Of a stretch of DNA of 57,195 nt, positions 1 to 57,195 are shown one piece after another (position 1 is the stretch's first letter; each line of letters starts with the position of its first letter). This DNA is from Nesterenkonia alkaliphila. Lineage in GTDB: Bacteria > Actinomycetota > Actinomycetes > Actinomycetales > Micrococcaceae. Both the position numbers and the translations under genes were made by a program. The notes beneath the pieces are model-generated. The model was given only the letters and a program-made list of their open reading frames with translations, made no database searches and had not been told where the DNA came from. Where the stretch lies: positions 1 to 57,195 of the forward strand of contig NZ_WRPM01000072.1 in the NCBI RefSeq assembly GCF_009758175.1, given 5' to 3'.

Positions 1-479
1 GGAGCCTCCCGGTCCGAGGCCAGACCGAAGGGATTGTTGCCGCCGCTGCGGGGCTTGGGGGCACCAGGCTTCGGGCCAGGAGCGGGGGGCTTAGGTGCAC
101 CGGGCTTGGGCGCCGGGGCATCCGATTTGGACTCGGGCGCTTCCTGCGACTTGGCCGGGGGCTTCGGCGCTGCCTGAGACTCAGCCGCCGGGGGCTGCTC
201 AGCCGGAGCGGCGGGCTTCTCCTTGGCCGGCTGCTCAGCAGCTGGCTTGGGAGCGGCCGGCTTCTTGGGTGCAGGCTTGGGGGCCGGCTTCTTCTCAGCC
301 GGAGCCGGAGCAGGCTTCTCCGCCTGGGGGAAGGCTGCCCGGAGCTTCTTGGCCACCGGGGGCTCTACCGTTGAAGAGGGGGATTTGACGAATTCGCCCA
401 GCTCCTGGAGCTTAGCGAGTGCTTCTTTGGATGAGACGCCGATCTCTTTGGCGATCTCGTGTACGCGGGCCTTGGCCAC
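1..479 (-). CDS. infB: Translation initiation factor IF-2, N-terminal part (cut by window edge)
   Basis: Only the first ~159 codons are present; the GTPase and tRNA-binding domains lie outside the window. Residues 1-50 ([15 protein letters not shown]...) match the IF2_N helical domain, followed by the long Pro/Ala/Lys-rich linker typical of actinobacterial IF-2. The start is GTG at 479, chosen because GAGAAGG lies just upstream and because IF-2 proteins begin with this AKxRVHELAKE-type helix. It is last in the rimP-nusA-ylxR-infB order. IF-2 delivers fMet-tRNA to the 30S subunit in the cytoplasm. Confidence 0.96.
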
Positions 480-505
480 TGTTCTCCTTCTCTGGCCCGC
501 GCAAT

Positions 506-526
506 GCCCCGCCGACCAAGCGGGGC
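506..526 (-). other. GC-rich hairpin in the ylxR-infB spacer
   Basis: Seven-base arms GCCCCGC and GCGGGGC face each other across a seven-base loop in the 129-bp spacer. No U-run follows on either strand, so it is not a classical terminator. It lies 27 bases upstream of the infB start and could be an mRNA structure in the infB leader. Function unknown. Confidence 0.35.
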
Positions 527-608
527 TCGGTATCAGCGGATCATCAGGAGCAGGCCGTTTAGCGTGCTTGATTCCGTGACGGTATGAATGGGGCTCATCA
601 CTGGGCGC

Positions 609-902
609 TCATCCGTCGGTACTCATCGGGTGTTCATCTCTTTCCAACCCGCTTCCGATAGTGGTGGTCATCTGGTCAAAATCCAGCTGTGCCGTCTGGA
701 CCGGCCGGCGGAAAGCCCGGTTGAAGGCTCTGCGCTTGAGCGCGGTCTCAAAGCACTCGCGATTCCGGTGGAGCCAGGCGCCGCGGCCAGGCATCCGCCG
801 CCGAGCATCCAGAACAACCTGGTCACCCACAAGTGCGAATCTGACGACACTGTCCTGCTCAGTGCGCTGCCGGCAGCCGACACACGTCCTGAATGGGACC
901 AT
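609..902 (-). CDS. ylxR: YlxR/RnpM family RNA-binding protein
   Basis: The 97-residue protein has the YlxR (DUF448) signature: RTCVGCR at residues 5-11, then PGRGAWLHR around residues 38-46, and a basic helix ([11 protein letters not shown]). The length fits the family. The B. subtilis homologue RnpM modulates RNase P; a similar RNA-binding role here is family knowledge, not seen. It lies 18 bases downstream of nusA and upstream of infB, its usual place in the nusA operon. The C-terminal tail ([13 protein letters not shown]) is not conserved. Confidence 0.9.
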
Positions 903-920
903 TCGAGTCTACCAGGGCGG

Positions 921-1898
921 TCAAGCCGCAGCCGGGGCGGCGTCAGAGACGATGTCGATCCGCCAGCCGGTGAGCTTGGCGGCCAGGCGGGCGTTCTGCC
1001 CCTCTTTACCGATGGCCAGCGACAGCTGATACTCCGGCACCACAGCCCGGGCCGACCGGGTGGCCTCATCCAGGATGGTGACTGAACTCACTTTGGCCGG
1101 GGAGAGGGCGTTGGCGATGAACTGGGCGGGGTCCTCGGCATAGTCGATGATGTCGATCTTCTCGTCATTGAGCTCGGTCATCACCGCCCGGACCCGCGAG
1201 CCCATCGCCCCGATGCAGGCACCCTTGGCGTTGATCCCGGACTGGGTGGGGCGCACGGCGATCTTGGTGCGGTGCCCAGCCTCACGGGCGATCGAGGTGA
1301 TCTCCACGGTGCCGTCGGCGATCTCGGGCACCTCATGGGCGAAGAGCTTCTTCACCAGGCCCGGGTGCGATCGGGAGAGGGTGATCTGCGGACCCTTGAA
1401 CCCCCGGTGCACGTCCACTACAAAGGCGCGCAGCCGGGAACCATGCGTATAGGACTCCCCGGGGGCGTGTTCCTGGGCCGGCAGGTCAGCCTCGGTGCCG
1501 CCGATGTCCACCTTGACCGTATGCGGGCTGCGGTCCTGCTGGACGATCCCGGAGACCAGCTCGCCCTGCTTGGACTTGAACTCCCCGAGCACACTCTCAT
1601 CCTCGGCGTCGCGGATCCGCTGCATGATGACCTGGCGTGCCGTGGCGGCAGCTACCCGGCCGAAGTTCTTGGGCGTGTCGTCGAACTCGCCGACCACAGT
1701 TCCGTCCTCTTCAAGCTCCTTGGCCCAGATGGTGACATGCCCGGTCTGGGGGTCCACCTCGGCGCGGGCCTGCTGCAGGGCGCCGGGAGTCTTGTGGTAG
1801 GCAAGGACCAGCGCCTGCTCAATGGCAGGCATCAGCCGCTCGAGAGGAATGTCACGCTCTTGGACGAGCATGCGCAGGGCGCTCATATCGATATCCAC
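921..1898 (-). CDS. nusA: Transcription termination/antitermination factor NusA
   Basis: The 325-residue protein has the NusA N-terminal RNA polymerase-binding domain (residues 1-115), an S1 domain (about 120-185) and two KH domains (about 190-325) with the typical [14 protein letters not shown] stretch. As in other actinobacteria it ends after KH2 and lacks the C-terminal acidic repeats of E. coli NusA. The start is GTG at 1898, preceded by GGAGG with 6-base spacing; an in-frame ATG four codons later is possible. NusA binds RNA polymerase and nascent RNA, tuning pausing and termination. It sits between rimP and ylxR in a minus-strand operon. Confidence 0.97.
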
Positions 1899-1920
1899 TT
1901 GTGCCTCCGGTCGACCACGT

Positions 1921-2577
1921 TCAATCAGTGTGTGAAAACTCTACCTGGACGCGGGCCCGGGCGATGGATTCAAAGGGTATATGTTTCTCCGGGCCCGTTT
2001 TGGGCTTCATGCCCTTTTTGGGCGCGGGGATGATTTCCTGAACGACGACGCCGCCCTGCTGCACCTGTTTCAGCCGGGCAGTGAGTGCCCCAGCCCCCTT
2101 GGCATCCTGCTCCGGTGCATCGGCGCGCAGGTCGATCTCCAGCAGCCTGCCGGTATTGCGCCGGAAGTGTCTGGGTTCGGTCAGCGGCCGGGTGGCACCC
2201 GGGGTGGAGACCTCCAGCTCATAGGTGCTCAGGGCTGCCAGCGGCTCCGCTGCAGCGGCCTCAGCCCCTGCTCCTTCCGCTGCGCCATCTGCCGCAGCGC
2301 TGTCCTCGGCGCTGTCCTTCTCGGCGCTGTCCAGCACCAGCGAGACTGCCTCGGAGAGCGCGGCAAGGGTGTCCAGGTCCACACTGTCTGTGCCCTCGGG
2401 GTAGTCAACCACCAGCTGCAGCACAGTGCGCTCCCCCTGGCCGGTGAGTGTCAGCTCCTCCAGGTAGAGCCCGTGGGCGTTGACCGTGGGTTCGAGCAGG
2501 CCGGCCAGCCGCTCCGCCCGGGGGCCTTTGAACCGGTTGGTCTGAGTTGCGCGCGGTGGGACTGCCATAGCTGCCAT
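1921..2577 (-). CDS. rimP: Ribosome maturation factor RimP, with an acidic insertion
   Basis: RimP assists 30S subunit maturation. The signature [15 protein letters not shown] is at residues 119-133, followed by [13 protein letters not shown], and the C-terminal SH3-like domain is present. At 218 residues it is longer than a usual RimP (about 150-200). The extra length is an Ala/Glu/Asp-rich, low-complexity stretch at residues 85-112, inserted before the conserved motif, and the N-terminus is slightly extended. It heads the nusA operon and diverges from proS. ATG at 2577 is chosen; a second ATG lies three codons downstream. A copy of the ACGACGACGCC motif (2042-2052) reads antisense through its GGVVV codons. 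Confidence 0.93.
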
Positions 2578-2644
2578 TGTGCCAAACTCCTGTCACCTGC
2601 AGGGAACCCCGCTTGGAGCACAGCACTGAGCGGCCCGGCCCGAC

Positions 2645-2650
2645 TAGACT
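2645..2650 (+). promoter_or_regulatory. -10 box of a leaderless proS transcript
   Basis: TAGACT ends exactly 7 bases before the proS ATG, placing the transcription start at or next to the start codon. No Shine-Dalgarno sequence is present. The same geometry recurs at many genes in this window. Confidence 0.6.
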
Positions 2651-2657
2651 GACGGCC

Positions 2658-4514
2658 ATGACCACACGCCTGTCCCATCTTTTCCTGCGCACTCTGCGCG
2701 ATAACCCCGTCGGTGCCGAGGTGGCCAGCCACCAGCTGCTGGTCCGTGCTGGATATATCCGCCAGGCCGGTGCCGGCATCTACTCCTGGCTGCCGCTCGG
2801 ACTGGCCGTGCTGCGCCGGATCGAGGCGATCGTGCGCGAGGAGATGCATGCCATCGGTGCCCAGGAGGTGCACTTCCCGGCACTGCTGCCCAAGGAGCCC
2901 TATGAGGCCACCGGCCGCTGGGCCGAGTACGGCGACGGAATCTTCCGGGTGCCTGACCGCAAGGCTGAGGCGATCACCTACACCGATGAGGAGGGCGAGA
3001 CCCAGCAGGTGCGGCTGCCCAATCATCTCTTGGCACCCACCCATGAGGAGGTGTTCACCCAGCTGGTCAAGGACATCGCTGGCAGCTATAAGGACCTGCC
3101 GCTGAACCTCTATCAGATCCAGACCAAGTACCGGGATGAGGCCCGTCCCCGCGCCGGGCTGCTGCGCGGGCGTGAGTTCATCATGAAGGACGCCTACTCC
3201 TTCTGCCTCACCGAGGAGGACCAGCAGGCCGCCTATGACGCCTACCGCGCCGCCTACCTGCGGATCTTCGAGCGCCTCGGCCTGCCCGTGGTGCCGGTGA
3301 GCGCGCAGTCAGGAGCCATGGGGGGCTCGGCCTCTGAGGAGTTCCTGCACCCCAATCCGGTGGGCGAGGACACCTTCGTGGAGTCACCGGGGGGCTACCG
3401 GGCCAATGTGGAGGCAGTCACCACTGCGGCCCCAGAGCCCATTGACTACGACGACGCCCCACCCGCCCAGGTCCACCACACCCCGGGTACGGACACCATC
3501 GCCACCCTGGTGGAGGCCGCCAATGCCGACCATCCCCGCGCGGACCGCCCGTGGACCGCAGCGGACACCCTGAAGAACGTGGTGGTGGCCGTGATCACTC
3601 CCGAGGGAGACCGCCAGCTGGCCGTGATCGGTGTTCCTGGGGACCGCGAGGTGGACCTCAAGCGGGCCGAGGCCACCCTCGGGGCAGAGCTGGGGATCGA
3701 GGGCGAAGTGCAGCTGGAGGCAGCCACAGAGGCTGATCTGAAGGCCAATCCGGGCCTGGTCCGCGGCTATATCGGCCCCGGTCTCTCCCTGGATGCTCCG
3801 GTGCTGGGCCGGCAGGGCGCCACCGGGATTCCCTATCTGGTGGACCCCCGGATCGTGGCCGGCACCCGGTGGATCACCGGGGCCAATGCTGCCGATCAGC
3901 ATGTGTTCGGACTGGTCGCCGGCCGTGACTTCGGCTGGGACGGCACTATCGAGTCAGTCGTGGTGCGCGACGGCGACCCAGCCCCTGACGGCTCCGGGCC
4001 GCTGACCACCCGGCGCGGTATCGAGATGGGGCACATCTTCATGCTCGGCACCAAATACGCCGAGGCCCTGGGACTGCAGCTGCTCGGCGCCGACGGCAAG
4101 CTGAGCACTGTGACCATGGGCTCCTACGGGTTCGGGGTGACCCGGGCCATGGCCGCTCTGGTGGAGGACAACCATGATGACAAAGGCATCATCTGGCCGG
4201 CCGCAGTAGCACCGGCTGATGTGCACCTGGTGGCCACCGGCAAAGGCGCAGAGATCTTCGAGGCCGCCGAGAAGCTCTCCGCGGAGCTGGAGTCGGCCGG
4301 GCTGAGCGTGATCTACGATGACCGGCCCAAAGTCTCCCCCGGGGTGAAGTTCGGCGATGCCGAGCTGCTGGGAGTGCCTACCATTGTGGTGGTGGGCCGT
4401 GGACTAGCCGAGGGTCTGGTGGAGGTCAAGGACCGGCGCAGCGGGGAGGCTGTGAACGTGGCACTGGATGGGGCCGTGGCGCATCTGGTCCAGCGAGCAC
4501 AATCACTGGCATAG
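2658..4514 (+). CDS. proS: Prolyl-tRNA synthetase (bacterial type)
   Basis: ProS charges tRNA-Pro with proline. The 618-residue product starts [17 protein letters not shown] and carries class II aaRS features: motif 1 region ([23 protein letters not shown]), motif 2 ([27 protein letters not shown]), a central INS editing-type domain (about residues 230-390), motif 3 ([16 protein letters not shown]), and the C-terminal anticodon-binding domain. The reading frame is open 27 codons upstream, but conserved sequence begins at ATG 2658, which also has a -10 box seven bases upstream. It is divergent from rimP. One ACGACGACGCC copy (3448-3458) encodes YDDA in the insertion domain. Confidence 0.96.
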
Positions 4515-4519
4515 GGCGC

Positions 4520-5392
4520 TCACTCGTCTGAGGTCTCATCCTGCGAGCCACCATCGGGGTCTTCGGCTGAGTCCTCCGCCGCGGAGTCTTCCTCCTCGTC
4601 CTCTTCGTCCTCCTGGTCCTCCTCGGGCTCCGGCTCGGGCGCGGTGATCTCCTCACCCACCAGCTCGGAGAGAACTGCGGCGCTCTGGGCCTCCAAGGTG
4701 ACCAGGGCGGCGTCGACTGCTGTCTCCTCATCCTCGGGCTGGGTGCTGAGCACGATCACTGCACCATGGCGCAGCAGCACTGCGAGCTGGCGCTGGTGGG
4801 TATCATCAGTGGTCATCACCCGGCGCACGGCCAGGGCATCCTCGGCGCCGCTGAGCAGCTCGAGCTCGGTGAGCTCGGTCCGGGCCTCTGCGGTGCTCTC
4901 ACCCAGATCGCGGATCACGGTGTGCTCAGCGCAGCGACTGACTCCGGTGCGCTCGGAGGAGAGGTATTCCTCGGCGGCGGCGGTCTCGGCAAAGCTGTAG
5001 ATGACAGTCTGGGTGTCCCCGTCCTCGGCGAGCGCGCCCAGTGCCCCGGTGGGCACCGGCAGCGCAGATGCGGTGACATAGGGCTTGCAGTCGGTAGGGT
5101 CCACCTGCAGGCGCTGCAGTTCCCGGTTGAGATCGCGCAGATGCGGCCACCAGTCATCAGTGTCGCTGATATGTGCTGCTCCGGTGCGTTCCTCAAGCGC
5201 CTGGCGCATCTGCTCATGATCCAGCTGCTCTCCCGCAGGCTCCGGGGCTGAGGCCTGAGCCTCATCCACGGAGCTGTCCAGGGAGCCGCCGCCGAGCGGG
5301 CCCTCATCCTGCTGCGGGTCAGCCTCACAGCTGCTGAGCATCAGCAGCGCGAGGGCCAGGCAGAGGACAGCGGTGCGGCGGTCAATTTTCAT
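4520..5392 (-). CDS. Acidic lipoprotein, possible PknH-like sensor-domain protein
   Basis: The 290-residue protein begins with a lipoprotein signal peptide; the lipobox LSSC puts the lipidated Cys near residue 22. The mature part (about 60-230) has two Cys (in PTDCKPY and VSRCAEH) and alternating strands, resembling the extracellular PknH-like sensor fold of actinobacterial lipoproteins, but this is a weak impression. The last ~45 residues are almost all Glu/Asp/Ser. It is convergent with proS (5-base gap) and follows the OmpA-domain gene. GATACT lies 8 bases before the ATG, so the mRNA may be leaderless. Function unknown. Confidence 0.75.
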   Translation of the reverse strand: MKIDRRTAVLCLALALLMLSSCEADPQQDEGPLGGGSLDSSVDEAQASAPEPAGEQLDHEQMRQALEERTGAAHISDTDDWWPHLRDLNRELQRLQVDPTDCKPYVTASALPVPTGALGALAEDGDTQTVIYSFAETAAAEEYLSSERTGVSRCAEHTVIRDLGESTAEARTELTELELLSGAEDALAVRRVMTTDDTHQRQLAVLLRHGAVIVLSTQPEDEETAVDAALVTLEAQSAAVLSELVGEEITAPEPEPEEDQEDEEDEEEDSAAEDSAEDPDGGSQDETSDE

Positions 5393-5417
5393 CGCTTCTC
5401 AGTATCCCCGCGGAGCA

Positions 5418-5448
5418 GGTCCCCGGCAGGATGCACGCGCCGGGGACC
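5418..5448 (-). terminator. Perfect 10-bp GC-rich hairpin between two envelope genes
   Basis: Arms GGTCCCCGGC (5418-5427) and GCCGGGGACC (5439-5448) pair perfectly across an 11-base loop, 19 bases after the OmpA-domain gene. No U-run follows, so this would be a U-less terminator of the kind reported in actinobacteria, or an mRNA-processing structure. Confidence 0.5.
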
Positions 5449-5466
5449 AGAACCTCTTCGGATCAA

Positions 5467-6069
5467 TCAGTCGTTAGCGCGGATCTCCACCCGGCGATTG
5501 GCCGCGAAAGTGGCGGGATCGTCGTCGTCCTCCGCCACCGCAGGCTCGGAGTCGCCGAAGCCCTCCACGGTGAGCTGAAGGTCGGGGCGCTTCTCTGCCA
5601 GCGCCTCCGCCACGGCCTGAGCCCGGTTCTCCGAAAGCTCCAGGTTGTCGAACTCGTAGAGCTCCTCATTGACCGGCCGGGAATCGGTGTGACCGTGGAC
5701 GGTCACCGAGGCCCCCTCCGGAATGTCCGAGACCAGTTCTGCAATATGATCCCCAGCGCTGGGCGGCAGCTCCCACTCATTGGAGTTGAAGAGAATATCG
5801 GTCTCCAGGATGATCAGGTCCTGCTCCTCCGGGTCGCTGGCGCCGAGGCGGTCCACGAACTCCGCTCCGTCATAGCGGCGAATGAACTCTGCGCCGTCAT
5901 GTCGGGCCACGAAGCTGCCCAGCTCACTGAGACCGTCCGGGGCCTCCGGGGGTGCAGTGTTCTGCTCCTCCTCGGCGGCCGCAGTGCCGGCCGTTCCCAG
6001 CAGCAGTCCGGCGCAGAGCAGCACCGCGGTGAGCCCCGGGGTCAGGCTGCGCCCTGATGGCTCACTCAT
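5467..6069 (-). CDS. OmpA-family C-terminal (peptidoglycan-binding) domain protein
   Basis: The 200-residue secreted protein has a Sec signal peptide (about residues 1-32, ending TAGTAAAEEE) and an OmpA-like domain in its second half: DILFNSNEW, then VHGHTDSRP, LSENRAQAVAEAL, VEGFGDSEP and ANRRVEI. These are the peptidoglycan-binding OmpA signature. It probably sits at the cell wall. The start at 6069 is preferred over two ATGs 6 and 21 bases upstream because GGGGGAGG is correctly spaced from it. The start overlaps the stop of the upstream lipoprotein gene (ATGAGTGA), so the two are co-translated. The protein is acidic. Confidence 0.85.
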   Translation of the reverse strand: MSEPSGRSLTPGLTAVLLCAGLLLGTAGTAAAEEEQNTAPPEAPDGLSELGSFVARHDGAEFIRRYDGAEFVDRLGASDPEEQDLIILETDILFNSNEWELPPSAGDHIAELVSDIPEGASVTVHGHTDSRPVNEELYEFDNLELSENRAQAVAEALAEKRPDLQLTVEGFGDSEPAVAEDDDDPATFAANRRVEIRAND

Positions 6070-6856
6070 CGTCATCCTCCCCCGCTGCATCCCCGTAGTC
6101 TGCTGGGCCGTAGCTGCCCCAGTCGATCTCCACCTCTCGGAAGTCCTGGACCCCGTCCATCACCGCGATGTCCACTGTGTCAATGTCATCCTCAGGCACC
6201 GGGTAATAGGCCCAGAAGGCCACTGTTTCACCGGAACGCGGGCGGATGTTGAGTTCTGAGGCCCAGGCCTCCCTGTTGCCGGGCACCCAGCCCGAGAGCT
6301 GGTCCCCGGCCTCATTGGGCACATAGTAGGCCTTGAGGTTCGCCCGGTCATTGACCACCGGCAACAGATGGGAGTCGATGTTCCGGGCCGTGTGCAGTTC
6401 GTCATGGAAACGTGCCGGGCCTTCCGAGTCGTCATAGTCCGGCACAAAGGTCATGGTCAGCAGCATCCCCTGGTCGGTGACCTCTAGGGAGTGCAGGCCC
6501 ATGGAGATCTCCCCCTCCATCCCGGATTGGGTGGAGATCGGATAGGTGATGGTATCTGCTGCATCCTCATGGTCGAGTGTGGAATCAGCACCAGATTCAG
6601 GCGTTTCGGCCTCGCCCTCCTCGGGCTCGCCTTCCTCCTCGGCCTCACTCTGCTCTTCGGTGAGCTCCTGATCTTCCTCCTGCTCGGGATCCTCCTCCTC
6701 AGCCTCCTCGGTCTCACCGGCAGGCTCCACCTGCGAGGAGGTCTCGGCCTCATCCTGGAACTCTGCGGGGTTTTCATCCTCAGGGCCGCAGCCGGCCAGT
6801 GTCAGGGCGGCGACGGTGAGCAGTCCCGGGACGGTGTAGCGGTTTTCGGGTTTCAT
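6062..6856 (-). CDS. Highly acidic secreted lipoprotein of unknown function
   Basis: The 264-residue product has a lipoprotein signal peptide with lipobox LAGC about residue 22. Next comes a ~75-residue linker that is almost pure Glu/Asp/Gln/Pro/Ser, then a folded domain (about 100-250; TYPISTQSGMEGEIS... MLLTMTFVPDYDDS) with strand-rich, DUF4352-like character that I cannot assign. The start at 6856 is supported by AAAGGAG upstream; an in-frame codon 30 bases earlier is less likely. It is translationally coupled to the OmpA-domain gene, suggesting a shared envelope role. Confidence 0.75.
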   Translation of the reverse strand: MKPENRYTVPGLLTVAALTLAGCGPEDENPAEFQDEAETSSQVEPAGETEEAEEEDPEQEEDQELTEEQSEAEEEGEPEEGEAETPESGADSTLDHEDAADTITYPISTQSGMEGEISMGLHSLEVTDQGMLLTMTFVPDYDDSEGPARFHDELHTARNIDSHLLPVVNDRANLKAYYVPNEAGDQLSGWVPGNREAWASELNIRPRSGETVAFWAYYPVPEDDIDTVDIAVMDGVQDFREVEIDWGSYGPADYGDAAGEDDDE

Positions 6857-7118
6857 CGGTCTTCTCCTTTGTGCTTGGTGGTTCACATCGGTCAGCTGGG
6901 TGCTGACATCAGTGAGTCGAAGAGAGCCTCAAAAAAGTTGCAGAGTTTGCATCAAATGTTCGCCTGAGATGATTCTCAGTCCTCATCCTCAGCCCGAACA
7001 GCGGCACCAGTGCTGCGGCACGCCGAATCTGCTGCTGGTCAATCAGCCCGAAGATGGGCATGTTCAGGCATCCCCTGTTGTCAGCGCATACTCCAGCTCC
7101 CCATACATGCTTAGGAGT

Positions 7119-8030
7119 CTAAAACAGGACCGTGGAGAAGCTGCCGGCGCGGCTGAAGCCTACACGTTCGTAGGCCCGCAGCGCCGGCGTGTTGTAGGCG
7201 TTGACGTAGAGGCTGACCTTCGGTGCCAGTTTCAGCCCGTGGCGCACCACTGCCGCCATCCCAGGGGCGGCCAGGCCACGGCCCCGCCACTGCGGGTGCA
7301 CCCAGACACCTTGGACCTGCACCGCCTGGGAGGTGACGGCCCCGAACTCGGCCTTGAACATGATCTTCCGGGTCTCCGGGTCCACCGCGATCAGCGAATG
7401 CCCGTCCTGGATGAGCCCCCGGACCCGGTCACGGTACTGGCTGGTGCCCTGGGTATAGGGCGAAAAGCCGAGCTCCTCGGTGAACATCGCCGCGCAGGCC
7501 CGCTCCACAGCCGCGAACTCCTCGATCCGGGACTTCCGCACCCCGGGAAGCGGTTCCAGCTGTGGCTCCTCGGTCATTACCATCAGCGGCTGCTCAGCTC
7601 GGATTTCACGGTGGTTGCCCCATCCGGTGGTGCCGAAGAGCTCCAGCACCGGTTCGGAGCGGCCGTAGATGGAGGAGACGCGGCGGCGCAGGGCGGCGAG
7701 CACCCTCCCGAAGGCCTCGGCCTGCTGGGCACCGGCGCAGACCGGGATGATATTGGCGCCCAGCCAGCAGGCGGCAGCCAGCTCAGGTTGATCGTTGGCT
7801 TCGGCGTTCTCCTGGTCTATGCCCAGAACCAGTGCACCGGTGCGCCCCCTGCCGGGGGCGGCTGTACCTCGACTCGACACTGCCGCGGCCACAGAGACGG
7901 TGCCCACCGGGTCGGCGGCCAGCAGCGTGTTGAGTGCGGCGGTGTCGGCGTCCTCCAGAACCCGGACCTGTCCCCCGCTGGCGCGGGCGACCCTGACCTG
8001 AAGGTTAGCTGACGGAGACCACAGGGGCAC
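7119..8030 (-). CDS. GNAT-family N-acetyltransferase, two-domain actinobacterial type
   Basis: The ~303-residue protein has an N-terminal domain of the DUF4081 type (about 1-130) and a C-terminal GNAT fold with the acetyl-CoA loop [24 protein letters not shown] (written here as [13 protein letters not shown]), then [20 protein letters not shown], the usual GNAT C-terminal motif. Its substrate is unknown. The frame is open well into ispG; GTG at 8030 is chosen because it gives the conserved length and has GAGGA upstream. It overlaps the ispG 3' end by 26 bases, so the two are probably co-transcribed, an arrangement common in Micrococcales. Confidence 0.88.
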
Positions 8031-9189
8031 CAGAGGGGGCTTCCTCTCCCTCAGAGTCCAGACCCATCTCCTCGGCGAGGCGGTTGGCCTCCTCGATGAG
8101 GGTCTCCACGATCTGGTCCTCAGGCACGGTCTTGATGACCTCACCCTTGACGAAGATCTGGCCCTTGCCATTGCCGGAGGCCACGCCCAGATCGGCGTCG
8201 CGGGCCTCGCCGGGACCGTTGACCACACAGCCCATTACGGCCACGCGCAGCGGAACCTCCATGCCTTCGAGCCCAGCAGTGACCTCATCGGCCAGGGTGT
8301 AGACATCCACCTGGGCGCGTCCGCAGGAGGGGCAGGAGACGATCTCCAGCTTGCGGGGCCGCAGGTTCAGCGACTCCAGGATCTGGTTGCCCACCTTGAC
8401 CTCTTCCGCAGGCGGGGCGGATAGCGAGACTCGGATAGTGTCACCGATGCCCTTGGCAAGCAGTGCACCGAAGGCGGTGGCTGACTTGATGGTGCCCTGG
8501 AAGGCCGGTCCGGCCTCGGTCACGCCTAGGTGTAGGGGCCAGTCTCCGCGTTCGGCGAGCATCTCGTAGGCCTGGACCATAATCACCGGATCGTGGTGCT
8601 TCACGCTGATCTTGAAGTCGTGGAAATCGTGCTCCTCGAACAGGCTTGCCTCCCAGACCGCTGACTCCACCAGCGCCTCGGGGGTGGCCTTGCCGTATTT
8701 GTCCATCAGCCGCTTGTCCAGGGAGCCGGCGTTGACCCCGATCCGCAGCGAGACCCCATGGTCTTTGGCCATCTTGGAGATCTCGCCCACCTGGTCGTCG
8801 AACTTGCGGATGTTGCCGGGGTTGACCCGCACCGCACCGCAGCCGGCCTCGATGGCGGCGTAGACATACTTGGGCTGGAAGTGGATATCCGCGATCACCG
8901 GGATCTGGGACTTCTTGGCGATGATCGGCAGCGCCGCGGCATCCTTGTCCGTGGGGCAGGCCACCCGGACAATATCGCAGCCGGAGGCGGTCAGCTCTGC
9001 GATCTGCTGCAGGGTGGCGTTGATGTCGTGGGTCTTAGTGGTGGTCATTGACTGCACCGAGATCTGGTGGTCGCTGCCTACGCCCACGTCTCCCACCATG
9101 AAATTCCGGGTCTTCCGCCGGGGTGCCAGGACAGGAGGTTCTTCCTTCACCGTGGGGATGCCCAAGTTAATTGTGCTCACGTGTTCCAT
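8005..9189 (-). CDS. ispG: 4-hydroxy-3-methylbut-2-en-1-yl diphosphate synthase
   Basis: IspG (GcpE) catalyses the penultimate step of the non-mevalonate isoprenoid pathway. The 394-residue protein shows [17 protein letters not shown] at the N-terminus, the TIM-barrel IADIHF and [10 protein letters not shown] motifs, and the [4Fe-4S] ligand Cys residues in SCPSCGR and [13 protein letters not shown] at 9189 is used; a GTG three codons later would remove the poorly conserved MEH. Dxr, an earlier enzyme of the same pathway, lies close by on the other strand. Confidence 0.96.
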
Positions 9190-9251
9190 CGTACCGAGTA
9201 CCGCGCTGCCTGATCACCTCAGCGGCCTCCGGCCGCGCTGTGGGCGGGGCC

Positions 9252-9722
9252 TCAGCGCAGTTCCAGGAGTTTCTCGGTGACCACCTCTGCGCGGGCATTG
9301 GAGAAAACCTGCTCCTCACCGATCTCGGTGAACCCGCGGGACTCCAGGATCTTCAGCGAGCCCACGTTGTCCACCACCACCCGGGCCCGCAACGGCCGCT
9401 TCTGGAATTCCTCGAGGAAGAGGTCGAAGGCCGTGGTGGTGACTCCCTTGTCCCAGAACCGCTTATCAGTCCAGAACATGACCTCATGGGTGTCCCCGTC
9501 CCGGAAGACTGCGATGGACCCTGCCGCCTGACCGTCCACATCGATGGTGCGCACCAGGGACTTCTCATCGTTGAGCAGTTCCCCCCAGTGGTGGTCGAAG
9601 ATGCTGCGGTCCTTGGGGTTGGTAGGGGCGAAGCCCGCCATATGCGCGGCATCGGCATCCTGCTGGAAGCGGAAGAACTCGTCCAGGTCAGCGGACTCAA
9701 CATCGCGCAGGGTGATCTCCAT
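9252..9722 (-). CDS. GNAT-family N-acetyltransferase (RimJ/RimL-like)
   Basis: This 156-residue protein starts MEITLRDVESADLDEFF, typical of single-domain GNATs, and ends with VVVDNVGSLKILESRGFTEIGEE, the RimJ/RimL-type C-terminal motif. The acetyl-CoA segment is unusual: the region near DKRFWDKGVTTTAFDLF replaces the Q/R-x-x-G-x-G/A loop with WDKGVTT. ATG at 9722 is chosen because GGAG lies six bases upstream; the frame extends five codons further to a GTG. It lies between ispG and dxr. Substrate unknown. Confidence 0.85.
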   Translation of the reverse strand: MEITLRDVESADLDEFFRFQQDADAAHMAGFAPTNPKDRSIFDHHWGELLNDEKSLVRTIDVDGQAAGSIAVFRDGDTHEVMFWTDKRFWDKGVTTTAFDLFLEEFQKRPLRARVVVDNVGSLKILESRGFTEIGEEQVFSNARAEVVTEKLLELR

Positions 9723-9847
9723 GGAAAGCTCCTTCACAGCGGCTTGGGGCCGAAACGTCTAAGACTTGATTGCATCCAGCCTACCTGCTCCCCGTGTCCG
9801 GGCTCACGGCCAGGAACAGCGGAGTTTGGCGGCGGTGGTTCAGCCGG

Positions 9848-9853
9848 GATAAT
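9848..9853 (+). promoter_or_regulatory. -10 box of a leaderless dxr transcript
   Basis: GATAAT ends 7 bases before the dxr ATG. It differs from TANNNT at the first base but has the same spacing as the other leaderless candidates, and there is no good Shine-Dalgarno sequence. Confidence 0.5.
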
Positions 9854-9860
9854 GGGGCGC

Positions 9861-11075
9861 ATGTCCCAACCCCGTCGCATCGCGATCCTGGGCTCCACCG
9901 GCTCTGTCGGCACCCAGGCGCTGGAGATCATTGCCGAGCATCCGGAGCGATTTGCGGCGGTGAGTCTCTCGGCCGGCACGAATACCCGGCTGCTGGCCGC
10001 CCAGGTCAAGGCCACCGGGGCGTCCCTGGCGGGGATCGCGGCCGACGGCGGCACGTCTGAGAATCCGGCGAATCCGCCGCTGGCCGATGCCCTGGCCCAG
10101 GCAGGGGTCACCCATGAGGTAGAGGTGCTCACCGGCCAGGAGGCCGCAGTGAGCATTGCCGGCGATGAGCGCGCCGATATGGTGCTCAACGCAATGACCG
10201 GCTCGATCGGCCTGCGGCCGACTCTGGCGGTGGTGAAGCGCGGGGCGCTGCTGGCACTGGCGAATAAGGAGTCGCTGATCGTGGGCGGCAGTCTGCTCGG
10301 CGATGCGGTTCGCTCCGGGAGGATTCTGCCGGTGGACTCCGAGCATTCGGCCCTCTGGCAGGCGCTGACCGCCGGATCGGCCGCCGAGGTGGCCAAGCTG
10401 ATCCTCACTGCCTCGGGCGGGCCGTTCCGGGGGTGGAGCGCGCAGCAGCTGGCTGATGTGACACCAGCTCAGGCTTTGGCGCATCCGACCTGGAATATGG
10501 GCCGGGTGGTCACCACCAACTCGGCCACGATGGTCAATAAGGCTCTAGAGGTCATCGAGGCGCATCTGTTGTTCGAGGTGCCGCTGGAGCACATTGATGT
10601 GGTGGTCCACCCGCAGTCGGTGGTCCATTCGATGGTGCAGTACGTGGACGGTTCGATCATGGCTCAGGCCTCTCCGCCGGATATGCGCCTACCGATCGCC
10701 CTGGCTTTGGGACATCCCCATCGAGTGCCGTCAGCTGCGGCGGCCTGTGACTTCTCTGCAGCGGCGCAGTGGCAGTTCGAGCCACTGGATGAGCAAGCCT
10801 TCCCAGCGGTGCAGCTGGCCAAGCAGGCAGCCGGTGCCTCGGGTACCCATATGGCGGTCTATAACGCCGCGAATGAGCAGGCGGTGGAGGCCTTTCATAC
10901 CGAGCAGCTGAGCTTCGGGCGGATCGTACCCACAGTGGAGGCGGTGCTGGCTCAGCACAGTGCTCCCACCGGTGATGTGACCCTGGAGGATGTGCTGGGC
11001 GCCGAGGCCTGGGCCCGCAGGATGGCCGATGACCTCATCGGCACCGCTGTGGCAGCCCCGGGAGCTGCCCGATGA
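9861..11075 (+). CDS. dxr: 1-deoxy-D-xylulose 5-phosphate reductoisomerase
   Basis: Dxr converts DXP to MEP with NADPH, the committed step of the non-mevalonate pathway. The 404-residue product begins MSQPRRIAILGSTGSVGTQ with the NADPH-binding GSTGSVG, then LANKESLIVGG, the metal/substrate motif PVDSEHSALWQ and LTASGGPFR. The reading frame is open 230 codons upstream, but homology begins at ATG 9861, which also has a -10 box 7 bases upstream. Its stop overlaps the rseP start (ATGA). Confidence 0.96.
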   Translation: MSQPRRIAILGSTGSVGTQALEIIAEHPERFAAVSLSAGTNTRLLAAQVKATGASLAGIAADGGTSENPANPPLADALAQAGVTHEVEVLTGQEAAVSIAGDERADMVLNAMTGSIGLRPTLAVVKRGALLALANKESLIVGGSLLGDAVRSGRILPVDSEHSALWQALTAGSAAEVAKLILTASGGPFRGWSAQQLADVTPAQALAHPTWNMGRVVTTNSATMVNKALEVIEAHLLFEVPLEHIDVVVHPQSVVHSMVQYVDGSIMAQASPPDMRLPIALALGHPHRVPSAAAACDFSAAAQWQFEPLDEQAFPAVQLAKQAAGASGTHMAVYNAANEQAVEAFHTEQLSFGRIVPTVEAVLAQHSAPTGDVTLEDVLGAEAWARRMADDLIGTAVAAPGAAR

Positions 11076-12580
11076 CCGCCCTGCTCATGCTGGCTGGGAT
11101 CCTCATCATGGTGATCGGCATCATCGCCTCGATCGCCCTGCATGAGATCGGCCACCTGCTGCCAGCCAAACTCTTCAAAGTCCGGGTCACCCAGTACATG
11201 GTGGGCTTCGGCCCCACCCTCTGGTCCAAGACCAAAGGCGAGACCGAGTACGGGGTCAAAGCTGTGCCCCTGGGCGGCTATGTGGCGATGATCGGCATGT
11301 ACCCCCCGCCCGAGGCGATTGAGAGCAAAGCGAGCCGGGGGCTCGCGGACGACGACGCCCCGGCTGAATCTGCGGAGCCAGCAGAGCCTCGGGACACCTA
11401 CCTCCAGCAGGTGGGCGCCCAATATGCGGCTCCGCCGATCGAGCGGTCCTCCGCCGCCGAGCGGGTGCCGGAGGAGAAGCAGACGGTGATCTCGCACTCC
11501 ACCGGCATCTTCCAACAGATGTCCCAGGAGGCTCGGGAGGTTGCGGCTGAGGAGCTCAAGCCCGGGGATGAGACCCGGATGTTCTACCGGCTGGCCACCT
11601 GGAAGAAAGTCATCATCATGCTCGGCGGCCCGGCGATGAATGGGCTGATCGCGCTGCTGCTGACCGCCGGGACCATCTCCACCCACGGGATGAACACCAC
11701 AACCACCCAGGTGGCCGATGTCTTTGAGTGCATCACCACCGTGGAGGCCGAGGATGCCGGGGAGTCCCTGGCTGAGCGTGAGTGTACCGCTGATGATCCG
11801 CCGGGGCCCGCCTATGAAGCGGGTCTGCAGCCCGGGGATCAGATTCTCGCTTTCGGCGGCACAGAGGTTCAGGAGTGGGATGAGCTGACCCCACTGATCC
11901 GCGATGCGGCCGGCCAGCAGAGTCAGCTGGTCTATCTGCGCGATGGCGAGCAGCACGCCACCCAGGTCACTCCGATCCTCACCGAACGCCCCGTGGAGGG
12001 CGCCATGGGCCGGGCAGAACGTGACGCAGATGGCGCCCTGGTCACCGAACCTGCCGGGTTCATCGGTGTTGTCAGCCAGACCGAGGTGCAGCGGCAACCA
12101 CCTTGGGAGGCCGGTCCCATGGTGTATGAACAGACCCGGGCGGTGGGCGGCGTCGTACTTACCCTGCCGGCGCGGATGTATGACGTGGCGGTCTCCACCT
12201 TCACCTCAGCCGAGCGCGATCCGGACGGGCCGATGTCTGTGGTGGGTGTGGGCCGGGTGGCCGGGGAGATCTCGGCCCAGGACCAGATCCCCTGGGAGTC
12301 CAGGTTCGCCACTCTGATTTCCCTGGTGGCCGCGGTGAACGTTGCGCTGATGGTGTTCAACCTGATCCCGCTGCTGCCCCTTGACGGTGGTCATGTGGCC
12401 GGGGCGCTCTATGAGTCGCTGCGGCGGCTGTGGGCCAGGCTGCGCGGCAAGCCTGACCCGGGCCCCTTCGACATCTCCAAGCTGCTGCCGCTGACCTATG
12501 TGGTGGCGGTGCTGATGATCGGTATGGGCGCGCTGCTGATCCTGGCCGATATCGTCAACCCGATCAGATTCTTCGAATGA
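11072..12580 (+). CDS. rseP: Site-2 zinc metalloprotease RseP family, with a long insertion
   Basis: RseP-type proteases cut membrane-embedded substrates such as anti-sigma factors. HEIGH at residues 24-28 in the first membrane segment supplies the zinc ligands and the second signature, PLDGGH at 436-441, is near the C-terminus. A PDZ domain (about 245-300; PAYEAGLQPGDQILAFGG) follows. At 502 residues it is longer than the usual 400-450: a hydrophilic, Glu/Ala/Pro-rich insertion occupies roughly residues 75-175, just after the conserved PLGGYVAMIGM. Start overlap with dxr (ATGA) implies translational coupling. One ACGACGACGCC copy (11349-11359) falls inside the insertion. Confidence 0.93.
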   Translation: MTALLMLAGILIMVIGIIASIALHEIGHLLPAKLFKVRVTQYMVGFGPTLWSKTKGETEYGVKAVPLGGYVAMIGMYPPPEAIESKASRGLADDDAPAESAEPAEPRDTYLQQVGAQYAAPPIERSSAAERVPEEKQTVISHSTGIFQQMSQEAREVAAEELKPGDETRMFYRLATWKKVIIMLGGPAMNGLIALLLTAGTISTHGMNTTTTQVADVFECITTVEAEDAGESLAERECTADDPPGPAYEAGLQPGDQILAFGGTEVQEWDELTPLIRDAAGQQSQLVYLRDGEQHATQVTPILTERPVEGAMGRAERDADGALVTEPAGFIGVVSQTEVQRQPPWEAGPMVYEQTRAVGGVVLTLPARMYDVAVSTFTSAERDPDGPMSVVGVGRVAGEISAQDQIPWESRFATLISLVAAVNVALMVFNLIPLLPLDGGHVAGALYESLRRLWARLRGKPDPGPFDISKLLPLTYVVAVLMIGMGALLILADIVNPIRFFE

Positions 12581-12612
12581 CCGGGGAAGATCTCCAGCAT
12601 TTCCGCGCAGGC

Positions 12613-13164
12613 TCAGCGGGCGCGGAAGGTGCGGATGATGTGGATCACCGTCAGGGCCAGCAGCACGGCCACGGACATCGGCACCAGCCAGAACAAGCCC
12701 CAGCCCAGCCAGCTGGCAGCTGAACCGAAGGTGGCGGCCGCCATCAGCGCTGCGATCTGGACCGTGAGCTGCTGCCCGATGCGGTAGACCCGCTGGGCGT
12801 TGGCCGGCTCAATCCTGTAGGGGTAGTTGAACCAGTGCGGTTTGAAGGAGATCCAGGCCGTGCCCAGCACCAACACGGCCAGACCAGCAGTCACCCACAG
12901 CGATGTCCAGGGTGAGCCGTAACGGTTGACCTCGCCGCTGATGCTCAAGTGCACCGGGATCTGCTCCGGCATCTCAGGCACTCGCAGGGCGACCAATGCT
13001 GTCATCACCAGCACCGTCACCGCGCTGAGCAGCACCAGGCCCCGGTGCAGCGGATCCATGGTGAAGTCCGGCTTGGGCCGGGGATCACCATGGGCCAGAC
13101 GGTAGAACCGGTCCGATTTGCTCACCGGCGCTTGCTGTTCCTGCTCTGGGCTGTGCTCGCTCAT
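12613..13164 (-). CDS. DUF1648-like multi-pass membrane protein
   Basis: This ~183-residue protein has about four hydrophobic segments. The first pair brackets MPEQIPVHLSISGEVNRYGS, the DUF1648 / SdpI-family motif (PxxxPxHxxxxGxxxxYG). Its role is unknown; family members include immunity and sensor proteins. ATG 13164 has GGGGG upstream; a start 9 codons earlier (13191) is also possible. It lies 38 bases downstream of an ArsR-type regulator gene and may belong to that operon. It is convergent with rseP. Confidence 0.75.
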   Translation of the reverse strand: MSEHSPEQEQQAPVSKSDRFYRLAHGDPRPKPDFTMDPLHRGLVLLSAVTVLVMTALVALRVPEMPEQIPVHLSISGEVNRYGSPWTSLWVTAGLAVLVLGTAWISFKPHWFNYPYRIEPANAQRVYRIGQQLTVQIAALMAAATFGSAASWLGWGLFWLVPMSVAVLLALTVIHIIRTFRAR

Positions 13165-13202
13165 CGTACCCCCGCTCGTCTGCTCTCTCATCCGATTAGT
13201 GC

Positions 13203-13832
13203 CTACTGCTCTTCCGGGTGTTCATCCTCGTCCAGGGCCAGGGGGAAGGCGTCAAAGTGGATGCGCGCTCGGCGCCTGCCCGCGGTCTCCCCTGCGTTCC
13301 GCCGAGCTTTGGCGGCATCAGTATGCTTGTCGAGCACATCCCAGACCTCCTCCCTCAGGGCCAGCATCTCCTGGGCAGTGAGCGTGGCGACCACAGTGCT
13401 GTTTGCGGAGGCCTCCACCCATTCAGGGGCCTCCTGGGCAATCCGGCGTGTGAACTGCAGCATCTTCTCAGTGCGTGTATGCGCCTGCTGTTCGGCCAGG
13501 GTCTGCATCAGCGGAGTCTGCCGGGCAAGTGTCTGCACCTCTGCGGCGGGGATGTTCAACCCGCCGGAGCGCCACCATCGCTCGCGCGCGGTTCCCTTGC
13601 CCTCCACCTCCTTGACGAAGCCGTATCTGGCCAACTGCCGCAGGTGGTATGAGGTCTGCCCGGTGGACTCGCCCAGATGCTTGGCCAGGGTGGTCGAGGT
13701 GGCTTCTTCATGGTCGCTCAGATACTCCAGGATCCGCATCCGCAAGGGGTGGGCGAATGCCTTCAGCGACTGGACGTTGGTGATCTGGGCTTCTGCCGCA
13801 AAACGGTCCGGGGTGGCTTGTTCCTCAGACAT
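13203..13832 (-). CDS. ArsR-family winged-helix transcriptional regulator
   Basis: The 209-residue protein contains a winged helix-turn-helix at about residues 20-90: LKAFAHPLRMRILEYLSDHEEATSTTLAKHL, then STGQTSYHLRQLARYGFVKEVEGKG. No metal-binding Cys pair is seen, so it is not a typical metal sensor. The C-terminal ~110 residues are helical and acidic at the end, typical of actinobacterial ArsR/HTH-20 regulators beside MFS exporters. It is divergent from the MFS gene; two inverted repeats in the 98-bp spacer are probable operators, one covering its own ribosome-binding region. AAAGGAAG precedes the ATG. Confidence 0.88.
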   Translation of the reverse strand: MSEEQATPDRFAAEAQITNVQSLKAFAHPLRMRILEYLSDHEEATSTTLAKHLGESTGQTSYHLRQLARYGFVKEVEGKGTARERWWRSGGLNIPAAEVQTLARQTPLMQTLAEQQAHTRTEKMLQFTRRIAQEAPEWVEASANSTVVATLTAQEMLALREEVWDVLDKHTDAAKARRNAGETAGRRRARIHFDAFPLALDEDEHPEEQ

Positions 13833-13834
13833 GT

Positions 13835-13852
13835 TGCAAAACTTCCTTTGCA
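13835..13852. promoter_or_regulatory. Inverted-repeat operator 1 (TGCAAA-N6-TTTGCA)
   Basis: Perfect 6-base arms TGCAAA (13835-13840) and TTTGCA (13847-13852) lie directly upstream of the ArsR-type gene and overlap its ribosome-binding region. Position suggests autorepression. Confidence 0.55.
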
Positions 13853-13872
13853 GTCATATAGTTGCAGGTATC

Positions 13873-13898
13873 CACTTGCATAGAAAACTTTGCAAGTG
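13873..13898. promoter_or_regulatory. Inverted-repeat operator 2 (CACTTGCA-N10-TGCAAGTG)
   Basis: Perfect 8-base arms CACTTGCA (13873-13880) and TGCAAGTG (13891-13898) lie 32 bases upstream of the MFS start, in A+T-richer DNA than the surroundings. It shares the TTGCA half-site with operator 1, as expected for one dimeric repressor controlling both directions. Confidence 0.6.
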
Positions 13899-13930
13899 TT
13901 TCTTGGCACTAGTCTACGGAGAAGAGCACC

Positions 13931-15280
13931 ATGTCGCACGCCAACGCGCAGGCCACCGGAAACCACGACCCCCTCGGCTCACCCACCGACCCCCTGGTGG
14001 CACCGCCCGCCACACCTGCTCCACAGACTGAGAAGCTGGGCCGGGACTTTCACATCCACCTGGGCACCGTGGCGGCCAACGCCATTGCCGGGGGCATTCT
14101 GGTAGCCGGGGTCCCCCTGGTGGCCGCCACGCTCACGGACTCCCCGCAGGAGATCTCGATCATCTCCGCCGCCCTCCAGCTCCCCGCGCTGATCGGCATT
14201 CTGGCCGGACTGGTGGTGGACCGCACCGACCGGCGGCGGCTGCGCCTGATCATGATGGGCGCCCGCGCTGGGCTGGTCTTCGGTGCCGCGGCGGTGGCGC
14301 TGACCGGCAATCTCAGCGTCTGGGCACTGGCCGCACTGATGTTCCTCTACGCATTGGGCGGTGTGTTCATCGGAGCTGCCAACACTGCAATGGTGCCTCA
14401 AGTGGCACCGCGGTCCCAGCTGGCCGCAGCGAACAGCCGGATTCAGGGCGCAATGTTCGTCTTCGAGGACATTATCGGAGCACCCATCGCCGCAGTGCTG
14501 GTGCTGGCTGGGTCCTTCTGGCTGCTCGGGGTGCCCGGACTGATCGGCGTATTGGGCATGATCGTACTCTGGGCCGGAATGCGCGGCCGCAGCTTCCGCG
14601 CACCGCAGTCGGAGCCTCAGCAGCATACCGAGGGAGCCTCGGGAGGGGTGGCGAAAGCTCTCCGCGATATCCGTGAGGGCCTGGTCTTCATCCTCACCCA
14701 CCGTGTGCTGCGCCCGGTGTTCACCATGTCCATGGTGGCCAACTTCGCCTCCGCCGCCTATTTCGCGGTCTTCGTGCTCTGGATGACCGGACCGCAGTCC
14801 CCGGTCGGGGTACCGGCGGAGCTGTTCCCGCTGTACTTCACCGTGATGGCGGTCGGGGCTGTGGCTGCGACCCTGACCGTAAGCCTGCTGCTGAAAGTGG
14901 TCGCGGAGTTCCCGCTGATGATGGCGGGATTCTGGTGCATGCCCTTTCTGCTGGTCATTCAGGTCATCAGGCCCTCCCCCTGGGTGATGGCGGTGGTGAT
15001 GCTGCTGCTGGGCTACTCGCTGACCGTGGGCAATGTGATCGCTATGACGATGGCTCAGAAGCTGGTCCCCGGCCGGATGCTGGGCCGCTTCGGCGGCACC
15101 GCGCAGACCGCCTCCTCCGGACTGGCACCCCTCGGCGCCCTGCTGGGCGGGTTCGTGGCCGAGCAGTTCGGCTTCAGCGTGCTCCACATCAGCGTAGCCG
15201 CCATCCTCGCAGTAGCTTTTGTCTACCCGATGCTCGTTGTCCGCCAGCGAGACGTGGCGGAGCTGGAGGTCACAGAATGA
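13931..15280 (+). CDS. Major facilitator superfamily transporter, probable drug exporter
   Basis: The 449-residue protein has a ~35-residue hydrophilic N-terminus and then 12 predicted membrane segments. The loop between segments 2 and 3 has VDRTDRRRLRL, the MFS motif A variant of the EntS / macrolide-efflux subfamily (D-R-x-x-R-R). It probably exports a small molecule by proton antiport. GGAGAAGAG precedes the ATG. The divergent ArsR-type gene and palindromic operators indicate local repression, possibly relieved by the exported compound. Its 3' end overlaps a frameshifted oxidoreductase gene on the other strand by 58 bases. Confidence 0.9.
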   Translation: MSHANAQATGNHDPLGSPTDPLVAPPATPAPQTEKLGRDFHIHLGTVAANAIAGGILVAGVPLVAATLTDSPQEISIISAALQLPALIGILAGLVVDRTDRRRLRLIMMGARAGLVFGAAAVALTGNLSVWALAALMFLYALGGVFIGAANTAMVPQVAPRSQLAAANSRIQGAMFVFEDIIGAPIAAVLVLAGSFWLLGVPGLIGVLGMIVLWAGMRGRSFRAPQSEPQQHTEGASGGVAKALRDIREGLVFILTHRVLRPVFTMSMVANFASAAYFAVFVLWMTGPQSPVGVPAELFPLYFTVMAVGAVAATLTVSLLLKVVAEFPLMMAGFWCMPFLLVIQVIRPSPWVMAVVMLLLGYSLTVGNVIAMTMAQKLVPGRMLGRFGGTAQTASSGLAPLGALLGGFVAEQFGFSVLHISVAAILAVAFVYPMLVVRQRDVAELEVTE

Positions 15281-16291
15281 CGCCGTCTGCTACAGTCACT
15301 GCCCCCACCGGGGTAGCTGACACCGATCTGGCGGCGGACCTCATCGAGAGTGCCCATGATCTCCACCGAATCGTCCAGGGTGATCAGCTCGCCGTCGAAG
15401 TTCCCGGCTGCCACATACTGTTCCGCGGCGATCGCCTGGAACTGCATACCGTGCCCGGCAGCATCTGGTGTGTAGCGCTCCACCACTGCCCCGGCGGCGT
15501 CGTACTGGGTGAACCCGGCGGAGGTGAACCAGAGCCGGTGGATGTCGATCCGGCCCCTAGAGCCCAGAATATGTGCGGTATTGGACCCGGCCGCCCGAGA
15601 GGAGCTCAGGCAGGTGGAGATCGCCCCGGATGCGTGGGTCATCACCACCCCGACCTCCGTGTCGGCACCGGTATCGCCGAGTCGCCCGGAGGCCTGCACA
15701 CTGGTTGGGGGCACCGAGGACGTCCCAGGCGAAGGAGACCGGGTAGACGCCAAGGTCCAGCAGAGCACCGCCGCCGAGCTCAAGTGCGTTGATCCGGTGC
15801 GTGGGATCAGAGCCGAAGGACTGGGCGTGGTCTGCGAAGAGCGCCCGGACCTCGCCGATGGCCCCGGAGGCTATGAGCTGCCGGATCCGGACCATATGCG
15901 GCAGATAGCGGGTCCACATGGCCTCGGTGACCAGCAGGTTCTTGGCACGGGCGGCCTCACGGACCTGCTCCGCCTGGGTCCGGTTGAGCATGAAGGGCTT
16001 CTCCACCAGCACATGCTTTCCGGCCGCAATGGCCAGCATGGTCGGCTCGTAGTGCATCGGATGCGGTGTGGCCACATAGACGATGTCCACTGCATCGTTC
16101 TCCACCAGCTCCTGGTAGGAGCCGTGGGCCTGTGCAATGCCGAACTCAGCGGCGAACTGCTGGGCCGATTGCTGTGAACGGGAGCCCACAGCAACCACCT
16201 GGAGGCCGGCGGAGAGGGCATCTCCAGTGAACTTGCGGGCTATTCCGCCGGTGGCGAGGAGGCCCCAGCGCAGCGCAGGGTGCTCAGTCAG
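15223..16291 (-). pseudogene. Frameshifted Gfo/Idh/MocA-family oxidoreductase
   Basis: Two overlapping frames together make one NAD(P)-dependent sugar-type dehydrogenase. The first encodes LRWGLLATGGIARKF (Rossmann), then VYVATPHPMHYEPTMLAI and GKHVLVEKPFMLN, the EKP motif with the catalytic Lys, ending at DVLGAP. The second continues TSVQASGRLGDTG... to IDIHRLWFT. The switch lies at a run of five G on the plus strand (15707-15711); removing one base restores GAPTSVQA. There is no ATG, GTG or TTG ahead of the Rossmann motif; a CTG at 16289-16291 with GGAG five bases upstream is the best start. Two lesions suggest decay, but a homopolymer sequencing error and a CTG start could also explain it. 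Confidence 0.7.
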
Positions 16292-16302
16292 GTCTGCTCC
16301 GT

Positions 16303-16863
16303 TCAGCCTACCGAGGCCATGATCTCGGTCATCCGGTCCAGGAAGGCATCCACCTGGGCCTCATCATAGGCTTCATTGCCGCGGCTGACCCCGAAGGTCA
16401 CAGTGCGGATCTCGTCCACGCTCATCGGATTCTCACCGTTGAGATACTGCTCCAGCTGCTGAGTGAGCTGGTCGACTAGATCCTTGCGGTAGCCGATGCC
16501 CACCTCGGCTGTGGGTTCGCGGAACCGCTGCCCCTGGGGCCGCGCCATCCGGGCACGCAGCGGCTCGGAGCGCTGATAGAGCTCCTCGTACCAGGCGTCC
16601 TCACCGTACTGTGCGATGTAGCGGTCACGCTCGGCGCCGGCGAAGGCGTCCTCAAGGCGGTCCAGTGCTGAGTCCACCTCGGCGGGATCGTAGCCGCCGG
16701 GACCCATGGTGAAGCTGACCTCACGGATCTCCGAGAGCGGCATACCGCGCCCGGAGTCGTAGGCTTCGCGGGCGCGCGCCATGAACTGGTCGACCTCGGC
16801 GCGGTCATAGCCCTGCTCGTTATCGTCCAGCAGGGTAAACAGCGGTGCGGAAGTGGTTGCCAT
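16303..16863 (-). CDS. DivIVA-domain protein
   Basis: The 186-residue protein contains three short DivIVA-like repeats: YDRAEVDQFMARARE near the N-terminus, YDPAEVDSALDRLEDAF in the middle and YDEAQVDAFLDRMTEIM at the C-terminus. This is the actinobacterial DivIVA-domain family that commonly sits beside cdsA; the proteins are thought to link to cell pole and wall growth, but the specific role is not known. It lacks the long coiled coil of true DivIVA/Wag31. The -10-like TAGGCT seven bases before the ATG lies in the last codons of cdsA and suggests a leaderless mRNA of its own. Confidence 0.85.
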   Translation of the reverse strand: MATTSAPLFTLLDDNEQGYDRAEVDQFMARAREAYDSGRGMPLSEIREVSFTMGPGGYDPAEVDSALDRLEDAFAGAERDRYIAQYGEDAWYEELYQRSEPLRARMARPQGQRFREPTAEVGIGYRKDLVDQLTQQLEQYLNGENPMSVDEIRTVTFGVSRGNEAYDEAQVDAFLDRMTEIMASVG

Positions 16864-16868
16864 GGGTA

Positions 16869-17747
16869 TTAGCCTAACGGCAGGGAGGCGGTGTCCCCGG
16901 TCAACGCCACGATCACGAAGTACGCGGTGGGCATCGCGAAGACTAAGGAGTCCAGCCGGTCCATCACTCCGCCATGGCCGGGCAGCGCCTGGGACATGTC
17001 CTTGAGGCCGAGTTCCCGTTTGACCATCGATTCGCTGAAATCCCCGGCGGTGGCCGCCACCACCACAGCGGCCGCGAGCAGGGCACCGATGAACAGCGGC
17101 TCATCGAAGATCAGCCAAGAGGCGAGAACGCCTACTGCCCCCGCACCTGTCAGGGAGCCGGCAAAACCCTCCCAGGACTTCTTGGGCGAGACCTTGGGCG
17201 CCATCGGGTGCCGGCCGAAGAAGACCCCGGCGATGTAGCCGAAAAGATCGTTGGCGACCACTAACAGCACCACCACGGCCAGCCGCCACTGACCCTGCTC
17301 CACCTGGAGCAGCAGCAGCGCGAAGGAGATCAGGTACGGCACCCAGCAGGCCACGAACAGGGAAGCCACGATACTGCGGCCCGGATCCGGGACCCGCCAG
17401 ACCACTGCGCCCACCAGGACCGCCACCCCGGTGATCATCAGCCCCAGGGTCAGTGCCTCCACCCCGCCCCAGTAGGCAGCCACCGGCATGGCGGCAGCAC
17501 CCAGGTAGAGGGGGATCTTTGGTATCCGAAGCCTCGGAGCACTCTCAAAGTCATGGGCTTCCAGGGCCCGGGCCACTTCCCAGACACCCAGGCAGAGCAC
17601 CACGATCCAGACCGCGATGAGCAAGGGCGGAACGAAGAAGATCCCAAAGACCGCCGGTACCAGCAGCAGCAGGCCGGTGGTGATTGCCGCCGGCAGATTG
17701 CGACCGGCCGAGACCTTGCGTTTGGGTGGGGAGGCCGCCTCAGGCAT
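16869..17747 (-). CDS. cdsA: Phosphatidate cytidylyltransferase (CDP-diacylglycerol synthase)
   Basis: CdsA makes CDP-diacylglycerol, the precursor of membrane phospholipids. The 292-residue protein has about eight membrane segments and the family signature near the C-terminus: GDFSESMVKRELGLKDMS then LPGHGGVMDRLDSLVFA. The SKKSWEGFAGS-type segment (here PKKSWEGFAGSLTG) is also present. ATG 17747 is used; TTG at 17750 is in frame. It is six bases downstream of frr, the standard actinobacterial order. Its product could feed the CDP-alcohol phosphatidyltransferase at 27800-28603. Confidence 0.95.
   Translation of the reverse strand: MPEAASPPKRKVSAGRNLPAAITTGLLLLVPAVFGIFFVPPLLIAVWIVVLCLGVWEVARALEAHDFESAPRLRIPKIPLYLGAAAMPVAAYWGGVEALTLGLMITGVAVLVGAVVWRVPDPGRSIVASLFVACWVPYLISFALLLLQVEQGQWRLAVVVLLVVANDLFGYIAGVFFGRHPMAPKVSPKKSWEGFAGSLTGAGAVGVLASWLIFDEPLFIGALLAAAVVVAATAGDFSESMVKRELGLKDMSQALPGHGGVMDRLDSLVFAMPTAYFVIVALTGDTASLPLG
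16871..16876 (-). promoter_or_regulatory. -10 box of a leaderless DivIVA-domain transcript
   Basis: TAGGCT on the minus strand ends 7 bases before the ATG at 16863. It lies in the cdsA 3' end, giving the downstream gene its own promoter. Confidence 0.5.
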
Positions 17748-17752
17748 CAAGC

Positions 17753-18310
17753 TCAGACCTCGAGGAGCTCAGCTTCCTTGCGTTTGGCCATCTCGTCGAT
17801 GCGCTCGGTGTACTGCTTGGTGAGCCCGTCGAGCTCCTTGAGGGCGCGGTCGCCATCGTCCTCACCGATCTCGCCGTCCTTGACGGCTTTGTCGATGGCC
17901 TCCTTGGCCTTGCGGCGCACGTTGCGCACCGAGACCTTGTGGTCCTCAGCCTTGGACTTGACCAGCTTCACGTACTCTCTGCGGCGCTCCTCGGTCAGGT
18001 CCGGCATGGTGATGCGGATCTGCTTGCCATCATTGGAGGGATTGGCGCCGATCTCGGAGTCGGAGAGCGCCTTCTCGATATCCCGCATAGCTCCCGTGTC
18101 ATAGGGAGTGATGAGGATAGTGCGAGCATCCGGGGTGGTGAAGGAGGCCAGCTGCTGCAGCGGGGTCGGTGCGCCGTAGTAGTCCACCAGCACCTTGGAG
18201 TACAGGGCGGGGTTGGCGCGGCCGGTGCGCACAGTGCCGAAGTCCTCCGAGGTGGCTTCCACAGAGCGCTGCATCATTTCCTCGGCTTCGAGCAGGGTCT
18301 CATCAGTCAC
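17753..18310 (-). CDS. frr: Ribosome recycling factor
   Basis: RRF splits post-termination ribosomes together with EF-G. The 185-residue product starts VTDETLLEAEEMMQRSVEA and contains GRANPALYSKVLVDYYGAPTPLQQLA and the C-terminal REYVKLVKSKAEDHKVSVRNVRR helix. GTG at 18310 is selected: AAGGAGA sits six bases upstream, and the length then equals the usual 185. The frame is open 18 codons upstream. It lies between pyrH and cdsA. Confidence 0.97.
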   Translation of the reverse strand: MTDETLLEAEEMMQRSVEATSEDFGTVRTGRANPALYSKVLVDYYGAPTPLQQLASFTTPDARTILITPYDTGAMRDIEKALSDSEIGANPSNDGKQIRITMPDLTEERRREYVKLVKSKAEDHKVSVRNVRRKAKEAIDKAVKDGEIGEDDGDRALKELDGLTKQYTERIDEMAKRKEAELLEV

Positions 18311-18395
18311 GGGTGTCTCCTTGATCAGTTTGGCGTTGCCCCACAGTCTATCTGGCGGGACCACAACGACGGCGCGGGCACGGCCTCAGTGGGTG

Positions 18396-18406
18396 GGCGT
18401 CGTCGT
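18396..18406 (-). repeat. Intergenic copy of the ACGACGACGCC motif (frr-pyrH spacer)
   Basis: This exact copy lies in the 106-bp noncoding spacer between pyrH and frr, so protein coding cannot explain it. The half-sequence AACGACG at 18365-18371 is an inverted partner across a 29-base gap. Confidence 0.6.
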
Positions 18407-18416
18407 TCTGGGTGCC

Positions 18417-19148
18417 TTATGGGGTGACCAGGGTGCCGATGGTCTCGCCGAGCAGGGCCTGCGTAACGTTGCCGGCGGCTTCCATGCCGAAGACCCGCAT
18501 GTTCAGCCCGTTGTCGTTGCACATGGTCATGGCGGTCTGGTCCATCACCCGGATATCGCGGTGGAGGGCCTCGGTATAGGTCAGATGGTCCAGTTTCTGG
18601 GCGGTGCTGTCCTTGCGCGGATCGGCAGTGTAGACACCGTCCACTCCGGACTTGCCCATGAGCACCATCTCGGCGCCGACCTCCAGGGCCCGCTGGGCGC
18701 AGACGGTGTCGGTGGAGAAGTAGGGCATGCCGGCACCGGCGCCGAATATCACTACCCGGCCCTTCTCCATGTGCCGGATGGCGCGAAGCGGGATATAGGG
18801 CTCGGCGACCTGGGCCATGCCGATGGCCGTCTGGACTCGGGTGGGCTGTCCGGCCTGCTCCAGGAAGTCTTGAAGGGCCAGGGCGTTCATCACCGTGCCC
18901 AGCATGCCGATGTAGTCGGCGCGGGCACGGTCCATCCCTGCCGCAGAGAGTTCGGCCCCGCGGAAGAAGTTGCCGCCGCCGACCACCACTGCCACTTCTA
19001 CCTGGTCACGGACGGCGGCAATCTGTTCGGCGATCCCGCGCACAGTGGCGGGATCCACGCCCACCGCCCCTCCGCCGAAAACCTCTCCGGAGAGTTTGAG
19101 CAGTACGCGGCGGCGGATTGAGGATCCGGGGGCGATGGTTTCAGTCAT
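18417..19148 (-). CDS. pyrH: UMP kinase
   Basis: PyrH phosphorylates UMP to UDP in pyrimidine nucleotide synthesis. The 243-residue protein shows [12 protein letters not shown] at residues 13-24, [11 protein letters not shown] (nucleotide-binding glycine-rich loop), [16 protein letters not shown], and the ATP-binding [20 protein letters not shown] precedes the ATG. It lies between tsf and frr; a strong terminator separates it from tsf, so it probably has its own promoter. Confidence 0.97.
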
Positions 19149-19172
19149 GGGGCTCCTTCATCAGACATGCGA

Positions 19173-19209
19173 AAAGGGGGTGACCATCTTTGAGATGGTC
19201 ACCCCCTTT
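19173..19209 (-). terminator. Strong intrinsic terminator after rpsB-tsf
   Basis: A perfect 17-bp stem (19173-19189 with 19193-19209) closes a three-base loop, followed on the minus strand by TTTTC. It lies 43 bases after the tsf stop and 24 bases before pyrH. The A-tract on the other side makes it symmetrical, but only minus-strand transcription reaches it. Confidence 0.9.
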
Positions 19210-19252
19210 ATCAGCGTTCAGGCGTTGCCGGTAATCCTACCCTGCTGCTGCG

Positions 19253-20095
19253 TCAGTTTCCTACGCGGAACCGCGCGAAGGCCACAGCCTTGGTCCCGGC
19301 TGCCTCGAGCACCTTGGCCACGGACTGCTTGGGGTCCTTGGCGAAAGGCTGGTCCACCAGCACATGCTCCTTGAAGTAGGCGTTGGTGCGGCCCTCCACG
19401 ATCTTGGGGATCGCCTGCTCGGGCTTGTTCTCAGCCTTGGCAGTCTCCTCAGCGATGCGGCGTTCGTTCTCCACGGTCTCGGCCGGGACCTCATCCCGGG
19501 TGAGGTAGGTGGGAACAATGGCGGCAGCGTGCACGGCCACATCGTGAGCAGCGGTCTGGGCGTCCTCAGTGTCAGCGTCCACTGCCACAAGCACCCCCAC
19601 CTGAGCCGGGAGGTCCTTGGAGGTCTTGTGCAGATAGGCGTCCACATAGGCGCCGGTGACCTTGGCCAGGCGGCGCACCACGATCTTCTCGCCGAGGATC
19701 GCACCACCCTCCTCAGTCACGAAGTCGCTGACCTTGCGGCCATCGACCTGAGCCTCCAGCAGAGCCTCTACGTTGTCCAGCTCATTGGCCACTGCGGTCT
19801 CGAGGACCTTCTCGGCCAGGGAGACAAACTTGTCAGACTTTGCCACGAAGTCGGTCTCTGCGTTGACCTCCAGCAGGTAGCCGGTGGTGCCGCCGACCAC
19901 CTGGGCCAACACAATGCCCTCGGCAGCTGAGCGGCCCTCACGCTTGGCAGCGCCTTTGAGGCCCTTGATGCGGATGGCCTCAATGGCCTTCTCCACATCG
20001 CCGTCAGCCTCGTCGAGCGCCTTCTTCACGTCCATCATGCCGGCGCCAGTCTTCTCACGCAGCGCCTTGATGTCAGCAGCAGTGTAGTTCGCCAT
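19253..20095 (-). CDS. tsf: Translation elongation factor Ts
   Basis: EF-Ts is the nucleotide-exchange factor for EF-Tu. The 280-residue protein begins MANYTAADIKALREKTGAG, with the diagnostic KTGAGMMDVKKAL, followed by the core and dimerisation domains (YLLEVNAETDFVAKSDKF is the EF-Tu contact region) and C-terminal LVDQPFAKDPKQSVAKVLE. The gene lies 46 bases downstream of rpsB in the standard pair and is followed by a strong terminator. Confidence 0.97.
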   Translation of the reverse strand: MANYTAADIKALREKTGAGMMDVKKALDEADGDVEKAIEAIRIKGLKGAAKREGRSAAEGIVLAQVVGGTTGYLLEVNAETDFVAKSDKFVSLAEKVLETAVANELDNVEALLEAQVDGRKVSDFVTEEGGAILGEKIVVRRLAKVTGAYVDAYLHKTSKDLPAQVGVLVAVDADTEDAQTAAHDVAVHAAAIVPTYLTRDEVPAETVENERRIAEETAKAENKPEQAIPKIVEGRTNAYFKEHVLVDQPFAKDPKQSVAKVLEAAGTKAVAFARFRVGN

Positions 20096-20141
20096 GGGGT
20101 TCTACGGTCCTCTCGGTTAAGGATCAGTCGGAAAGTAGTGG

Positions 20142-21050
20142 TCAGCTTTCGGTCTTCTCTGCGGCCTCGCCGGCCTCAGCGTTGGTGGGGACCTCTGCCT
20201 CACCGGTCTCAGCCTCAGCTGCAGCGTCGTCCGCAGTGGTCGGGGAAGCCTGGGCGGGGGCCTCAGCGGACTTCTGCTCGGCAGCGTGCTGCTCCAGCAG
20301 TTCGCGCTCCCATTCGGCCATCGGCTCTGCTGCGGCACCGGAGCCGCCGCCGCGCTTCTCGTCGCGGGCAATCAGGCCATCGGCCACGGCGTCGGCCACT
20401 ACTCGGGTGAGCAGGTCCACGGACCGGATGGCGTCGTCATTGCCCGGGATCGGGTAGTTGACCTCATCAGGGTCGCAGTTGGTGTCCAGGATGCCGATCA
20501 CCGGGATGCCGAGCTTCTTGGCCTCGTCTACGGCCAGGTGCTCCTTATTGGTGTCCACCACCCAGATGGCGGAGGGGGTCTTGGACATATTGCGGATACC
20601 GCCGAGGTTGGCATGCAGCTTCTCCAGCTCGCGGGAGAGCAGCAGCAGCTCCTTCTTGGTGTATCCAGAGCCGGCGACGTCCTCGTAGTCGATCTCTTCC
20701 AGTTCCTTCATGCGCTGCACGCGCTTGGAGACGGTCTGGAAGTTGGTGAGCATACCGCCGAGCCAGCGGTGGTTGACGTAGGGCTGTCCCACGCGGGTGG
20801 CCTGCTCCTGGATGGCTTCCTGAGCCTGCTTCTTGGTGCCGACGAAGAGGATGGAGCCGCCGTGGGCGACAGTCTGCTTGATGAACTCGTAGGCGCGGTC
20901 GATGTAGGTCAGCGACTGCTGGAGGTCCACGATGTAGATGCCGTTGCGCTCGGTGAAGATGTAGCGCTTCATCTTGGGGTTCCAGCGGCGGGTCTGGTGG
21001 CCGAAGTGCACACCGGAGTCGAGCAGCTGACGCATAGTGACGACAGGCAT
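20142..21050 (-). CDS. rpsB: 30S ribosomal protein S2, with C-terminal extension
   Basis: S2 is a late-assembling small-subunit protein. The 302-residue product starts [25 protein letters not shown] and shows [27 protein letters not shown] and [32 protein letters not shown], all S2 hallmarks. Residues from about 245 form an Ala/Glu-rich tail longer than in E. coli S2 (241 residues) but common in actinobacteria. AAAGGA precedes the ATG. The gene has a ~285-nt leader that contains a terminator-like hairpin. Confidence 0.97.
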
Positions 21051-21336
21051 GATGTCCTTTCAGTGCCGGGCTTTGAACGTGGCGCGGCCACGCAGCTCCG
21101 GCTTGTTGTTTATCGGTTGCTGTTTGTCCCGGACTGCTCCGGGTGCCCGGTTCTCCCGGGCTCCTAGCGTGGTGCTGAGGCGGGTGCCTAACGTTCCCTG
21201 ACATGCAAAAAGCTCCTGGTTCAGGAGCGTTCTGGATGGACCGAAGGGAGTGTTCCCATCTGGGGTCAGATGGACTTTCCACGCGCGTAGTCAGCTCTGC
21301 GGTGGGCACCGTGAAGTGCGCACAGTCAAGCTGCTG
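21051..21336 (-). promoter_or_regulatory. Long rpsB leader with attenuator-like structure
   Basis: This belongs to the 410-bp stretch without a gene between rpsB and the divergent M23 peptidase gene. From the predicted promoter (21343-21371) an rpsB transcript would carry about 285 untranslated bases. It would contain a 7-bp hairpin (21256-21273), a terminator-like hairpin (21207-21228) and then a G+C-rich stretch up to AAAGGA before rpsB. This is consistent with attenuation or autogenous control of rpsB-tsf, but no known leader motif was recognised. Confidence 0.45.
21207..21228 (-). terminator. Terminator-like hairpin inside the rpsB leader
   Basis: On the minus strand GCTCCTG pairs with CAGGAGC across a three-base loop and is followed immediately by TTTTT (21211-21207). 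No gene on this strand lies between it and the divergent M23 gene, so it either attenuates rpsB or ends a short RNA. Confidence 0.65.
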
Positions 21337-21342
21337 GTGCTC

Positions 21343-21371
21343 AGTCTAGCGCGCCCCAGAGTTTTCCCCAA
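21343..21371 (-). promoter_or_regulatory. Probable rpsB promoter
   Basis: On the minus strand TTGGGG (21371-21366) and TAGACT (21348-21343) are separated by exactly 17 bases. Transcription would begin near 21336. Confidence 0.5.
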
Positions 21372-21460
21372 CTCAGCTCCTGCTACATCGGCGCGCCGGC
21401 CTCCCCACGGCTGGGCGGGCGCTTCCTGCCGCTGCTCACTCCTGCAGCGATTCTGGTGCC

Positions 21461-22042
21461 ATGTCCAGCGCACCGGTGATGACGACGACGCCCCCGGCGC
21501 CTGTGCCCCTGGTGGCCGGTGACCGGCCGCTGTTCTGGGGGCCGCGGCCGCGCAGTGCCCTGCTGGCGCTGCTGATGCTGCTGGCCCTGCTCGGCATGCC
21601 CCCGGCAGCTGCTGAGCACCCCCAATGGCAGCGCCCTGTCCCGGGCGGGCTGGTCCAGGAGTACCAGGCGCCACCGGCTCCGTGGGCGGCCGGGCACCGG
21701 GGCGTGGACCTGGCGGTGCCGGCCGGCGGGGAGGTCCGGTCCCCCGCCGATGGGGTGGTGAGCTTCTCCGGTGCCGTGGTCAACCGTGAGGTGCTCTCCA
21801 TCAACCATGGTGCCGGGTATGTGAGCTCCTTTGAGCCAGTGGAGTCCGAACTCGAGGTCGGGGAGGCGGTGGCTCAGGGGGAGGTGGTGGCAGCCCTGAG
21901 CACCTACGACGACAGCTCCAACCACTGCGACCAACCCTGCCTCCACTGGGGCGTGCGCCTGCACGGGAACTACATCAACCCGCTGCTGATGCTCGGCGAA
22001 CTCGAACCCTCGGTCCTGCTTCCCCTAGCAGGCGGAGATTGA
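21461..22042 (+). CDS. M23-family (LytM-type) peptidoglycan endopeptidase
   Basis: The 193-residue secreted protein has a signal/membrane segment at about residues 30-52 (ALLALLMLLALLGMPPAAA) and a LytM fold. GHRGVDLA contributes the first zinc His and Asp, and CLHWGVRL lies at the position of the second HxH motif. The first His of HxH is Cys here, as in other actinobacterial members beside rpsB, so activity cannot be assumed. ATG 21461 is used; MTTTPP at 21479 is an alternative start. It is divergent from rpsB, a conserved actinobacterial arrangement. A copy of ACGACGACGCC (21482-21492) encodes the TTT residues. Confidence 0.85.
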   Translation: MSSAPVMTTTPPAPVPLVAGDRPLFWGPRPRSALLALLMLLALLGMPPAAAEHPQWQRPVPGGLVQEYQAPPAPWAAGHRGVDLAVPAGGEVRSPADGVVSFSGAVVNREVLSINHGAGYVSSFEPVESELEVGEAVAQGEVVAALSTYDDSSNHCDQPCLHWGVRLHGNYINPLLMLGELEPSVLLPLAGGD

Positions 22043-22202
22043 TCCGGATCAAACTCGGGAGAGCTTTCACCGGCGCTCACGCAGCCAGCAGACCCGAACA
22101 GAAAGACGCCGCCCTCCACTCGCCTGCAGCGGCGAGGAAGAGCGGCGCATCAGAGACTGCCTCCGCAGAATCAGCCAGTATTCGGATGGACCTTCAGGTC
22201 CC

Positions 22203-22751
22203 TCAGGGAAGGCGGGTTGTGCCTGCTCCGGGATCCTCCGGGTTTCCCGGGGCGCCCGCGGCCGGTCCGGCTGCACCGGAGGCCCCAGATCCGGGGCCGT
22301 CGTGGATCTCACCCCGCCAGGCTCCGGTGGAGTGGCCCTTGGACTCGATGAACTCCTTGAACCGCTCCAAGTCCTTCTCAGCGCGGTTTTCCACGACATT
22401 GAGCTTGTCACCGATCTTCTCGAGCCAGTCCTCGGGCTCATACTCCAGCACCAGGTGCACTTCGGTGCGGTCCGGGCCGGCAGCCTTGAAGGTGACTACC
22501 CCGGAATTTGTGGCCCCCTCCGTGGCGGCCCAGGCGACCTTCTGGTCCGGGACCTGTTCCAGGATGTCGGCCTCCCAGGTACGCTTTACGCCGCCGATCT
22601 CAGCGACCCACTCGAGCTTCTTATCGCTCAGCTGGTTGACGGCGGATACGCCGTCCATGAAATGGGGGAATTCTTCAAACTGGGTCCACTGGTTATAGGC
22701 GGTGGACAGCGGGACATCTACCACAACAGACTGCTCAACTTTGCTCGTCAT
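22203..22751 (-). CDS. SRPBCC-superfamily (polyketide cyclase/dehydrase-like) protein
   Basis: This 182-residue protein begins MTSKVEQSVVVDVPLSTAYNQWTQFEEFPHFMDGV, the characteristic start of the START/SRPBCC helix-grip fold that binds hydrophobic ligands. The fold covers about residues 1-145; a Gly/Pro/Ala-rich tail follows. ATG 22751 has GAGGAG six bases upstream. Ligand and role are unknown. It is convergent with the M23 peptidase gene. Confidence 0.85.
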   Translation of the reverse strand: MTSKVEQSVVVDVPLSTAYNQWTQFEEFPHFMDGVSAVNQLSDKKLEWVAEIGGVKRTWEADILEQVPDQKVAWAATEGATNSGVVTFKAAGPDRTEVHLVLEYEPEDWLEKIGDKLNVVENRAEKDLERFKEFIESKGHSTGAWRGEIHDGPGSGASGAAGPAAGAPGNPEDPGAGTTRLP

Positions 22752-22924
22752 GACTTCTCCTCGTCTAGGGGTCGTCCGTCGTCGCGGAGCTACTGATGGG
22801 CCGCGATACCGGCCATGATAGATACGTGCACCTGGAACTGACCTGGGCCAACACTGAGCATCTGCTGGGCCGCCCGCTGGCTCGCGATCCCGGCCGGGGA
22901 CAGGACCCGAAACAGGGAGTGTGG

Positions 22925-22998
22925 TCCGGGGTGTGGGACTTGAACCCACGACCAAAGGATTATGAGTCCTCTGCTCTAACCAACTGAGCTAACCCCGG
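22925..22998 (-). tRNA. tRNA with CAU anticodon (Met elongator or Ile2)
   Basis: The 74-nt gene folds as a cloverleaf: acceptor arms 22992-22998 and 22926-22932 pair perfectly, the D-arm (TAGCTCAGTTGGTTAGAGC) and T-arm (GGTTCAAGTC) are canonical, and the anticodon loop reads ACTCATAAT with anticodon CAT. CCA is encoded directly after the discriminator A (22922-22924). CAU occurs in initiator Met, elongator Met and lysidine-modified Ile tRNAs. The full 5' acceptor pair rules out a typical initiator, but elongator Met and Ile2 cannot be told apart by eye. Confidence 0.9.
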
Positions 22999-23037
22999 TG
23001 GCTGCATCACCGCTGCCGCTGAGGCAGCTGCTCCATC

Positions 23038-24069
23038 CTAACCGAGCCCAGCCAGCACCTGGGCCGCCTCGTCCCAGGTGGGCAGACTACGGCGACGCCG
23101 CAACGCCGCCTCCCGCAGCTGGGCCCGGTCCTCGCCGCTCACCAAGAAACGGCGAAGCCGGTCCGACCAGATGCCCGGAGACTGAGGATCCAGCGGGACT
23201 CCCGCCTGCCCGGCGGCCTCCTCCGCCCCAGTTCCGGCCGAGACGAAGGCCGGCACCCCGTGCGCACAGGCCTCGGTGACCACCATCCCGTAGGTCTCCA
23301 CCAGAGAAGGCAGCAGAAGCAGCTGCGCACCGGCCCAGAGCTCACCTAACTGTTCAGACTCCAGTACCCCGCGGTAGGCCAGGCGGCCAGGCAGCCGCTG
23401 ATCAAGCTCGAGGAGCAGCTGCTGACCGAACGGCTCATCAGCCCCCGGACCGGCCAGCACCAGCTGCCAGTCCAGATCCAAGAGAGGCTGAAGCGCCCGG
23501 CTCAGCAGCGCATGGTTCTTCAACGGGTTCAGGGCCCCCACACTGACCAGCTGCGGCACCTGGCTTCGGCTGTCTGGGACTGGAGCCGGCTGAGGGACCT
23601 TCACTCCCGGCACAGCAACCCGAATATCTTGGCGCCGGTAGCGGCGCCGCAGCTCGGCGGCACTCCACCGGCTGACGGTCAGCACATGGTCTGCCTCCAG
23701 AACGGCCCACTTCTCACGGCTCACCGCCTCCGGATCGCCTCTGCCCTCGGCGGCGAGCGCTGCGGCAGCCGAGAGGTGCACCAGCAGCACCGTCCTGCCC
23801 GGAAGTGCAGAATCCTCGGCAAAGAGCTCAGGATGGGCGGAGCCGATCAGTCCGTCGATCACCACCAGCTGAGGACGGAGCTGCTGGCGGGCCTGAGCCA
23901 GCTGTTCGGCCCCTGCGCCCTCGGCAAAGCTCGGCACCGGCAGGCGCAGCGTCTCCACCGGCACCCCGGCGCCAGCCAGTGCCTGGCGCAGCTGCTGGTT
24001 ATAGCGCAGCCCTCCGCTGACAGCCCCCAGCTCAGGCTCCAGCCACAGCACAGGCTGCGCGGCGCTCAT
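23038..24069 (-). CDS. GT4-type glycosyltransferase (cluster with PTPS-like protein)
   Basis: The 343-residue protein has the GT-B fold seen in GT4 enzymes: the N-terminal half ends with DHVLTVSRWSAAELRRRY, and the C-terminal half contains VSVGALNPLKNHALL, LAGPGADEPF and ETYGMVVTEACAHG, an EX7E nucleotide-sugar motif. Donor and acceptor are unknown. Its ATG overlaps the stop of the upstream PTPS-like gene (ATGA), so the two are translationally coupled; this is the best evidence that it acts on, or with, that product. Confidence 0.88.
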   Translation of the reverse strand: MSAAQPVLWLEPELGAVSGGLRYNQQLRQALAGAGVPVETLRLPVPSFAEGAGAEQLAQARQQLRPQLVVIDGLIGSAHPELFAEDSALPGRTVLLVHLSAAAALAAEGRGDPEAVSREKWAVLEADHVLTVSRWSAAELRRRYRRQDIRVAVPGVKVPQPAPVPDSRSQVPQLVSVGALNPLKNHALLSRALQPLLDLDWQLVLAGPGADEPFGQQLLLELDQRLPGRLAYRGVLESEQLGELWAGAQLLLLPSLVETYGMVVTEACAHGVPAFVSAGTGAEEAAGQAGVPLDPQSPGIWSDRLRRFLVSGEDRAQLREAALRRRRSLPTWDEAAQVLAGLG

Positions 24070-24473
24070 GGCTGAAGGTCTATCCTCACCGAGGCCCGCG
24101 CCCGCGGATGCTCCTCCGCGGAGACCTCCAGGGCGTTCAGCCCGTGTCCCTGCGGCAACGCCTCAGCCAGCTGCAGCCCCACATACTGACAGACCACCTC
24201 AGTGGTGGTGATTTTCCCCGCAAAGTCCGGGTGCTCGTCCAAGTTCTGGTAGCGCAGCGGCTCCAGCACACCGGAGAGCAGCTCAGCGGCCAATCCGATG
24301 TCCATCACCACTGCGTGCTCGTTCAGCCCGCGGCGCTCGAAGGTCGCTGAGATCGCCAGTGTTGCCCCGTGCAGCTGCTGGGCGGGGCCGAAGAACTCCC
24401 CGGGCAGGGAGTGGGCGATCATCACGTGGTCATCCACGCTCAGCCGGAACAGCGGGGTGCGTTCAGTCATCAT
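24066..24473 (-). CDS. 6-pyruvoyl-tetrahydropterin synthase / QueD-fold protein with degenerate active site
   Basis: The 135-residue protein has the T-fold (tunnelling) layout of PTPS/QueD: FRLSVDDHVMIAHSLPG (H21), QQLHGATLAISATF (H35), VVMDIGLAAELL, KITTTEVVCQYVG and the C-terminal LEVSAEEHPRARASV. QueD proteins have C-x-x-L-H-G-H here; this one reads A-Q-Q-L-H-G-A, so the catalytic Cys (A31) and a third zinc His (A37) are missing. The Asp-His pair in the LDHHYLND region is also not conserved. A typical QueD or PTPS reaction is therefore doubtful. It overlaps a glycosyltransferase and follows an MDR dehydrogenase by 23 bases. Confidence 0.75.
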   Translation of the reverse strand: MMTERTPLFRLSVDDHVMIAHSLPGEFFGPAQQLHGATLAISATFERRGLNEHAVVMDIGLAAELLSGVLEPLRYQNLDEHPDFAGKITTTEVVCQYVGLQLAEALPQGHGLNALEVSAEEHPRARASVRIDLQP

Positions 24474-24496
24474 GGCAGGCTCCGATCTCGACTGGC

Positions 24497-25480
24497 TCAG
24501 TGATAGGTGACAACATGCAGGATCTCATCCCGGGTCCAGTCCTGGCCACGGGCAAAGGCGTCCATGACCTGCGGCAGCTGCTCCAGCGGCGAGCTGCCGG
24601 TCACCAAGGCGTCGAATCGCTCATCAAGCAGGTTCAGCGCTGCTGCCAACCGCGAGCTGCGGCTGCGGCGCAGCCTCCTCGGTGCGGCCACCTGCCCCAC
24701 TTGGCTGGAGATCAGGCGCAGTCGCCGGGCGTGGAAGTCCGCGCCCAGCGGCACCTGCGGCTCTGCCGCCCCGTACCAGGACATCTCCACCAGCACAGCA
24801 TCGTCCCCGGTGATCTCCAGAGCCCGGGCCAGTCCTAAGGCGGTGGCCGAGGTGTGCAGCACGGCATCGTTGTCAGCCTCGGCAGCCTCCGGGCTGACCG
24901 CGTCCAATCCAAGCTGCTGTGCCCGGCGGCGCCGGCCGGGGGCAGTCTCCAGCACCTGCAGCCGCGCAGGAGAAAGCCGCTGCAGCAGCAGGGCGGTCAC
25001 CAACCCCACCAGCCCGGCTCCGACCACCGCTACCCGGTCACCCAGGGTCACCTGAGACTCCCAGACCGCGTTGAGGCCGACCTCAGCGATCCCGGCCAGC
25101 AAGGCGCGCTCACTGGGCATCCCCTCCGGCACCGGGTGACAGTCCGCGCCCGGCACCACCACATGGCTGCGGTGCCCGGCGAGGGTGAACACCCGCTGGC
25201 CCAGCAGCTCCTGCGGCCCCCGGCTCACCCTGCCCACATTGAGATACCCGTGGCTGACCGGGCAGGGCAGCTCACCGAGCTGCTGCGGGGCAGCCATCAG
25301 TGCGGTCACCGTCTCCGGGACCTCGCCACGGTAGATCAGGGTCTCGGTACCCGGGGAGAGCGCCGAGAACTCGGTCTCGATCAGTACCTCTTCAGCGCCC
25401 GGCTCAGGTAGGGCCGTCTCACGCACCCGGGCAGAATAGGGTGCCTCAATCCAGAACTCGTGGGCAGGCGTCGTCGTCAT
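24497..25480 (-). CDS. MDR-superfamily (zinc-type alcohol dehydrogenase-like) oxidoreductase
   Basis: The 327-residue protein has the MDR arrangement: an N-terminal GroES-like domain (EFSALSPGTETLIYRGEVP) and a Rossmann domain with VAVVGAGLVGLVTALLL at about residues 147-163. The position usually occupied by the catalytic zinc Cys is Ser-Pro-Gly-Thr-Glu, as in the BchC-like branch, and the structural four-Cys zinc loop is missing, so zinc use is uncertain. It heads a three-gene minus-strand unit with the PTPS-like protein and a GT4 glycosyltransferase. It carries an ACGACGACGCC copy at its first codons (MTTTP). Confidence 0.82.
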   Translation of the reverse strand: MTTTPAHEFWIEAPYSARVRETALPEPGAEEVLIETEFSALSPGTETLIYRGEVPETVTALMAAPQQLGELPCPVSHGYLNVGRVSRGPQELLGQRVFTLAGHRSHVVVPGADCHPVPEGMPSERALLAGIAEVGLNAVWESQVTLGDRVAVVGAGLVGLVTALLLQRLSPARLQVLETAPGRRRRAQQLGLDAVSPEAAEADNDAVLHTSATALGLARALEITGDDAVLVEMSWYGAAEPQVPLGADFHARRLRLISSQVGQVAAPRRLRRSRSSRLAAALNLLDERFDALVTGSSPLEQLPQVMDAFARGQDWTRDEILHVVTYH

Positions 25481-25530
25481 CTTCTCTATCGTCCCAAGTG
25501 GGGCAGGACAGAAGCTGAGAATGACAGACT

Positions 25531-26622
25531 GTGTCCATGAGGCTCTTCATGGACTGCCGTTATGTGCGCACCCGGGTGCATGACGGGATCTCGCGGTACA
25601 CGGCCTCGTTGGTGGCCGCTGCAGCGGATAAGGCCCAGATCACTATGCTGATCAGCGATCCGGCGCAGCTGAGACTGCTGCCGGATCTGCCGCACCTGCA
25701 GATCAGCTCGCCCACCGGGCCGCAGGAGCCGTTTGTGGCCGCCCAGCTCAACCGCCACTGCCCCGATGTGGTCTTCTCCCCCATGCAGACCATGGGCAGC
25801 CTGGGCCGGAGGTATCCGCTGATCCTGACCCTGCACGATCTCATCTACTACCAGCACCGCACCCCACCGCGGAATCTCCCCGCTCCGGTACGGGTGGGCT
25901 GGCGGGCCTACCACCTCAGCTATGCCCCGCAGCGGCTGTTCCTGAACCGAGCCGATGCCGTGGCCACAGTCTCGCAGACCACCGCCGATCTGATGGCCGC
26001 CCACCGGCTCACCAAACGTCAGGTGCATCTGATCCCCAACGCCCCCCAGCCCGTAGACTCCCCGCGCGATCCTGGTCAGACGCCGGCCAAAGAGCTGGTG
26101 TACATGGGTTCGTTCATGGACTACAAGAACGTCCCGGCCCTGATCGCCGGGATGAACCTGCTCCCCGAGTACCGGCTGCACCTGTGCTCCCCCATCGATC
26201 CCGCGCAGCGGGCCCAGCTCAGCGCACTGGCGCAGCGTCCCGGCCAGCTGGTGTTCCACAACAGTGTCAGTGAGGAGCACTACCACCGGCTGCTGCGGCG
26301 GGCCACCGCCCTGGTCACTCTCTCCCGGGCCGAAGGCTTCTGCCTGCCGGTGGTCGAGGCGCTGCGCCACGGCACCCCGGTGATCACCAGCGATCTGCCC
26401 ATCTTCCGGGAGGTCGCAGGGGAGCTCGCCGGCACCCCGGCTGCCCAGACGGTGAGGGACGACGACGCCGCCGGGCTGGCAGCAGCTGTGGCTCGCCTGG
26501 AGAGCCGGGAGACTTTCAGTGCGGCCAGCAGAGCCGCGCACCGGCGCAGCATGGCCTATTCCTGGGAGGAATCGGCCCGGCGGCTGATCAGCCTGGCATC
26601 CTCACTTCACCAGTCGAACTGA
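25531..26622 (+). CDS. GT4-type glycosyltransferase
   Basis: The 363-residue protein has GT-B features: HDLIYYQHRTPPR and the helix ADAVATVSQTTADLM in the N-terminal half, then ELVYMGSFMDYKNVPALI and AEGFCLPVVEALRHGTPV with the EX7E motif. It resembles mannosyltransferases of actinobacterial glycolipid or cell-wall glycan clusters. GTG 25531 or ATG 25537 may be the start; neither has a clear ribosome-binding site. It is divergent from the MDR gene (50-bp gap) and its 3' end overlaps the next, convergent glycosyltransferase by 16 bases. One ACGACGACGCC copy (26459-26469) encodes DDDA. Confidence 0.87.
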   Translation: MSMRLFMDCRYVRTRVHDGISRYTASLVAAAADKAQITMLISDPAQLRLLPDLPHLQISSPTGPQEPFVAAQLNRHCPDVVFSPMQTMGSLGRRYPLILTLHDLIYYQHRTPPRNLPAPVRVGWRAYHLSYAPQRLFLNRADAVATVSQTTADLMAAHRLTKRQVHLIPNAPQPVDSPRDPGQTPAKELVYMGSFMDYKNVPALIAGMNLLPEYRLHLCSPIDPAQRAQLSALAQRPGQLVFHNSVSEEHYHRLLRRATALVTLSRAEGFCLPVVEALRHGTPVITSDLPIFREVAGELAGTPAAQTVRDDDAAGLAAAVARLESRETFSAASRAAHRRSMAYSWEESARRLISLASSLHQSN

Positions 26623-27803
26623 TAAGTATCCACCCAGTCGTTTCCGTAGTAGAGCGCCTCATAGGAGGCCATAGTCTTGCCGATGGCGTGCTGATTGGCC
26701 TTCTCCCGGCTGACCGCGCCCATCGCCGCCCGCTCCACGGGGGATGCGCTGAAGATCTTGTTCAGCTGCTGGGCCAAATGATCGCTGTTATAGGGCTCGA
26801 ACAGGTACCCGTTCTCCCCCTCCACCACCAGATGCGGCAGGGCCAGGGCGTCGGCGAGCACCACCGGCTTGCCTGCGCTCATCGCCTCCAGTGAGACCAG
26901 CGACTGCAGTTCGGCGGTGCCGGGCTGGCAGAACACGTCCGCTGCCAGATAGGCCTCACGGAGGGCGGCGTCGTCGATGTGGCCACGGAAGAGGATCCGC
27001 CCCTCCAGCCCCAGATCGGCGGCCTGCTGGCGCAGCCGGTCCCGCTGCTCGCCATCGCCCACGATCTCCGCGGTGATCTGCAGGGCCGGATCAGTCTTGG
27101 CCACCGCATCAATGAGCACATCCACGTTCTTCTCCACCGCCAGCCGGCCCACGAACAGCACTGTGGGCTTCTCCCGGGCGGGGATGGCCTCCCCCGGTCG
27201 GGGACTGTAGTAGTTCACGTCGATCCCGTTGGACAGCGGCAGCACCTGGTCGAATCCGCCCTTGGCCTTCATGGTCTCCGCTGCCAGCGGGGTGGGGGTG
27301 GTGACCACCGAGGCTTTGCCCATCAGCCGGCCCATATCCCGCCAGGAGTTGCGGGAGACGATGTTCTTGAACCATTGCGGGAACGGCAGGAAAGGGTCCA
27401 GGTTCTCTGGCATGAAGTGGTTGGTGGCGATCAGGCGCACCCGGGCGGCTTCAGCTGCCAGGATCGCTGCCTTGCCGATCATGTAGTGGCACTGTACATG
27501 GATCACATCGGGCTGGACCTGGCTCACCAACCGGCGCATGGCCGGTTCCACCAGCTGCGGCAGGCACAGCCGGAAGTACTCGTGGGTGGGGGCCTTGAAG
27601 GAGCGGAACCGGTGGATGGTGGCCTCCTCCCGGTGCTCCACGGTGTCCGGACCCGGCCCGGGGCGGGCAGCGGCGATGTGGACCTGATGCCCGCGGGCGC
27701 TCATATGCTTGGCCAGCCGGTAGCCGAACACGGCTGCCCCGTTGACATCGGGGGGGTAGGTGTCGGCGGCGATGAGTACGGTCAGCGGCTTGAGCTCGCT
27801 CAC
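26607..27803 (-). CDS. GT4-type glycosyltransferase paired with a phospholipid synthase
   Basis: The 398-residue protein begins with the GT4 signature LIAADTYPPDVNGAAVFGYRLAKHM, has DVIHVQCHYMIGKAAI and VTTPTPLAAETM, and in the C-terminal half FVGRLAVEKNVDVLIDA, IVGDGEQRDRL and ELQSLVSLEAMSAGKPVV with the EX7E motif. It resembles mannosyl/glucosyltransferases acting on diacylglycerol or phosphatidylinositol. Its GTG start overlaps the stop of the CDP-alcohol phosphatidyltransferase (GTGA), so a glycolipid acceptor made by that enzyme is a reasonable inference. Substrates are not shown by sequence. Confidence 0.88.
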   Translation of the reverse strand: MSELKPLTVLIAADTYPPDVNGAAVFGYRLAKHMSARGHQVHIAAARPGPGPDTVEHREEATIHRFRSFKAPTHEYFRLCLPQLVEPAMRRLVSQVQPDVIHVQCHYMIGKAAILAAEAARVRLIATNHFMPENLDPFLPFPQWFKNIVSRNSWRDMGRLMGKASVVTTPTPLAAETMKAKGGFDQVLPLSNGIDVNYYSPRPGEAIPAREKPTVLFVGRLAVEKNVDVLIDAVAKTDPALQITAEIVGDGEQRDRLRQQAADLGLEGRILFRGHIDDAALREAYLAADVFCQPGTAELQSLVSLEAMSAGKPVVLADALALPHLVVEGENGYLFEPYNSDHLAQQLNKIFSASPVERAAMGAVSREKANQHAIGKTMASYEALYYGNDWVDTYQFDW

Positions 27804-28603
27804 TGGACGCGGGCCCTCCTCGGTGCACTACCGGCGCCGGATCCACTGCCCGAGGCGCCCTCAGTGACCAGGGCATCCTGCTCCTGCTGCTCTGCGGGGA
27901 TGCGCGGGACAGCGCCGGTCAGCAGCGGGTCCTGCTGCTCAGCGCTGATGCCGATCCGCGCCCAGGTGCTGCGTTTCCAGGTGTTGATCCCGGCACGGCG
28001 CAGCCGCCAGAACTTGGCCTGGGCCTGGAAGAGATAGTCGATGGAGGCGATGACATGCATGACCACCCCTGCGATCAGCAGCGACTCTGCCACCAGGGGG
28101 AAGAGCCCGTTCAGCCGTTCCTGGAACTCGGGCAGCTGGGCCAGCAGCAGCATCGGCAGGCTGATCATCAGGCAGGCGGTACGCACTTTGCCCATTCCGG
28201 AGACCGAGAGGTGCGGGGTGCCGGCAAAGAACAGCGCAGCATGGGCGAAGAGCACCAGATCAGGGATCAGGATGGCCCAGATGAGCCAATCGGGGGCGAT
28301 CTCGTAGTGCACCAGCGCCAGGGTGACAATGATCATCGCCACTCGGTCCGCCAGTGGGTCCAGCCAGCGGCCCACTGTGGACATCTGGTTGAAGAACCGC
28401 GCGATGAACCCGTCGATCCAGTCGGTGGCGGCGAGCACCACCAACACCCAGAAAGCGGTCATGTACTGGTCTTCGCGCACAAAGTAGACGAAAACGGGGA
28501 CCAGCAGAAACCGCAGCACCGTCACGACGTTCGGCACGGTCCAGAACGTCTGATGCACGGTGTACTCGAAACCCTGACGGGTTCCGGCACCAATGATTCT
28601 CAC
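27800..28603 (-). CDS. CDP-alcohol phosphatidyltransferase family membrane protein
   Basis: The 267-residue protein has about six membrane segments and the full family motif at residues 61-86: D61-W-I-D64-G65-F-I-A68-R69, then G78, D82 and D86. Such enzymes transfer a phosphatidyl group from CDP-diacylglycerol to an alcohol (glycerol-3-phosphate, inositol phosphate or similar); the alcohol is unknown. The C-terminal ~70 residues form a hydrophilic, Gln/Glu/Ala-rich extension not typical of PgsA. It is translationally coupled to a GT4 glycosyltransferase, hinting at a glycophospholipid. Confidence 0.9.
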   Translation of the reverse strand: MRIIGAGTRQGFEYTVHQTFWTVPNVVTVLRFLLVPVFVYFVREDQYMTAFWVLVVLAATDWIDGFIARFFNQMSTVGRWLDPLADRVAMIIVTLALVHYEIAPDWLIWAILIPDLVLFAHAALFFAGTPHLSVSGMGKVRTACLMISLPMLLLAQLPEFQERLNGLFPLVAESLLIAGVVMHVIASIDYLFQAQAKFWRLRRAGINTWKRSTWARIGISAEQQDPLLTGAVPRIPAEQQEQDALVTEGASGSGSGAGSAPRRARVQ

Positions 28604-28612
28604 CCGGTTAGT

Positions 28613-29506
28613 CTATTTCTTGATCAGCTCACGCAGAAAGGCCCCGGCTGCCGCAGTGGCTCCGCCAGCCACCGCCAGCGGCTTCCAGCGCTGGGCGAGG
28701 AAGCTCTTGGCGTCCTGGGCCCTCTCCGCGCCCTGCCGCTGGGGTCCGGACCCGCTGGGCTGGGGCGCGGCAGGCTCCTTGGCGGCAGATAGCGGTTCAC
28801 TGGCCAGCTCATCATCCGCCGGCTTCTTCTTGGGGAACCGGCTGCGCAGCTGGTCCTGCAGCCCGGCGATGTGATCGCGGCGCAGCGCGGTGCGGCGCAG
28901 CAGCTCCGAGTAACTGGGCTGCTGGGGCTGCCCTGCACCGGGGGTCTTGGCCTCGCGCTTCTTCTGCTCGGCTACCTGGCGCTTGGCCTCAGCCTTGGCT
29001 CGGCGCTTCGCCTCGTCCTCACGGTCCAGGGAGCGGGGGTCAAAATCGGTGCCTTCCCGCGCCACGCCGAGGTCCAGACGGAAGCCGCGGATCGCATCCT
29101 CAGGCTTCAGCGGCATGGCTTTTTTGAGCTTGAGCATCCCGATCAGCGCGAAGAGCGCAGCGATCAGCAGAAAGGCCCCAGCTACGGTGAGCGCAGCGAG
29201 CCAGAGGGCCAGTCCTGCGGCGTGCAGACCTGCGATGGCCGCCACGATCAGTGCCACCACCAGGAAGGTGAGGAACACCAGGCCCACCACCATCAGCGCA
29301 GCGGCGATACCGGCTGCGATCCCCTTGGCCTTCATCTGGGCCACGGCCAGGGTGATCTCGTCGTTGATCTGTTTCGGTCCCAGTCGCACCAGAACCTTGG
29401 CGATCTCGAACAGCGAAGGTTTCGGTGCCGTGCCCTTGGTGTGCTGCGCCAAGACAGCGCCTCCATCCATAGTTGAGAAGCGGTTAATCACGTCCCAAAC
29501 TACCAC
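28613..29506 (-). CDS. Holin superfamily III-like actinobacterial membrane protein
   Basis: The 297-residue protein has two pairs of hydrophobic segments at about residues 60-125 (IAAGIAAALMVVGLVFLTFLVV... and LALWLAALTVAGAFLLIAALF), matching the putative Holin-X / phage_holin_3_6 family, which in actinobacteria is a chromosomal housekeeping protein rather than a phage lysis gene. A long basic and Ala-rich tail follows, with a last hydrophobic segment at the C-terminus. The start is uncertain: GTG 29506 or ATG 29470. TATGCT lies nine bases before 29506. It lies 9 bases upstream of the CDP-alcohol transferase gene. Confidence 0.75.
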   Translation of the reverse strand: MVVWDVINRFSTMDGGAVLAQHTKGTAPKPSLFEIAKVLVRLGPKQINDEITLAVAQMKAKGIAAGIAAALMVVGLVFLTFLVVALIVAAIAGLHAAGLALWLAALTVAGAFLLIAALFALIGMLKLKKAMPLKPEDAIRGFRLDLGVAREGTDFDPRSLDREDEAKRRAKAEAKRQVAEQKKREAKTPGAGQPQQPSYSELLRRTALRRDHIAGLQDQLRSRFPKKKPADDELASEPLSAAKEPAAPQPSGSGPQRQGAERAQDAKSFLAQRWKPLAVAGGATAAAGAFLRELIKK

Positions 29507-29550
29507 CTACTGCCTAGCATAGGGTCCCCCGCGGGCTCAGCACGGCACAG

Positions 29551-29556
29551 TAGAAT
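29551..29556 (+). promoter_or_regulatory. -10 box of a leaderless TM2-protein transcript
   Basis: TAGAAT, a close match to the TANNNT consensus, ends 7 bases before the ATG at 29564. There is no Shine-Dalgarno sequence. Confidence 0.65.
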
Positions 29557-29563
29557 CTTAGGT

Positions 29564-30010
29564 ATGGCCGGTGTCTATGATCTCGACGAGCTCTACGCCA
29601 ACACCTATACCGAGGAGGACCGGCGGGCTTTCGAGAACCAGCCTGAGTCGGCCAAGAAGTTTCTGATCGCCTGGGCTCTGGCGCTGTTCCTGGGGCCGGT
29701 GGGTGCCCAGCGCTACTATCTGGGCTATATCCCCACCGCGGTGCTGAAGACCGCACTGTGCTGTGGCGGAGCGGTGTTTATGGCTCTGGGACTGGCCAAT
29801 ATCGGCTTGGCACTACTCGCAGTAGTGGGCGCTTGGACCGTGATTGACCTGTTCCTGCTGCTCTCCGGGACTATGCGGGATCAGGCGGACCACCGGCTGT
29901 CCGGCTATACCCGCTACGGCGGGATCTGCGCCGCCCTGACTGTGCTGGTCCTGGTGGGCTGGTTGGTCCTCGCCCTGGTCATCGGCACCAGCGCCGGCGT
30001 GGCGGGCTAA
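29564..30010 (+). CDS. TM2-domain membrane protein
   Basis: The 148-residue protein has a ~30-residue hydrophilic N-terminus and a TM2 domain: SAKKFLIAWALALFLGPVGAQRYYLGY (two helices with a Gly/Arg/Tyr turn), then more hydrophobic segments (VLKTALCCGGAVFMALGL, LALLAVVGAWTVIDLFLL, and one at the C-terminus). TM2 proteins are small membrane proteins of unknown biochemical role. It is divergent from the holin-like gene and convergent with the siderophore-interacting protein gene (4-base overlap). Confidence 0.82.
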   Translation: MAGVYDLDELYANTYTEEDRRAFENQPESAKKFLIAWALALFLGPVGAQRYYLGYIPTAVLKTALCCGGAVFMALGLANIGLALLAVVGAWTVIDLFLLLSGTMRDQADHRLSGYTRYGGICAALTVLVLVGWLVLALVIGTSAGVAG

Positions 30011-30882
30011 GCCTCCGGGTCGATCCTGCCCAGGGGTGTGCGTTTCTCAGCCTGGAACTGGTCCTCCACTCGACCATAGGCCCAGTAGGCCGACAGCGAC
30101 ATGCCCTTGCGGGGAAGGCCGCGCTGCTCCACCAGCAGCCTGCGGATCAGTTTCATCTGCTCCCGCTCGCCGTGGATGAAAACCTGCACATCACCGGCAG
30201 GGATCTCCAGGGCCTGCAGGTACTCTGCCAGCGCAGCGGATTCTGGAGTGAACTCCCCCCGGTGCAGCCAGGTCAGCTCCACTCCCGGGGGAACGCTCAG
30301 CGGCACCTCCTCACTGCTGTCCCGCACTTCCAGTACCACGGCGCCGCGGGCCTGCTCCCCCAGCCCCTCCAATGCAGCTGAGATGGCAGGAAGAGCCGAC
30401 TCATCCCCAGCGATGAGGTGGAAGTCGGCCTCGGGGCGCGGAGAGTAGCCGGAGCCGGGGCCGAAGAAGCTGATGACGTCTCCCGGCTGGGCATGGGCCG
30501 CCCAGGGGCCGGCAATGCCCTGGTCTCCGTGGATCACGAAGTCCACCCAGATCTGCCGGTTCTCCCAATCGATGTGGCGGATGGTGTAGGTCCTGGTCAC
30601 CGGCATCAGCTCAGGGGCCAACTGTTCGCGCAGTGTTTCCATGTCATAAGGCCGGGACAGCTCCAGCGCTGGGTCGGCGAAGAGCAGCTTGATGTACTGG
30701 TCGGTATCAGCCTTGAACTCGATATCGCCGAACTGTTCCCCGCCGAGCACCACTCGCACCATATGCGGGGTCAGCTGTTCGGTGCGCACCACCTTCAGCA
30801 TTCGTTGGACCCGGGGTTTCCGGGCGGGCCTGGGGGCCGCAGGCGGTGTGGTTTCAGAGGTGGTGGTGGGATCAGCAGTCAT
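30007..30882 (-). CDS. Siderophore-interacting protein (FAD-dependent ferric reductase family)
   Basis: The 291-residue protein matches the ViuB/SIP family, which releases iron from imported siderophores by reduction. It has the FAD-binding segment PVTRTYTIRHIDWENRQIWVDFVIHG (key R-x-Y-T-I), PGDVISFFGPGSGY, LIAGDESALPAI and the C-terminal SAYWAYGRVED. There is a ~25-residue Pro/Thr-rich N-terminal extension. No siderophore uptake genes are adjacent. TAGGGT seven bases before the ATG suggests a leaderless mRNA. Confidence 0.92.
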   Translation of the reverse strand: MTADPTTTSETTPPAAPRPARKPRVQRMLKVVRTEQLTPHMVRVVLGGEQFGDIEFKADTDQYIKLLFADPALELSRPYDMETLREQLAPELMPVTRTYTIRHIDWENRQIWVDFVIHGDQGIAGPWAAHAQPGDVISFFGPGSGYSPRPEADFHLIAGDESALPAISAALEGLGEQARGAVVLEVRDSSEEVPLSVPPGVELTWLHRGEFTPESAALAEYLQALEIPAGDVQVFIHGEREQMKLIRRLLVEQRGLPRKGMSLSAYWAYGRVEDQFQAEKRTPLGRIDPEA

Positions 30883-30889
30883 GCCTCAC

Positions 30890-30895
30890 ACCCTA
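30890..30895 (-). promoter_or_regulatory. -10 box of a leaderless SIP transcript
   Basis: TAGGGT on the minus strand ends 7 bases before the ATG at 30882. Confidence 0.5.
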
Positions 30896-30971
30896 CAAGA
30901 TAGGTCCACCTTAGTCCGTTACGTGAGAGAAAGGCACCATAAACCGCATCGGTGAGTACCCGAGGAAATAA

Positions 30972-30992
30972 CTTGAGCGGAGTTGACTCAAG
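30972..30992 (+). promoter_or_regulatory. HAIR element (HspR operator) upstream of hsp20
   Basis: CTTGAGC (30972-30978) and ACTCAAG (30986-30992) are separated by seven bases, matching the HspR-associated inverted repeat CTTGAGT-N7-ACTCAAG at 13 of 14 positions. HspR represses dnaK, clpB and hsp20 (acr2) in actinobacteria. It lies 113 bases upstream of the hsp20 start. Confidence 0.85.
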
Positions 30993-31011
30993 TTGTGGGA
31001 ATAGCTGGGCC

Positions 31012-31022
31012 GGCGTCGTCGT
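31012..31022 (-). repeat. Intergenic copy of the ACGACGACGCC motif (hsp20 leader)
   Basis: An exact copy lies 19 bases downstream of the HAIR element in noncoding DNA before hsp20. It shares its flank (AGAACGACGACGCC on the minus strand) with the other intergenic copy at 18396. Confidence 0.6.
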
Positions 31023-31027
31023 TCTCA

Positions 31028-31056
31028 ATCAGTGACAGTGCTGAGGTGGCACTGAT
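31028..31056 (+). other. Nested inverted repeats in the hsp20 leader
   Basis: ATCAGTG (31028-31034) pairs with CACTGAT (31050-31056), and CAGTGC (31036-31041) pairs with GCACTG (31049-31054). The two pairings compete, so the leader could switch between two hairpins, or this could be a second operator. Confidence 0.4.
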
Positions 31057-31075
31057 CTCACCGTTGTAGGTGATG

Positions 31076-31097
31076 AGTTGCTTTTGCGAAAGGAGCT
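31076..31097 (+). promoter_or_regulatory. Candidate RNA thermometer over the hsp20 ribosome-binding site
   Basis: AGTT (31076-31079) and CTTTT (31081-31085), with one bulged G between, can pair with AAAGG (31089-31093) and AGCT (31094-31097) around a GCG loop. The stem has nine pairs including two G-U and covers the whole Shine-Dalgarno AAAGGAG. A U-run facing the Shine-Dalgarno sequence resembles fourU thermometers of small heat-shock genes. Confidence 0.5.
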
Positions 31098-31105
31098 GAT
31101 TACTG

Positions 31106-31585
31106 ATGATCAACACCCCTCTGACCCGCTTGGATCCCTTCTCCGTGTTTGACGACATGGTGCGCTCGATCCGCAGCCCGCTGGCCCAGGAGGTCCAGCG
31201 CAACTCCGGGTTCGTACCTGCGGTGGACGCTCACCGGGACGGCGAGAACCTGGTGCTGCAGGCCGATCTGCCCGGCATCGACCCGGAGAACGATGTCTCG
31301 GTGGAGCTGACTGGCCGCACACTGACCATCTCCGGGGAACGGCGCAGCCAGACCGAGGCGGAGGGACTGCGCGAGGTGCGCTACGGCAGCTTCTCCCGCA
31401 CCGTGACTCTGCCCGCGGATGTGGACGAGAACTCCATCACCGCCGAGTACACCCATGGTGTGCTGAAGGTCGTGGTGCCCGGTGTCTACGCCGAGGAGAA
31501 GCCGCACCGGATCAGGATCTCCTCCAGCGGCGCCGAGGCCACCGAAGTCTCCGGCCAGGAGGAGAAGAAGGAGATCGACGCCTGA
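31106..31585 (+). CDS. Hsp20 / alpha-crystallin small heat-shock protein
   Basis: The 159-residue protein begins MINTPLTRLDPFSVFDDMV and contains an alpha-crystallin domain at about residues 38-140: AVDAHRDGENLVLQADLPGI, LTGRTLTISGERR, FSRTVTLPADVDENSITAEY and HGVLKVVVPG. Small heat-shock proteins hold unfolding proteins in a refoldable state in the cytoplasm. A HAIR element and a hairpin over the ribosome-binding site suggest repression by HspR plus temperature-dependent translation. It stands alone, followed by an intrinsic terminator. Confidence 0.95.
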   Translation: MINTPLTRLDPFSVFDDMVRSIRSPLAQEVQRNSGFVPAVDAHRDGENLVLQADLPGIDPENDVSVELTGRTLTISGERRSQTEAEGLREVRYGSFSRTVTLPADVDENSITAEYTHGVLKVVVPGVYAEEKPHRIRISSSGAEATEVSGQEEKKEIDA

Positions 31586-31614
31586 GCCTGCTCCACCCCC
31601 AGCTCAGGCACACT

Positions 31615-31643
31615 ACGGGGTCGCCCTCTGGCGGCCCCGTTTC
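31615..31643 (+). terminator. Terminator after hsp20
   Basis: ACGGGGTCGCC and GGCGGCCCCGT form an 11-bp stem (one T-G pair) with loop CTCT, followed by TTTCC, 30 bases after the hsp20 stop. It may also serve the convergent LOG gene. Confidence 0.8.
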
Positions 31644-32216
31644 CTATGCCGGCTCGAAGTGCCTGATCTCCCAGCCGCGCAGCTTGCCGATGAGCTCCTC
31701 AGGCTCCTCCGCGATGACCAGGGCGTCCCGGCGCCAGGCGGCGATGAAGCCTTCGCTGACCTGGTGATCAATCATCTCCAGCAGCGGGTCCCAGAACCCT
31801 TTGGTGTTGTAGAGCGCCACCGGCTTGCTGTGGATGCCCAGGTACTGCCAGGTCCAGACCTCAAAGAGCTCTTCTAGGGTCCCCATCCCGCCGGGCAGGG
31901 CCACGAAGGCATCGCCCAGTTCCCCGAGCCGGGCTTTGCGCACATGCATATCAGGCACCACATGCAGATCGGTGACTCCGCGGTGGGCCACCTCGCGCTC
32001 CACCAGCACCTCGGGGATCACCCCGGTGACTTCTCCCCCAGCCTCCAGCGCGGAGTCCGCGATCTGGCCCATCAGCCCGACTTTGCCGCCGCCGTAGACC
32101 ACCCCTATGCCCGCACGGGCCAGGGCTGCGCCCAGCTCCCGGACCTCCTGCTGATAGGTGAGGTCATGTCCAGAAGCCCCGCCGGTGAACACCGTAATCC
32201 GCTTGAGCTCAGTCAC
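31644..32216 (-). CDS. LOG-family protein (cytokinin riboside 5'-monophosphate phosphoribohydrolase type)
   Basis: The 190-residue protein carries the LOG (TIGR00730) signature PGGMGTLEE, preceded by MHVRKARLGELGDAFVALPGG, and a Rossmann-like start ITVFTGGASG with YGGGKVGLMG. LOG enzymes hydrolyse N6-modified AMP to a free base and ribose phosphate; in bacteria the physiological substrate is often unclear. GTG 32216 is used; TAGGAT six bases upstream suggests a leaderless mRNA. It is convergent with hsp20. Confidence 0.92.
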   Translation of the reverse strand: MTELKRITVFTGGASGHDLTYQQEVRELGAALARAGIGVVYGGGKVGLMGQIADSALEAGGEVTGVIPEVLVEREVAHRGVTDLHVVPDMHVRKARLGELGDAFVALPGGMGTLEELFEVWTWQYLGIHSKPVALYNTKGFWDPLLEMIDHQVSEGFIAAWRRDALVIAEEPEELIGKLRGWEIRHFEPA

Positions 32217-32222
32217 GCCACC

Positions 32223-32228
32223 ATCCTA
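32223..32228 (-). promoter_or_regulatory. -10 box of a leaderless LOG transcript
   Basis: TAGGAT on the minus strand ends 6 bases before the GTG at 32216, immediately downstream of the tRNA-Asn terminator. Confidence 0.5.
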
Positions 32229-32230
32229 AT

Positions 32231-32269
32231 AAAAAGAACAGAGGCCCCAGTCGCGATGACTGAGGCCTC
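32231..32269 (-). terminator. Terminator of the tRNA-Asn gene
   Basis: GAGGCC-T-CAGTC pairs with GACTG-G-GGCCTC on the minus strand (12 bp with one wobble, loop of five), followed by TGTTCTTTTT. It begins seven bases after the tRNA. Confidence 0.85.
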
Positions 32270-32275
32270 CGGCTG

Positions 32276-32347
32276 CTCCCCCGGCTGGACTCGAACCAGC
32301 AACCACTCGATTAACAGTCGAGTGCTCTGCCATTGAGCTACGGAGGA
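32276..32347 (-). tRNA. tRNA-Asn (GUU)
   Basis: The 72-nt gene folds as a cloverleaf with 7-bp acceptor (TCCTCCG with CGGGGGA), D-arm TAGCTCAATGGCAGAGC, anticodon loop ACTGTTAAT (anticodon GTT) and T-arm GGTTCGAGTCC; discriminator G. No CCA is encoded. The 5' end is close to the promoter of the divergent purU gene. Confidence 0.95.
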
Positions 32348-32394
32348 ATGGACCTAGAAATCTTAGCAGGGAACATGCCCAGGAGAAAAATCCG

Positions 32395-32400
32395 TAAGAT
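32395..32400 (+). promoter_or_regulatory. -10 box of a leaderless purU transcript
   Basis: TAAGAT ends 7 bases before the GTG at 32408, where PurU homology begins. It supports GTG 32408 over the longer in-frame starts. Confidence 0.6.
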
Positions 32401-32407
32401 GTGGCGG

Positions 32408-33271
32408 GTGAGCCAACGCCCTGACATCGCCCGCCTGATCATCTCCTGCCCCGACCAGCACGGCATCGTCGCTGCAGTCTCCGAGCTGATCGCAGAGCTC
32501 GGCGGGAACATCATCGCCCTGGACCAGTATTCCACCGGCTTGGAGGGCGGGCGGTTCTTCCAGCGCACGGTATTCCATCTGCCGGGGTTCGCCCAGCGAC
32601 GCAATGAGATCGAACAGACCGTCCGCGAGCGCCTGGCGGGGCCCTTCGCTATGGAGTTCAAGCTCACTGACGCCGCTGCGCCCAAGCGGGTGGCGATCTT
32701 CGCCTCCAAGACCGACCACTGCCTGCTGGACCTGCTCTGGCGCCACCGCCGCGGGGAGCTGCCGATGGAGATCCCGGTGGTGATCTCCAACCATCCGGAC
32801 CTGGAGGAGGACGTCCGCCGGTTCGGCATCGACTACGTCCACGTTCCGGTGCAGAAGGACAACAAATCAGCCGCAGAGGCCCAGCATCTGGAGATCCTGC
32901 GCGGCCGGGTGGATCTGGTGGTGCTGGCTCGCTATATGCAGATCCTCTCCCCTGAGTTCCTGGAGGAGGTCGCAGTGCCGGTGATCAATATCCACCACAG
33001 CTTCCTGCCTGCCTTCATCGGCGCCGGCCCCTACCAGAAGGCCAAGGACCGCGGGGTCAAGCTGATCGGGGCCACGGCACATTACGTCACCGAGGACCTG
33101 GACGAGGGTCCGATCATCGAACAGGATGTCATCCGGGTCTCCCACGCCGACGACGTCGCCCAGTTGACCCGCTACGGTGCCGATGTGGAGCGCGCGGTGC
33201 TCTCCCGTGCCGTGAAATGGCACTGTGAGGACCGGGTCATCCGCGATAACAACACCACGATTGTCTTCTGA
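32408..33271 (+). CDS. purU: Formyltetrahydrofolate deformylase
   Basis: PurU hydrolyses 10-formyl-THF to formate and THF, balancing one-carbon units. The 287-residue product has an N-terminal ACT domain (ARLIISCPDQHGIVAAVSELI) and a formyltransferase-type domain with RVAIFASKTDHCLLDLLWR, VVISNHPDL, LVVLARYMQILS, VINIHHSFLPAFIGAGPY and GATAHYVTEDLDEGPIIEQD, which include the catalytic Asn-His-Asp set. The frame is open to 32333, but GTG 32408 gives the family length and has a -10 box at the leaderless spacing. Confidence 0.95.
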   Translation: MSQRPDIARLIISCPDQHGIVAAVSELIAELGGNIIALDQYSTGLEGGRFFQRTVFHLPGFAQRRNEIEQTVRERLAGPFAMEFKLTDAAAPKRVAIFASKTDHCLLDLLWRHRRGELPMEIPVVISNHPDLEEDVRRFGIDYVHVPVQKDNKSAAEAQHLEILRGRVDLVVLARYMQILSPEFLEEVAVPVINIHHSFLPAFIGAGPYQKAKDRGVKLIGATAHYVTEDLDEGPIIEQDVIRVSHADDVAQLTRYGADVERAVLSRAVKWHCEDRVIRDNNTTIVF

Positions 33272-33281
33272 GGCCTAAGGT

Positions 33282-33698
33282 ATGGCTATTTTTCGTAAGG
33301 GCACAGTTCCCTCAGCGGCTCAGCTGGCCGGCCTCTACAATGCGGTGGGGTGGAGCACCTACACCAAGGATCCCGCCCAGTTGGAGCGGGCCGTATCGGG
33401 TTCAGCCCTGGTCATCACCGCCTGGGAGAAAAAGGAGCTGCTGGGGCTGGCCCGGGTGATCTCCGACGGCGAGACTATCGCCTATCTGCAGGACATCCTG
33501 GTCCACCCTGAGCACCAGCGCCGCGGAATCGGTCGCGAGCTGTTCATCCGCGCCATCACCCCCTTCGCCCACGTGCGCCAGAAGGTGCTGATCACCGATG
33601 ATGAACCGGGCCAGCGAGCATTCTATGAATCGCTGGGGTTCACCGAGACCCGTGACGTCCGCGGGGCGGGGCTGCGCACCTTCATCCGCTTCGACTGA
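33282..33698 (+). CDS. GNAT-family N-acetyltransferase
   Basis: The 138-residue protein has the GNAT core: LGLARVISDGETIAYLQDILVHPEHQRRGIGRELF (acetyl-CoA loop QRRGIG) and EPGQRAFYESLGFTE. It resembles small acetyltransferases acting on small molecules. It begins 10 bases after purU and is probably in the same transcript. Substrate unknown. Confidence 0.88.
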   Translation: MAIFRKGTVPSAAQLAGLYNAVGWSTYTKDPAQLERAVSGSALVITAWEKKELLGLARVISDGETIAYLQDILVHPEHQRRGIGRELFIRAITPFAHVRQKVLITDDEPGQRAFYESLGFTETRDVRGAGLRTFIRFD

Positions 33699-33716
33699 TC
33701 AGCAACTGGGCGCGTT

Positions 33717-34406
33717 TCAGGGGTTGACCGGGCGGATGGTCAGCTCCTGGATCATGGAGGCTGCCTCATTGTCCACTGCCAGCCTGGCAGTCTTGGCGAC
33801 TGCTTCCGGGGAGATGTAGCGGGCGCCGTCGTACTCTGTGTTGCCGTACTGCGCCTGCAGGGCCTCCTGCATTTCAGTATCCACCTGACCGGGGTGCAGC
33901 GAGGTGACCCGCACGCTGCCGCGTTCCTCCTCGCGCAGCGCATCGGTGAAGGCGCGCAGGGCGAATTTAGACCCGGAGTACAGGGCGGAACCGGCCCGTG
34001 AGCTGTACCCGGAGCCGGAGTTGATCGTGATGACCTGCCCGCCCGCCTGGCGTAAGGCGGGTAGGGTGAGCCGGGTCAGTTCAGCCACCGCAAAGACGTT
34101 GATCTCAAACATCTGCCGCCATTCCGCCAGCGGGGCCTCAGCCACCGGCCGCATCCAGGCCAGGCCCGCGGAGTGGACCAGCACATCGAGTCTCTCTGGG
34201 CCAGCCTGGACCCAGGCGCGCTCCACCGCCTCCGCATCTGCCAGATCAGCCAGGAAGGGCTCCGCGCTGGGGAGGGCAGCCACCACCTCATTGACCCGGT
34301 CCGGGTTGGTACCGCCCACCAACACATGGTGGTCGGTGCCCAGCTCCCGTGCGATGGCCTCGCCGATGCCGCGTGATGCTCCGGTGATCAATGCTGTCTT
34401 CTGCAT
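33717..34406 (-). CDS. Short-chain dehydrogenase/reductase
   Basis: The 229-residue SDR starts MQKTALITGASRGIGEAIA, with the cofactor motif TGASRGIG, then NSGSG, the catalytic Ser in SGYSSRAG and Y-x-x-x-K in YSGSKFALRAF, and HPGQVDTEMQ. Substrate unknown. ATG 34406 is used (homology start); TAAGGT lies seven bases upstream. It is convergent with the purU-GNAT unit and divergent from the GNAT-racemase pair. Confidence 0.9.
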   Translation of the reverse strand: MQKTALITGASRGIGEAIARELGTDHHVLVGGTNPDRVNEVVAALPSAEPFLADLADAEAVERAWVQAGPERLDVLVHSAGLAWMRPVAEAPLAEWRQMFEINVFAVAELTRLTLPALRQAGGQVITINSGSGYSSRAGSALYSGSKFALRAFTDALREEERGSVRVTSLHPGQVDTEMQEALQAQYGNTEYDGARYISPEAVAKTARLAVDNEAASMIQELTIRPVNP

Positions 34407-34413
34407 AGCTTCC

Positions 34414-34419
34414 ACCTTA
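34414..34419 (-). promoter_or_regulatory. -10 box of a leaderless SDR transcript
   Basis: TAAGGT on the minus strand ends 7 bases before the ATG at 34406. The divergent GNAT gene has the same hexamer and spacing on the other strand. Confidence 0.55.
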
Positions 34420-34545
34420 GTTCTCAGGATTCTGTAGGGAAACTGTGGATAGTCCGCCGCCGAGGGACGCAGTACCCACAGTTTCGCTGCAGGATCTGTG
34501 TGGGATGGGCCCTCGCACCGCCACTTGGCCGCACCGTCGGGCGGA

Positions 34546-34551
34546 TAAGGT
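34546..34551 (+). promoter_or_regulatory. -10 box of a leaderless GNAT transcript
   Basis: TAAGGT ends 7 bases before the ATG at 34559. GGGAGG lies immediately before the ATG, too close for a normal ribosome-binding site. Confidence 0.5.
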
Positions 34552-34558
34552 GGGAGGC

Positions 34559-35326
34559 ATGAGCGCCACCGCCAACTCCCCCGCCGAGCAGCTGAGCCTG
34601 AGCTCCGGGCTGGTCGTGCGCGAACTTACCAACTACGGCGAGCTCAAGCAGGCCTGCCAGCTCTACCGAGGAGTCTTCGGCTACACCGGGGAGGACGAGT
34701 CGCTGAACCCCCGGCTGTTGAGTTCGCTGCGGATCCACTCCGGATCGGTGGTCGGCGCCGTGGACCCCTCCGGCACGGTACTGGCCTTCGCATACGGTTG
34801 GACAGCAGTGGACACCACCGGCGACGACGCCCACACCTACCACTTCTCCCAAGCCGCAGTGGTCTCCTCCACCCTGCAGGGCCAGGGGGTGGGCCGCTCG
34901 CTGAAACGGGTCCAGGCTGCTGTGGCGGCCCGCTCCGGGGCGACCCGGATGCGCTGGACCTATGACCCGCTGCTGGCCCGCAATGCCCACTTCAACCTGG
35001 ATGTGCTGGGTGCCGCGGGCCGCTGGTACACCCCGGATGCCCAGGGCCTGCCGGGTACCGACCGGATCACTGTGGAGTGGAACTTCACCGAGGACACCGC
35101 CCCCTCCCCCTCCCCCGCCGCCGCCGCGCCCCGATTGGCCGTGGGCGAGCTGCATGAGGAGCCGAACACCACGTATCTGGGCCTGCCTGCGGCCAAACCG
35201 GTGGACCCGGACCTGGCCGCCGGTCTGCGCCAGACCATCCGCGGGCTCTTCGAGCGGGGCCTCACCGCAGTCTCCTGCACCCGCACCGACCCCCATACCG
35301 CTGTCTACACTTTCACCAAGGACTGA
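34559..35326 (+). CDS. GNAT-family acyltransferase, candidate D-amino-acid N-succinyltransferase
   Basis: The 255-residue protein is of the COG3375 type: VRELTNYGELKQACQLYRGVFGY at the N-terminus, a GNAT loop LQGQGVGRSLKRVQAAVA, and MRWTYDPLLARNAHFNLDVLGAAGRWY. This family sits next to enolase-superfamily N-acyl amino acid racemases; in Geobacillus kaustophilus the neighbour is succinyl-CoA:D-amino acid N-succinyltransferase (family knowledge). Here the racemase-like gene follows 4 bases later. The inference depends on this context; the D-to-L pathway hydrolase is not in the window. Confidence 0.82.
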   Translation: MSATANSPAEQLSLSSGLVVRELTNYGELKQACQLYRGVFGYTGEDESLNPRLLSSLRIHSGSVVGAVDPSGTVLAFAYGWTAVDTTGDDAHTYHFSQAAVVSSTLQGQGVGRSLKRVQAAVAARSGATRMRWTYDPLLARNAHFNLDVLGAAGRWYTPDAQGLPGTDRITVEWNFTEDTAPSPSPAAAAPRLAVGELHEEPNTTYLGLPAAKPVDPDLAAGLRQTIRGLFERGLTAVSCTRTDPHTAVYTFTKD

Positions 35327-35330
35327 ATCC

Positions 35331-36479
35331 ATGCGCATCGTTGAAGCCGTGATCCATGATGTGGAGCTGCCGCTGGTGCACTCCTTCGAGACCTCCAGCC
35401 ACCGGAAGTCTTCACTGCGCCACCTGCTGGTGCAGCTCACCGACGAGTCCGGGACCACCGGCTGGGGTGAGATCGCCTCCCCGGCCGGGCCCTATTACGC
35501 CGCCGAGACCACCACCATGGCCTGGCACACTGCCACCGAGTACCTGCTCCCGGCGGTGCTCGGCAAGGAGTGGGAGCACCCGGAGCAGATCAACGGCTTC
35601 TTTGCCGCAGTCCGCGGCCACTGGTTCGCCAAGGCTGGCGTGGATATGGCTGCCTGGACGCTGTTTGCCGCCCGGTCCGGTCAACCGCTGGCCCAGACAC
35701 TGGGCGGGACCCGGCAGAGTGTCGTCGCCGGGGTCTCACTGGGGATCGAGCCCAGTATCGACGAGCTGCTGGAACAGGTGGCCAAGCATGTGGACTCCGG
35801 CTATCCGCGGGTGAAGCTCAAGATCGCGCCTTCGGGACCCAATGGGCGCAGCTGGGATGTGGAGCCGGTGAAGGCGGTCCGGGATGCCTATCCGGACCTG
35901 GACGTGCATGTGGACGCCAATGGTGCCTATCCGGGGCGGGACCAGGCTGGGTACGACGACGCCCTGGCCGCCCTCCGTGCCCTGGACCAATACGGGCTCA
36001 CCATGATCGAGCAACCCTTCGCTCCGCGGAACTTCCTGGACTCCGCACGTCTGCAGGCGGAGCTGGACACCCCAGTCTGTCTCGATGAGTCGGTGGAAAC
36101 CCTGGACGATCTGCGCACTGCCCTGGAACTGGCCGCCGGCGGGGTGCTGAATATCAAGGTCTCCCGGATGGGCGGGCTCTCCGCCGCCCGGGCGGCTCAC
36201 GACCTCGCGCAGCAGGCCGGCTGGCCGGTCTGGTGCGGCGGGATGCATGAGTTCGGCATCGGCCGGCTGGCCAACGTGGCGATCAGCTCCCTGCCGGGGT
36301 TCACCCTGCCCTCAGACGTCTCGGCCAGCAATAAGTACTACGCCCAGGACGTGATCACCCCGCCCGTGACTGCTGAGAACGGCGTAGTTCAGGTGCCCGA
36401 GGCCCCCGGGCTGGGCGCCGAGGTGCGCACGGAGCTCATCGCCGCCCACGCCACTCAGGTCCGGACGTTCACGGCCTAG
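35331..36479 (+). CDS. Enolase-superfamily N-acyl/N-succinyl amino acid racemase or o-succinylbenzoate synthase
   Basis: The 382-residue protein is of the MenC/NSAR branch. Active-site residues are visible: acid/base Lys pair V-K162-L-K164, metal ligands D195 (HVDANGAY), E227 (MIEQPF) and D252 (CLDESVE), and K276 in NIKVSRMGG, the opposite base. The branch includes menaquinone OSBS and amino acid racemases; no other men genes are nearby, and the preceding GNAT favours racemase activity. AAGGA precedes the ATG. One ACGACGACGCC copy (35953-35963) encodes YDDA. Confidence 0.88.
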   Translation: MRIVEAVIHDVELPLVHSFETSSHRKSSLRHLLVQLTDESGTTGWGEIASPAGPYYAAETTTMAWHTATEYLLPAVLGKEWEHPEQINGFFAAVRGHWFAKAGVDMAAWTLFAARSGQPLAQTLGGTRQSVVAGVSLGIEPSIDELLEQVAKHVDSGYPRVKLKIAPSGPNGRSWDVEPVKAVRDAYPDLDVHVDANGAYPGRDQAGYDDALAALRALDQYGLTMIEQPFAPRNFLDSARLQAELDTPVCLDESVETLDDLRTALELAAGGVLNIKVSRMGGLSAARAAHDLAQQAGWPVWCGGMHEFGIGRLANVAISSLPGFTLPSDVSASNKYYAQDVITPPVTAENGVVQVPEAPGLGAEVRTELIAAHATQVRTFTA

Positions 36480-36486
36480 TGACTGG

Positions 36487-38673
36487 TTACTTGGTGGCTT
36501 CGGGGGCCTCCGGGATCTCCAGATTCAGAGCCTCCCCGGAATCCATATCTGCCTTATGACCGCGGGCCCGCAGGCCCACCTGGATGGCGATGCCTGCAGC
36601 CACAACACCCAGGCCGATGCCGGAGATCATGACATCCGGATAGATGAGCATCACCCCGCCCACCACCAGCAGCACCCGGTCCACCGCGGTGCCGTGGGCG
36701 ATCAGATAGCCGGCCAGGCCGGAGGAGACCGCGATCATCCCCAGGATCACCGTCAGCAGCGGCAGCAGCATCTCGGTGAATGTGCCCTGGAGCAGCAGCG
36801 AGGGTTCCAGGATGAACGCATAGGGAATCAGGAATCCGGCAATGGCGATACGCAGGGCGGTAACCCCTGCCCGCATCGGATTGGCCCCGGCGATGCCTGC
36901 CCCGGCGAAGGCCGCCAGACACACAGGCGGGGTGACATCGGCCAGGATGCCGAAGAAGAACACGAACATATGGGCGGCGATCGGCTCAACCTCAAAGTGC
37001 GTGATCAGAATCGGAGCTGCCACGGTGGCGGTGACCACATAGTTGGCAGTGGTCGGCAGGCCCATGCCCAGGATGATGCAGGCGATCATCACCATGACCA
37101 GCACCAGCAGGAAGTTGCCGCCGGCGAGGTCCACCAGCCCGCGGCCCAGCTGACCGCCCAGTCCAGTGGTGGTCACCGTACCGGCCACGATCCCGGCAGC
37201 GGCGCAGGCTGCCACGACTGGCAGCGCAGTGCGGGCACCAGCGATCAGCATCTGGATGACCACGTAGAAGAGGGCGAGCACCATTTTGCCGGTTTCGGTA
37301 ACGGGGCTCTTACCCTCCTTGGTGGCTGAGGCGATCACCGGGACCATGTGTTGGACGATGGCGCGCAGCAGGCTGATCGCCAGCGCGGTGCCGATGCCGT
37401 ACAGCGCGGCCCGCATGGCGCTGGAACCTCCCAGAAGGGTGCTGATGATCACCACCAGGGGCAGCAGCATATCGATCCGGGTCAGGATGGACTTCCAGCC
37501 GGGCAGCTGATCCGGAGCAATACCTTTGAGCTCATTGCGCTTGGCTTCGAAGTGCACCGAGAGGAAGGCGCCGGTGAAGTACAGTGCGGCCGGAATGATC
37601 GCGATGACCACCAGTTCGTTGTACTCGATGCCGGAGACGTTCTGGGCCATGATGAAAGCAGCTGCGCCCATAATCGGCGGAACCATCTGACCACCGGTGG
37701 AGGCGGTGGCCTCAGTGGCCGCAGCCACATGCGGCTTGAAGCCGGCCTTCTTCATGATCGGGATGGTGAAGGAGCCGGAGGCCACGGTATTGGCCACTGA
37801 GGACCCAGAGACCATGCCCTGAAGGCCGGAGGCGGCAACTGCTGCCTTGGCCGGGCCGCCGCTGAACCGGCCGGCCGCCCGGAAGGCGAGGTCGTTGAAG
37901 AACTGACCGATATTGGTGCGCAGCAGCACCACAGCGAAGAAGAGGAACAGGAAGATGAACTCGGAAGACACCCGAATCGGCGTCCCCCACACGCCCTGGC
38001 CGGAATTGAGGAACATACCGGTGGCGAACTCGCTCCAGTCCTGACCTCGGTGCCCCCAATCACCGGGCATCACGTCATTGGTGGCAAAGAGCGCATAGGC
38101 GATGGCCGCACCGGCCACCACAACGATCGGGATACCCACGCAGCGTCGGGTCGCTTCCAGCACCAGCAGCAGGCCGATGGAGGCCACCGCGATGTCCCAG
38201 TCGCTGTAGATTCCGAAAGAGGGCGGCCCCTCACGGAGGTTCTGGTTGGTCCAGAAGACGTAGAGACAGCAGTACAGCGAGGCACCGGCCAGCAGCACGT
38301 CGTACCACGGCACCCCGCGGTGCCTGCCGGCCAGAATCGTCAGCGCATTGGGCCGGCCCTCGGGCACCCGCAGCAGGCGCTTCGAGGCCGGGTAGAGCAG
38401 GAACACTAGAGCGAGAGCACCGGCCACATGAAGGGTCATGTGCTCCCAGAAGTTGAACGGGCGGGTGAACGCCGCGAAGAGGTGATAGGCCGTGAAGACG
38501 ATCGAGATGCCTCCCACGAGCCAACCCCACCAGCCCAGCTCCGTGCGGAACCGGCTGGAGATGTCATGCTCGCGGAGGACGTCTTCGGCTTTCTCCTCAG
38601 CCGCAGCCCCGGGCGCGGCATCCGGTGGGAATGCCGAGGCCCGGGGCTGATCGGCTGTGGAGCGTGATGTCAC
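36487..38673 (-). CDS. TAXI-type TRAP transporter fused permease (DctQM)
   Basis: The 728-residue protein fuses the small DctQ-like and large DctM-like subunits. After a ~45-residue hydrophilic N-terminus there are ~18 hydrophobic segments; the DctM half contains GGPAKAAVAASGLQGMVSGSSVANTVASGSF and EATASTGGQMVPPIMGAAAFIMA, hallmark motifs of TAXI fused permeases. It imports an organic acid-like solute driven by an ion gradient. Its ATG overlaps the stop of the solute-binding protein gene. It is convergent with the racemase gene. The substrate is unknown. Confidence 0.94.
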   Translation of the reverse strand: MTSRSTADQPRASAFPPDAAPGAAAEEKAEDVLREHDISSRFRTELGWWGWLVGGISIVFTAYHLFAAFTRPFNFWEHMTLHVAGALALVFLLYPASKRLLRVPEGRPNALTILAGRHRGVPWYDVLLAGASLYCCLYVFWTNQNLREGPPSFGIYSDWDIAVASIGLLLVLEATRRCVGIPIVVVAGAAIAYALFATNDVMPGDWGHRGQDWSEFATGMFLNSGQGVWGTPIRVSSEFIFLFLFFAVVLLRTNIGQFFNDLAFRAAGRFSGGPAKAAVAASGLQGMVSGSSVANTVASGSFTIPIMKKAGFKPHVAAATEATASTGGQMVPPIMGAAAFIMAQNVSGIEYNELVVIAIIPAALYFTGAFLSVHFEAKRNELKGIAPDQLPGWKSILTRIDMLLPLVVIISTLLGGSSAMRAALYGIGTALAISLLRAIVQHMVPVIASATKEGKSPVTETGKMVLALFYVVIQMLIAGARTALPVVAACAAAGIVAGTVTTTGLGGQLGRGLVDLAGGNFLLVLVMVMIACIILGMGLPTTANYVVTATVAAPILITHFEVEPIAAHMFVFFFGILADVTPPVCLAAFAGAGIAGANPMRAGVTALRIAIAGFLIPYAFILEPSLLLQGTFTEMLLPLLTVILGMIAVSSGLAGYLIAHGTAVDRVLLVVGGVMLIYPDVMISGIGLGVVAAGIAIQVGLRARGHKADMDSGEALNLEIPEAPEATK

Positions 38674-39689
38674 GGCAGGTCGATGTCGTTCTCTTCGTAG
38701 TACCGCTCAGCACCGGGGTGCAGCGGGATGTCGCCGATGCCGAAGAGGGCTTCCTCGACGTCGAGGTTGTCTGCCACATCCAGAGTCACTGTGTCACCGT
38801 GCTCGAAGAGGGCAGCAGTGATGTCGTATGCCAGATCCTCACTGACCTGAGTGGTGGAGGCTACCAGTGCGGCGAACACTGACAGGGTGGTGACGTCCTC
38901 GTCCAGGAAGTCGTAGCTGTCGGCGGAGATGTCGTAGGTATCGAAGAGGTGGTCCTCTGCGATGGCCTCGGCGTCCTCAGCGGGCAGCGAGATCAGCTGA
39001 GCATCGTTGCTGGCAGCCAGCTGTGTCAGGGCACCCACCGGCGGGCCTGCCACGAACATCGAGGCGTCGATCTGACCATCTGCCAGCATGTCGGTGGAGG
39101 TTCCGAAGTCAGTCACCTCGGGGGTGTAGTCGATTTCGTAGTACTCCAGGATGGCGTCGGAGATGGCGCGAGTTCCGGAGCCGGCGTCGCCGACAGCGAT
39201 GGTAGCGCCCTCGAGGTCCTCGATGGACTCGTAGCCTGAGTCTGCCAGCACCACAATGTGCATGGCCTCGGGGTAGAGGTTGGCGATCCAGCCGACGTTC
39301 TCCACGGCCTCGCCGCCAAGCGCCTCCAGCTCTCCGGCCACAGCATCAGCTGTGGTGTCGTTCTGCACCAGGGCCAGCTGTGACTGCTCCTGCATAATAC
39401 GGCCGAGGTTCTCACCTGAGCCGCCTGACTCCACGTAGTTGACGTTGGCATCGGTGTGCTCGGAGAAGATCTCGGAGAGTTCACCGCCGAGCGGGAAGTA
39501 GGTACCGCCGGTGCCGCCAGTGGTGAATTCCAGGTCGGTGACGAAGTCTTCCTCGCTGCCGATCTCCGGCTCCGGTGCCTCGGCGCCGTTGCCTTCGCCG
39601 TTCTCGTCTCCGTTGTCATCGCCGCAGGCGGCCAGCGCGGTCAGCGCAGCCACAGCAGTCATTGCTGTGAGTGTTCTACGGATAGTCAT
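38670..39689 (-). CDS. TAXI-family TRAP transporter solute-binding lipoprotein
   Basis: The 339-residue protein has a lipoprotein signal peptide (lipobox LAAC, Cys near 22) and a Gly/Asp/Asn/Glu-rich linker, then a TAXI binding fold: LEFTTGGTGGTYFPLGGELSEIF, SGGSGENLGRI, LALVQNDTTADAV, TIAVGDAGSGTRAISDAILEYY and MFVAGPPVGALTQLA. Lipidated extracellular proteins of this family deliver substrate to the fused permease, encoded next with a 4-base overlap. GGAGG six bases before ATG 39689 fixes the start; the frame is open further upstream. Confidence 0.93.
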   Translation of the reverse strand: MTIRRTLTAMTAVAALTALAACGDDNGDENGEGNGAEAPEPEIGSEEDFVTDLEFTTGGTGGTYFPLGGELSEIFSEHTDANVNYVESGGSGENLGRIMQEQSQLALVQNDTTADAVAGELEALGGEAVENVGWIANLYPEAMHIVVLADSGYESIEDLEGATIAVGDAGSGTRAISDAILEYYEIDYTPEVTDFGTSTDMLADGQIDASMFVAGPPVGALTQLAASNDAQLISLPAEDAEAIAEDHLFDTYDISADSYDFLDEDVTTLSVFAALVASTTQVSEDLAYDITAALFEHGDTVTLDVADNLDVEEALFGIGDIPLHPGAERYYEENDIDLP

Positions 39690-39900
39690 AGGATTCCTCC
39701 TGGTCGAGTGCGATTCCGGGTCAGCCGGCAAGGTTTTCTTGGCACAGGCTTGTGACAAGCGTCTCCCCAGCTGAACCTATAGTGTGATCACAGTAAAGCA
39801 GGTCAGCACAATTCGGCCACCCCAGGGTTGCACCGAAACACAAACGTAACCTTCTTCCGCCCCTGACGGCCTGCCACTGAACACAGCCCGGGCAGAACCG

Positions 39901-39906
39901 TAGGAT
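39901..39906 (+). promoter_or_regulatory. -10 box of a leaderless dapD transcript
   Basis: TAGGAT ends 7 bases before ATG 39914. GGAG within the spacer could act as a Shine-Dalgarno sequence if transcription starts further upstream, so leaderless status is likely but not certain. Confidence 0.5.
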
Positions 39907-39913
39907 GGAGACC

Positions 39914-40867
39914 ATGACTTCGCAGCCTCGTATTGCTTCTGGACATGGACTGGCCACCATTGCCGCTGACGGCACCGTCCTGGACACCTGGTTCCCCTCC
40001 CCCGCACTGGCCCCGCTGAACGAGAACGACGACGCCCCACTGATCTCCCAGCTCAAGGCCGCTGAGGGTGAGGACCCCGACCGCGGCGTCGTACTCAAGG
40101 CCGTCTCAGTGGAGAGCAACCTGGATGAGCAGGCCACCAGCACCGAGGACGTCTGGCTGCGCCTGCACCTGCTCAGCCACCGGCTGGCCACACCGAACAC
40201 CATCAACCTGGACGGTATCTTCGGGCATCTGGCCAATGTGGTGTGGACCAATTTTGGGCCGGCCCCAGTGGCCGGGTTCGAACAGACCCGCCTGAAGCTG
40301 CGCTCCCGGGGGCATGTGACCGTATACGGAATCGATAAGTTCCCCCGCCTGGTGGACTATGTGACCCCCAGCGGGGTGCGGATCGCCGATGCTGACCGGG
40401 TGCGCCTGGGCGCCCATCTGGCCGAGGGCACCACAGTGATGCACGAGGGCTTCATCAACTTCAACGCCGGCACCCTGGGCACCTCGATGGTCGAGGGTCG
40501 GATCTCGGCCGGGGTAGTGGTGGGCGATGGCACCGATGTGGGCGGAGGCGCCTCCATCATGGGCACCCTCTCCGGCGGCGGCAAGGAGAAGATCACCCTG
40601 GGTAAGCGGGTGCTGCTGGGTGCCAACTCCGGGGTGGGCATCAGCCTGGGTGACGACTGTGTGGTGGAGGCAGGGCTCTACATCACCGCCGGCACCAAGG
40701 TCACCGTGCTGAATCGCGAGGGCCAGGTGCGCGGCACTGCCAAGGGTGCCGAACTCTCCGGCTCCACCGGGCTGCTGTTCCTGCGCGACTCGGTGACCGG
40801 CACTGTGCAGGCCCGGCCTCGGGAGAACCAGAAAGTTGAGCTCAACGCCGCCCTGCACGCCAACTGA
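39914..40867 (+). CDS. dapD: 2,3,4,5-tetrahydropyridine-2,6-dicarboxylate N-succinyltransferase
   Basis: DapD succinylates THDP in lysine/diaminopimelate synthesis. The 317-residue product is the actinobacterial type: [19 protein letters not shown] at the N-terminus, [40 protein letters not shown] in the middle, and left-handed beta-helix hexapeptides ([20 protein letters not shown]). ATG 39914 is chosen over 39905 because the -10 box overlaps the latter. dapC lies ~4 kb away. It carries ACGACGACGCC (NDDA, 40026-40036) and the variant GGCGTCGTACT (40085-40095). Confidence 0.95.
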
Positions 40868-40875
40868 GGCCTGAG

Positions 40876-41976
40876 ATGAGCCCCTTCCGCAGATCTCGCC
40901 GTCATCAGGTGATCACCCGGCCGATGGCCCGCCGCCGGCGTCAGCGCCGGGCTGTGACCGCCCTGGGTGTCACTTGCGCTCTGGTGGCAGGGGCCTCCTA
41001 CGGCACCTGGCAGTACATCGAACAGAACGAGTTCCTGCTCGAGGAGCGCTGCGAGGTCACAGTGGGAGATTCCGAGCAGGAACTCAGCCAGCAGCAGACG
41101 CATAATGCCGCACTGCTGGCCGCCACTGCTGCCGATCGGGGCCTTCCCCCGGAGGCGGCGATTCACGCGGTGGCGGTCTCCCTGCAGGAGACTGAGCTGA
41201 ATATGCGCGAGGGCGACGAGGACCCCGGCTCCCGGGTGCTGTTCGCCCGTGGGGCCCCGGACTGGACTGCTGAAGGCGATGTAGTCCCGGTGGAGATCAC
41301 CGTCTCCGGATTCTTCGATGTGCTTCAGGCCTCCTGGGAGCAGGGCCTGGCGGCTGAGAGTGACGCAGAAGAAGAAGGGGACGACGACGCTGAGGATACT
41401 GAGCAGCCTGAGCCCCACTGGGAGCCGGAGATGCACCTGGATGAGGCCGCGGAGGTCCTGGACCGTCCGCATAACGCCCAGTTCTATCCGCGGCATGCTG
41501 CCCTGGCACGGGCCTTCGCCTGGCCCCTGGCCGGCCAGCAGCCGGTGGGCATGACCTGCCACCTCTCCCAGCTTGAGGTGCCTGCCGCCGATCCTGAGGG
41601 GGTGGCCGAAGAGGTCGTGGCCGTCATGCCCAATGCGTTGGGCATCCCCTTCACCCAGCCTCCGGAGGACGAGGAGAGCAGCGAGGATGAGGAGGCTGAG
41701 GAGTTTGTTCCCGAACCTTTGCTGGACGGGATCATCGAGATCAGCGGGGAGGGTGAGGAGTCCGTGGTCTCAGTCCGTGTGCCCCCGCCTGACGGCAGCT
41801 ACGACTACCAGTGGCTGGTGGCGCACTGGGCGGTGGCCAGCGCCCATGACTACGGCATCCAGACGGTGACTGCAGCCCCCTATCGCTGGGACCGGGATTC
41901 CGCCCGTTGGCAGAGACTCGATGAAGACGACGCCACCACCACCGAAACTGTCCTCATCGGGTTCAGTCGAGACTGA
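40876..41976 (+). CDS. Membrane-anchored acidic protein of unknown function
   Basis: The 366-residue protein has a very basic N-terminus (PMARRRRQRRAV), one hydrophobic segment (residues 28-45) and a long extracellular part. That part contains two Cys (EERCEVT, MTCHLSQ) and three acidic runs. Segments such as QQTHNAALLAATAADRGLPPEAAIHAVAVSLQE resemble a small lysozyme-like or transglycosylase fold, but I cannot confirm it. It begins nine bases after dapD and is probably co-transcribed. Function unknown. Confidence 0.7.
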   Translation: MSPFRRSRRHQVITRPMARRRRQRRAVTALGVTCALVAGASYGTWQYIEQNEFLLEERCEVTVGDSEQELSQQQTHNAALLAATAADRGLPPEAAIHAVAVSLQETELNMREGDEDPGSRVLFARGAPDWTAEGDVVPVEITVSGFFDVLQASWEQGLAAESDAEEEGDDDAEDTEQPEPHWEPEMHLDEAAEVLDRPHNAQFYPRHAALARAFAWPLAGQQPVGMTCHLSQLEVPAADPEGVAEEVVAVMPNALGIPFTQPPEDEESSEDEEAEEFVPEPLLDGIIEISGEGEESVVSVRVPPPDGSYDYQWLVAHWAVASAHDYGIQTVTAAPYRWDRDSARWQRLDEDDATTTETVLIGFSRD

Positions 41977-42076
41977 GGCACAAGCGGAGCAAGTGCCGAC
42001 TTCAGGTGCGTAGGCCGGCGCCGCTGCAGCCGAGCGAGAGACCTGCGGGCCACGTCAGGCAGACGCGCCCCCGGGA

Positions 42077-43360
42077 CTAACTCGGGTAGTGGCGCTCTGA
42101 GTAGCCGGTGTAGATCTGGCGGGGACGGCCGATCTTGGTGTTCCCGTCCTCCATCATCTCCCGCCACTGGGCGATCCAACCGGGCAGCCGGCCCAGGGCG
42201 AAGAGCACGGTGAACATCTTCTCCGGGAAACCCATGGCCTTATAGATCAGCCCGGTGTAGAAGTCCACATTGGGGTAGAGCTTGCGCTCCACGAAGTAAT
42301 CGTCCTCCAGGGCCACTGCCTCCAGGCGCTGAGCGATGTCAAAGAGCTCATCATCGCCGCCCAGCTTGGCCAGCAGGTCATCGGCAAGGCCCTTGACGAT
42401 GCGGGCGCGCGGATCGTAGTTCTTGTACACCCGGTGGCCGAAGCCCATCAGCCGGATCCCTGCCTCCTTGTTCTTGACCTTGGTCATGAACTCCTCGGGC
42501 TTCATATCCGAGGCCTGGATCTCGCGCAGCATCTTCAGCACCGCCTCGTTGGCGCCGCCGTGGGCCGGGCCGTAGAGGGCGTTGACCCCGGCGGAGACCG
42601 AGGCGAAGAGGTTGGCCTGGGCAGAGCCGACCAGCCGCACTGTGGAGGTGGAGCAGTTCTGCTCATGGTCGGCGTGCAGGATCAGCAGGATGTCCAGTGC
42701 CTTAGCAATGTCCGGATCCACCTCAAAGGGCTCTGCCGGAACTCCGAAGCAGCCGCGCAGGAAGTTCTCCACCAGGTTCAAGCTGTTATCCGGGTAGAGC
42801 ATCGGCTGGCCCACGGACTTCTTGAACGCATAGGCGGCAATCGTGGGCAGCTTTGCCAGCAGCCGGTAGGTGGAGCGCTCCACCTGGGCCGGGTCAAAGG
42901 GGTCCAGCGAATCCGGGTAGTAGGTGGAGAGCGCGGAGACCGCAGAGGAGAGCACCGGCATCGGATGCGCATCGCGCGGGAATCCGGAGAAGAAGTTCTT
43001 CAGCTCCTCATGCAGCAGAGTGTGCCGCCGGGTGAGGCTGTCGAACTCCTCCAGCTGCTGCTGGGTGGGCAGCTCGCCGTAGATCAGCAGGTAGCTGACC
43101 TCCAGGAAGCTGGACTTCTCAGCCAGCTGCTCGATCGGGTAGCCGCGGTAGCGCAGGATCCCCTCAGCGCCGTCGATATAGGTGACCGCCGATTTGGTGT
43201 TGGCGGTGTTCATGAACCCGGGGTCGTAGGTGACCGCACCGGTGGTCTTCAGCAGCGGAGCGATGCTCAGCCCGTGGTTTCCTTCAACGGCGGACTCCAC
43301 CGGAAGCTCAAGGTCATGGCCCTGGTACTCCAGACGCGCTGGGGTGGTCTGCTCGCTCAC
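42077..43360 (-). CDS. gltA: Citrate synthase
   Basis: GltA condenses oxaloacetate and acetyl-CoA. The 427-residue protein starts VSEQTTPARLEYQGHDLELPV and shows DPGFMNTANTKSAVTYIDGAEGILRYRGYPIEQLA, HADHEQNCSTSTVRLVGS, LYGPAHGGANEAVLKML and the signature GFGHRVYKNYDPRA, with catalytic His and Asp. GTG 43360 has AAGGAGA five bases upstream; the frame is open ten codons further. It is convergent with the dapD unit. Confidence 0.97.
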   Translation of the reverse strand: MSEQTTPARLEYQGHDLELPVESAVEGNHGLSIAPLLKTTGAVTYDPGFMNTANTKSAVTYIDGAEGILRYRGYPIEQLAEKSSFLEVSYLLIYGELPTQQQLEEFDSLTRRHTLLHEELKNFFSGFPRDAHPMPVLSSAVSALSTYYPDSLDPFDPAQVERSTYRLLAKLPTIAAYAFKKSVGQPMLYPDNSLNLVENFLRGCFGVPAEPFEVDPDIAKALDILLILHADHEQNCSTSTVRLVGSAQANLFASVSAGVNALYGPAHGGANEAVLKMLREIQASDMKPEEFMTKVKNKEAGIRLMGFGHRVYKNYDPRARIVKGLADDLLAKLGGDDELFDIAQRLEAVALEDDYFVERKLYPNVDFYTGLIYKAMGFPEKMFTVLFALGRLPGWIAQWREMMEDGNTKIGRPRQIYTGYSERHYPS

Positions 43361-43428
43361 TGGTTCTCCTTCACTCTTCAGGACATACACATGTCACAAC
43401 ACCCGTAAACCTACCTTGTCGGATGCCT

Positions 43429-44544
43429 CTAAGTTAAACGCTGCGCTGCGGAGGTGATGCGCTCATCACTGGCGGTGAGCGCCACCCGGATGTACCCCTG
43501 GCCGGCCTCACCGTAGAAAACACCGGGGCCCACCAGGATGCCGCGCTCGGCCATGCCGCTCACCAGCTCCCAGGTGCCCACAGGATGTTCATCTGCCCCT
43601 GATGCGGCCCGGCACCAGAGGTAGAGCCCAGCCTGGGAGTGCTCCACGGCAAACCCTGCGGCCTCCAGGGCAGGTTTCAGCACGGCACGACGCCGCCGGT
43701 ACAGCTCACGCTGGGCACTCACATGCACGTCATCACTGACTGCCGCTGCCAGAGCCGCCTGGACCGGGGCAGGCATGATCATTCCCGCGTGCTTGCGGGT
43801 GTTCACCAGATTGCCGATCAGCTCCGGACAGCCAGCGGCAAAGGCAGCCCGGTAGCCGGCCAGATTGGACTGCTTGGAGACGCTGTAGACCGCCAGGAGG
43901 CCCTGGTGGGAGCTGCCGGCGACCTGCGGGTCGAGGATGGAGGGCACCTGCTGCACCTCCCAGGGCAGTTCCGCATAGCACTCATCGGAGGCCACCACGG
44001 CCCCGATCCGGCGGGCCAGCTGAACTGCAGAGGCGAGCCGGGCGGCGTCGTCGACTCTTCCGGTGGGATTTCCCGGTGAGTTCAGCCAGATCAGCTTCAC
44101 CCGGCTCAGCGTCTGTTCATCGAGACTGTGCAGGTCATCGGTGGCCAGGGACTGCGCCCCCGCGATCCGGGCGCCCATCTCATAGGTGGGATAGGCGATC
44201 CGCGGGTAGACCACGATGTCTTCAGGCCCCAGACCCAGCAGTGTGGGCAGCCAGGCCACCAGCTCCTTGGAGCCGATAGTGGGCAGGATATTGGCCGGAT
44301 CCAGGCCCGGGACCCCGCGGCGCCGGGCGAACCAGTCCGCGATCGCCTCGCGCAGCCGTGCCGTGCCGTGGGTGGTGGGGTAGCCGGGCGCATCTGCGGC
44401 GGAGCTCAGAGCCCGCTGGATCACCTCAGGGGTGGGGTCCACCGGGGTGCCGATGGAGAGGTTCACCACGCCCTGGGGATGCTGCTCAGCGAGCTCCCGG
44501 TATGGGGCCATCGCCTCCCAGGGATATTCAGGCAGGGTCAACAC
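43429..44544 (-). CDS. dapC: Succinyldiaminopimelate transaminase
   Basis: The 371-residue PLP enzyme is an aspartate-aminotransferase fold type I protein: YREL...VVNLSIGTPVDPTPEVIQ at the N-terminus, IWLNSPGNPTGRV, VASDECYAEL, and the PLP Lys in SVSKQSNLAGYR. The N-terminal LPEYPWE and its place beside fdxA, near dapD, match the actinobacterial DapC in lysine and diaminopimelate synthesis. GTG start with GGAGG seven bases upstream. fdxA lies 107 bases upstream on the same strand. Confidence 0.88.
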   Translation of the reverse strand: MLTLPEYPWEAMAPYRELAEQHPQGVVNLSIGTPVDPTPEVIQRALSSAADAPGYPTTHGTARLREAIADWFARRRGVPGLDPANILPTIGSKELVAWLPTLLGLGPEDIVVYPRIAYPTYEMGARIAGAQSLATDDLHSLDEQTLSRVKLIWLNSPGNPTGRVDDAARLASAVQLARRIGAVVASDECYAELPWEVQQVPSILDPQVAGSSHQGLLAVYSVSKQSNLAGYRAAFAAGCPELIGNLVNTRKHAGMIMPAPVQAALAAAVSDDVHVSAQRELYRRRRAVLKPALEAAGFAVEHSQAGLYLWCRAASGADEHPVGTWELVSGMAERGILVGPGVFYGEAGQGYIRVALTASDERITSAAQRLT

Positions 44545-44569
44545 CTAGGTTCCTCCTCATCCCTGAGTC

Positions 44570-44581
44570 GAGTGCGCACTC
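44570..44581. promoter_or_regulatory. 12-bp palindrome upstream of dapC
   Basis: GAGTGCGCACTC is a perfect palindrome, 25 bases upstream of the dapC start. It could be an operator or half-site pair; no regulator is assigned. Confidence 0.25.
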
Positions 44582-44650
44582 TGTGCAGTATTCTCCCGGG
44601 CAGCCCGCCCGAACTGCTGCCCAATCTGCGCAGTCAGGGCAGCCGGGTCA

Positions 44651-44974
44651 TCAGTTCTGCTCTTGGGGCGGCAGTGCCTGGATGACCTCGTGGTCCTTTT
44701 CGATCAGACCGAGCTTGGCGGCGCCGCCGGGTGAGCCGATGTCGTCGAAGAACTCCACATTGGCCCGATAGTACTCGTTCCACTCCTGGGGCAGGTCATC
44801 CTCGTAGTAGATTGCCTCCACGGGGCAGACCGGCTCACAGGCGCCGCAGTCCACGCATTCGTCCGGGTGGATGTAGAGCATCCGGTCGCCCTCGTAGATG
44901 CAGTCCACGGGGCATTCGTCGATGCAGGCCTTGTCCTTGAGGTCCACACAGGGCAGCGCGATCACATAGGTCAT
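44651..44974 (-). CDS. fdxA: 7Fe-type ferredoxin
   Basis: The 107-residue protein starts MTYVIALPCVDLKDKACIDECPVDCIYEG and continues with CVDCGACEPVCPVEAIYYEDD. This spacing is the [3Fe-4S][4Fe-4S] ferredoxin of actinobacteria (FdxA), an electron carrier. The ATG is at 44974; the open frame upstream is not part of the protein. Its location before dapC is conserved in actinobacteria. Confidence 0.95.
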   Translation of the reverse strand: MTYVIALPCVDLKDKACIDECPVDCIYEGDRMLYIHPDECVDCGACEPVCPVEAIYYEDDLPQEWNEYYRANVEFFDDIGSPGGAAKLGLIEKDHEVIQALPPQEQN

Positions 44975-44982
44975 AGTGCTCT

Positions 44983-45552
44983 TCAGTCTACCGGCCCGGC
45001 GGGGTGCTGTGGGCCGCGCGAACCGGCGGCGTCTGCCACCAGGACCCATTTGACCAGCAGCATTGCGGCGATGGTCACCCCCGCGCAGCCCAACCACCAG
45101 ACCAGGGAGGCGATCACCGGCCCGGGAAGGGTCTCGAAGGCCAGCGGGGAGTAGGGCACCACCAGCTGGTCGGGACCGGGCCACAGGTAGGCGGCGGTGG
45201 CCACAGTGAAGGCGGCCACGCCCATCAGGGTGGGATCGGCCAGGGAGCGGGCCGTGGTGCCGGCCCAGACCATGCCCAGCAGCAGGATCAGCAGCCCCAG
45301 GGCAGCGCCCCAGGGCAGGACCACCCCGGAGTCCACCTCGCCGAGCATCCAGATATTCCCATGCAGCAGGGTGCCCAGGATTCCCAGTACGACGCCGCAG
45401 AGCAGGCTGATGCCCAGCATCACCGGGCGCGGCAGCACCGGCCCTTCGGGGCGCTGCCGCTGCTGCTGGAGCCCCGGCAGGTAGGCCGCGTTGGGCTCAC
45501 CGGTGGGAGCCTCCGGCGGGAGTGCGGGTTCGGGGCGCTGCTGGCTGGTCAT
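44983..45552 (-). CDS. Multi-pass membrane protein of unknown function
   Basis: The 189-residue protein has a ~40-residue Pro/Gln-rich N-terminus followed by four hydrophobic segments (VMLGISLLCGVVLGILGTLLHG, LPWGAALGLLILLLGMVW, TLMGVAAFTVATAAYLW and IASLVWWLGCAGVTIAAMLLVKW). It resembles small DUF6113-type membrane proteins seen between typA and fdxA in Micrococcales, though I am not certain. It begins two bases after typA ends and stops eight bases before fdxA begins. Confidence 0.75.
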   Translation of the reverse strand: MTSQQRPEPALPPEAPTGEPNAAYLPGLQQQRQRPEGPVLPRPVMLGISLLCGVVLGILGTLLHGNIWMLGEVDSGVVLPWGAALGLLILLLGMVWAGTTARSLADPTLMGVAAFTVATAAYLWPGPDQLVVPYSPLAFETLPGPVIASLVWWLGCAGVTIAAMLLVKWVLVADAAGSRGPQHPAGPVD

Positions 45553-45554
45553 GC

Positions 45555-47477
45555 TCAGGCTGCTGATGCCTGCTTCTTGCGGCGGCCGGCCTTCATCCGC
45601 TCAGAGCTGTCCAGGATGACTTTGCGGATGCGGATGGATTCGGGGGTGACCTCCACGCATTCGTCATCGTTGGCGAATTCCAGGGACTCCTCCAGCGTCA
45701 GCTTCAGCGGTGGGGTGAGCCCCTCGAAGCTGTCAGCGGAGGCGGCGCGCATATTGGTGAGCTTCTTCTCCTTGGTGATGTTGACTTCCATATCCTCGTT
45801 GCGGGAGTTGATGCCCACCACCTGACCCTCGTAGACCTCGGAGGTGGCCTCGACGAAGAACGTGCCGCGCTCCTGGAGGTTGATCATGGCGAATGGGGTG
45901 GCCACACCGGCCCGGTCGGCCACCAGGGAGCCGGAGCTGCGGTATTCGATCTCGCCCTTCCACGGCTCGTAGCCGGCGGCGTAGCTGGAGGCGATGCCTG
46001 CTCCGCGGGTGATGGTCAGGAAGGTGGTGCGGAAACCGATCAGGCCGCGGGCAGGGACGCTGAACTCCATGCGGACCCAGCCTGAGCCGGAGTTGGACAT
46101 GGTGGTCATAGTGCCCTTGCGGGCGGCCAGCAGCTGAGTGATCGCGCCCATGTACTCCTCGGGGGCGTCGATGGTCATGGCTTCCATGGGCTCATGCAGC
46201 TTGCCGTCGATCTCCTTGGTGACCACCTGGGGCTTGCCCACGGTGAGCTCGAAGCCTTCGCGGCGCATCTGCTCCACCAGGATGGCCAGGGCCAGCTCGC
46301 CGCGGCCCTGCACCTCCCAGGTGTCGGGCCGCTCAGTGGGCAGCACCTTGATGGAGACGTTGCCGATGAGTTCCTTGTCCAGGCGGTCCTTGACCTGGCG
46401 GGCGGTGACCTTAGCGCCCTTGACCCGGCCGGCCATGGGTGAGGTGTTGATACCGATGGTCATGGAGATGGCTGGATCGTCCACCACGATGTTCGGCAGC
46501 GGCTTGGGGTTCTCCAGGTCGGTCAGAGTCTCGCCGATCATGATGTCGGAGATGCCGGCCACTGCCACGATCTCGCCGGGGCCTGCGGACTCGGCGGGCA
46601 CCCGCTCCAGGCCCTTGGTGGCCAGCAGCTCGGTGATCTTTACGGTCTTGGTGGTGCCGTCCTTGCGGGCCCAGGCCACCTGCTGGTTCTTGCGCAGGGT
46701 GCCGTTGAACACGCGCAGCAGCGCCAGCCGGCCCAGGAATGGGGAGGCATCCAGGTTTGTGACGTGGGCCTGGAGGACCTCGGCGTCGTCGTAGGTGGGA
46801 GCCGGGACGTGTTCCAGGATGGTCTCGAAGAGCGGCTCGAGATCCTCGTTCGCCGGCAGACCGCCGTCTGCGGGCTGCTCAGCGGAGGCGCGGCCCGCTT
46901 TGCCCGAGGCGTAGACAATGGGCAGATCAAGCACGGCGTCCACGTCCAGCTCCGGGTTCTCCTCGGCCACATCAGAGGCCAGGCCCAGCAGCAGGTCCAT
47001 CGTGTCAGAGACCACCCCGTCGATGCGGGCATCGGGCCGGTCAGTTTTGTTGACCACCAGGATCACCGGAAGCGAGGCCTGCAGGGCCTTGCGCAGCACA
47101 AAGCGGGTCTGCGGCAGGGGCCCCTCGGAGGCGTCCACCAGCAGCACCACACCGTCCACCATGGACAGGCCGCGCTCGACCTCACCGCCGAAGTCGGCGT
47201 GGCCGGGGGTGTCGATGATGTTCATGGTCACCGACTCGGCTTGGGCGATCCGGGTGGCGGCCGGGCCGTTGTAGAACACGGTGGTGTTCTTGGCCAGGAT
47301 GGTGATGCCCTTCTCCTTCTCCAGGTCACCGGAGTCCATCACCCGGTCTTCGAGGTCGCCGTGGCCGCCGACTGCTTTGGTCTGGCGGAGCATGGCGTCG
47401 ACCAGGGTCGTCTTGCCGTGGTCGACGTGGGCGACGATCGCGACATTGCGCAGATCATTGCGTGACACAGTGCTCAT
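45555..47477 (-). CDS. typA: Ribosome-associated translational GTPase TypA/BipA
   Basis: TypA is an EF-G-like GTPase that binds ribosomes and supports assembly and stress adaptation. The 640-residue product shows [16 protein letters not shown] (G1), [14 protein letters not shown] (G3), [10 protein letters not shown] (G4), and the TypA-specific C-terminal domain ([26 protein letters not shown]). ATG 47477 is used; no good ribosome-binding site is seen, and an in-frame TTG at 47498 is possible. A copy of ACGACGACGCC (46782-46792) encodes YDDA. Confidence 0.96.
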
Positions 47478-47569
47478 GGGTGAAGAAGGACCTTCCAAAA
47501 TCTAGGGATTGCTGAGCGCAGACATAACATGCTCAACCCCACCAGTGTACGCGCCTCGGGGCTGTGGGA

Positions 47570-47989
47570 TTATTCCAGCAGCTCCCAGCCGAGCCGGTCG
47601 GCCGCCTTCTGGTCGAAAGTGACAGTCTTATGCGCCCCGAGGAGCCGGTGGGTCTGGTCGATGAGCGCATCCTGGAAGTCCGCACCTTCGTAGGCCCGGT
47701 CCAGCGCGTACTCTACCGACTCGCCGTCCTCGAACTCGAACACAGGGGTCTTGAGCAGGCGGGCGATCAGGTCGAGGCACGCGAGGCGTGGGAGCTTGTA
47801 GGTGCGCCTGAGGACAAAGTAGAACTCTGTGAGCGTCAGCTGCGTGACAAGTCCGGGTTTCTGGGGGCTGAGACGCAAGATGAACCGACGCGCGGTCTCT
47901 TTCTGCGGGTCAGCCCCCGGCACATAGGCGCGCAGCAGTACGTTGGTGTCAACCCCAACAACCTCCTGAACAAGGGGAAAAGCCGGCAC
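47570..47989 (-). CDS. PIN-domain toxin (VapC-like)
   Basis: The 139-residue protein has the four PIN-domain acidic positions: D14 (VDTNVLLR), E55 (TLTEFYFVL), D104 (GADFQDAL) and D126 (TFDQKAA). PIN toxins are Mg-dependent RNases that cleave tRNA or rRNA. GTG 47989 starts six bases after the antitoxin stop, so the pair is co-translated. Surrounding DNA is less G+C-rich than the core genes, hinting at acquisition. Confidence 0.88.
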   Translation of the reverse strand: MPAFPLVQEVVGVDTNVLLRAYVPGADPQKETARRFILRLSPQKPGLVTQLTLTEFYFVLRRTYKLPRLACLDLIARLLKTPVFEFEDGESVEYALDRAYEGADFQDALIDQTHRLLGAHKTVTFDQKAADRLGWELLE

Positions 47990-47994
47990 TGCGG

Positions 47995-48273
47995 CTACAC
48001 CTCCTCGGAGTCGTCAGGCTCGCCCAGGGCCCATGCCTGAGCAGCCGCGTCGTTCAACTCCTCGATGGTGAGGGGCCGCGTCACAGGTGATCGCAGGTTC
48101 TCATCCGCCCACCGGAAGGTCTCCTCAACCCTCACGGTCATCGGTGTGACCATCAGCTCTCCCTGCGAGTTCTCCCAGAACCGGAGCTTGCTCCCGGGGG
48201 TGATGTTGTAGCGCTCGCGAATCTCTTTTGGAATGGTGATCTGCGCTTTGCTCGTGACTGTCGCAATCGACAT
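47995..48273 (-). CDS. AbrB/MazE/SpoVT-type antitoxin (VapB-like)
   Basis: The 92-residue protein begins MSIATVTSKAQITIPKEIRERYNITPGSKLRFWENSQGEL, the swapped-hairpin AbrB DNA-binding domain, and the rest (residues 45-92) is an acidic, helical tail suited to binding a toxin. It precedes a PIN toxin gene. Antitoxins of this class repress their own operon. AGGAG seven bases before the ATG supports the start. Confidence 0.88.
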   Translation of the reverse strand: MSIATVTSKAQITIPKEIRERYNITPGSKLRFWENSQGELMVTPMTVRVEETFRWADENLRSPVTRPLTIEELNDAAAQAWALGEPDDSEEV

Positions 48274-48505
48274 GTCATTACTCCTGTCGTCGTCTCCTTA
48301 CAAAAGGATACCCAAGGTAAGGCAGGCAGTGGAAGGGCTGGGCACGGGGCCCTAGACATCACCGACGACGCCATGAACGCTGCCCTCCTAGGTGCCTATC
48401 AGGCCGGTGCACGCGACACTGTCCGACGGAGGAACCTGCCGCGCCGGCCACCCAGCCCCAGCAAAAGCTTGATAGAAGCTGAACAGCTGAGTAACGTGAC
48501 GGGGG

Positions 48506-51445
48506 ATGCTCTCCCGCTATGCCAACCGTGTGACCCGCACTATTGCGGTCCTGCTCACCTGCCTGCTGCTGGGCGTCACCATGATCGCAGCCTCTCAGAT
48601 CTCCGAGCATTCTGAGACAGTAGTCGGCACCGCGGTGGATGAGAACTGGCGTGGGCACTACGACCTGCTGGTCACCGCGGAAGGCGGGCTCTCCGAGGCT
48701 GCCGAGGAGACGGACGGGCTCATCGAGCAGAACTTCTCCACCATCCGCGCCGGTGAGAGTATCAGTGAGGATCAGCTCACCGCGGTGGCGGAGATGGCCG
48801 AGGTGGAGGTCTCCGCTCCCCTGGCGTTCGTGGGCCAGTTCGCCAACCCCTCTTACAGCGTTCCAGTCGGTGTGAGCGTGGACGAGGACTGGTCCACCAG
48901 TGAGTTCTTCAGCACTCCCCGCGCTTTCGAGGGCACCATCACTACCTACTATCACGATGAGTTGGGGCGGCATCAGCTGGGTCAACGGCCCGACGGGCAT
49001 TTCATGATCACCGGCATTGGGGATGAGGAGATCGTGCTGCAGTGGTGGGACGATGAGCAGGGCACCGGCATCTCCGAACGGCACTCCCGCACCGCGCCTG
49101 GCATACAGGTGATCGACGTTCCTGAGAGCGAGCTCTGTGAATGCCTCGCGCTGGTGCCCGTGCATTCCCTCACCGAGGATGAGGGAGCCCAGGTGGGCAG
49201 CCTGGTCAACGAGGGCCATACCACCACCTATCTCGCCCTGGAGGATCCCGCCGATCTCGAGCAGGCCCTCGCAGCGGTACCCGGGCCTGCCACGGTCTAC
49301 ACCACCTATGAGGTAGTCCCAGAGCTGCACAGCAATATGGTGGCGGTAGATCCAGTGGCCGAGCGAGCACTGCTCGACCAGAGCGGGGCATTCTTGGATT
49401 CGCTCATCGAGTTTGAACAGCTGCAGGAGACCCTCGGCGATGGACCCTGCCAGGGGAACCCGGCGGATGAGCGAGCCCCCGGTGAGTGCCTGGCTGACCT
49501 GGTGGACCCCGAGCGGTACGAGCAGATCCACACCCGAGTCTTCCATGGGAACCCGGCCCAGGAGGGTGGCTCCACGGAGTACGACGACGCAGCCAACGCC
49601 GTCGGAGCCCCCGGCGGACCGATCATCCCGATCATCTACTCGGAGACCGAATACCCCGAGATGACCGCAGAGGCCAGCTTCCCTGAGTTGGCCGCGTTCG
49701 AGGGGCTCAGCTACCAGGAGGCCACCAGCTTTCAGTTCTACCAACAGGTGCTGCAGGGCGAGCGCCCGCAAGAGCCCGCGGTGCAGGAGGTGAACCTCAC
49801 CGAGGAGCTGACTCCTTTTGTCTACGAGGGTTTCGACATCACCTTCGGCCTGGGCGACTGGGATGCCCCGGAGATCTCCGGCTCCGCCGATAGCAGCGCC
49901 GGGACCTCCACCTCTCTTCCCGGGCGGGCTGACCGGAGCCGCCCTAGTCCCGAACAGCAGGCCCAGGCCCCAGACGGGGTGCAGACCGCCCTGGTCAATG
50001 AGCCGCAGGGGCGCTACTTCCTGGATACTGCGATGACCTCAAGCGAGCAGCGGTACCGCCCCTGGAGTGCCAACTACAATATGAACCCGCCCAGTGGTGC
50101 CCTGCTCGCCCCGGTCGGAAGCTACACCCCCGGGCTTGAGGGAGCCTCGGATGAGGCCTCCTACGTACCCCTGGGCATGTACGCCGAGGCAGAGGCGGAG
50201 ATCGCCCAGCCCGGTGACTTCCAGGGCATGCCGCTTCCGCCGTCCTTCAGCGGGCGCGGCGCACTGCTCAGCTCTCCGGGAGTGATCACCACCATGCGTG
50301 GGTTCGAGCAGTACCGCGGGGAGGTCGAGGCTGATGTGCTGCGGGTCAGGGTCGCAGATGTGGAGGGCTACTCCGCGGAGAACCTCGGCTATATCGAGGA
50401 TGTGGCCGAGCAGATCCGGGAGCTGGGACTCGACGTCCAGGTAGTAGCCGGGTCATCCCTGGCACCGGTGGCCATCTATCTCCCTGAGTTTCACGAAGAT
50501 GGTACAGACCTGGGCTGGACCATCGAGGAATGGACCTCCCTGGGGGCAGCGGTTCAGGCGGAGCAGGCGCAGATGTCCGCCTCCTGGCTGCTGCTGGTGG
50601 TGGCACTGGCAGGCGTGACGGTCCTGGCCTGCGCCGTGCAGCTGGCCGGCACCCGGCCCAGGCGCAGGGAGGCCGCCATGCTGATCTCCCTGGGCTGGAC
50701 CCGCAACCGGGTGCGCCGGTGGTTCCTGGCCGAGGACCTGCCCGCCGTGCTGCTGGTGGGAGCCGCTGCAGCTGCAGCTGTTGCGCTGTCCACCTCCGCC
50801 GCGGCTCGGCTCGGCGGACTGGCAGCCTCGGCAGCCTTCTTTGTGGCGGTACTGGCCGGTGTGGTCGCTGCAGCCTCCCCGGCAAGTCAGCACCGCAGGC
50901 TCTCCCAGGGTTCGGCCCAACCTGCCACGAAGCCCGCAGTGATCGGCCGGAGACTGGCCTGGTCCTCCCCCGGCTCCGTGGCTATGACCGCACTGGCACT
51001 GCTGGTACTGGTCACCACGGCAGTGACGTTCGTTCTGGTGATCGTCACTGCTCGCAGCCAAGCCGGAGTGACCCGGATCGCCGGCCTGGTCAACGCCGAG
51101 GTGCTGCTGCCGCAGACAGTATTGGCAGCCGGTGCCGTCACAGCGGGTGTGGTGATGTTTGTAATGGCGATCAGACAGACCCTGCGCCAGGCCAGGAAGC
51201 AGCACCGGATGCTGCTGACCACCGGTTGGCCACTGGCCTGCCTGGCCTCCTCCATCCGCGCCCAGCTGCTGACCGCCCTGGCACCCGGGGCGGTGCTGGC
51301 GGTGCTGGTGGGTGCCGCTGCCATCGCAGCGTTGGATCACGATGCCCCCGCGCTGCTGGCCGGCGTGGTGCTCGGCGTCCCGGCCGCCGCAGCGGTGCTG
51401 GCCCTGGCCTGGTCGCACCGCTATGTGAGCCGGCAGGCCGGGTGA
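48506..51445 (+). CDS. Orphan FtsX-like permease with a very large extracellular domain
   Basis: The 979-residue protein has one N-terminal membrane segment (residues 12-29) and then ~650 extracellular residues. After that come seven hydrophobic segments in the C-terminal third (SWLLLVVALAGVTVLACAVQL, LPAVLLVGAAAAAAVAL, and others). The R-R-R-E-A-A-M-L-I-S-L-G-W motif is typical of FtsX/MacB permeases. No ATPase partner is adjacent. Cys-containing repeats (SELCECL, PCQGNPADERAPGECL) sit in the extracellular part. TAACGT lies 8 bases before the ATG. Function unknown. Confidence 0.8.
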   Translation: MLSRYANRVTRTIAVLLTCLLLGVTMIAASQISEHSETVVGTAVDENWRGHYDLLVTAEGGLSEAAEETDGLIEQNFSTIRAGESISEDQLTAVAEMAEVEVSAPLAFVGQFANPSYSVPVGVSVDEDWSTSEFFSTPRAFEGTITTYYHDELGRHQLGQRPDGHFMITGIGDEEIVLQWWDDEQGTGISERHSRTAPGIQVIDVPESELCECLALVPVHSLTEDEGAQVGSLVNEGHTTTYLALEDPADLEQALAAVPGPATVYTTYEVVPELHSNMVAVDPVAERALLDQSGAFLDSLIEFEQLQETLGDGPCQGNPADERAPGECLADLVDPERYEQIHTRVFHGNPAQEGGSTEYDDAANAVGAPGGPIIPIIYSETEYPEMTAEASFPELAAFEGLSYQEATSFQFYQQVLQGERPQEPAVQEVNLTEELTPFVYEGFDITFGLGDWDAPEISGSADSSAGTSTSLPGRADRSRPSPEQQAQAPDGVQTALVNEPQGRYFLDTAMTSSEQRYRPWSANYNMNPPSGALLAPVGSYTPGLEGASDEASYVPLGMYAEAEAEIAQPGDFQGMPLPPSFSGRGALLSSPGVITTMRGFEQYRGEVEADVLRVRVADVEGYSAENLGYIEDVAEQIRELGLDVQVVAGSSLAPVAIYLPEFHEDGTDLGWTIEEWTSLGAAVQAEQAQMSASWLLLVVALAGVTVLACAVQLAGTRPRRREAAMLISLGWTRNRVRRWFLAEDLPAVLLVGAAAAAAVALSTSAAARLGGLAASAAFFVAVLAGVVAAASPASQHRRLSQGSAQPATKPAVIGRRLAWSSPGSVAMTALALLVLVTTAVTFVLVIVTARSQAGVTRIAGLVNAEVLLPQTVLAAGAVTAGVVMFVMAIRQTLRQARKQHRMLLTTGWPLACLASSIRAQLLTALAPGAVLAVLVGAAAIAALDHDAPALLAGVVLGVPAAAAVLALAWSHRYVSRQAG

Positions 51446-51464
51446 AAGCGACGCTAGGCCAACC

Positions 51465-52541
51465 TCACTGCCGCTCAAAGATGATGTAGCCGTAGTCCCA
51501 GTCCAGGAAGAAATGGCTCTCGCCGAGCTCACTGAGCTCACCTTCGAACTCGCCCAGCTGCAGACTCTCCGCCGCCTCCGCCCAATCCAAGTCGGCGCGG
51601 AAGGGCTCCAGCTCCGCGGTCTCCAGGTTCACCGCGCTGATCCGATGAGGGCTGCCCGGAGTGTCCATCTCCCGACCGTGGACCACCAGCAGTTCGTTCT
51701 CGCCCCGGTTCTGCACCGCGCTGAGGTTCATCACCGAGCGCCATGCATTGGGGTAGTCCTCCTGGTACCGGGAAGGCTGGAAGCCGCCCTCCAGGCGGAT
51801 GCACTCCGGGTCCACCTCGGGGTCCTGCTCCACGATCACCAGGTCAGTGTCGCCGCGCACGGTGGGAGTCTGCAGGATCATCCGGCCCTCATGGGCTCCC
51901 ACGCCCCGGAGCACCGGCTCCCGGTCCTCCCACGCCTCTCGATCCGGATGCTCCACTGCCGCGCTGATCGCCACCTGCCCGGAGGCCGGGTCCACCAGTG
52001 AGACCCGGTCTGTACTGGTCCAGTCCTCGAGATGCTCCCCCACGAGCACTGCATCACCGGCGGGCACTGCGGAGAACTGTGCGCGATTGTGCATCCAGCC
52101 CCCGAAGGCGCCGTAGGTGGGCTCAGCCCCATGCTCCTGGCCCAGTTCTGCGACTTCCTCGAAGAAGGTCTCCACTGCGGCGTCGTCGTAGTCTCCATGC
52201 TGGGCAGCAGCGGCAGTTACAGTTTCTGTGAACCCTGCCCAGTCCTCGAAAACCTCCTGCGGGACACCGGTACCGCGCCAGACCTGCTCGGAGGCCTCCG
52301 GTGGGTGCTCGCCTGGGTGGACGTACTCCCCGCAGGTCCACCCCAGAGCGTCGGTGAGACCACTCTGGCGTGGACCGTCCGAGATGATGAACGCGGTGCT
52401 GATCACAGCAGCACTGACCAGGATCACTGCAGCGGTCCGCTTGCGGCCCCACCGCTTGCGCTTCTCCTGGGCTGGAGCCATCCAGTCACGGCTGCCTATG
52501 CGCTGCGCAGCGTCAGCTGGGCTGCTGTGCTCCTGACTCAT
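51465..52541 (-). CDS. Membrane-anchored extracellular protein of unknown function
   Basis: The 358-residue protein has a hydrophilic basic N-terminus, one membrane segment (residues 36-54) and a ~300-residue extracellular part with aromatic- and acid-rich repeats (VSLVDPASGQVAISAAVEHP, FEGELSELGESHFF) that suggest a beta-propeller-like fold. It is convergent with the permease gene (19-bp gap) and lies 15 bases downstream of the ABC ATPase gene on the same strand, so it may be the last gene of that operon. It carries an ACGACGACGCC copy (52179-52189). Confidence 0.7.
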   Translation of the reverse strand: MSQEHSSPADAAQRIGSRDWMAPAQEKRKRWGRKRTAAVILVSAAVISTAFIISDGPRQSGLTDALGWTCGEYVHPGEHPPEASEQVWRGTGVPQEVFEDWAGFTETVTAAAAQHGDYDDAAVETFFEEVAELGQEHGAEPTYGAFGGWMHNRAQFSAVPAGDAVLVGEHLEDWTSTDRVSLVDPASGQVAISAAVEHPDREAWEDREPVLRGVGAHEGRMILQTPTVRGDTDLVIVEQDPEVDPECIRLEGGFQPSRYQEDYPNAWRSVMNLSAVQNRGENELLVVHGREMDTPGSPHRISAVNLETAELEPFRADLDWAEAAESLQLGEFEGELSELGESHFFLDWDYGYIIFERQ

Positions 52542-52556
52542 AGACCGGTACGTATC

Positions 52557-54464
52557 TCAGTCAGTGGCCAGGCCCTGAGCGGCCAGCAGCTCACGCCGCG
52601 CATCACGGCGCTGCTTCTGTGCCACGGGATCCGGCACCGGTGCCGCGGCGAGCAGCCGCTTGGTGTAGTCCTCCTGCGGTGCTCGCAGGATCTGGTCCTT
52701 GCGGCCGTACTCGACCACCCGGCCCTTCTCCAGCACCATGATCTGATCGGCCAACTGGTCCACCACCGCCAGGTCATGGGTGACGAAGAGGCAGGCGAAC
52801 TCGAACTGCTCCTGCAGTTCGGCGAACATCTCCAGCACGCGGGCCTGGACTGAGACATCCAGGGCGGAGGTTGGCTCATCGGCGATCAGAATCGAGGGGC
52901 TCAGACTGAGCGCCCGGGCAATCGAGATACGCTGCCGCTGACCCCCGGAGAGCTCATGCGGGTAACGGTTGATGACATCCTTGGGCAGCTTGACCGCATC
53001 GAGCAGCTCCTTGGCCCGGGCAATCCGTTCCTTGGCGGTGCCGACTTTGTGCACCAGCATCGGCTCGGTGATCACATCACCGATCGGGAACCGCGGGTCC
53101 AGTGAGGCGGCTGGGTCCTGGAACACCACGCCGATCTCTCGGCGCAGGGCCTTCTTCTCAGCTCGGGGCAGGGTAGGCAGGTTCTTGCCGCGAATCAGCA
53201 GCTCCCCCTCCTCCACCTCCAGCAGCCCCAGCACTGCCTTGGCGATAGTTGACTTGCCGGAACCCGATTCGCCTACCAGGCCCAGGATCTCCCCGGGCTT
53301 GACCCCGAAGTTCACGCCTTCTACCACCCGGTTGGACTTGCCGCGGAACTTATAGGCCAGCGCGAGGTCCTTGCCCTGCAGGGCGTATTCGCTCTCCTGC
53401 GCGCTGAGGCTCTCCTGTTCGGACTTGGCCTTCTGCAGGATTTCGCGCTGCTCCTCCTGGCTGGTCTCCGAGCGCAGCTCCGGCATCGCATCGAGCAGAC
53501 GCCGGGTGTAGGGGTGTTCCGGTTCGCGGAGGATCTTCTTCACCGGCCCTTGTTCCACGACTTCACCCTGGAACATTACGACGACGCGGTCGGCCATATC
53601 TGCCACCACACCCATATTGTGGGTGATCAGCAGGACCGCAGTGTTTGACTCATCCTTCAGCCGGCGCAGCAGGTCGAGAATCTCCGCCTGCACTGTGACA
53701 TCCAGTGCAGTGGTGGGCTCATCGGCGATGATCACCTTGGGGTTATTTGCCACGGCCAAAGCGATCACGATGCGCTGGCGCTGACCGCCGGAGAACTGGT
53801 GAGGGTACTCATGGATCCGGTTCTCGGCATCGGGGATGCCCACCGCTCGCAGCAGCTCGATGGATTTGGCCAGGGCATCGGTGCCGAAGGCCTTCCCGTG
53901 GATCTGAAGGACCTCGGTGAGCTGGTCGGAGACCTTCAGCACCGGGTTCAGTGCTGTCATCGGCTCCTGGAACACCATCGAGATTTCATCACCGCGCAGA
54001 CTGCGCAGCGTGCCCGGGGCCATGCTGGTGACGTTCTTGCCGTCCAGGAACACATCGCCGCTGATGCTGGCGTTCTCTGCGGTCAATCCCATCGCTGTGG
54101 AGCTGGTGACCGATTTTCCGGAGCCGGATTCGCCGACCACGGCGACCACCTCACCGGGTCCCACATCGAAGCTCACGCCCTTGACTGCGTCCACAGAGCC
54201 GAACTCTGTGGCGAAGCTGACCCGCACATCCCTGAACTCCAGGGCCTTGTCCGTGTCGAACTCGGCCCGCTGCAGCTCAAAGACGCTGGTTCTGAGGTCT
54301 TTCTTGGCGCGGATGAAGCGTGACGCCACCAGATAGGCGATGACCAGGGCCACCGCGATGCCGAGGATAATCAGCGGCTCCCAGGTGAACTCGAACTCCT
54401 GGGCCTCTGCGTCCTCGAGTAGCTCATCGTAGTCAATCTCGGCATTGAGGATGCTGGTGATCAT
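52557..54464 (-). CDS. Fused double ATPase of a peptide-type ABC importer, with an N-terminal membrane segment
   Basis: The 635-residue protein contains two ABC ATPase domains of the OppD/OppF type: Walker A GESGSGKS at residues 111-118, signature FSGGQRQR and Walker B VIIADEPT, then a second set with GESGSGKST, LSGGQRQR and LIADEPT. It powers oligopeptide-type import. Residues 1-60 include a hydrophobic helix at 29-50 (EPLIILGIAVALVIAYLVASRF), which is not part of OppD/OppF. The ATG overlaps the permease stop, so this start is well supported and the membrane helix is probably real. Confidence 0.9.
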   Translation of the reverse strand: MITSILNAEIDYDELLEDAEAQEFEFTWEPLIILGIAVALVIAYLVASRFIRAKKDLRTSVFELQRAEFDTDKALEFRDVRVSFATEFGSVDAVKGVSFDVGPGEVVAVVGESGSGKSVTSSTAMGLTAENASISGDVFLDGKNVTSMAPGTLRSLRGDEISMVFQEPMTALNPVLKVSDQLTEVLQIHGKAFGTDALAKSIELLRAVGIPDAENRIHEYPHQFSGGQRQRIVIALAVANNPKVIIADEPTTALDVTVQAEILDLLRRLKDESNTAVLLITHNMGVVADMADRVVVMFQGEVVEQGPVKKILREPEHPYTRRLLDAMPELRSETSQEEQREILQKAKSEQESLSAQESEYALQGKDLALAYKFRGKSNRVVEGVNFGVKPGEILGLVGESGSGKSTIAKAVLGLLEVEEGELLIRGKNLPTLPRAEKKALRREIGVVFQDPAASLDPRFPIGDVITEPMLVHKVGTAKERIARAKELLDAVKLPKDVINRYPHELSGGQRQRISIARALSLSPSILIADEPTSALDVSVQARVLEMFAELQEQFEFACLFVTHDLAVVDQLADQIMVLEKGRVVEYGRKDQILRAPQEDYTKRLLAAAPVPDPVAQKQRRDARRELLAAQGLATD

Positions 54465-55618
54465 TTCTTCCTCCTGAACCGCAGCGGGTTGCTCTTAGGC
54501 TCGGCCGCGGAGACCATATGGGTGGCCTGCCCCGGCTGGCCGGGCACGGAATCGGTCTCGGCACGTTCCTTCTGCGCGCGGTTGAGTCCGCGCAGCCCCA
54601 GCGACTGCAGCAGGCCTGGGCGCCGGTCACCCACCCGCTTCTGACGTGGGTCATAGGCATCGCGCAGCCCGTCACCGATGAAGTTCACCGACAGGGCAAT
54701 GGCGATGATGAACAGACCCGGGAACCAGAACAGCCAGGGGCGGGTCTGGGAGGCGCCGTCATAGTAGTCGACCAGCGATCCCAGTGAGACCTCAGGCAGC
54801 TGGACGCCCATGCCCACCCAGGACAGGGTGGACTCCAGCAGAATGGCTGCGGCGATGGAGAACGTGGCGTTGACGATGATCACGCCCACACTGTTGGGCA
54901 GCATGTGCTTGAGGATGATCCGGACCGGTGAGGCCCCCATGGACACCGCGGCGGCCACGTACTCCTTCTCCCGGAGGGAGAGGATCTCGGCACGCACCAG
55001 ACGGGCCAGTCCGGTCCAGGTCACGCACCCCAACGCAATGGCCAGCAGCCACACATTTCCTTGGGTCATCTGTCCCAGGATGGCTGCCAGCACCAGCAGC
55101 GGCACCACGATGACGATATCGGTCAGGCGCATCAGCAGCGACTCCACCCAACCGCGGAAGAACCCAGCCAGGGCGCCGATCACCACACCGATGAGAGTGG
55201 AGACGATGCCCACCACAAAGGCGATGATCAGCGACTGCTGCATTCCGTACATCACCTGGGCGAAGTAGTCCTGGCCCATCTGGGTCTGGCCGAAGGGATG
55301 TTCGCCTAGGATCTGGCCGTCCTGGAACATCGTGGGCCGGCCGCCGTCGATCACGGGACCGGTGGCGGTGAAGGTCTTGTCCCACCAGCCCGGAATGATC
55401 CCGTAGCCGATGGAGCTGAAGGACACCACAGTCATAAGGGTCAGTGCGATCAGCGAGATCACGGCTGGCTTATGCGCAAAGAAACGCTTGCGCACCATCT
55501 GGCTCTGGGAGAGTGACTCTCCCTGGGCCTGGAGCTTGGCATCCTCGACCTCGGCGAGGTCCACCATCTGCTGCTCGAGATCGGCCTGAGTCTGTTTGGG
55601 GGTCTGTTCGTTGCTCAT
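54461..55618 (-). CDS. Peptide-type ABC importer permease (DppC/OppC family)
   Basis: The 385-residue protein has ~6 membrane segments and the EAA-type loop AAVSMGASPVRIILKHMLPN. The extracellular loop after the first segment (HPFGQTQMGQDYFAQVMYGMQQSL) is typical of DppC/OppC. The ~50-residue cytoplasmic N-terminus and the long basic C-terminus exceed the usual size. Both ends overlap neighbouring genes by four bases, showing translational coupling to the DppB-like permease and the fused ATPase. Confidence 0.92.
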   Translation of the reverse strand: MSNEQTPKQTQADLEQQMVDLAEVEDAKLQAQGESLSQSQMVRKRFFAHKPAVISLIALTLMTVVSFSSIGYGIIPGWWDKTFTATGPVIDGGRPTMFQDGQILGEHPFGQTQMGQDYFAQVMYGMQQSLIIAFVVGIVSTLIGVVIGALAGFFRGWVESLLMRLTDIVIVVPLLVLAAILGQMTQGNVWLLAIALGCVTWTGLARLVRAEILSLREKEYVAAAVSMGASPVRIILKHMLPNSVGVIIVNATFSIAAAILLESTLSWVGMGVQLPEVSLGSLVDYYDGASQTRPWLFWFPGLFIIAIALSVNFIGDGLRDAYDPRQKRVGDRRPGLLQSLGLRGLNRAQKERAETDSVPGQPGQATHMVSAAEPKSNPLRFRRKK

Positions 55619-57150
55619 ACTCGGATCCTTGGGTCGAGGACGGCATAAAGAATGTCAGCAATGAGGTTGAACATCACGGCCACAAAGCCGGTGATGACCA
55701 CAAATCCCATCACAGGGGCTGGATCCACGTTCTGCAGCGCAGTGATGAATAGCTGACCCATACCGTTCCAGTTGAAGACTCTTTCCACGATGACCGTGCC
55801 GCCGATCAGACCCGCGAAGTCGAAGGCCACAATAGTGGCCAGCGGAATCAGGGCGTTCCGGAAGGCGTGCTTGAGCACCACAGTGCGCTCATTGGCTCCC
55901 TTGGCCCGGGCCGTACGGATGTAGTCCTGGCGGGAGACCTCGAGCATCGAGGCTCGGGTGTACCGGGTGTAGGTGGCCAGTGAGATCAGCATCATCAGCA
56001 CTGTGGGCACCCACAGCTGGGTAAGCAGGTCGAGGTTGACCTGCCACCAGGTGACATCGTCTTCGGTGAATCGCCGGCTGTGGGAACCGATAGTGGAGAT
56101 CGGCCGGGGCTTGAGGCTCATCATATTGGGCCAGTGGTACATGAAGTGATCGAGCAGGATCAGCCCCGAGGTCAGCGCCCCGGTGAGCACGGCCACCGCA
56201 GTCGCCTGACCCTTGGCGTAGCCGCCCATCAGCCGGGCCACAACCACGCAGACCGCGATGGTCAGCACAAAGAGTGCACCCAGCAGGAACCAGCCGCCGG
56301 GAGGGTCCTGGAGGAAATCCCAGGTGGCGTAGTAGGCCACGATGCCGATCAGCGCGACCGTCAGCGCGGTGTAGAGCACCTGACGGTTCTTCAGTCCTGC
56401 GATGAGGGCGGTGAAGCCCACCGCCAGCCCCAGGGCCATCACGATCAGGCCGATCGCTCCGATGCGCGGGCTCAGGGCGAAGCTGGTGGAGTCGAAGTAC
56501 CAGAGCGCGCCTGCGCTGAAGAGGCCGACCGCCACACCGGTGATCAGCCGTCGCAGTGGAGGCCCGCCGGCGACCAGTGGCACGCCTATGGCCAGCACCA
56601 GCGATATGAAGAATATCTGTCCTGTGGTGAACTCTGCGCCGTCCTGCATCCAGTTGTTGTAGTGGATGGCCAGGTAGTCCTTGGCCAGCACTGCGGCCCA
56701 GAAGGTCGGCAGGGAGAAGAAGAAGAAGACAACGAAGGAGACGGTGTAGTCAAACGTCGAGTACTGCCGGATAGCGGCCAGGATACCGATCAGGATGCCC
56801 AGAACGATCGAGGCGATAGTTGCGATGAGGACCAGGCGCAATGAGTCCTGCGCGGCCTGCATAAGGATCGGGTTCAGCTGTTGGCCGTCTCGGTTGGTGC
56901 CGAAATCGCAGGAGAGACGGAAGCATCCGAGCATGCCCTGCAGCCACCCCCAGTAGCGGACGTACCAGGGTTGGTCGAGCTGCATGTGATGGATCCGCTG
57001 CTCCATCTGGAACGGAGCGTCCGGGTCGTTGCTCTCGCGGAGGTCCTCCAGGGGGTCCCCAGAGTGCACCACCAGGAAGAAGACCAGGATGGAGGAGAGG
57101 AAGAGCACCACGAGGGTACTGCCAAGACGTTTAAGGATGTATTTCAGCAA
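55615..57150 (-). CDS. Peptide-type ABC importer permease (DppB/OppB family) with large internal membrane insertion
   Basis: The 511-residue protein has the DppB/OppB start MLKYILKRLGSTLVVLFLSSILVFFLVV and C-terminal EAA loop (RQDYIRTARAKGANERTVVLKHAF, residues 407-430) with VVERVFNWNGMGQLF. Residues ~178-345 are not part of the normal ~310-340-residue protein: they form ~5-6 extra hydrophobic segments. The first gene seen in the operon; a substrate-binding protein gene would be expected beyond the window edge. The 45 bases upstream hold no recognisable gene. Confidence 0.88.
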   Translation of the reverse strand: MLKYILKRLGSTLVVLFLSSILVFFLVVHSGDPLEDLRESNDPDAPFQMEQRIHHMQLDQPWYVRYWGWLQGMLGCFRLSCDFGTNRDGQQLNPILMQAAQDSLRLVLIATIASIVLGILIGILAAIRQYSTFDYTVSFVVFFFFSLPTFWAAVLAKDYLAIHYNNWMQDGAEFTTGQIFFISLVLAIGVPLVAGGPPLRRLITGVAVGLFSAGALWYFDSTSFALSPRIGAIGLIVMALGLAVGFTALIAGLKNRQVLYTALTVALIGIVAYYATWDFLQDPPGGWFLLGALFVLTIAVCVVVARLMGGYAKGQATAVAVLTGALTSGLILLDHFMYHWPNMMSLKPRPISTIGSHSRRFTEDDVTWWQVNLDLLTQLWVPTVLMMLISLATYTRYTRASMLEVSRQDYIRTARAKGANERTVVLKHAFRNALIPLATIVAFDFAGLIGGTVIVERVFNWNGMGQLFITALQNVDPAPVMGFVVITGFVAVMFNLIADILYAVLDPRIRV

Positions 57151-57195
57151 AGCTGGGATCGCCTTCCGAAGTGATCAGGATTGAACAGTCGGGTG

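Follow-up and report, generated by a model that had tools for sequence, protein, structure and literature searches.

Motif copies in the window

The window, by which we mean the whole stretch of Nesterenkonia alkaliphila DNA that was analysed (57,195 nucleotides), carries rimP, a ProRS-like class II tRNA synthetase gene, genes for M50 and M23 peptidases, a glycosyltransferase and an MR_MLE-family protein, a dapD-like gene and typA/bipA. Copies of an 11-mer, ACGACGACGCC, and of a second form, ACGACGCCGCC, lie within and between these genes (Table 1). A first-pass annotation had placed 12 exact copies of ACGACGACGCC here on mixed strands, and its coordinates and strands are all correct. Its estimate that chance would yield about 0.1 copies was, if anything, generous, as the expectation is 0.02 under a third-order Markov model and dinucleotide shuffles of the window gave a mean of 0.02, with none of 100 shuffles reaching 12. 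Ranking all words of 9-12 bases in the window returned members of the motif as the top words. The preference for A at the first base was likewise reproduced, with sites sharing the last ten bases starting with A in 12 cases, C in 1, G in 1 and T in 2. So was the reported coding context: seven copies read xDDA, two (21482 and 25467) read MTTTP directly after a start codon, one is antisense in rimP and two are intergenic. Only at 40026..40092 do two copies in the window face each other at a distance below 80 bases. With 12 copies in its 57 kb, the window is roughly 1.7-fold denser in the 11-mer than its genome as a whole.

Table 1. Motif copies in the window, with strand and gene context.
Feature	Position	Strand	Context
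Overlapping ACGACGACGCC (2042) and ACGACGCCGCC (2045)	2042..2055	+	antisense, inside rimP
Motif copy	3448..3458	+	sense, DDA frame, class II tRNA synthetase gene (ProRS-like)
Motif copy	11349..11359	+	DDA frame, peptidase M50 gene; aligned place in genome G005 is ACGACGCCGCC
ACGACGCCGCC form	12146..12156	-	kept in G005
ACGACGCCGCC form	15493..15503	-	outside called genes
Motif copy	18396..18406	-	intergenic
Motif copy	21482..21492	+	MTTTP just after ATG, M23 peptidase gene
Motif copy	25467..25477	-	MTTTP at start of ORF 24497-25480
Overlapping copies (26459, 26462)	26459..26472	+	DDA frame, glycosyltransferase gene; 26459 kept in G005
ACGACGCCGCC form	26964..26974	-	kept in G005
Motif copy	31012..31022	-	intergenic
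Motif copy	35953..35963	+	DDA frame, ORF 34962-36479 (MR_MLE family); kept in G005
Copy 40026-40036 (+) facing a core copy on the - strand	40026..40092	.	within dapD-like gene
ACGACGCCGCC form	43687..43697	+	kept in G005
ACGACGCCGCC form	44041..44051	-	kept in G005
Motif copy	46782..46792	-	DDA frame, typA/bipA; kept in G005
Motif copy	52179..52189	-	DDA frame, ORF 51465-52541

Individual sites are also shared with relatives. Some 41 kb of the window aligned to the relative G005, at 81.6% identity. Eight of the 19 window sites of either form were not fully aligned; seven of the other 11 are identical in G005, as compared to 18% for all 11-mers, and the site at 11349 is an eighth retained place, but in the other form. 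Starting from G005 instead, 14 of its sites could be aligned, and the window has the identical word at 7 of them. The copy at 3448 has an identical 11-mer at the orthologous place in six of eight aligned relatives' loci. Across 13 rimP regions, the word was kept in 118 of 268 directed comparisons versus 95 of 2029 flank controls; the loci share ancestry and each pair was compared both ways, which makes these counts non-independent. Some orthologous places alternate between the two forms of the motif. We conclude that orthologous motif sites are retained above controls.

Genome-wide excess and its DNA-level origin

The whole assembly (3,318,774 bases in 103 contigs, of which the window is C75) holds 399 copies of ACGACGACGCC, 204 forward and 195 reverse, or 120 per Mb. 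This genome-wide count, a check that the first-pass annotation had proposed, lies above the null set beforehand. The reversed pattern, used as a control, occurred 17 + 17 times (34 copies). This control is too lenient because the baseline across the class, as surveyed in 393 genomes, is commonly about 10-40 copies per Mb, and, measured against a typical high-GC actinobacterium, the 11-mer is really several-fold in excess rather than 12-fold as the control would have it.

For finer counts we used a 449-kb sample consisting of 20 stretches of the genome plus the window, the place where the motif was first noticed; without the window, the sample has 48 copies in 392 kb, which is the genome-wide rate. 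The full sample contains 60 copies, versus 0.16 expected from a third-order and 4.7 from a fifth-order Markov model. Single-base neighbours of the 11-mer occurred 0-12 times each, save for the change of A to C at position 7, which yields ACGACGCCGCC and was found 70 times in the 449 kb versus 0.63 expected. Position 7 can thus be A or C, and the 11-mer represents one version of a better, two-form motif, ACGACGMCGCC, where M is A or C. Upstream of 129 copies in the genome, G was favoured at -4 (0.52) and A at -3 (0.65). Thus, the 11-mer as originally noted is real, but its fuller form is ACGACGMCGCC with a G/A preference at -4/-3. The motif differs from its own reverse complement and hence is non-palindromic. 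There are about 118 distinct sites in the sample, and each stretch, the window included, has at least three copies of ACGACGMCGCC.

The same sample contained other over-represented 8-mers, CTCGGTGA (144 copies versus 38 expected) and CACTGTGG (84 versus 15). Their strand imbalance per stretch is 0.38 and 0.52, respectively, versus 0.20 for ACGACGCC, and they could be polar signals. Stretch L015 of the sample, from contig C21, has a CRISPR-like array at 1272-2746, with 24 repeats containing GAGATTCTCAAC and unique spacers.

With genes called by a simple codon-score caller rather than taken from annotation, the 60 copies of the 11-mer in the sample fall into 37 sense, 15 antisense and 8 intergenic, with all six frames represented. 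Intergenic copies are not enriched, as they make up 8 of the 60 while called genes leave 15.5% of the bases uncovered. Counted gene by gene, there were 38 sense and 15 antisense copies, whereas 60 synonymous-codon shuffles gave means of 7.6 (maximum 13) and 0.95 (maximum 4). A set of 11 Nesterenkonia and Garicola loci, which share ancestry, had 42 copies versus 0.39 expected, 18 of them antisense versus 0.6. There was no such excess in 15 loci that we take to be mainly from Streptomycetaceae (2 copies versus 2.2 expected), and 15 loci that are presumably mainly from Intrasporangiaceae had 4 versus 2.7. Based on the codon shuffles, the off-frame copies and the outgroup loci, we rejected coding as the sole cause. 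The initial statement that coding cannot explain the motif is right to that extent, but overstated in that the Asp-Asp-Ala frame adds to the count, with 29 of the 37 sense copies. The proposed DNA-level signal is borne out by antisense and off-frame copies far above the synonymous-codon shuffles: the signal resides in the DNA, not in the protein.

Replication leaves no imprint on the orientation of the motif. We placed origins from dnaA and assumed the terminus to lie opposite. On the closed chromosome of G172, which has dnaA at base 667 and all ten sampled stretches on one arm, 26 copies were leading and 38 lagging; G212 had 21 leading and 15 lagging copies, under the same assumption about the terminus. 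Neighbouring copies in the N. alkaliphila sample had the same orientation in 15 cases and opposite orientations in 27. An apparent one-strand run in the G172 site list was rejected as a listing artefact, as the sampled stretches are mixed. Chi- or KOPS-like polarity is therefore absent, as the first-pass annotation had argued for KOPS from the mixed orientation alone.

Dialects and paired copies among relatives

All 30 genomes in a survey of the genus hold the 11-mer, with 30 to 399 copies. The eight nearest relatives, with TypA identities of 91-96%, have about 66-116 copies per Mb. Ranked by the same protein, the 21 other genomes of the genus have about 31-53 per Mb, except for G014 with 11 and G009 with 98; Nesterenkonia G009 is an exception to the agreement of density with relatedness. 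By RimP, N. ebinurensis is closest among the named relatives (73%). Among named loci, L050 of Nesterenkonia alba is the densest: its 20.5 kb contain the 11-mer 8 times. Across the family (197 genomes in 32 genera), the count ranges from 1 to 521.

We also counted words without bias in samples from relatives, whose stretches began at preset positions or at the start of contigs, G215 excepted. The words that emerged were related to the motif but not the same: G212 had CGACGACGGCG, genus g6 had CGACGACGCCG, G070 had ACGACGACG words and G055 had GTACGACGACGC; the samples of G150, G151, G114 and G118 had no comparable over-represented word. Whole-genome counts of ACGACGACGCC (the CC form) and ACGACGACGGC (the GC form), both made across the 197 family genomes, separate CC-rich genomes, namely N. 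alkaliphila (399/33), G172 (379/40), G195 (521/86) and G215 (340/60), from GC-rich ones, namely G212 (246/850), G071 (137/402), G064 (185/248) and G144 (108/199). The GC-rich G064 and G144 and the CC-rich G195 all belong to genus g6. Neither form exceeded 26 copies in the sampled genomes of genera g12, g22 and g23, and 9 of 12 genomes of g3 have at most 23 CC-form copies, the other three having 64 to 116. Codon shuffles distinguish the forms too. On the antisense strand of genes in the N. alkaliphila sample, ACGACGMCGCC occurred 33 times versus 2.2 expected and ACGACGMCGGC 3 times versus 2.9, while in G212 the antisense counts were 4 versus 0.2 for the CC form and 9 versus 0.4 for the GC form. 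In the motif-poor Nesterenkonia G010, the GC form is moderately over-represented (14 antisense copies versus 2.4). Near-identical dialects thus differ between relatives, and several genera are poor in both forms.

The second contig of G010 (C2, L096-L098, 48,067 bases) is a temperate phage, with 9 of 10 proteins matching phage families that include terminase, portal, tape measure and integrase. In this one resident phage, the GC form is absent versus 3.7 copies expected after correction for composition (P 0.025), and the CC form is absent versus 1.7 expected (P 0.19). Three Arthrobacter phage stretches have 0, 4 and 1 copies of the CC form and 1, 1 and 2 of the GC form; phage Sonali has 4 CC copies versus 0.5 expected.

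Where copies of the motif lie close together, they tend to face each other. Core words within 80 bases, counted in eight genomes, formed 34 convergent, 6 divergent and 10 tandem pairs, where random orientation would give one quarter convergent. We also pooled the counts without G215 because at least 6 of its 10 stretches had been picked for visible sites and face-to-face pairs; its sample, with 49 copies in 200 kb versus 110 per Mb genome-wide, overstates both density and pairing. The remaining seven genomes gave 21 convergent, 5 divergent and 6 tandem pairs. Taking 100 listed G215 sites in position order, a set that the picking of stretches did not influence, we found 7 convergent, no divergent and no tandem pairs within 70 bases. 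The N. alkaliphila sample has only 3 convergent pairs, 2 of them intergenic. All close convergent pairs are predicted to fold into stable hairpins, at -20 to -60 kcal/mol. Half of the convergent pairs (17 of 34) are intergenic; 16 of these have a gene 3' end on one or both sides, including 9 that lie between two 3' ends.

A candidate DNA uptake sequence

In N. alkaliphila, a comEA gene with SLBB and helix-hairpin-helix domains lies next to a comEC gene with Competence and Lactamase_B domains, and there are two matches to TadE. Every one of the 197 family genomes has ComEC, and all 16 that were examined for TadE have it, motif-poor ones included. Because both are present everywhere examined, they fail to separate motif-rich from motif-poor genomes, and we rejected their presence as a discriminator. 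Extraction by a crude motif gave comEA candidates across genera in 6 of 14 loci only. The ComEC-domain open frame varies among genera from about 520 to more than 1000 aa and is short in several g3 genomes, where it perhaps is without the C-terminal domain.

What could maintain such a motif? It may be the binding site of a chromosome-structure or recombination/repair protein, either a non-polar architectural site or a Chi-like one. Copies spaced evenly along the genome on either strand, some of them in the core genes typA, rimP and ProRS, and a constraint at the DNA level would all suit a site of this kind. Chi and KOPS are likewise short over-represented chromosomal words, but they are strand-polar and should track replication direction, which the motif does not. 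Of the candidates in the first-pass annotation, a Chi-like site is thus disfavoured because polarity is lacking, and a nucleoid-protein site stays in contention. Fast dialect change among closely related genomes and near-absence from whole genera would nonetheless be unusual for a housekeeping site, and convergent pairs are not predicted, so we consider a protein site of either type unlikely. A highly iterated motif kept by mutation, methylation or repair bias, with no role in uptake, would resemble HIP1 of cyanobacteria, a very numerous genome-wide word. The motif is also short, very numerous and present in all frames and between genes, and several genera have an excess of ACGACG words that form a family with it. 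However, HIP1 is palindromic and this motif is not, and an 11-base word with one tolerated substitution and reciprocal one-base dialects is more specific than expected of a mutational bias. We therefore regard this explanation as quite improbable.

The intergenic convergent pairs and their nearness to gene 3' ends would suit a transcription-terminator stem or another RNA-level element. Most copies, however, are single, inside genes and in all frames, and the window's one convergent pair sits inside a gene, which makes such an element very improbable as the full explanation. The remaining alternative is a by-product of coding, through frequent Asp-Asp-Ala written with the preferred codons GAC GAC GCC. 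Consistent with it, 29 of the 60 sample copies are in that frame, the DDA tripeptide occurs two times as often as either ADD or DAD, and many high-GC actinobacteria share the class-wide baseline. Against it stand the synonymous shuffles, the outgroup loci and the motif-poor G010, which has the same coding needs, and we find this explanation hardly credible.

We favour the reading, at a probability of about 0.6, that ACGACGMCGCC is the local dialect of a DNA uptake sequence belonging to a Flp/Tad-pilus transformation system. The first-pass annotation had listed an uptake sequence among its candidates, and this one fits best with the lack of polarity, the dialects and the convergent hairpin-forming pairs. 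Several findings count against it: ComEC and TadE occur in motif-poor genomes too, the density is below that of DUS in N. meningitidis, copies in the N. alkaliphila sample are not enriched between genes, depletion from mobile DNA is weak, with one suggestive phage contig, and G009 departs from the agreement of density with relatedness. During competence, motif-bearing fragments would be bound by a putative receptor located at or close to the Flp/Tad pilus, or by ComEA, and bound fragments would enter via ComEC and then recombine. Copies would accumulate, we propose, because tagged alleles enter more often, building up by biased gene conversion where the protein code or an intergenic gap allows. 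Face-to-face copies may be reused as hairpins. A change of receptor would shift the dialect, and lineages that lose the preference would lose the motif. We give about even odds to a broader proposal, that an uptake-sequence system arose separately in the Gram-positive Micrococcaceae, without relation to the systems of Neisseriaceae and Pasteurellaceae and with a putative receptor linked to the Flp/Tad pilus or ComEA. Its one-base dialects, among them ACGACGACGCC, ACGACGACGGC and other ACGACG words, would serve as mating signals at the species level and could change inside a genus; G195 (521/86) versus G064 (185/248) in g6 would be such a switch.

Uptake tags have been described in two families, both Gram-negative, according to the available part of a 2016 review (PMC5031613). 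In the accessible portions of the open-licence literature, we found no uptake sequence described for Actinobacteria or any other Gram-positive group, and a term-level check of the accessible M. luteus competence literature gave no mention of an uptake tag. The exact 11-mer string matches 16 open-licence papers, and the titles listed for them look unrelated. If the uptake reading is true, the motif would represent a third, independent origin of uptake tags, in Gram-positives using Flp/Tad pili, and sequence-specific uptake would need neither an outer membrane nor ComP. It would also provide a new phylogenetic replicate for testing why uptake tags evolve, and would explain transformation barriers in Micrococcaceae and offer a handle on them.

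The motif shares several properties with the DUS of Neisseriaceae, as described in the available part of PMC3630211: a non-palindromic word of 10-12 bases on both strands, in and between genes, with clade-specific one-base dialects and with members that do not have the tag. Inverted pairs are described there as well; here convergent pairs prevail in the relatives, and the N. alkaliphila sample has three. The motif differs in that its sequence is unrelated and its host is a high-GC Gram-positive with Flp/Tad pili; the DUS receptor is ComP. Its density (about 118 sites in 449 kb) is several-fold below that in N. meningitidis, which has roughly 1900 DUS copies (PMC3630211). The USS of Pasteurellaceae is likewise a short genome-wide tag that favours one orientation in reading frames, as do the neisserial tags (PMC2346458, available part) and as does the motif here, with 37 sense and 15 antisense copies. 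The USS is a different word in a different phylum, and its function has been tested. Finally, M. luteus belongs to the same family and has the ComEA, ComEC and Tad genes too; its natural transformation relies on Flp/Tad pili together with ComEA/ComEC, as described in the available part of PMC4322843.
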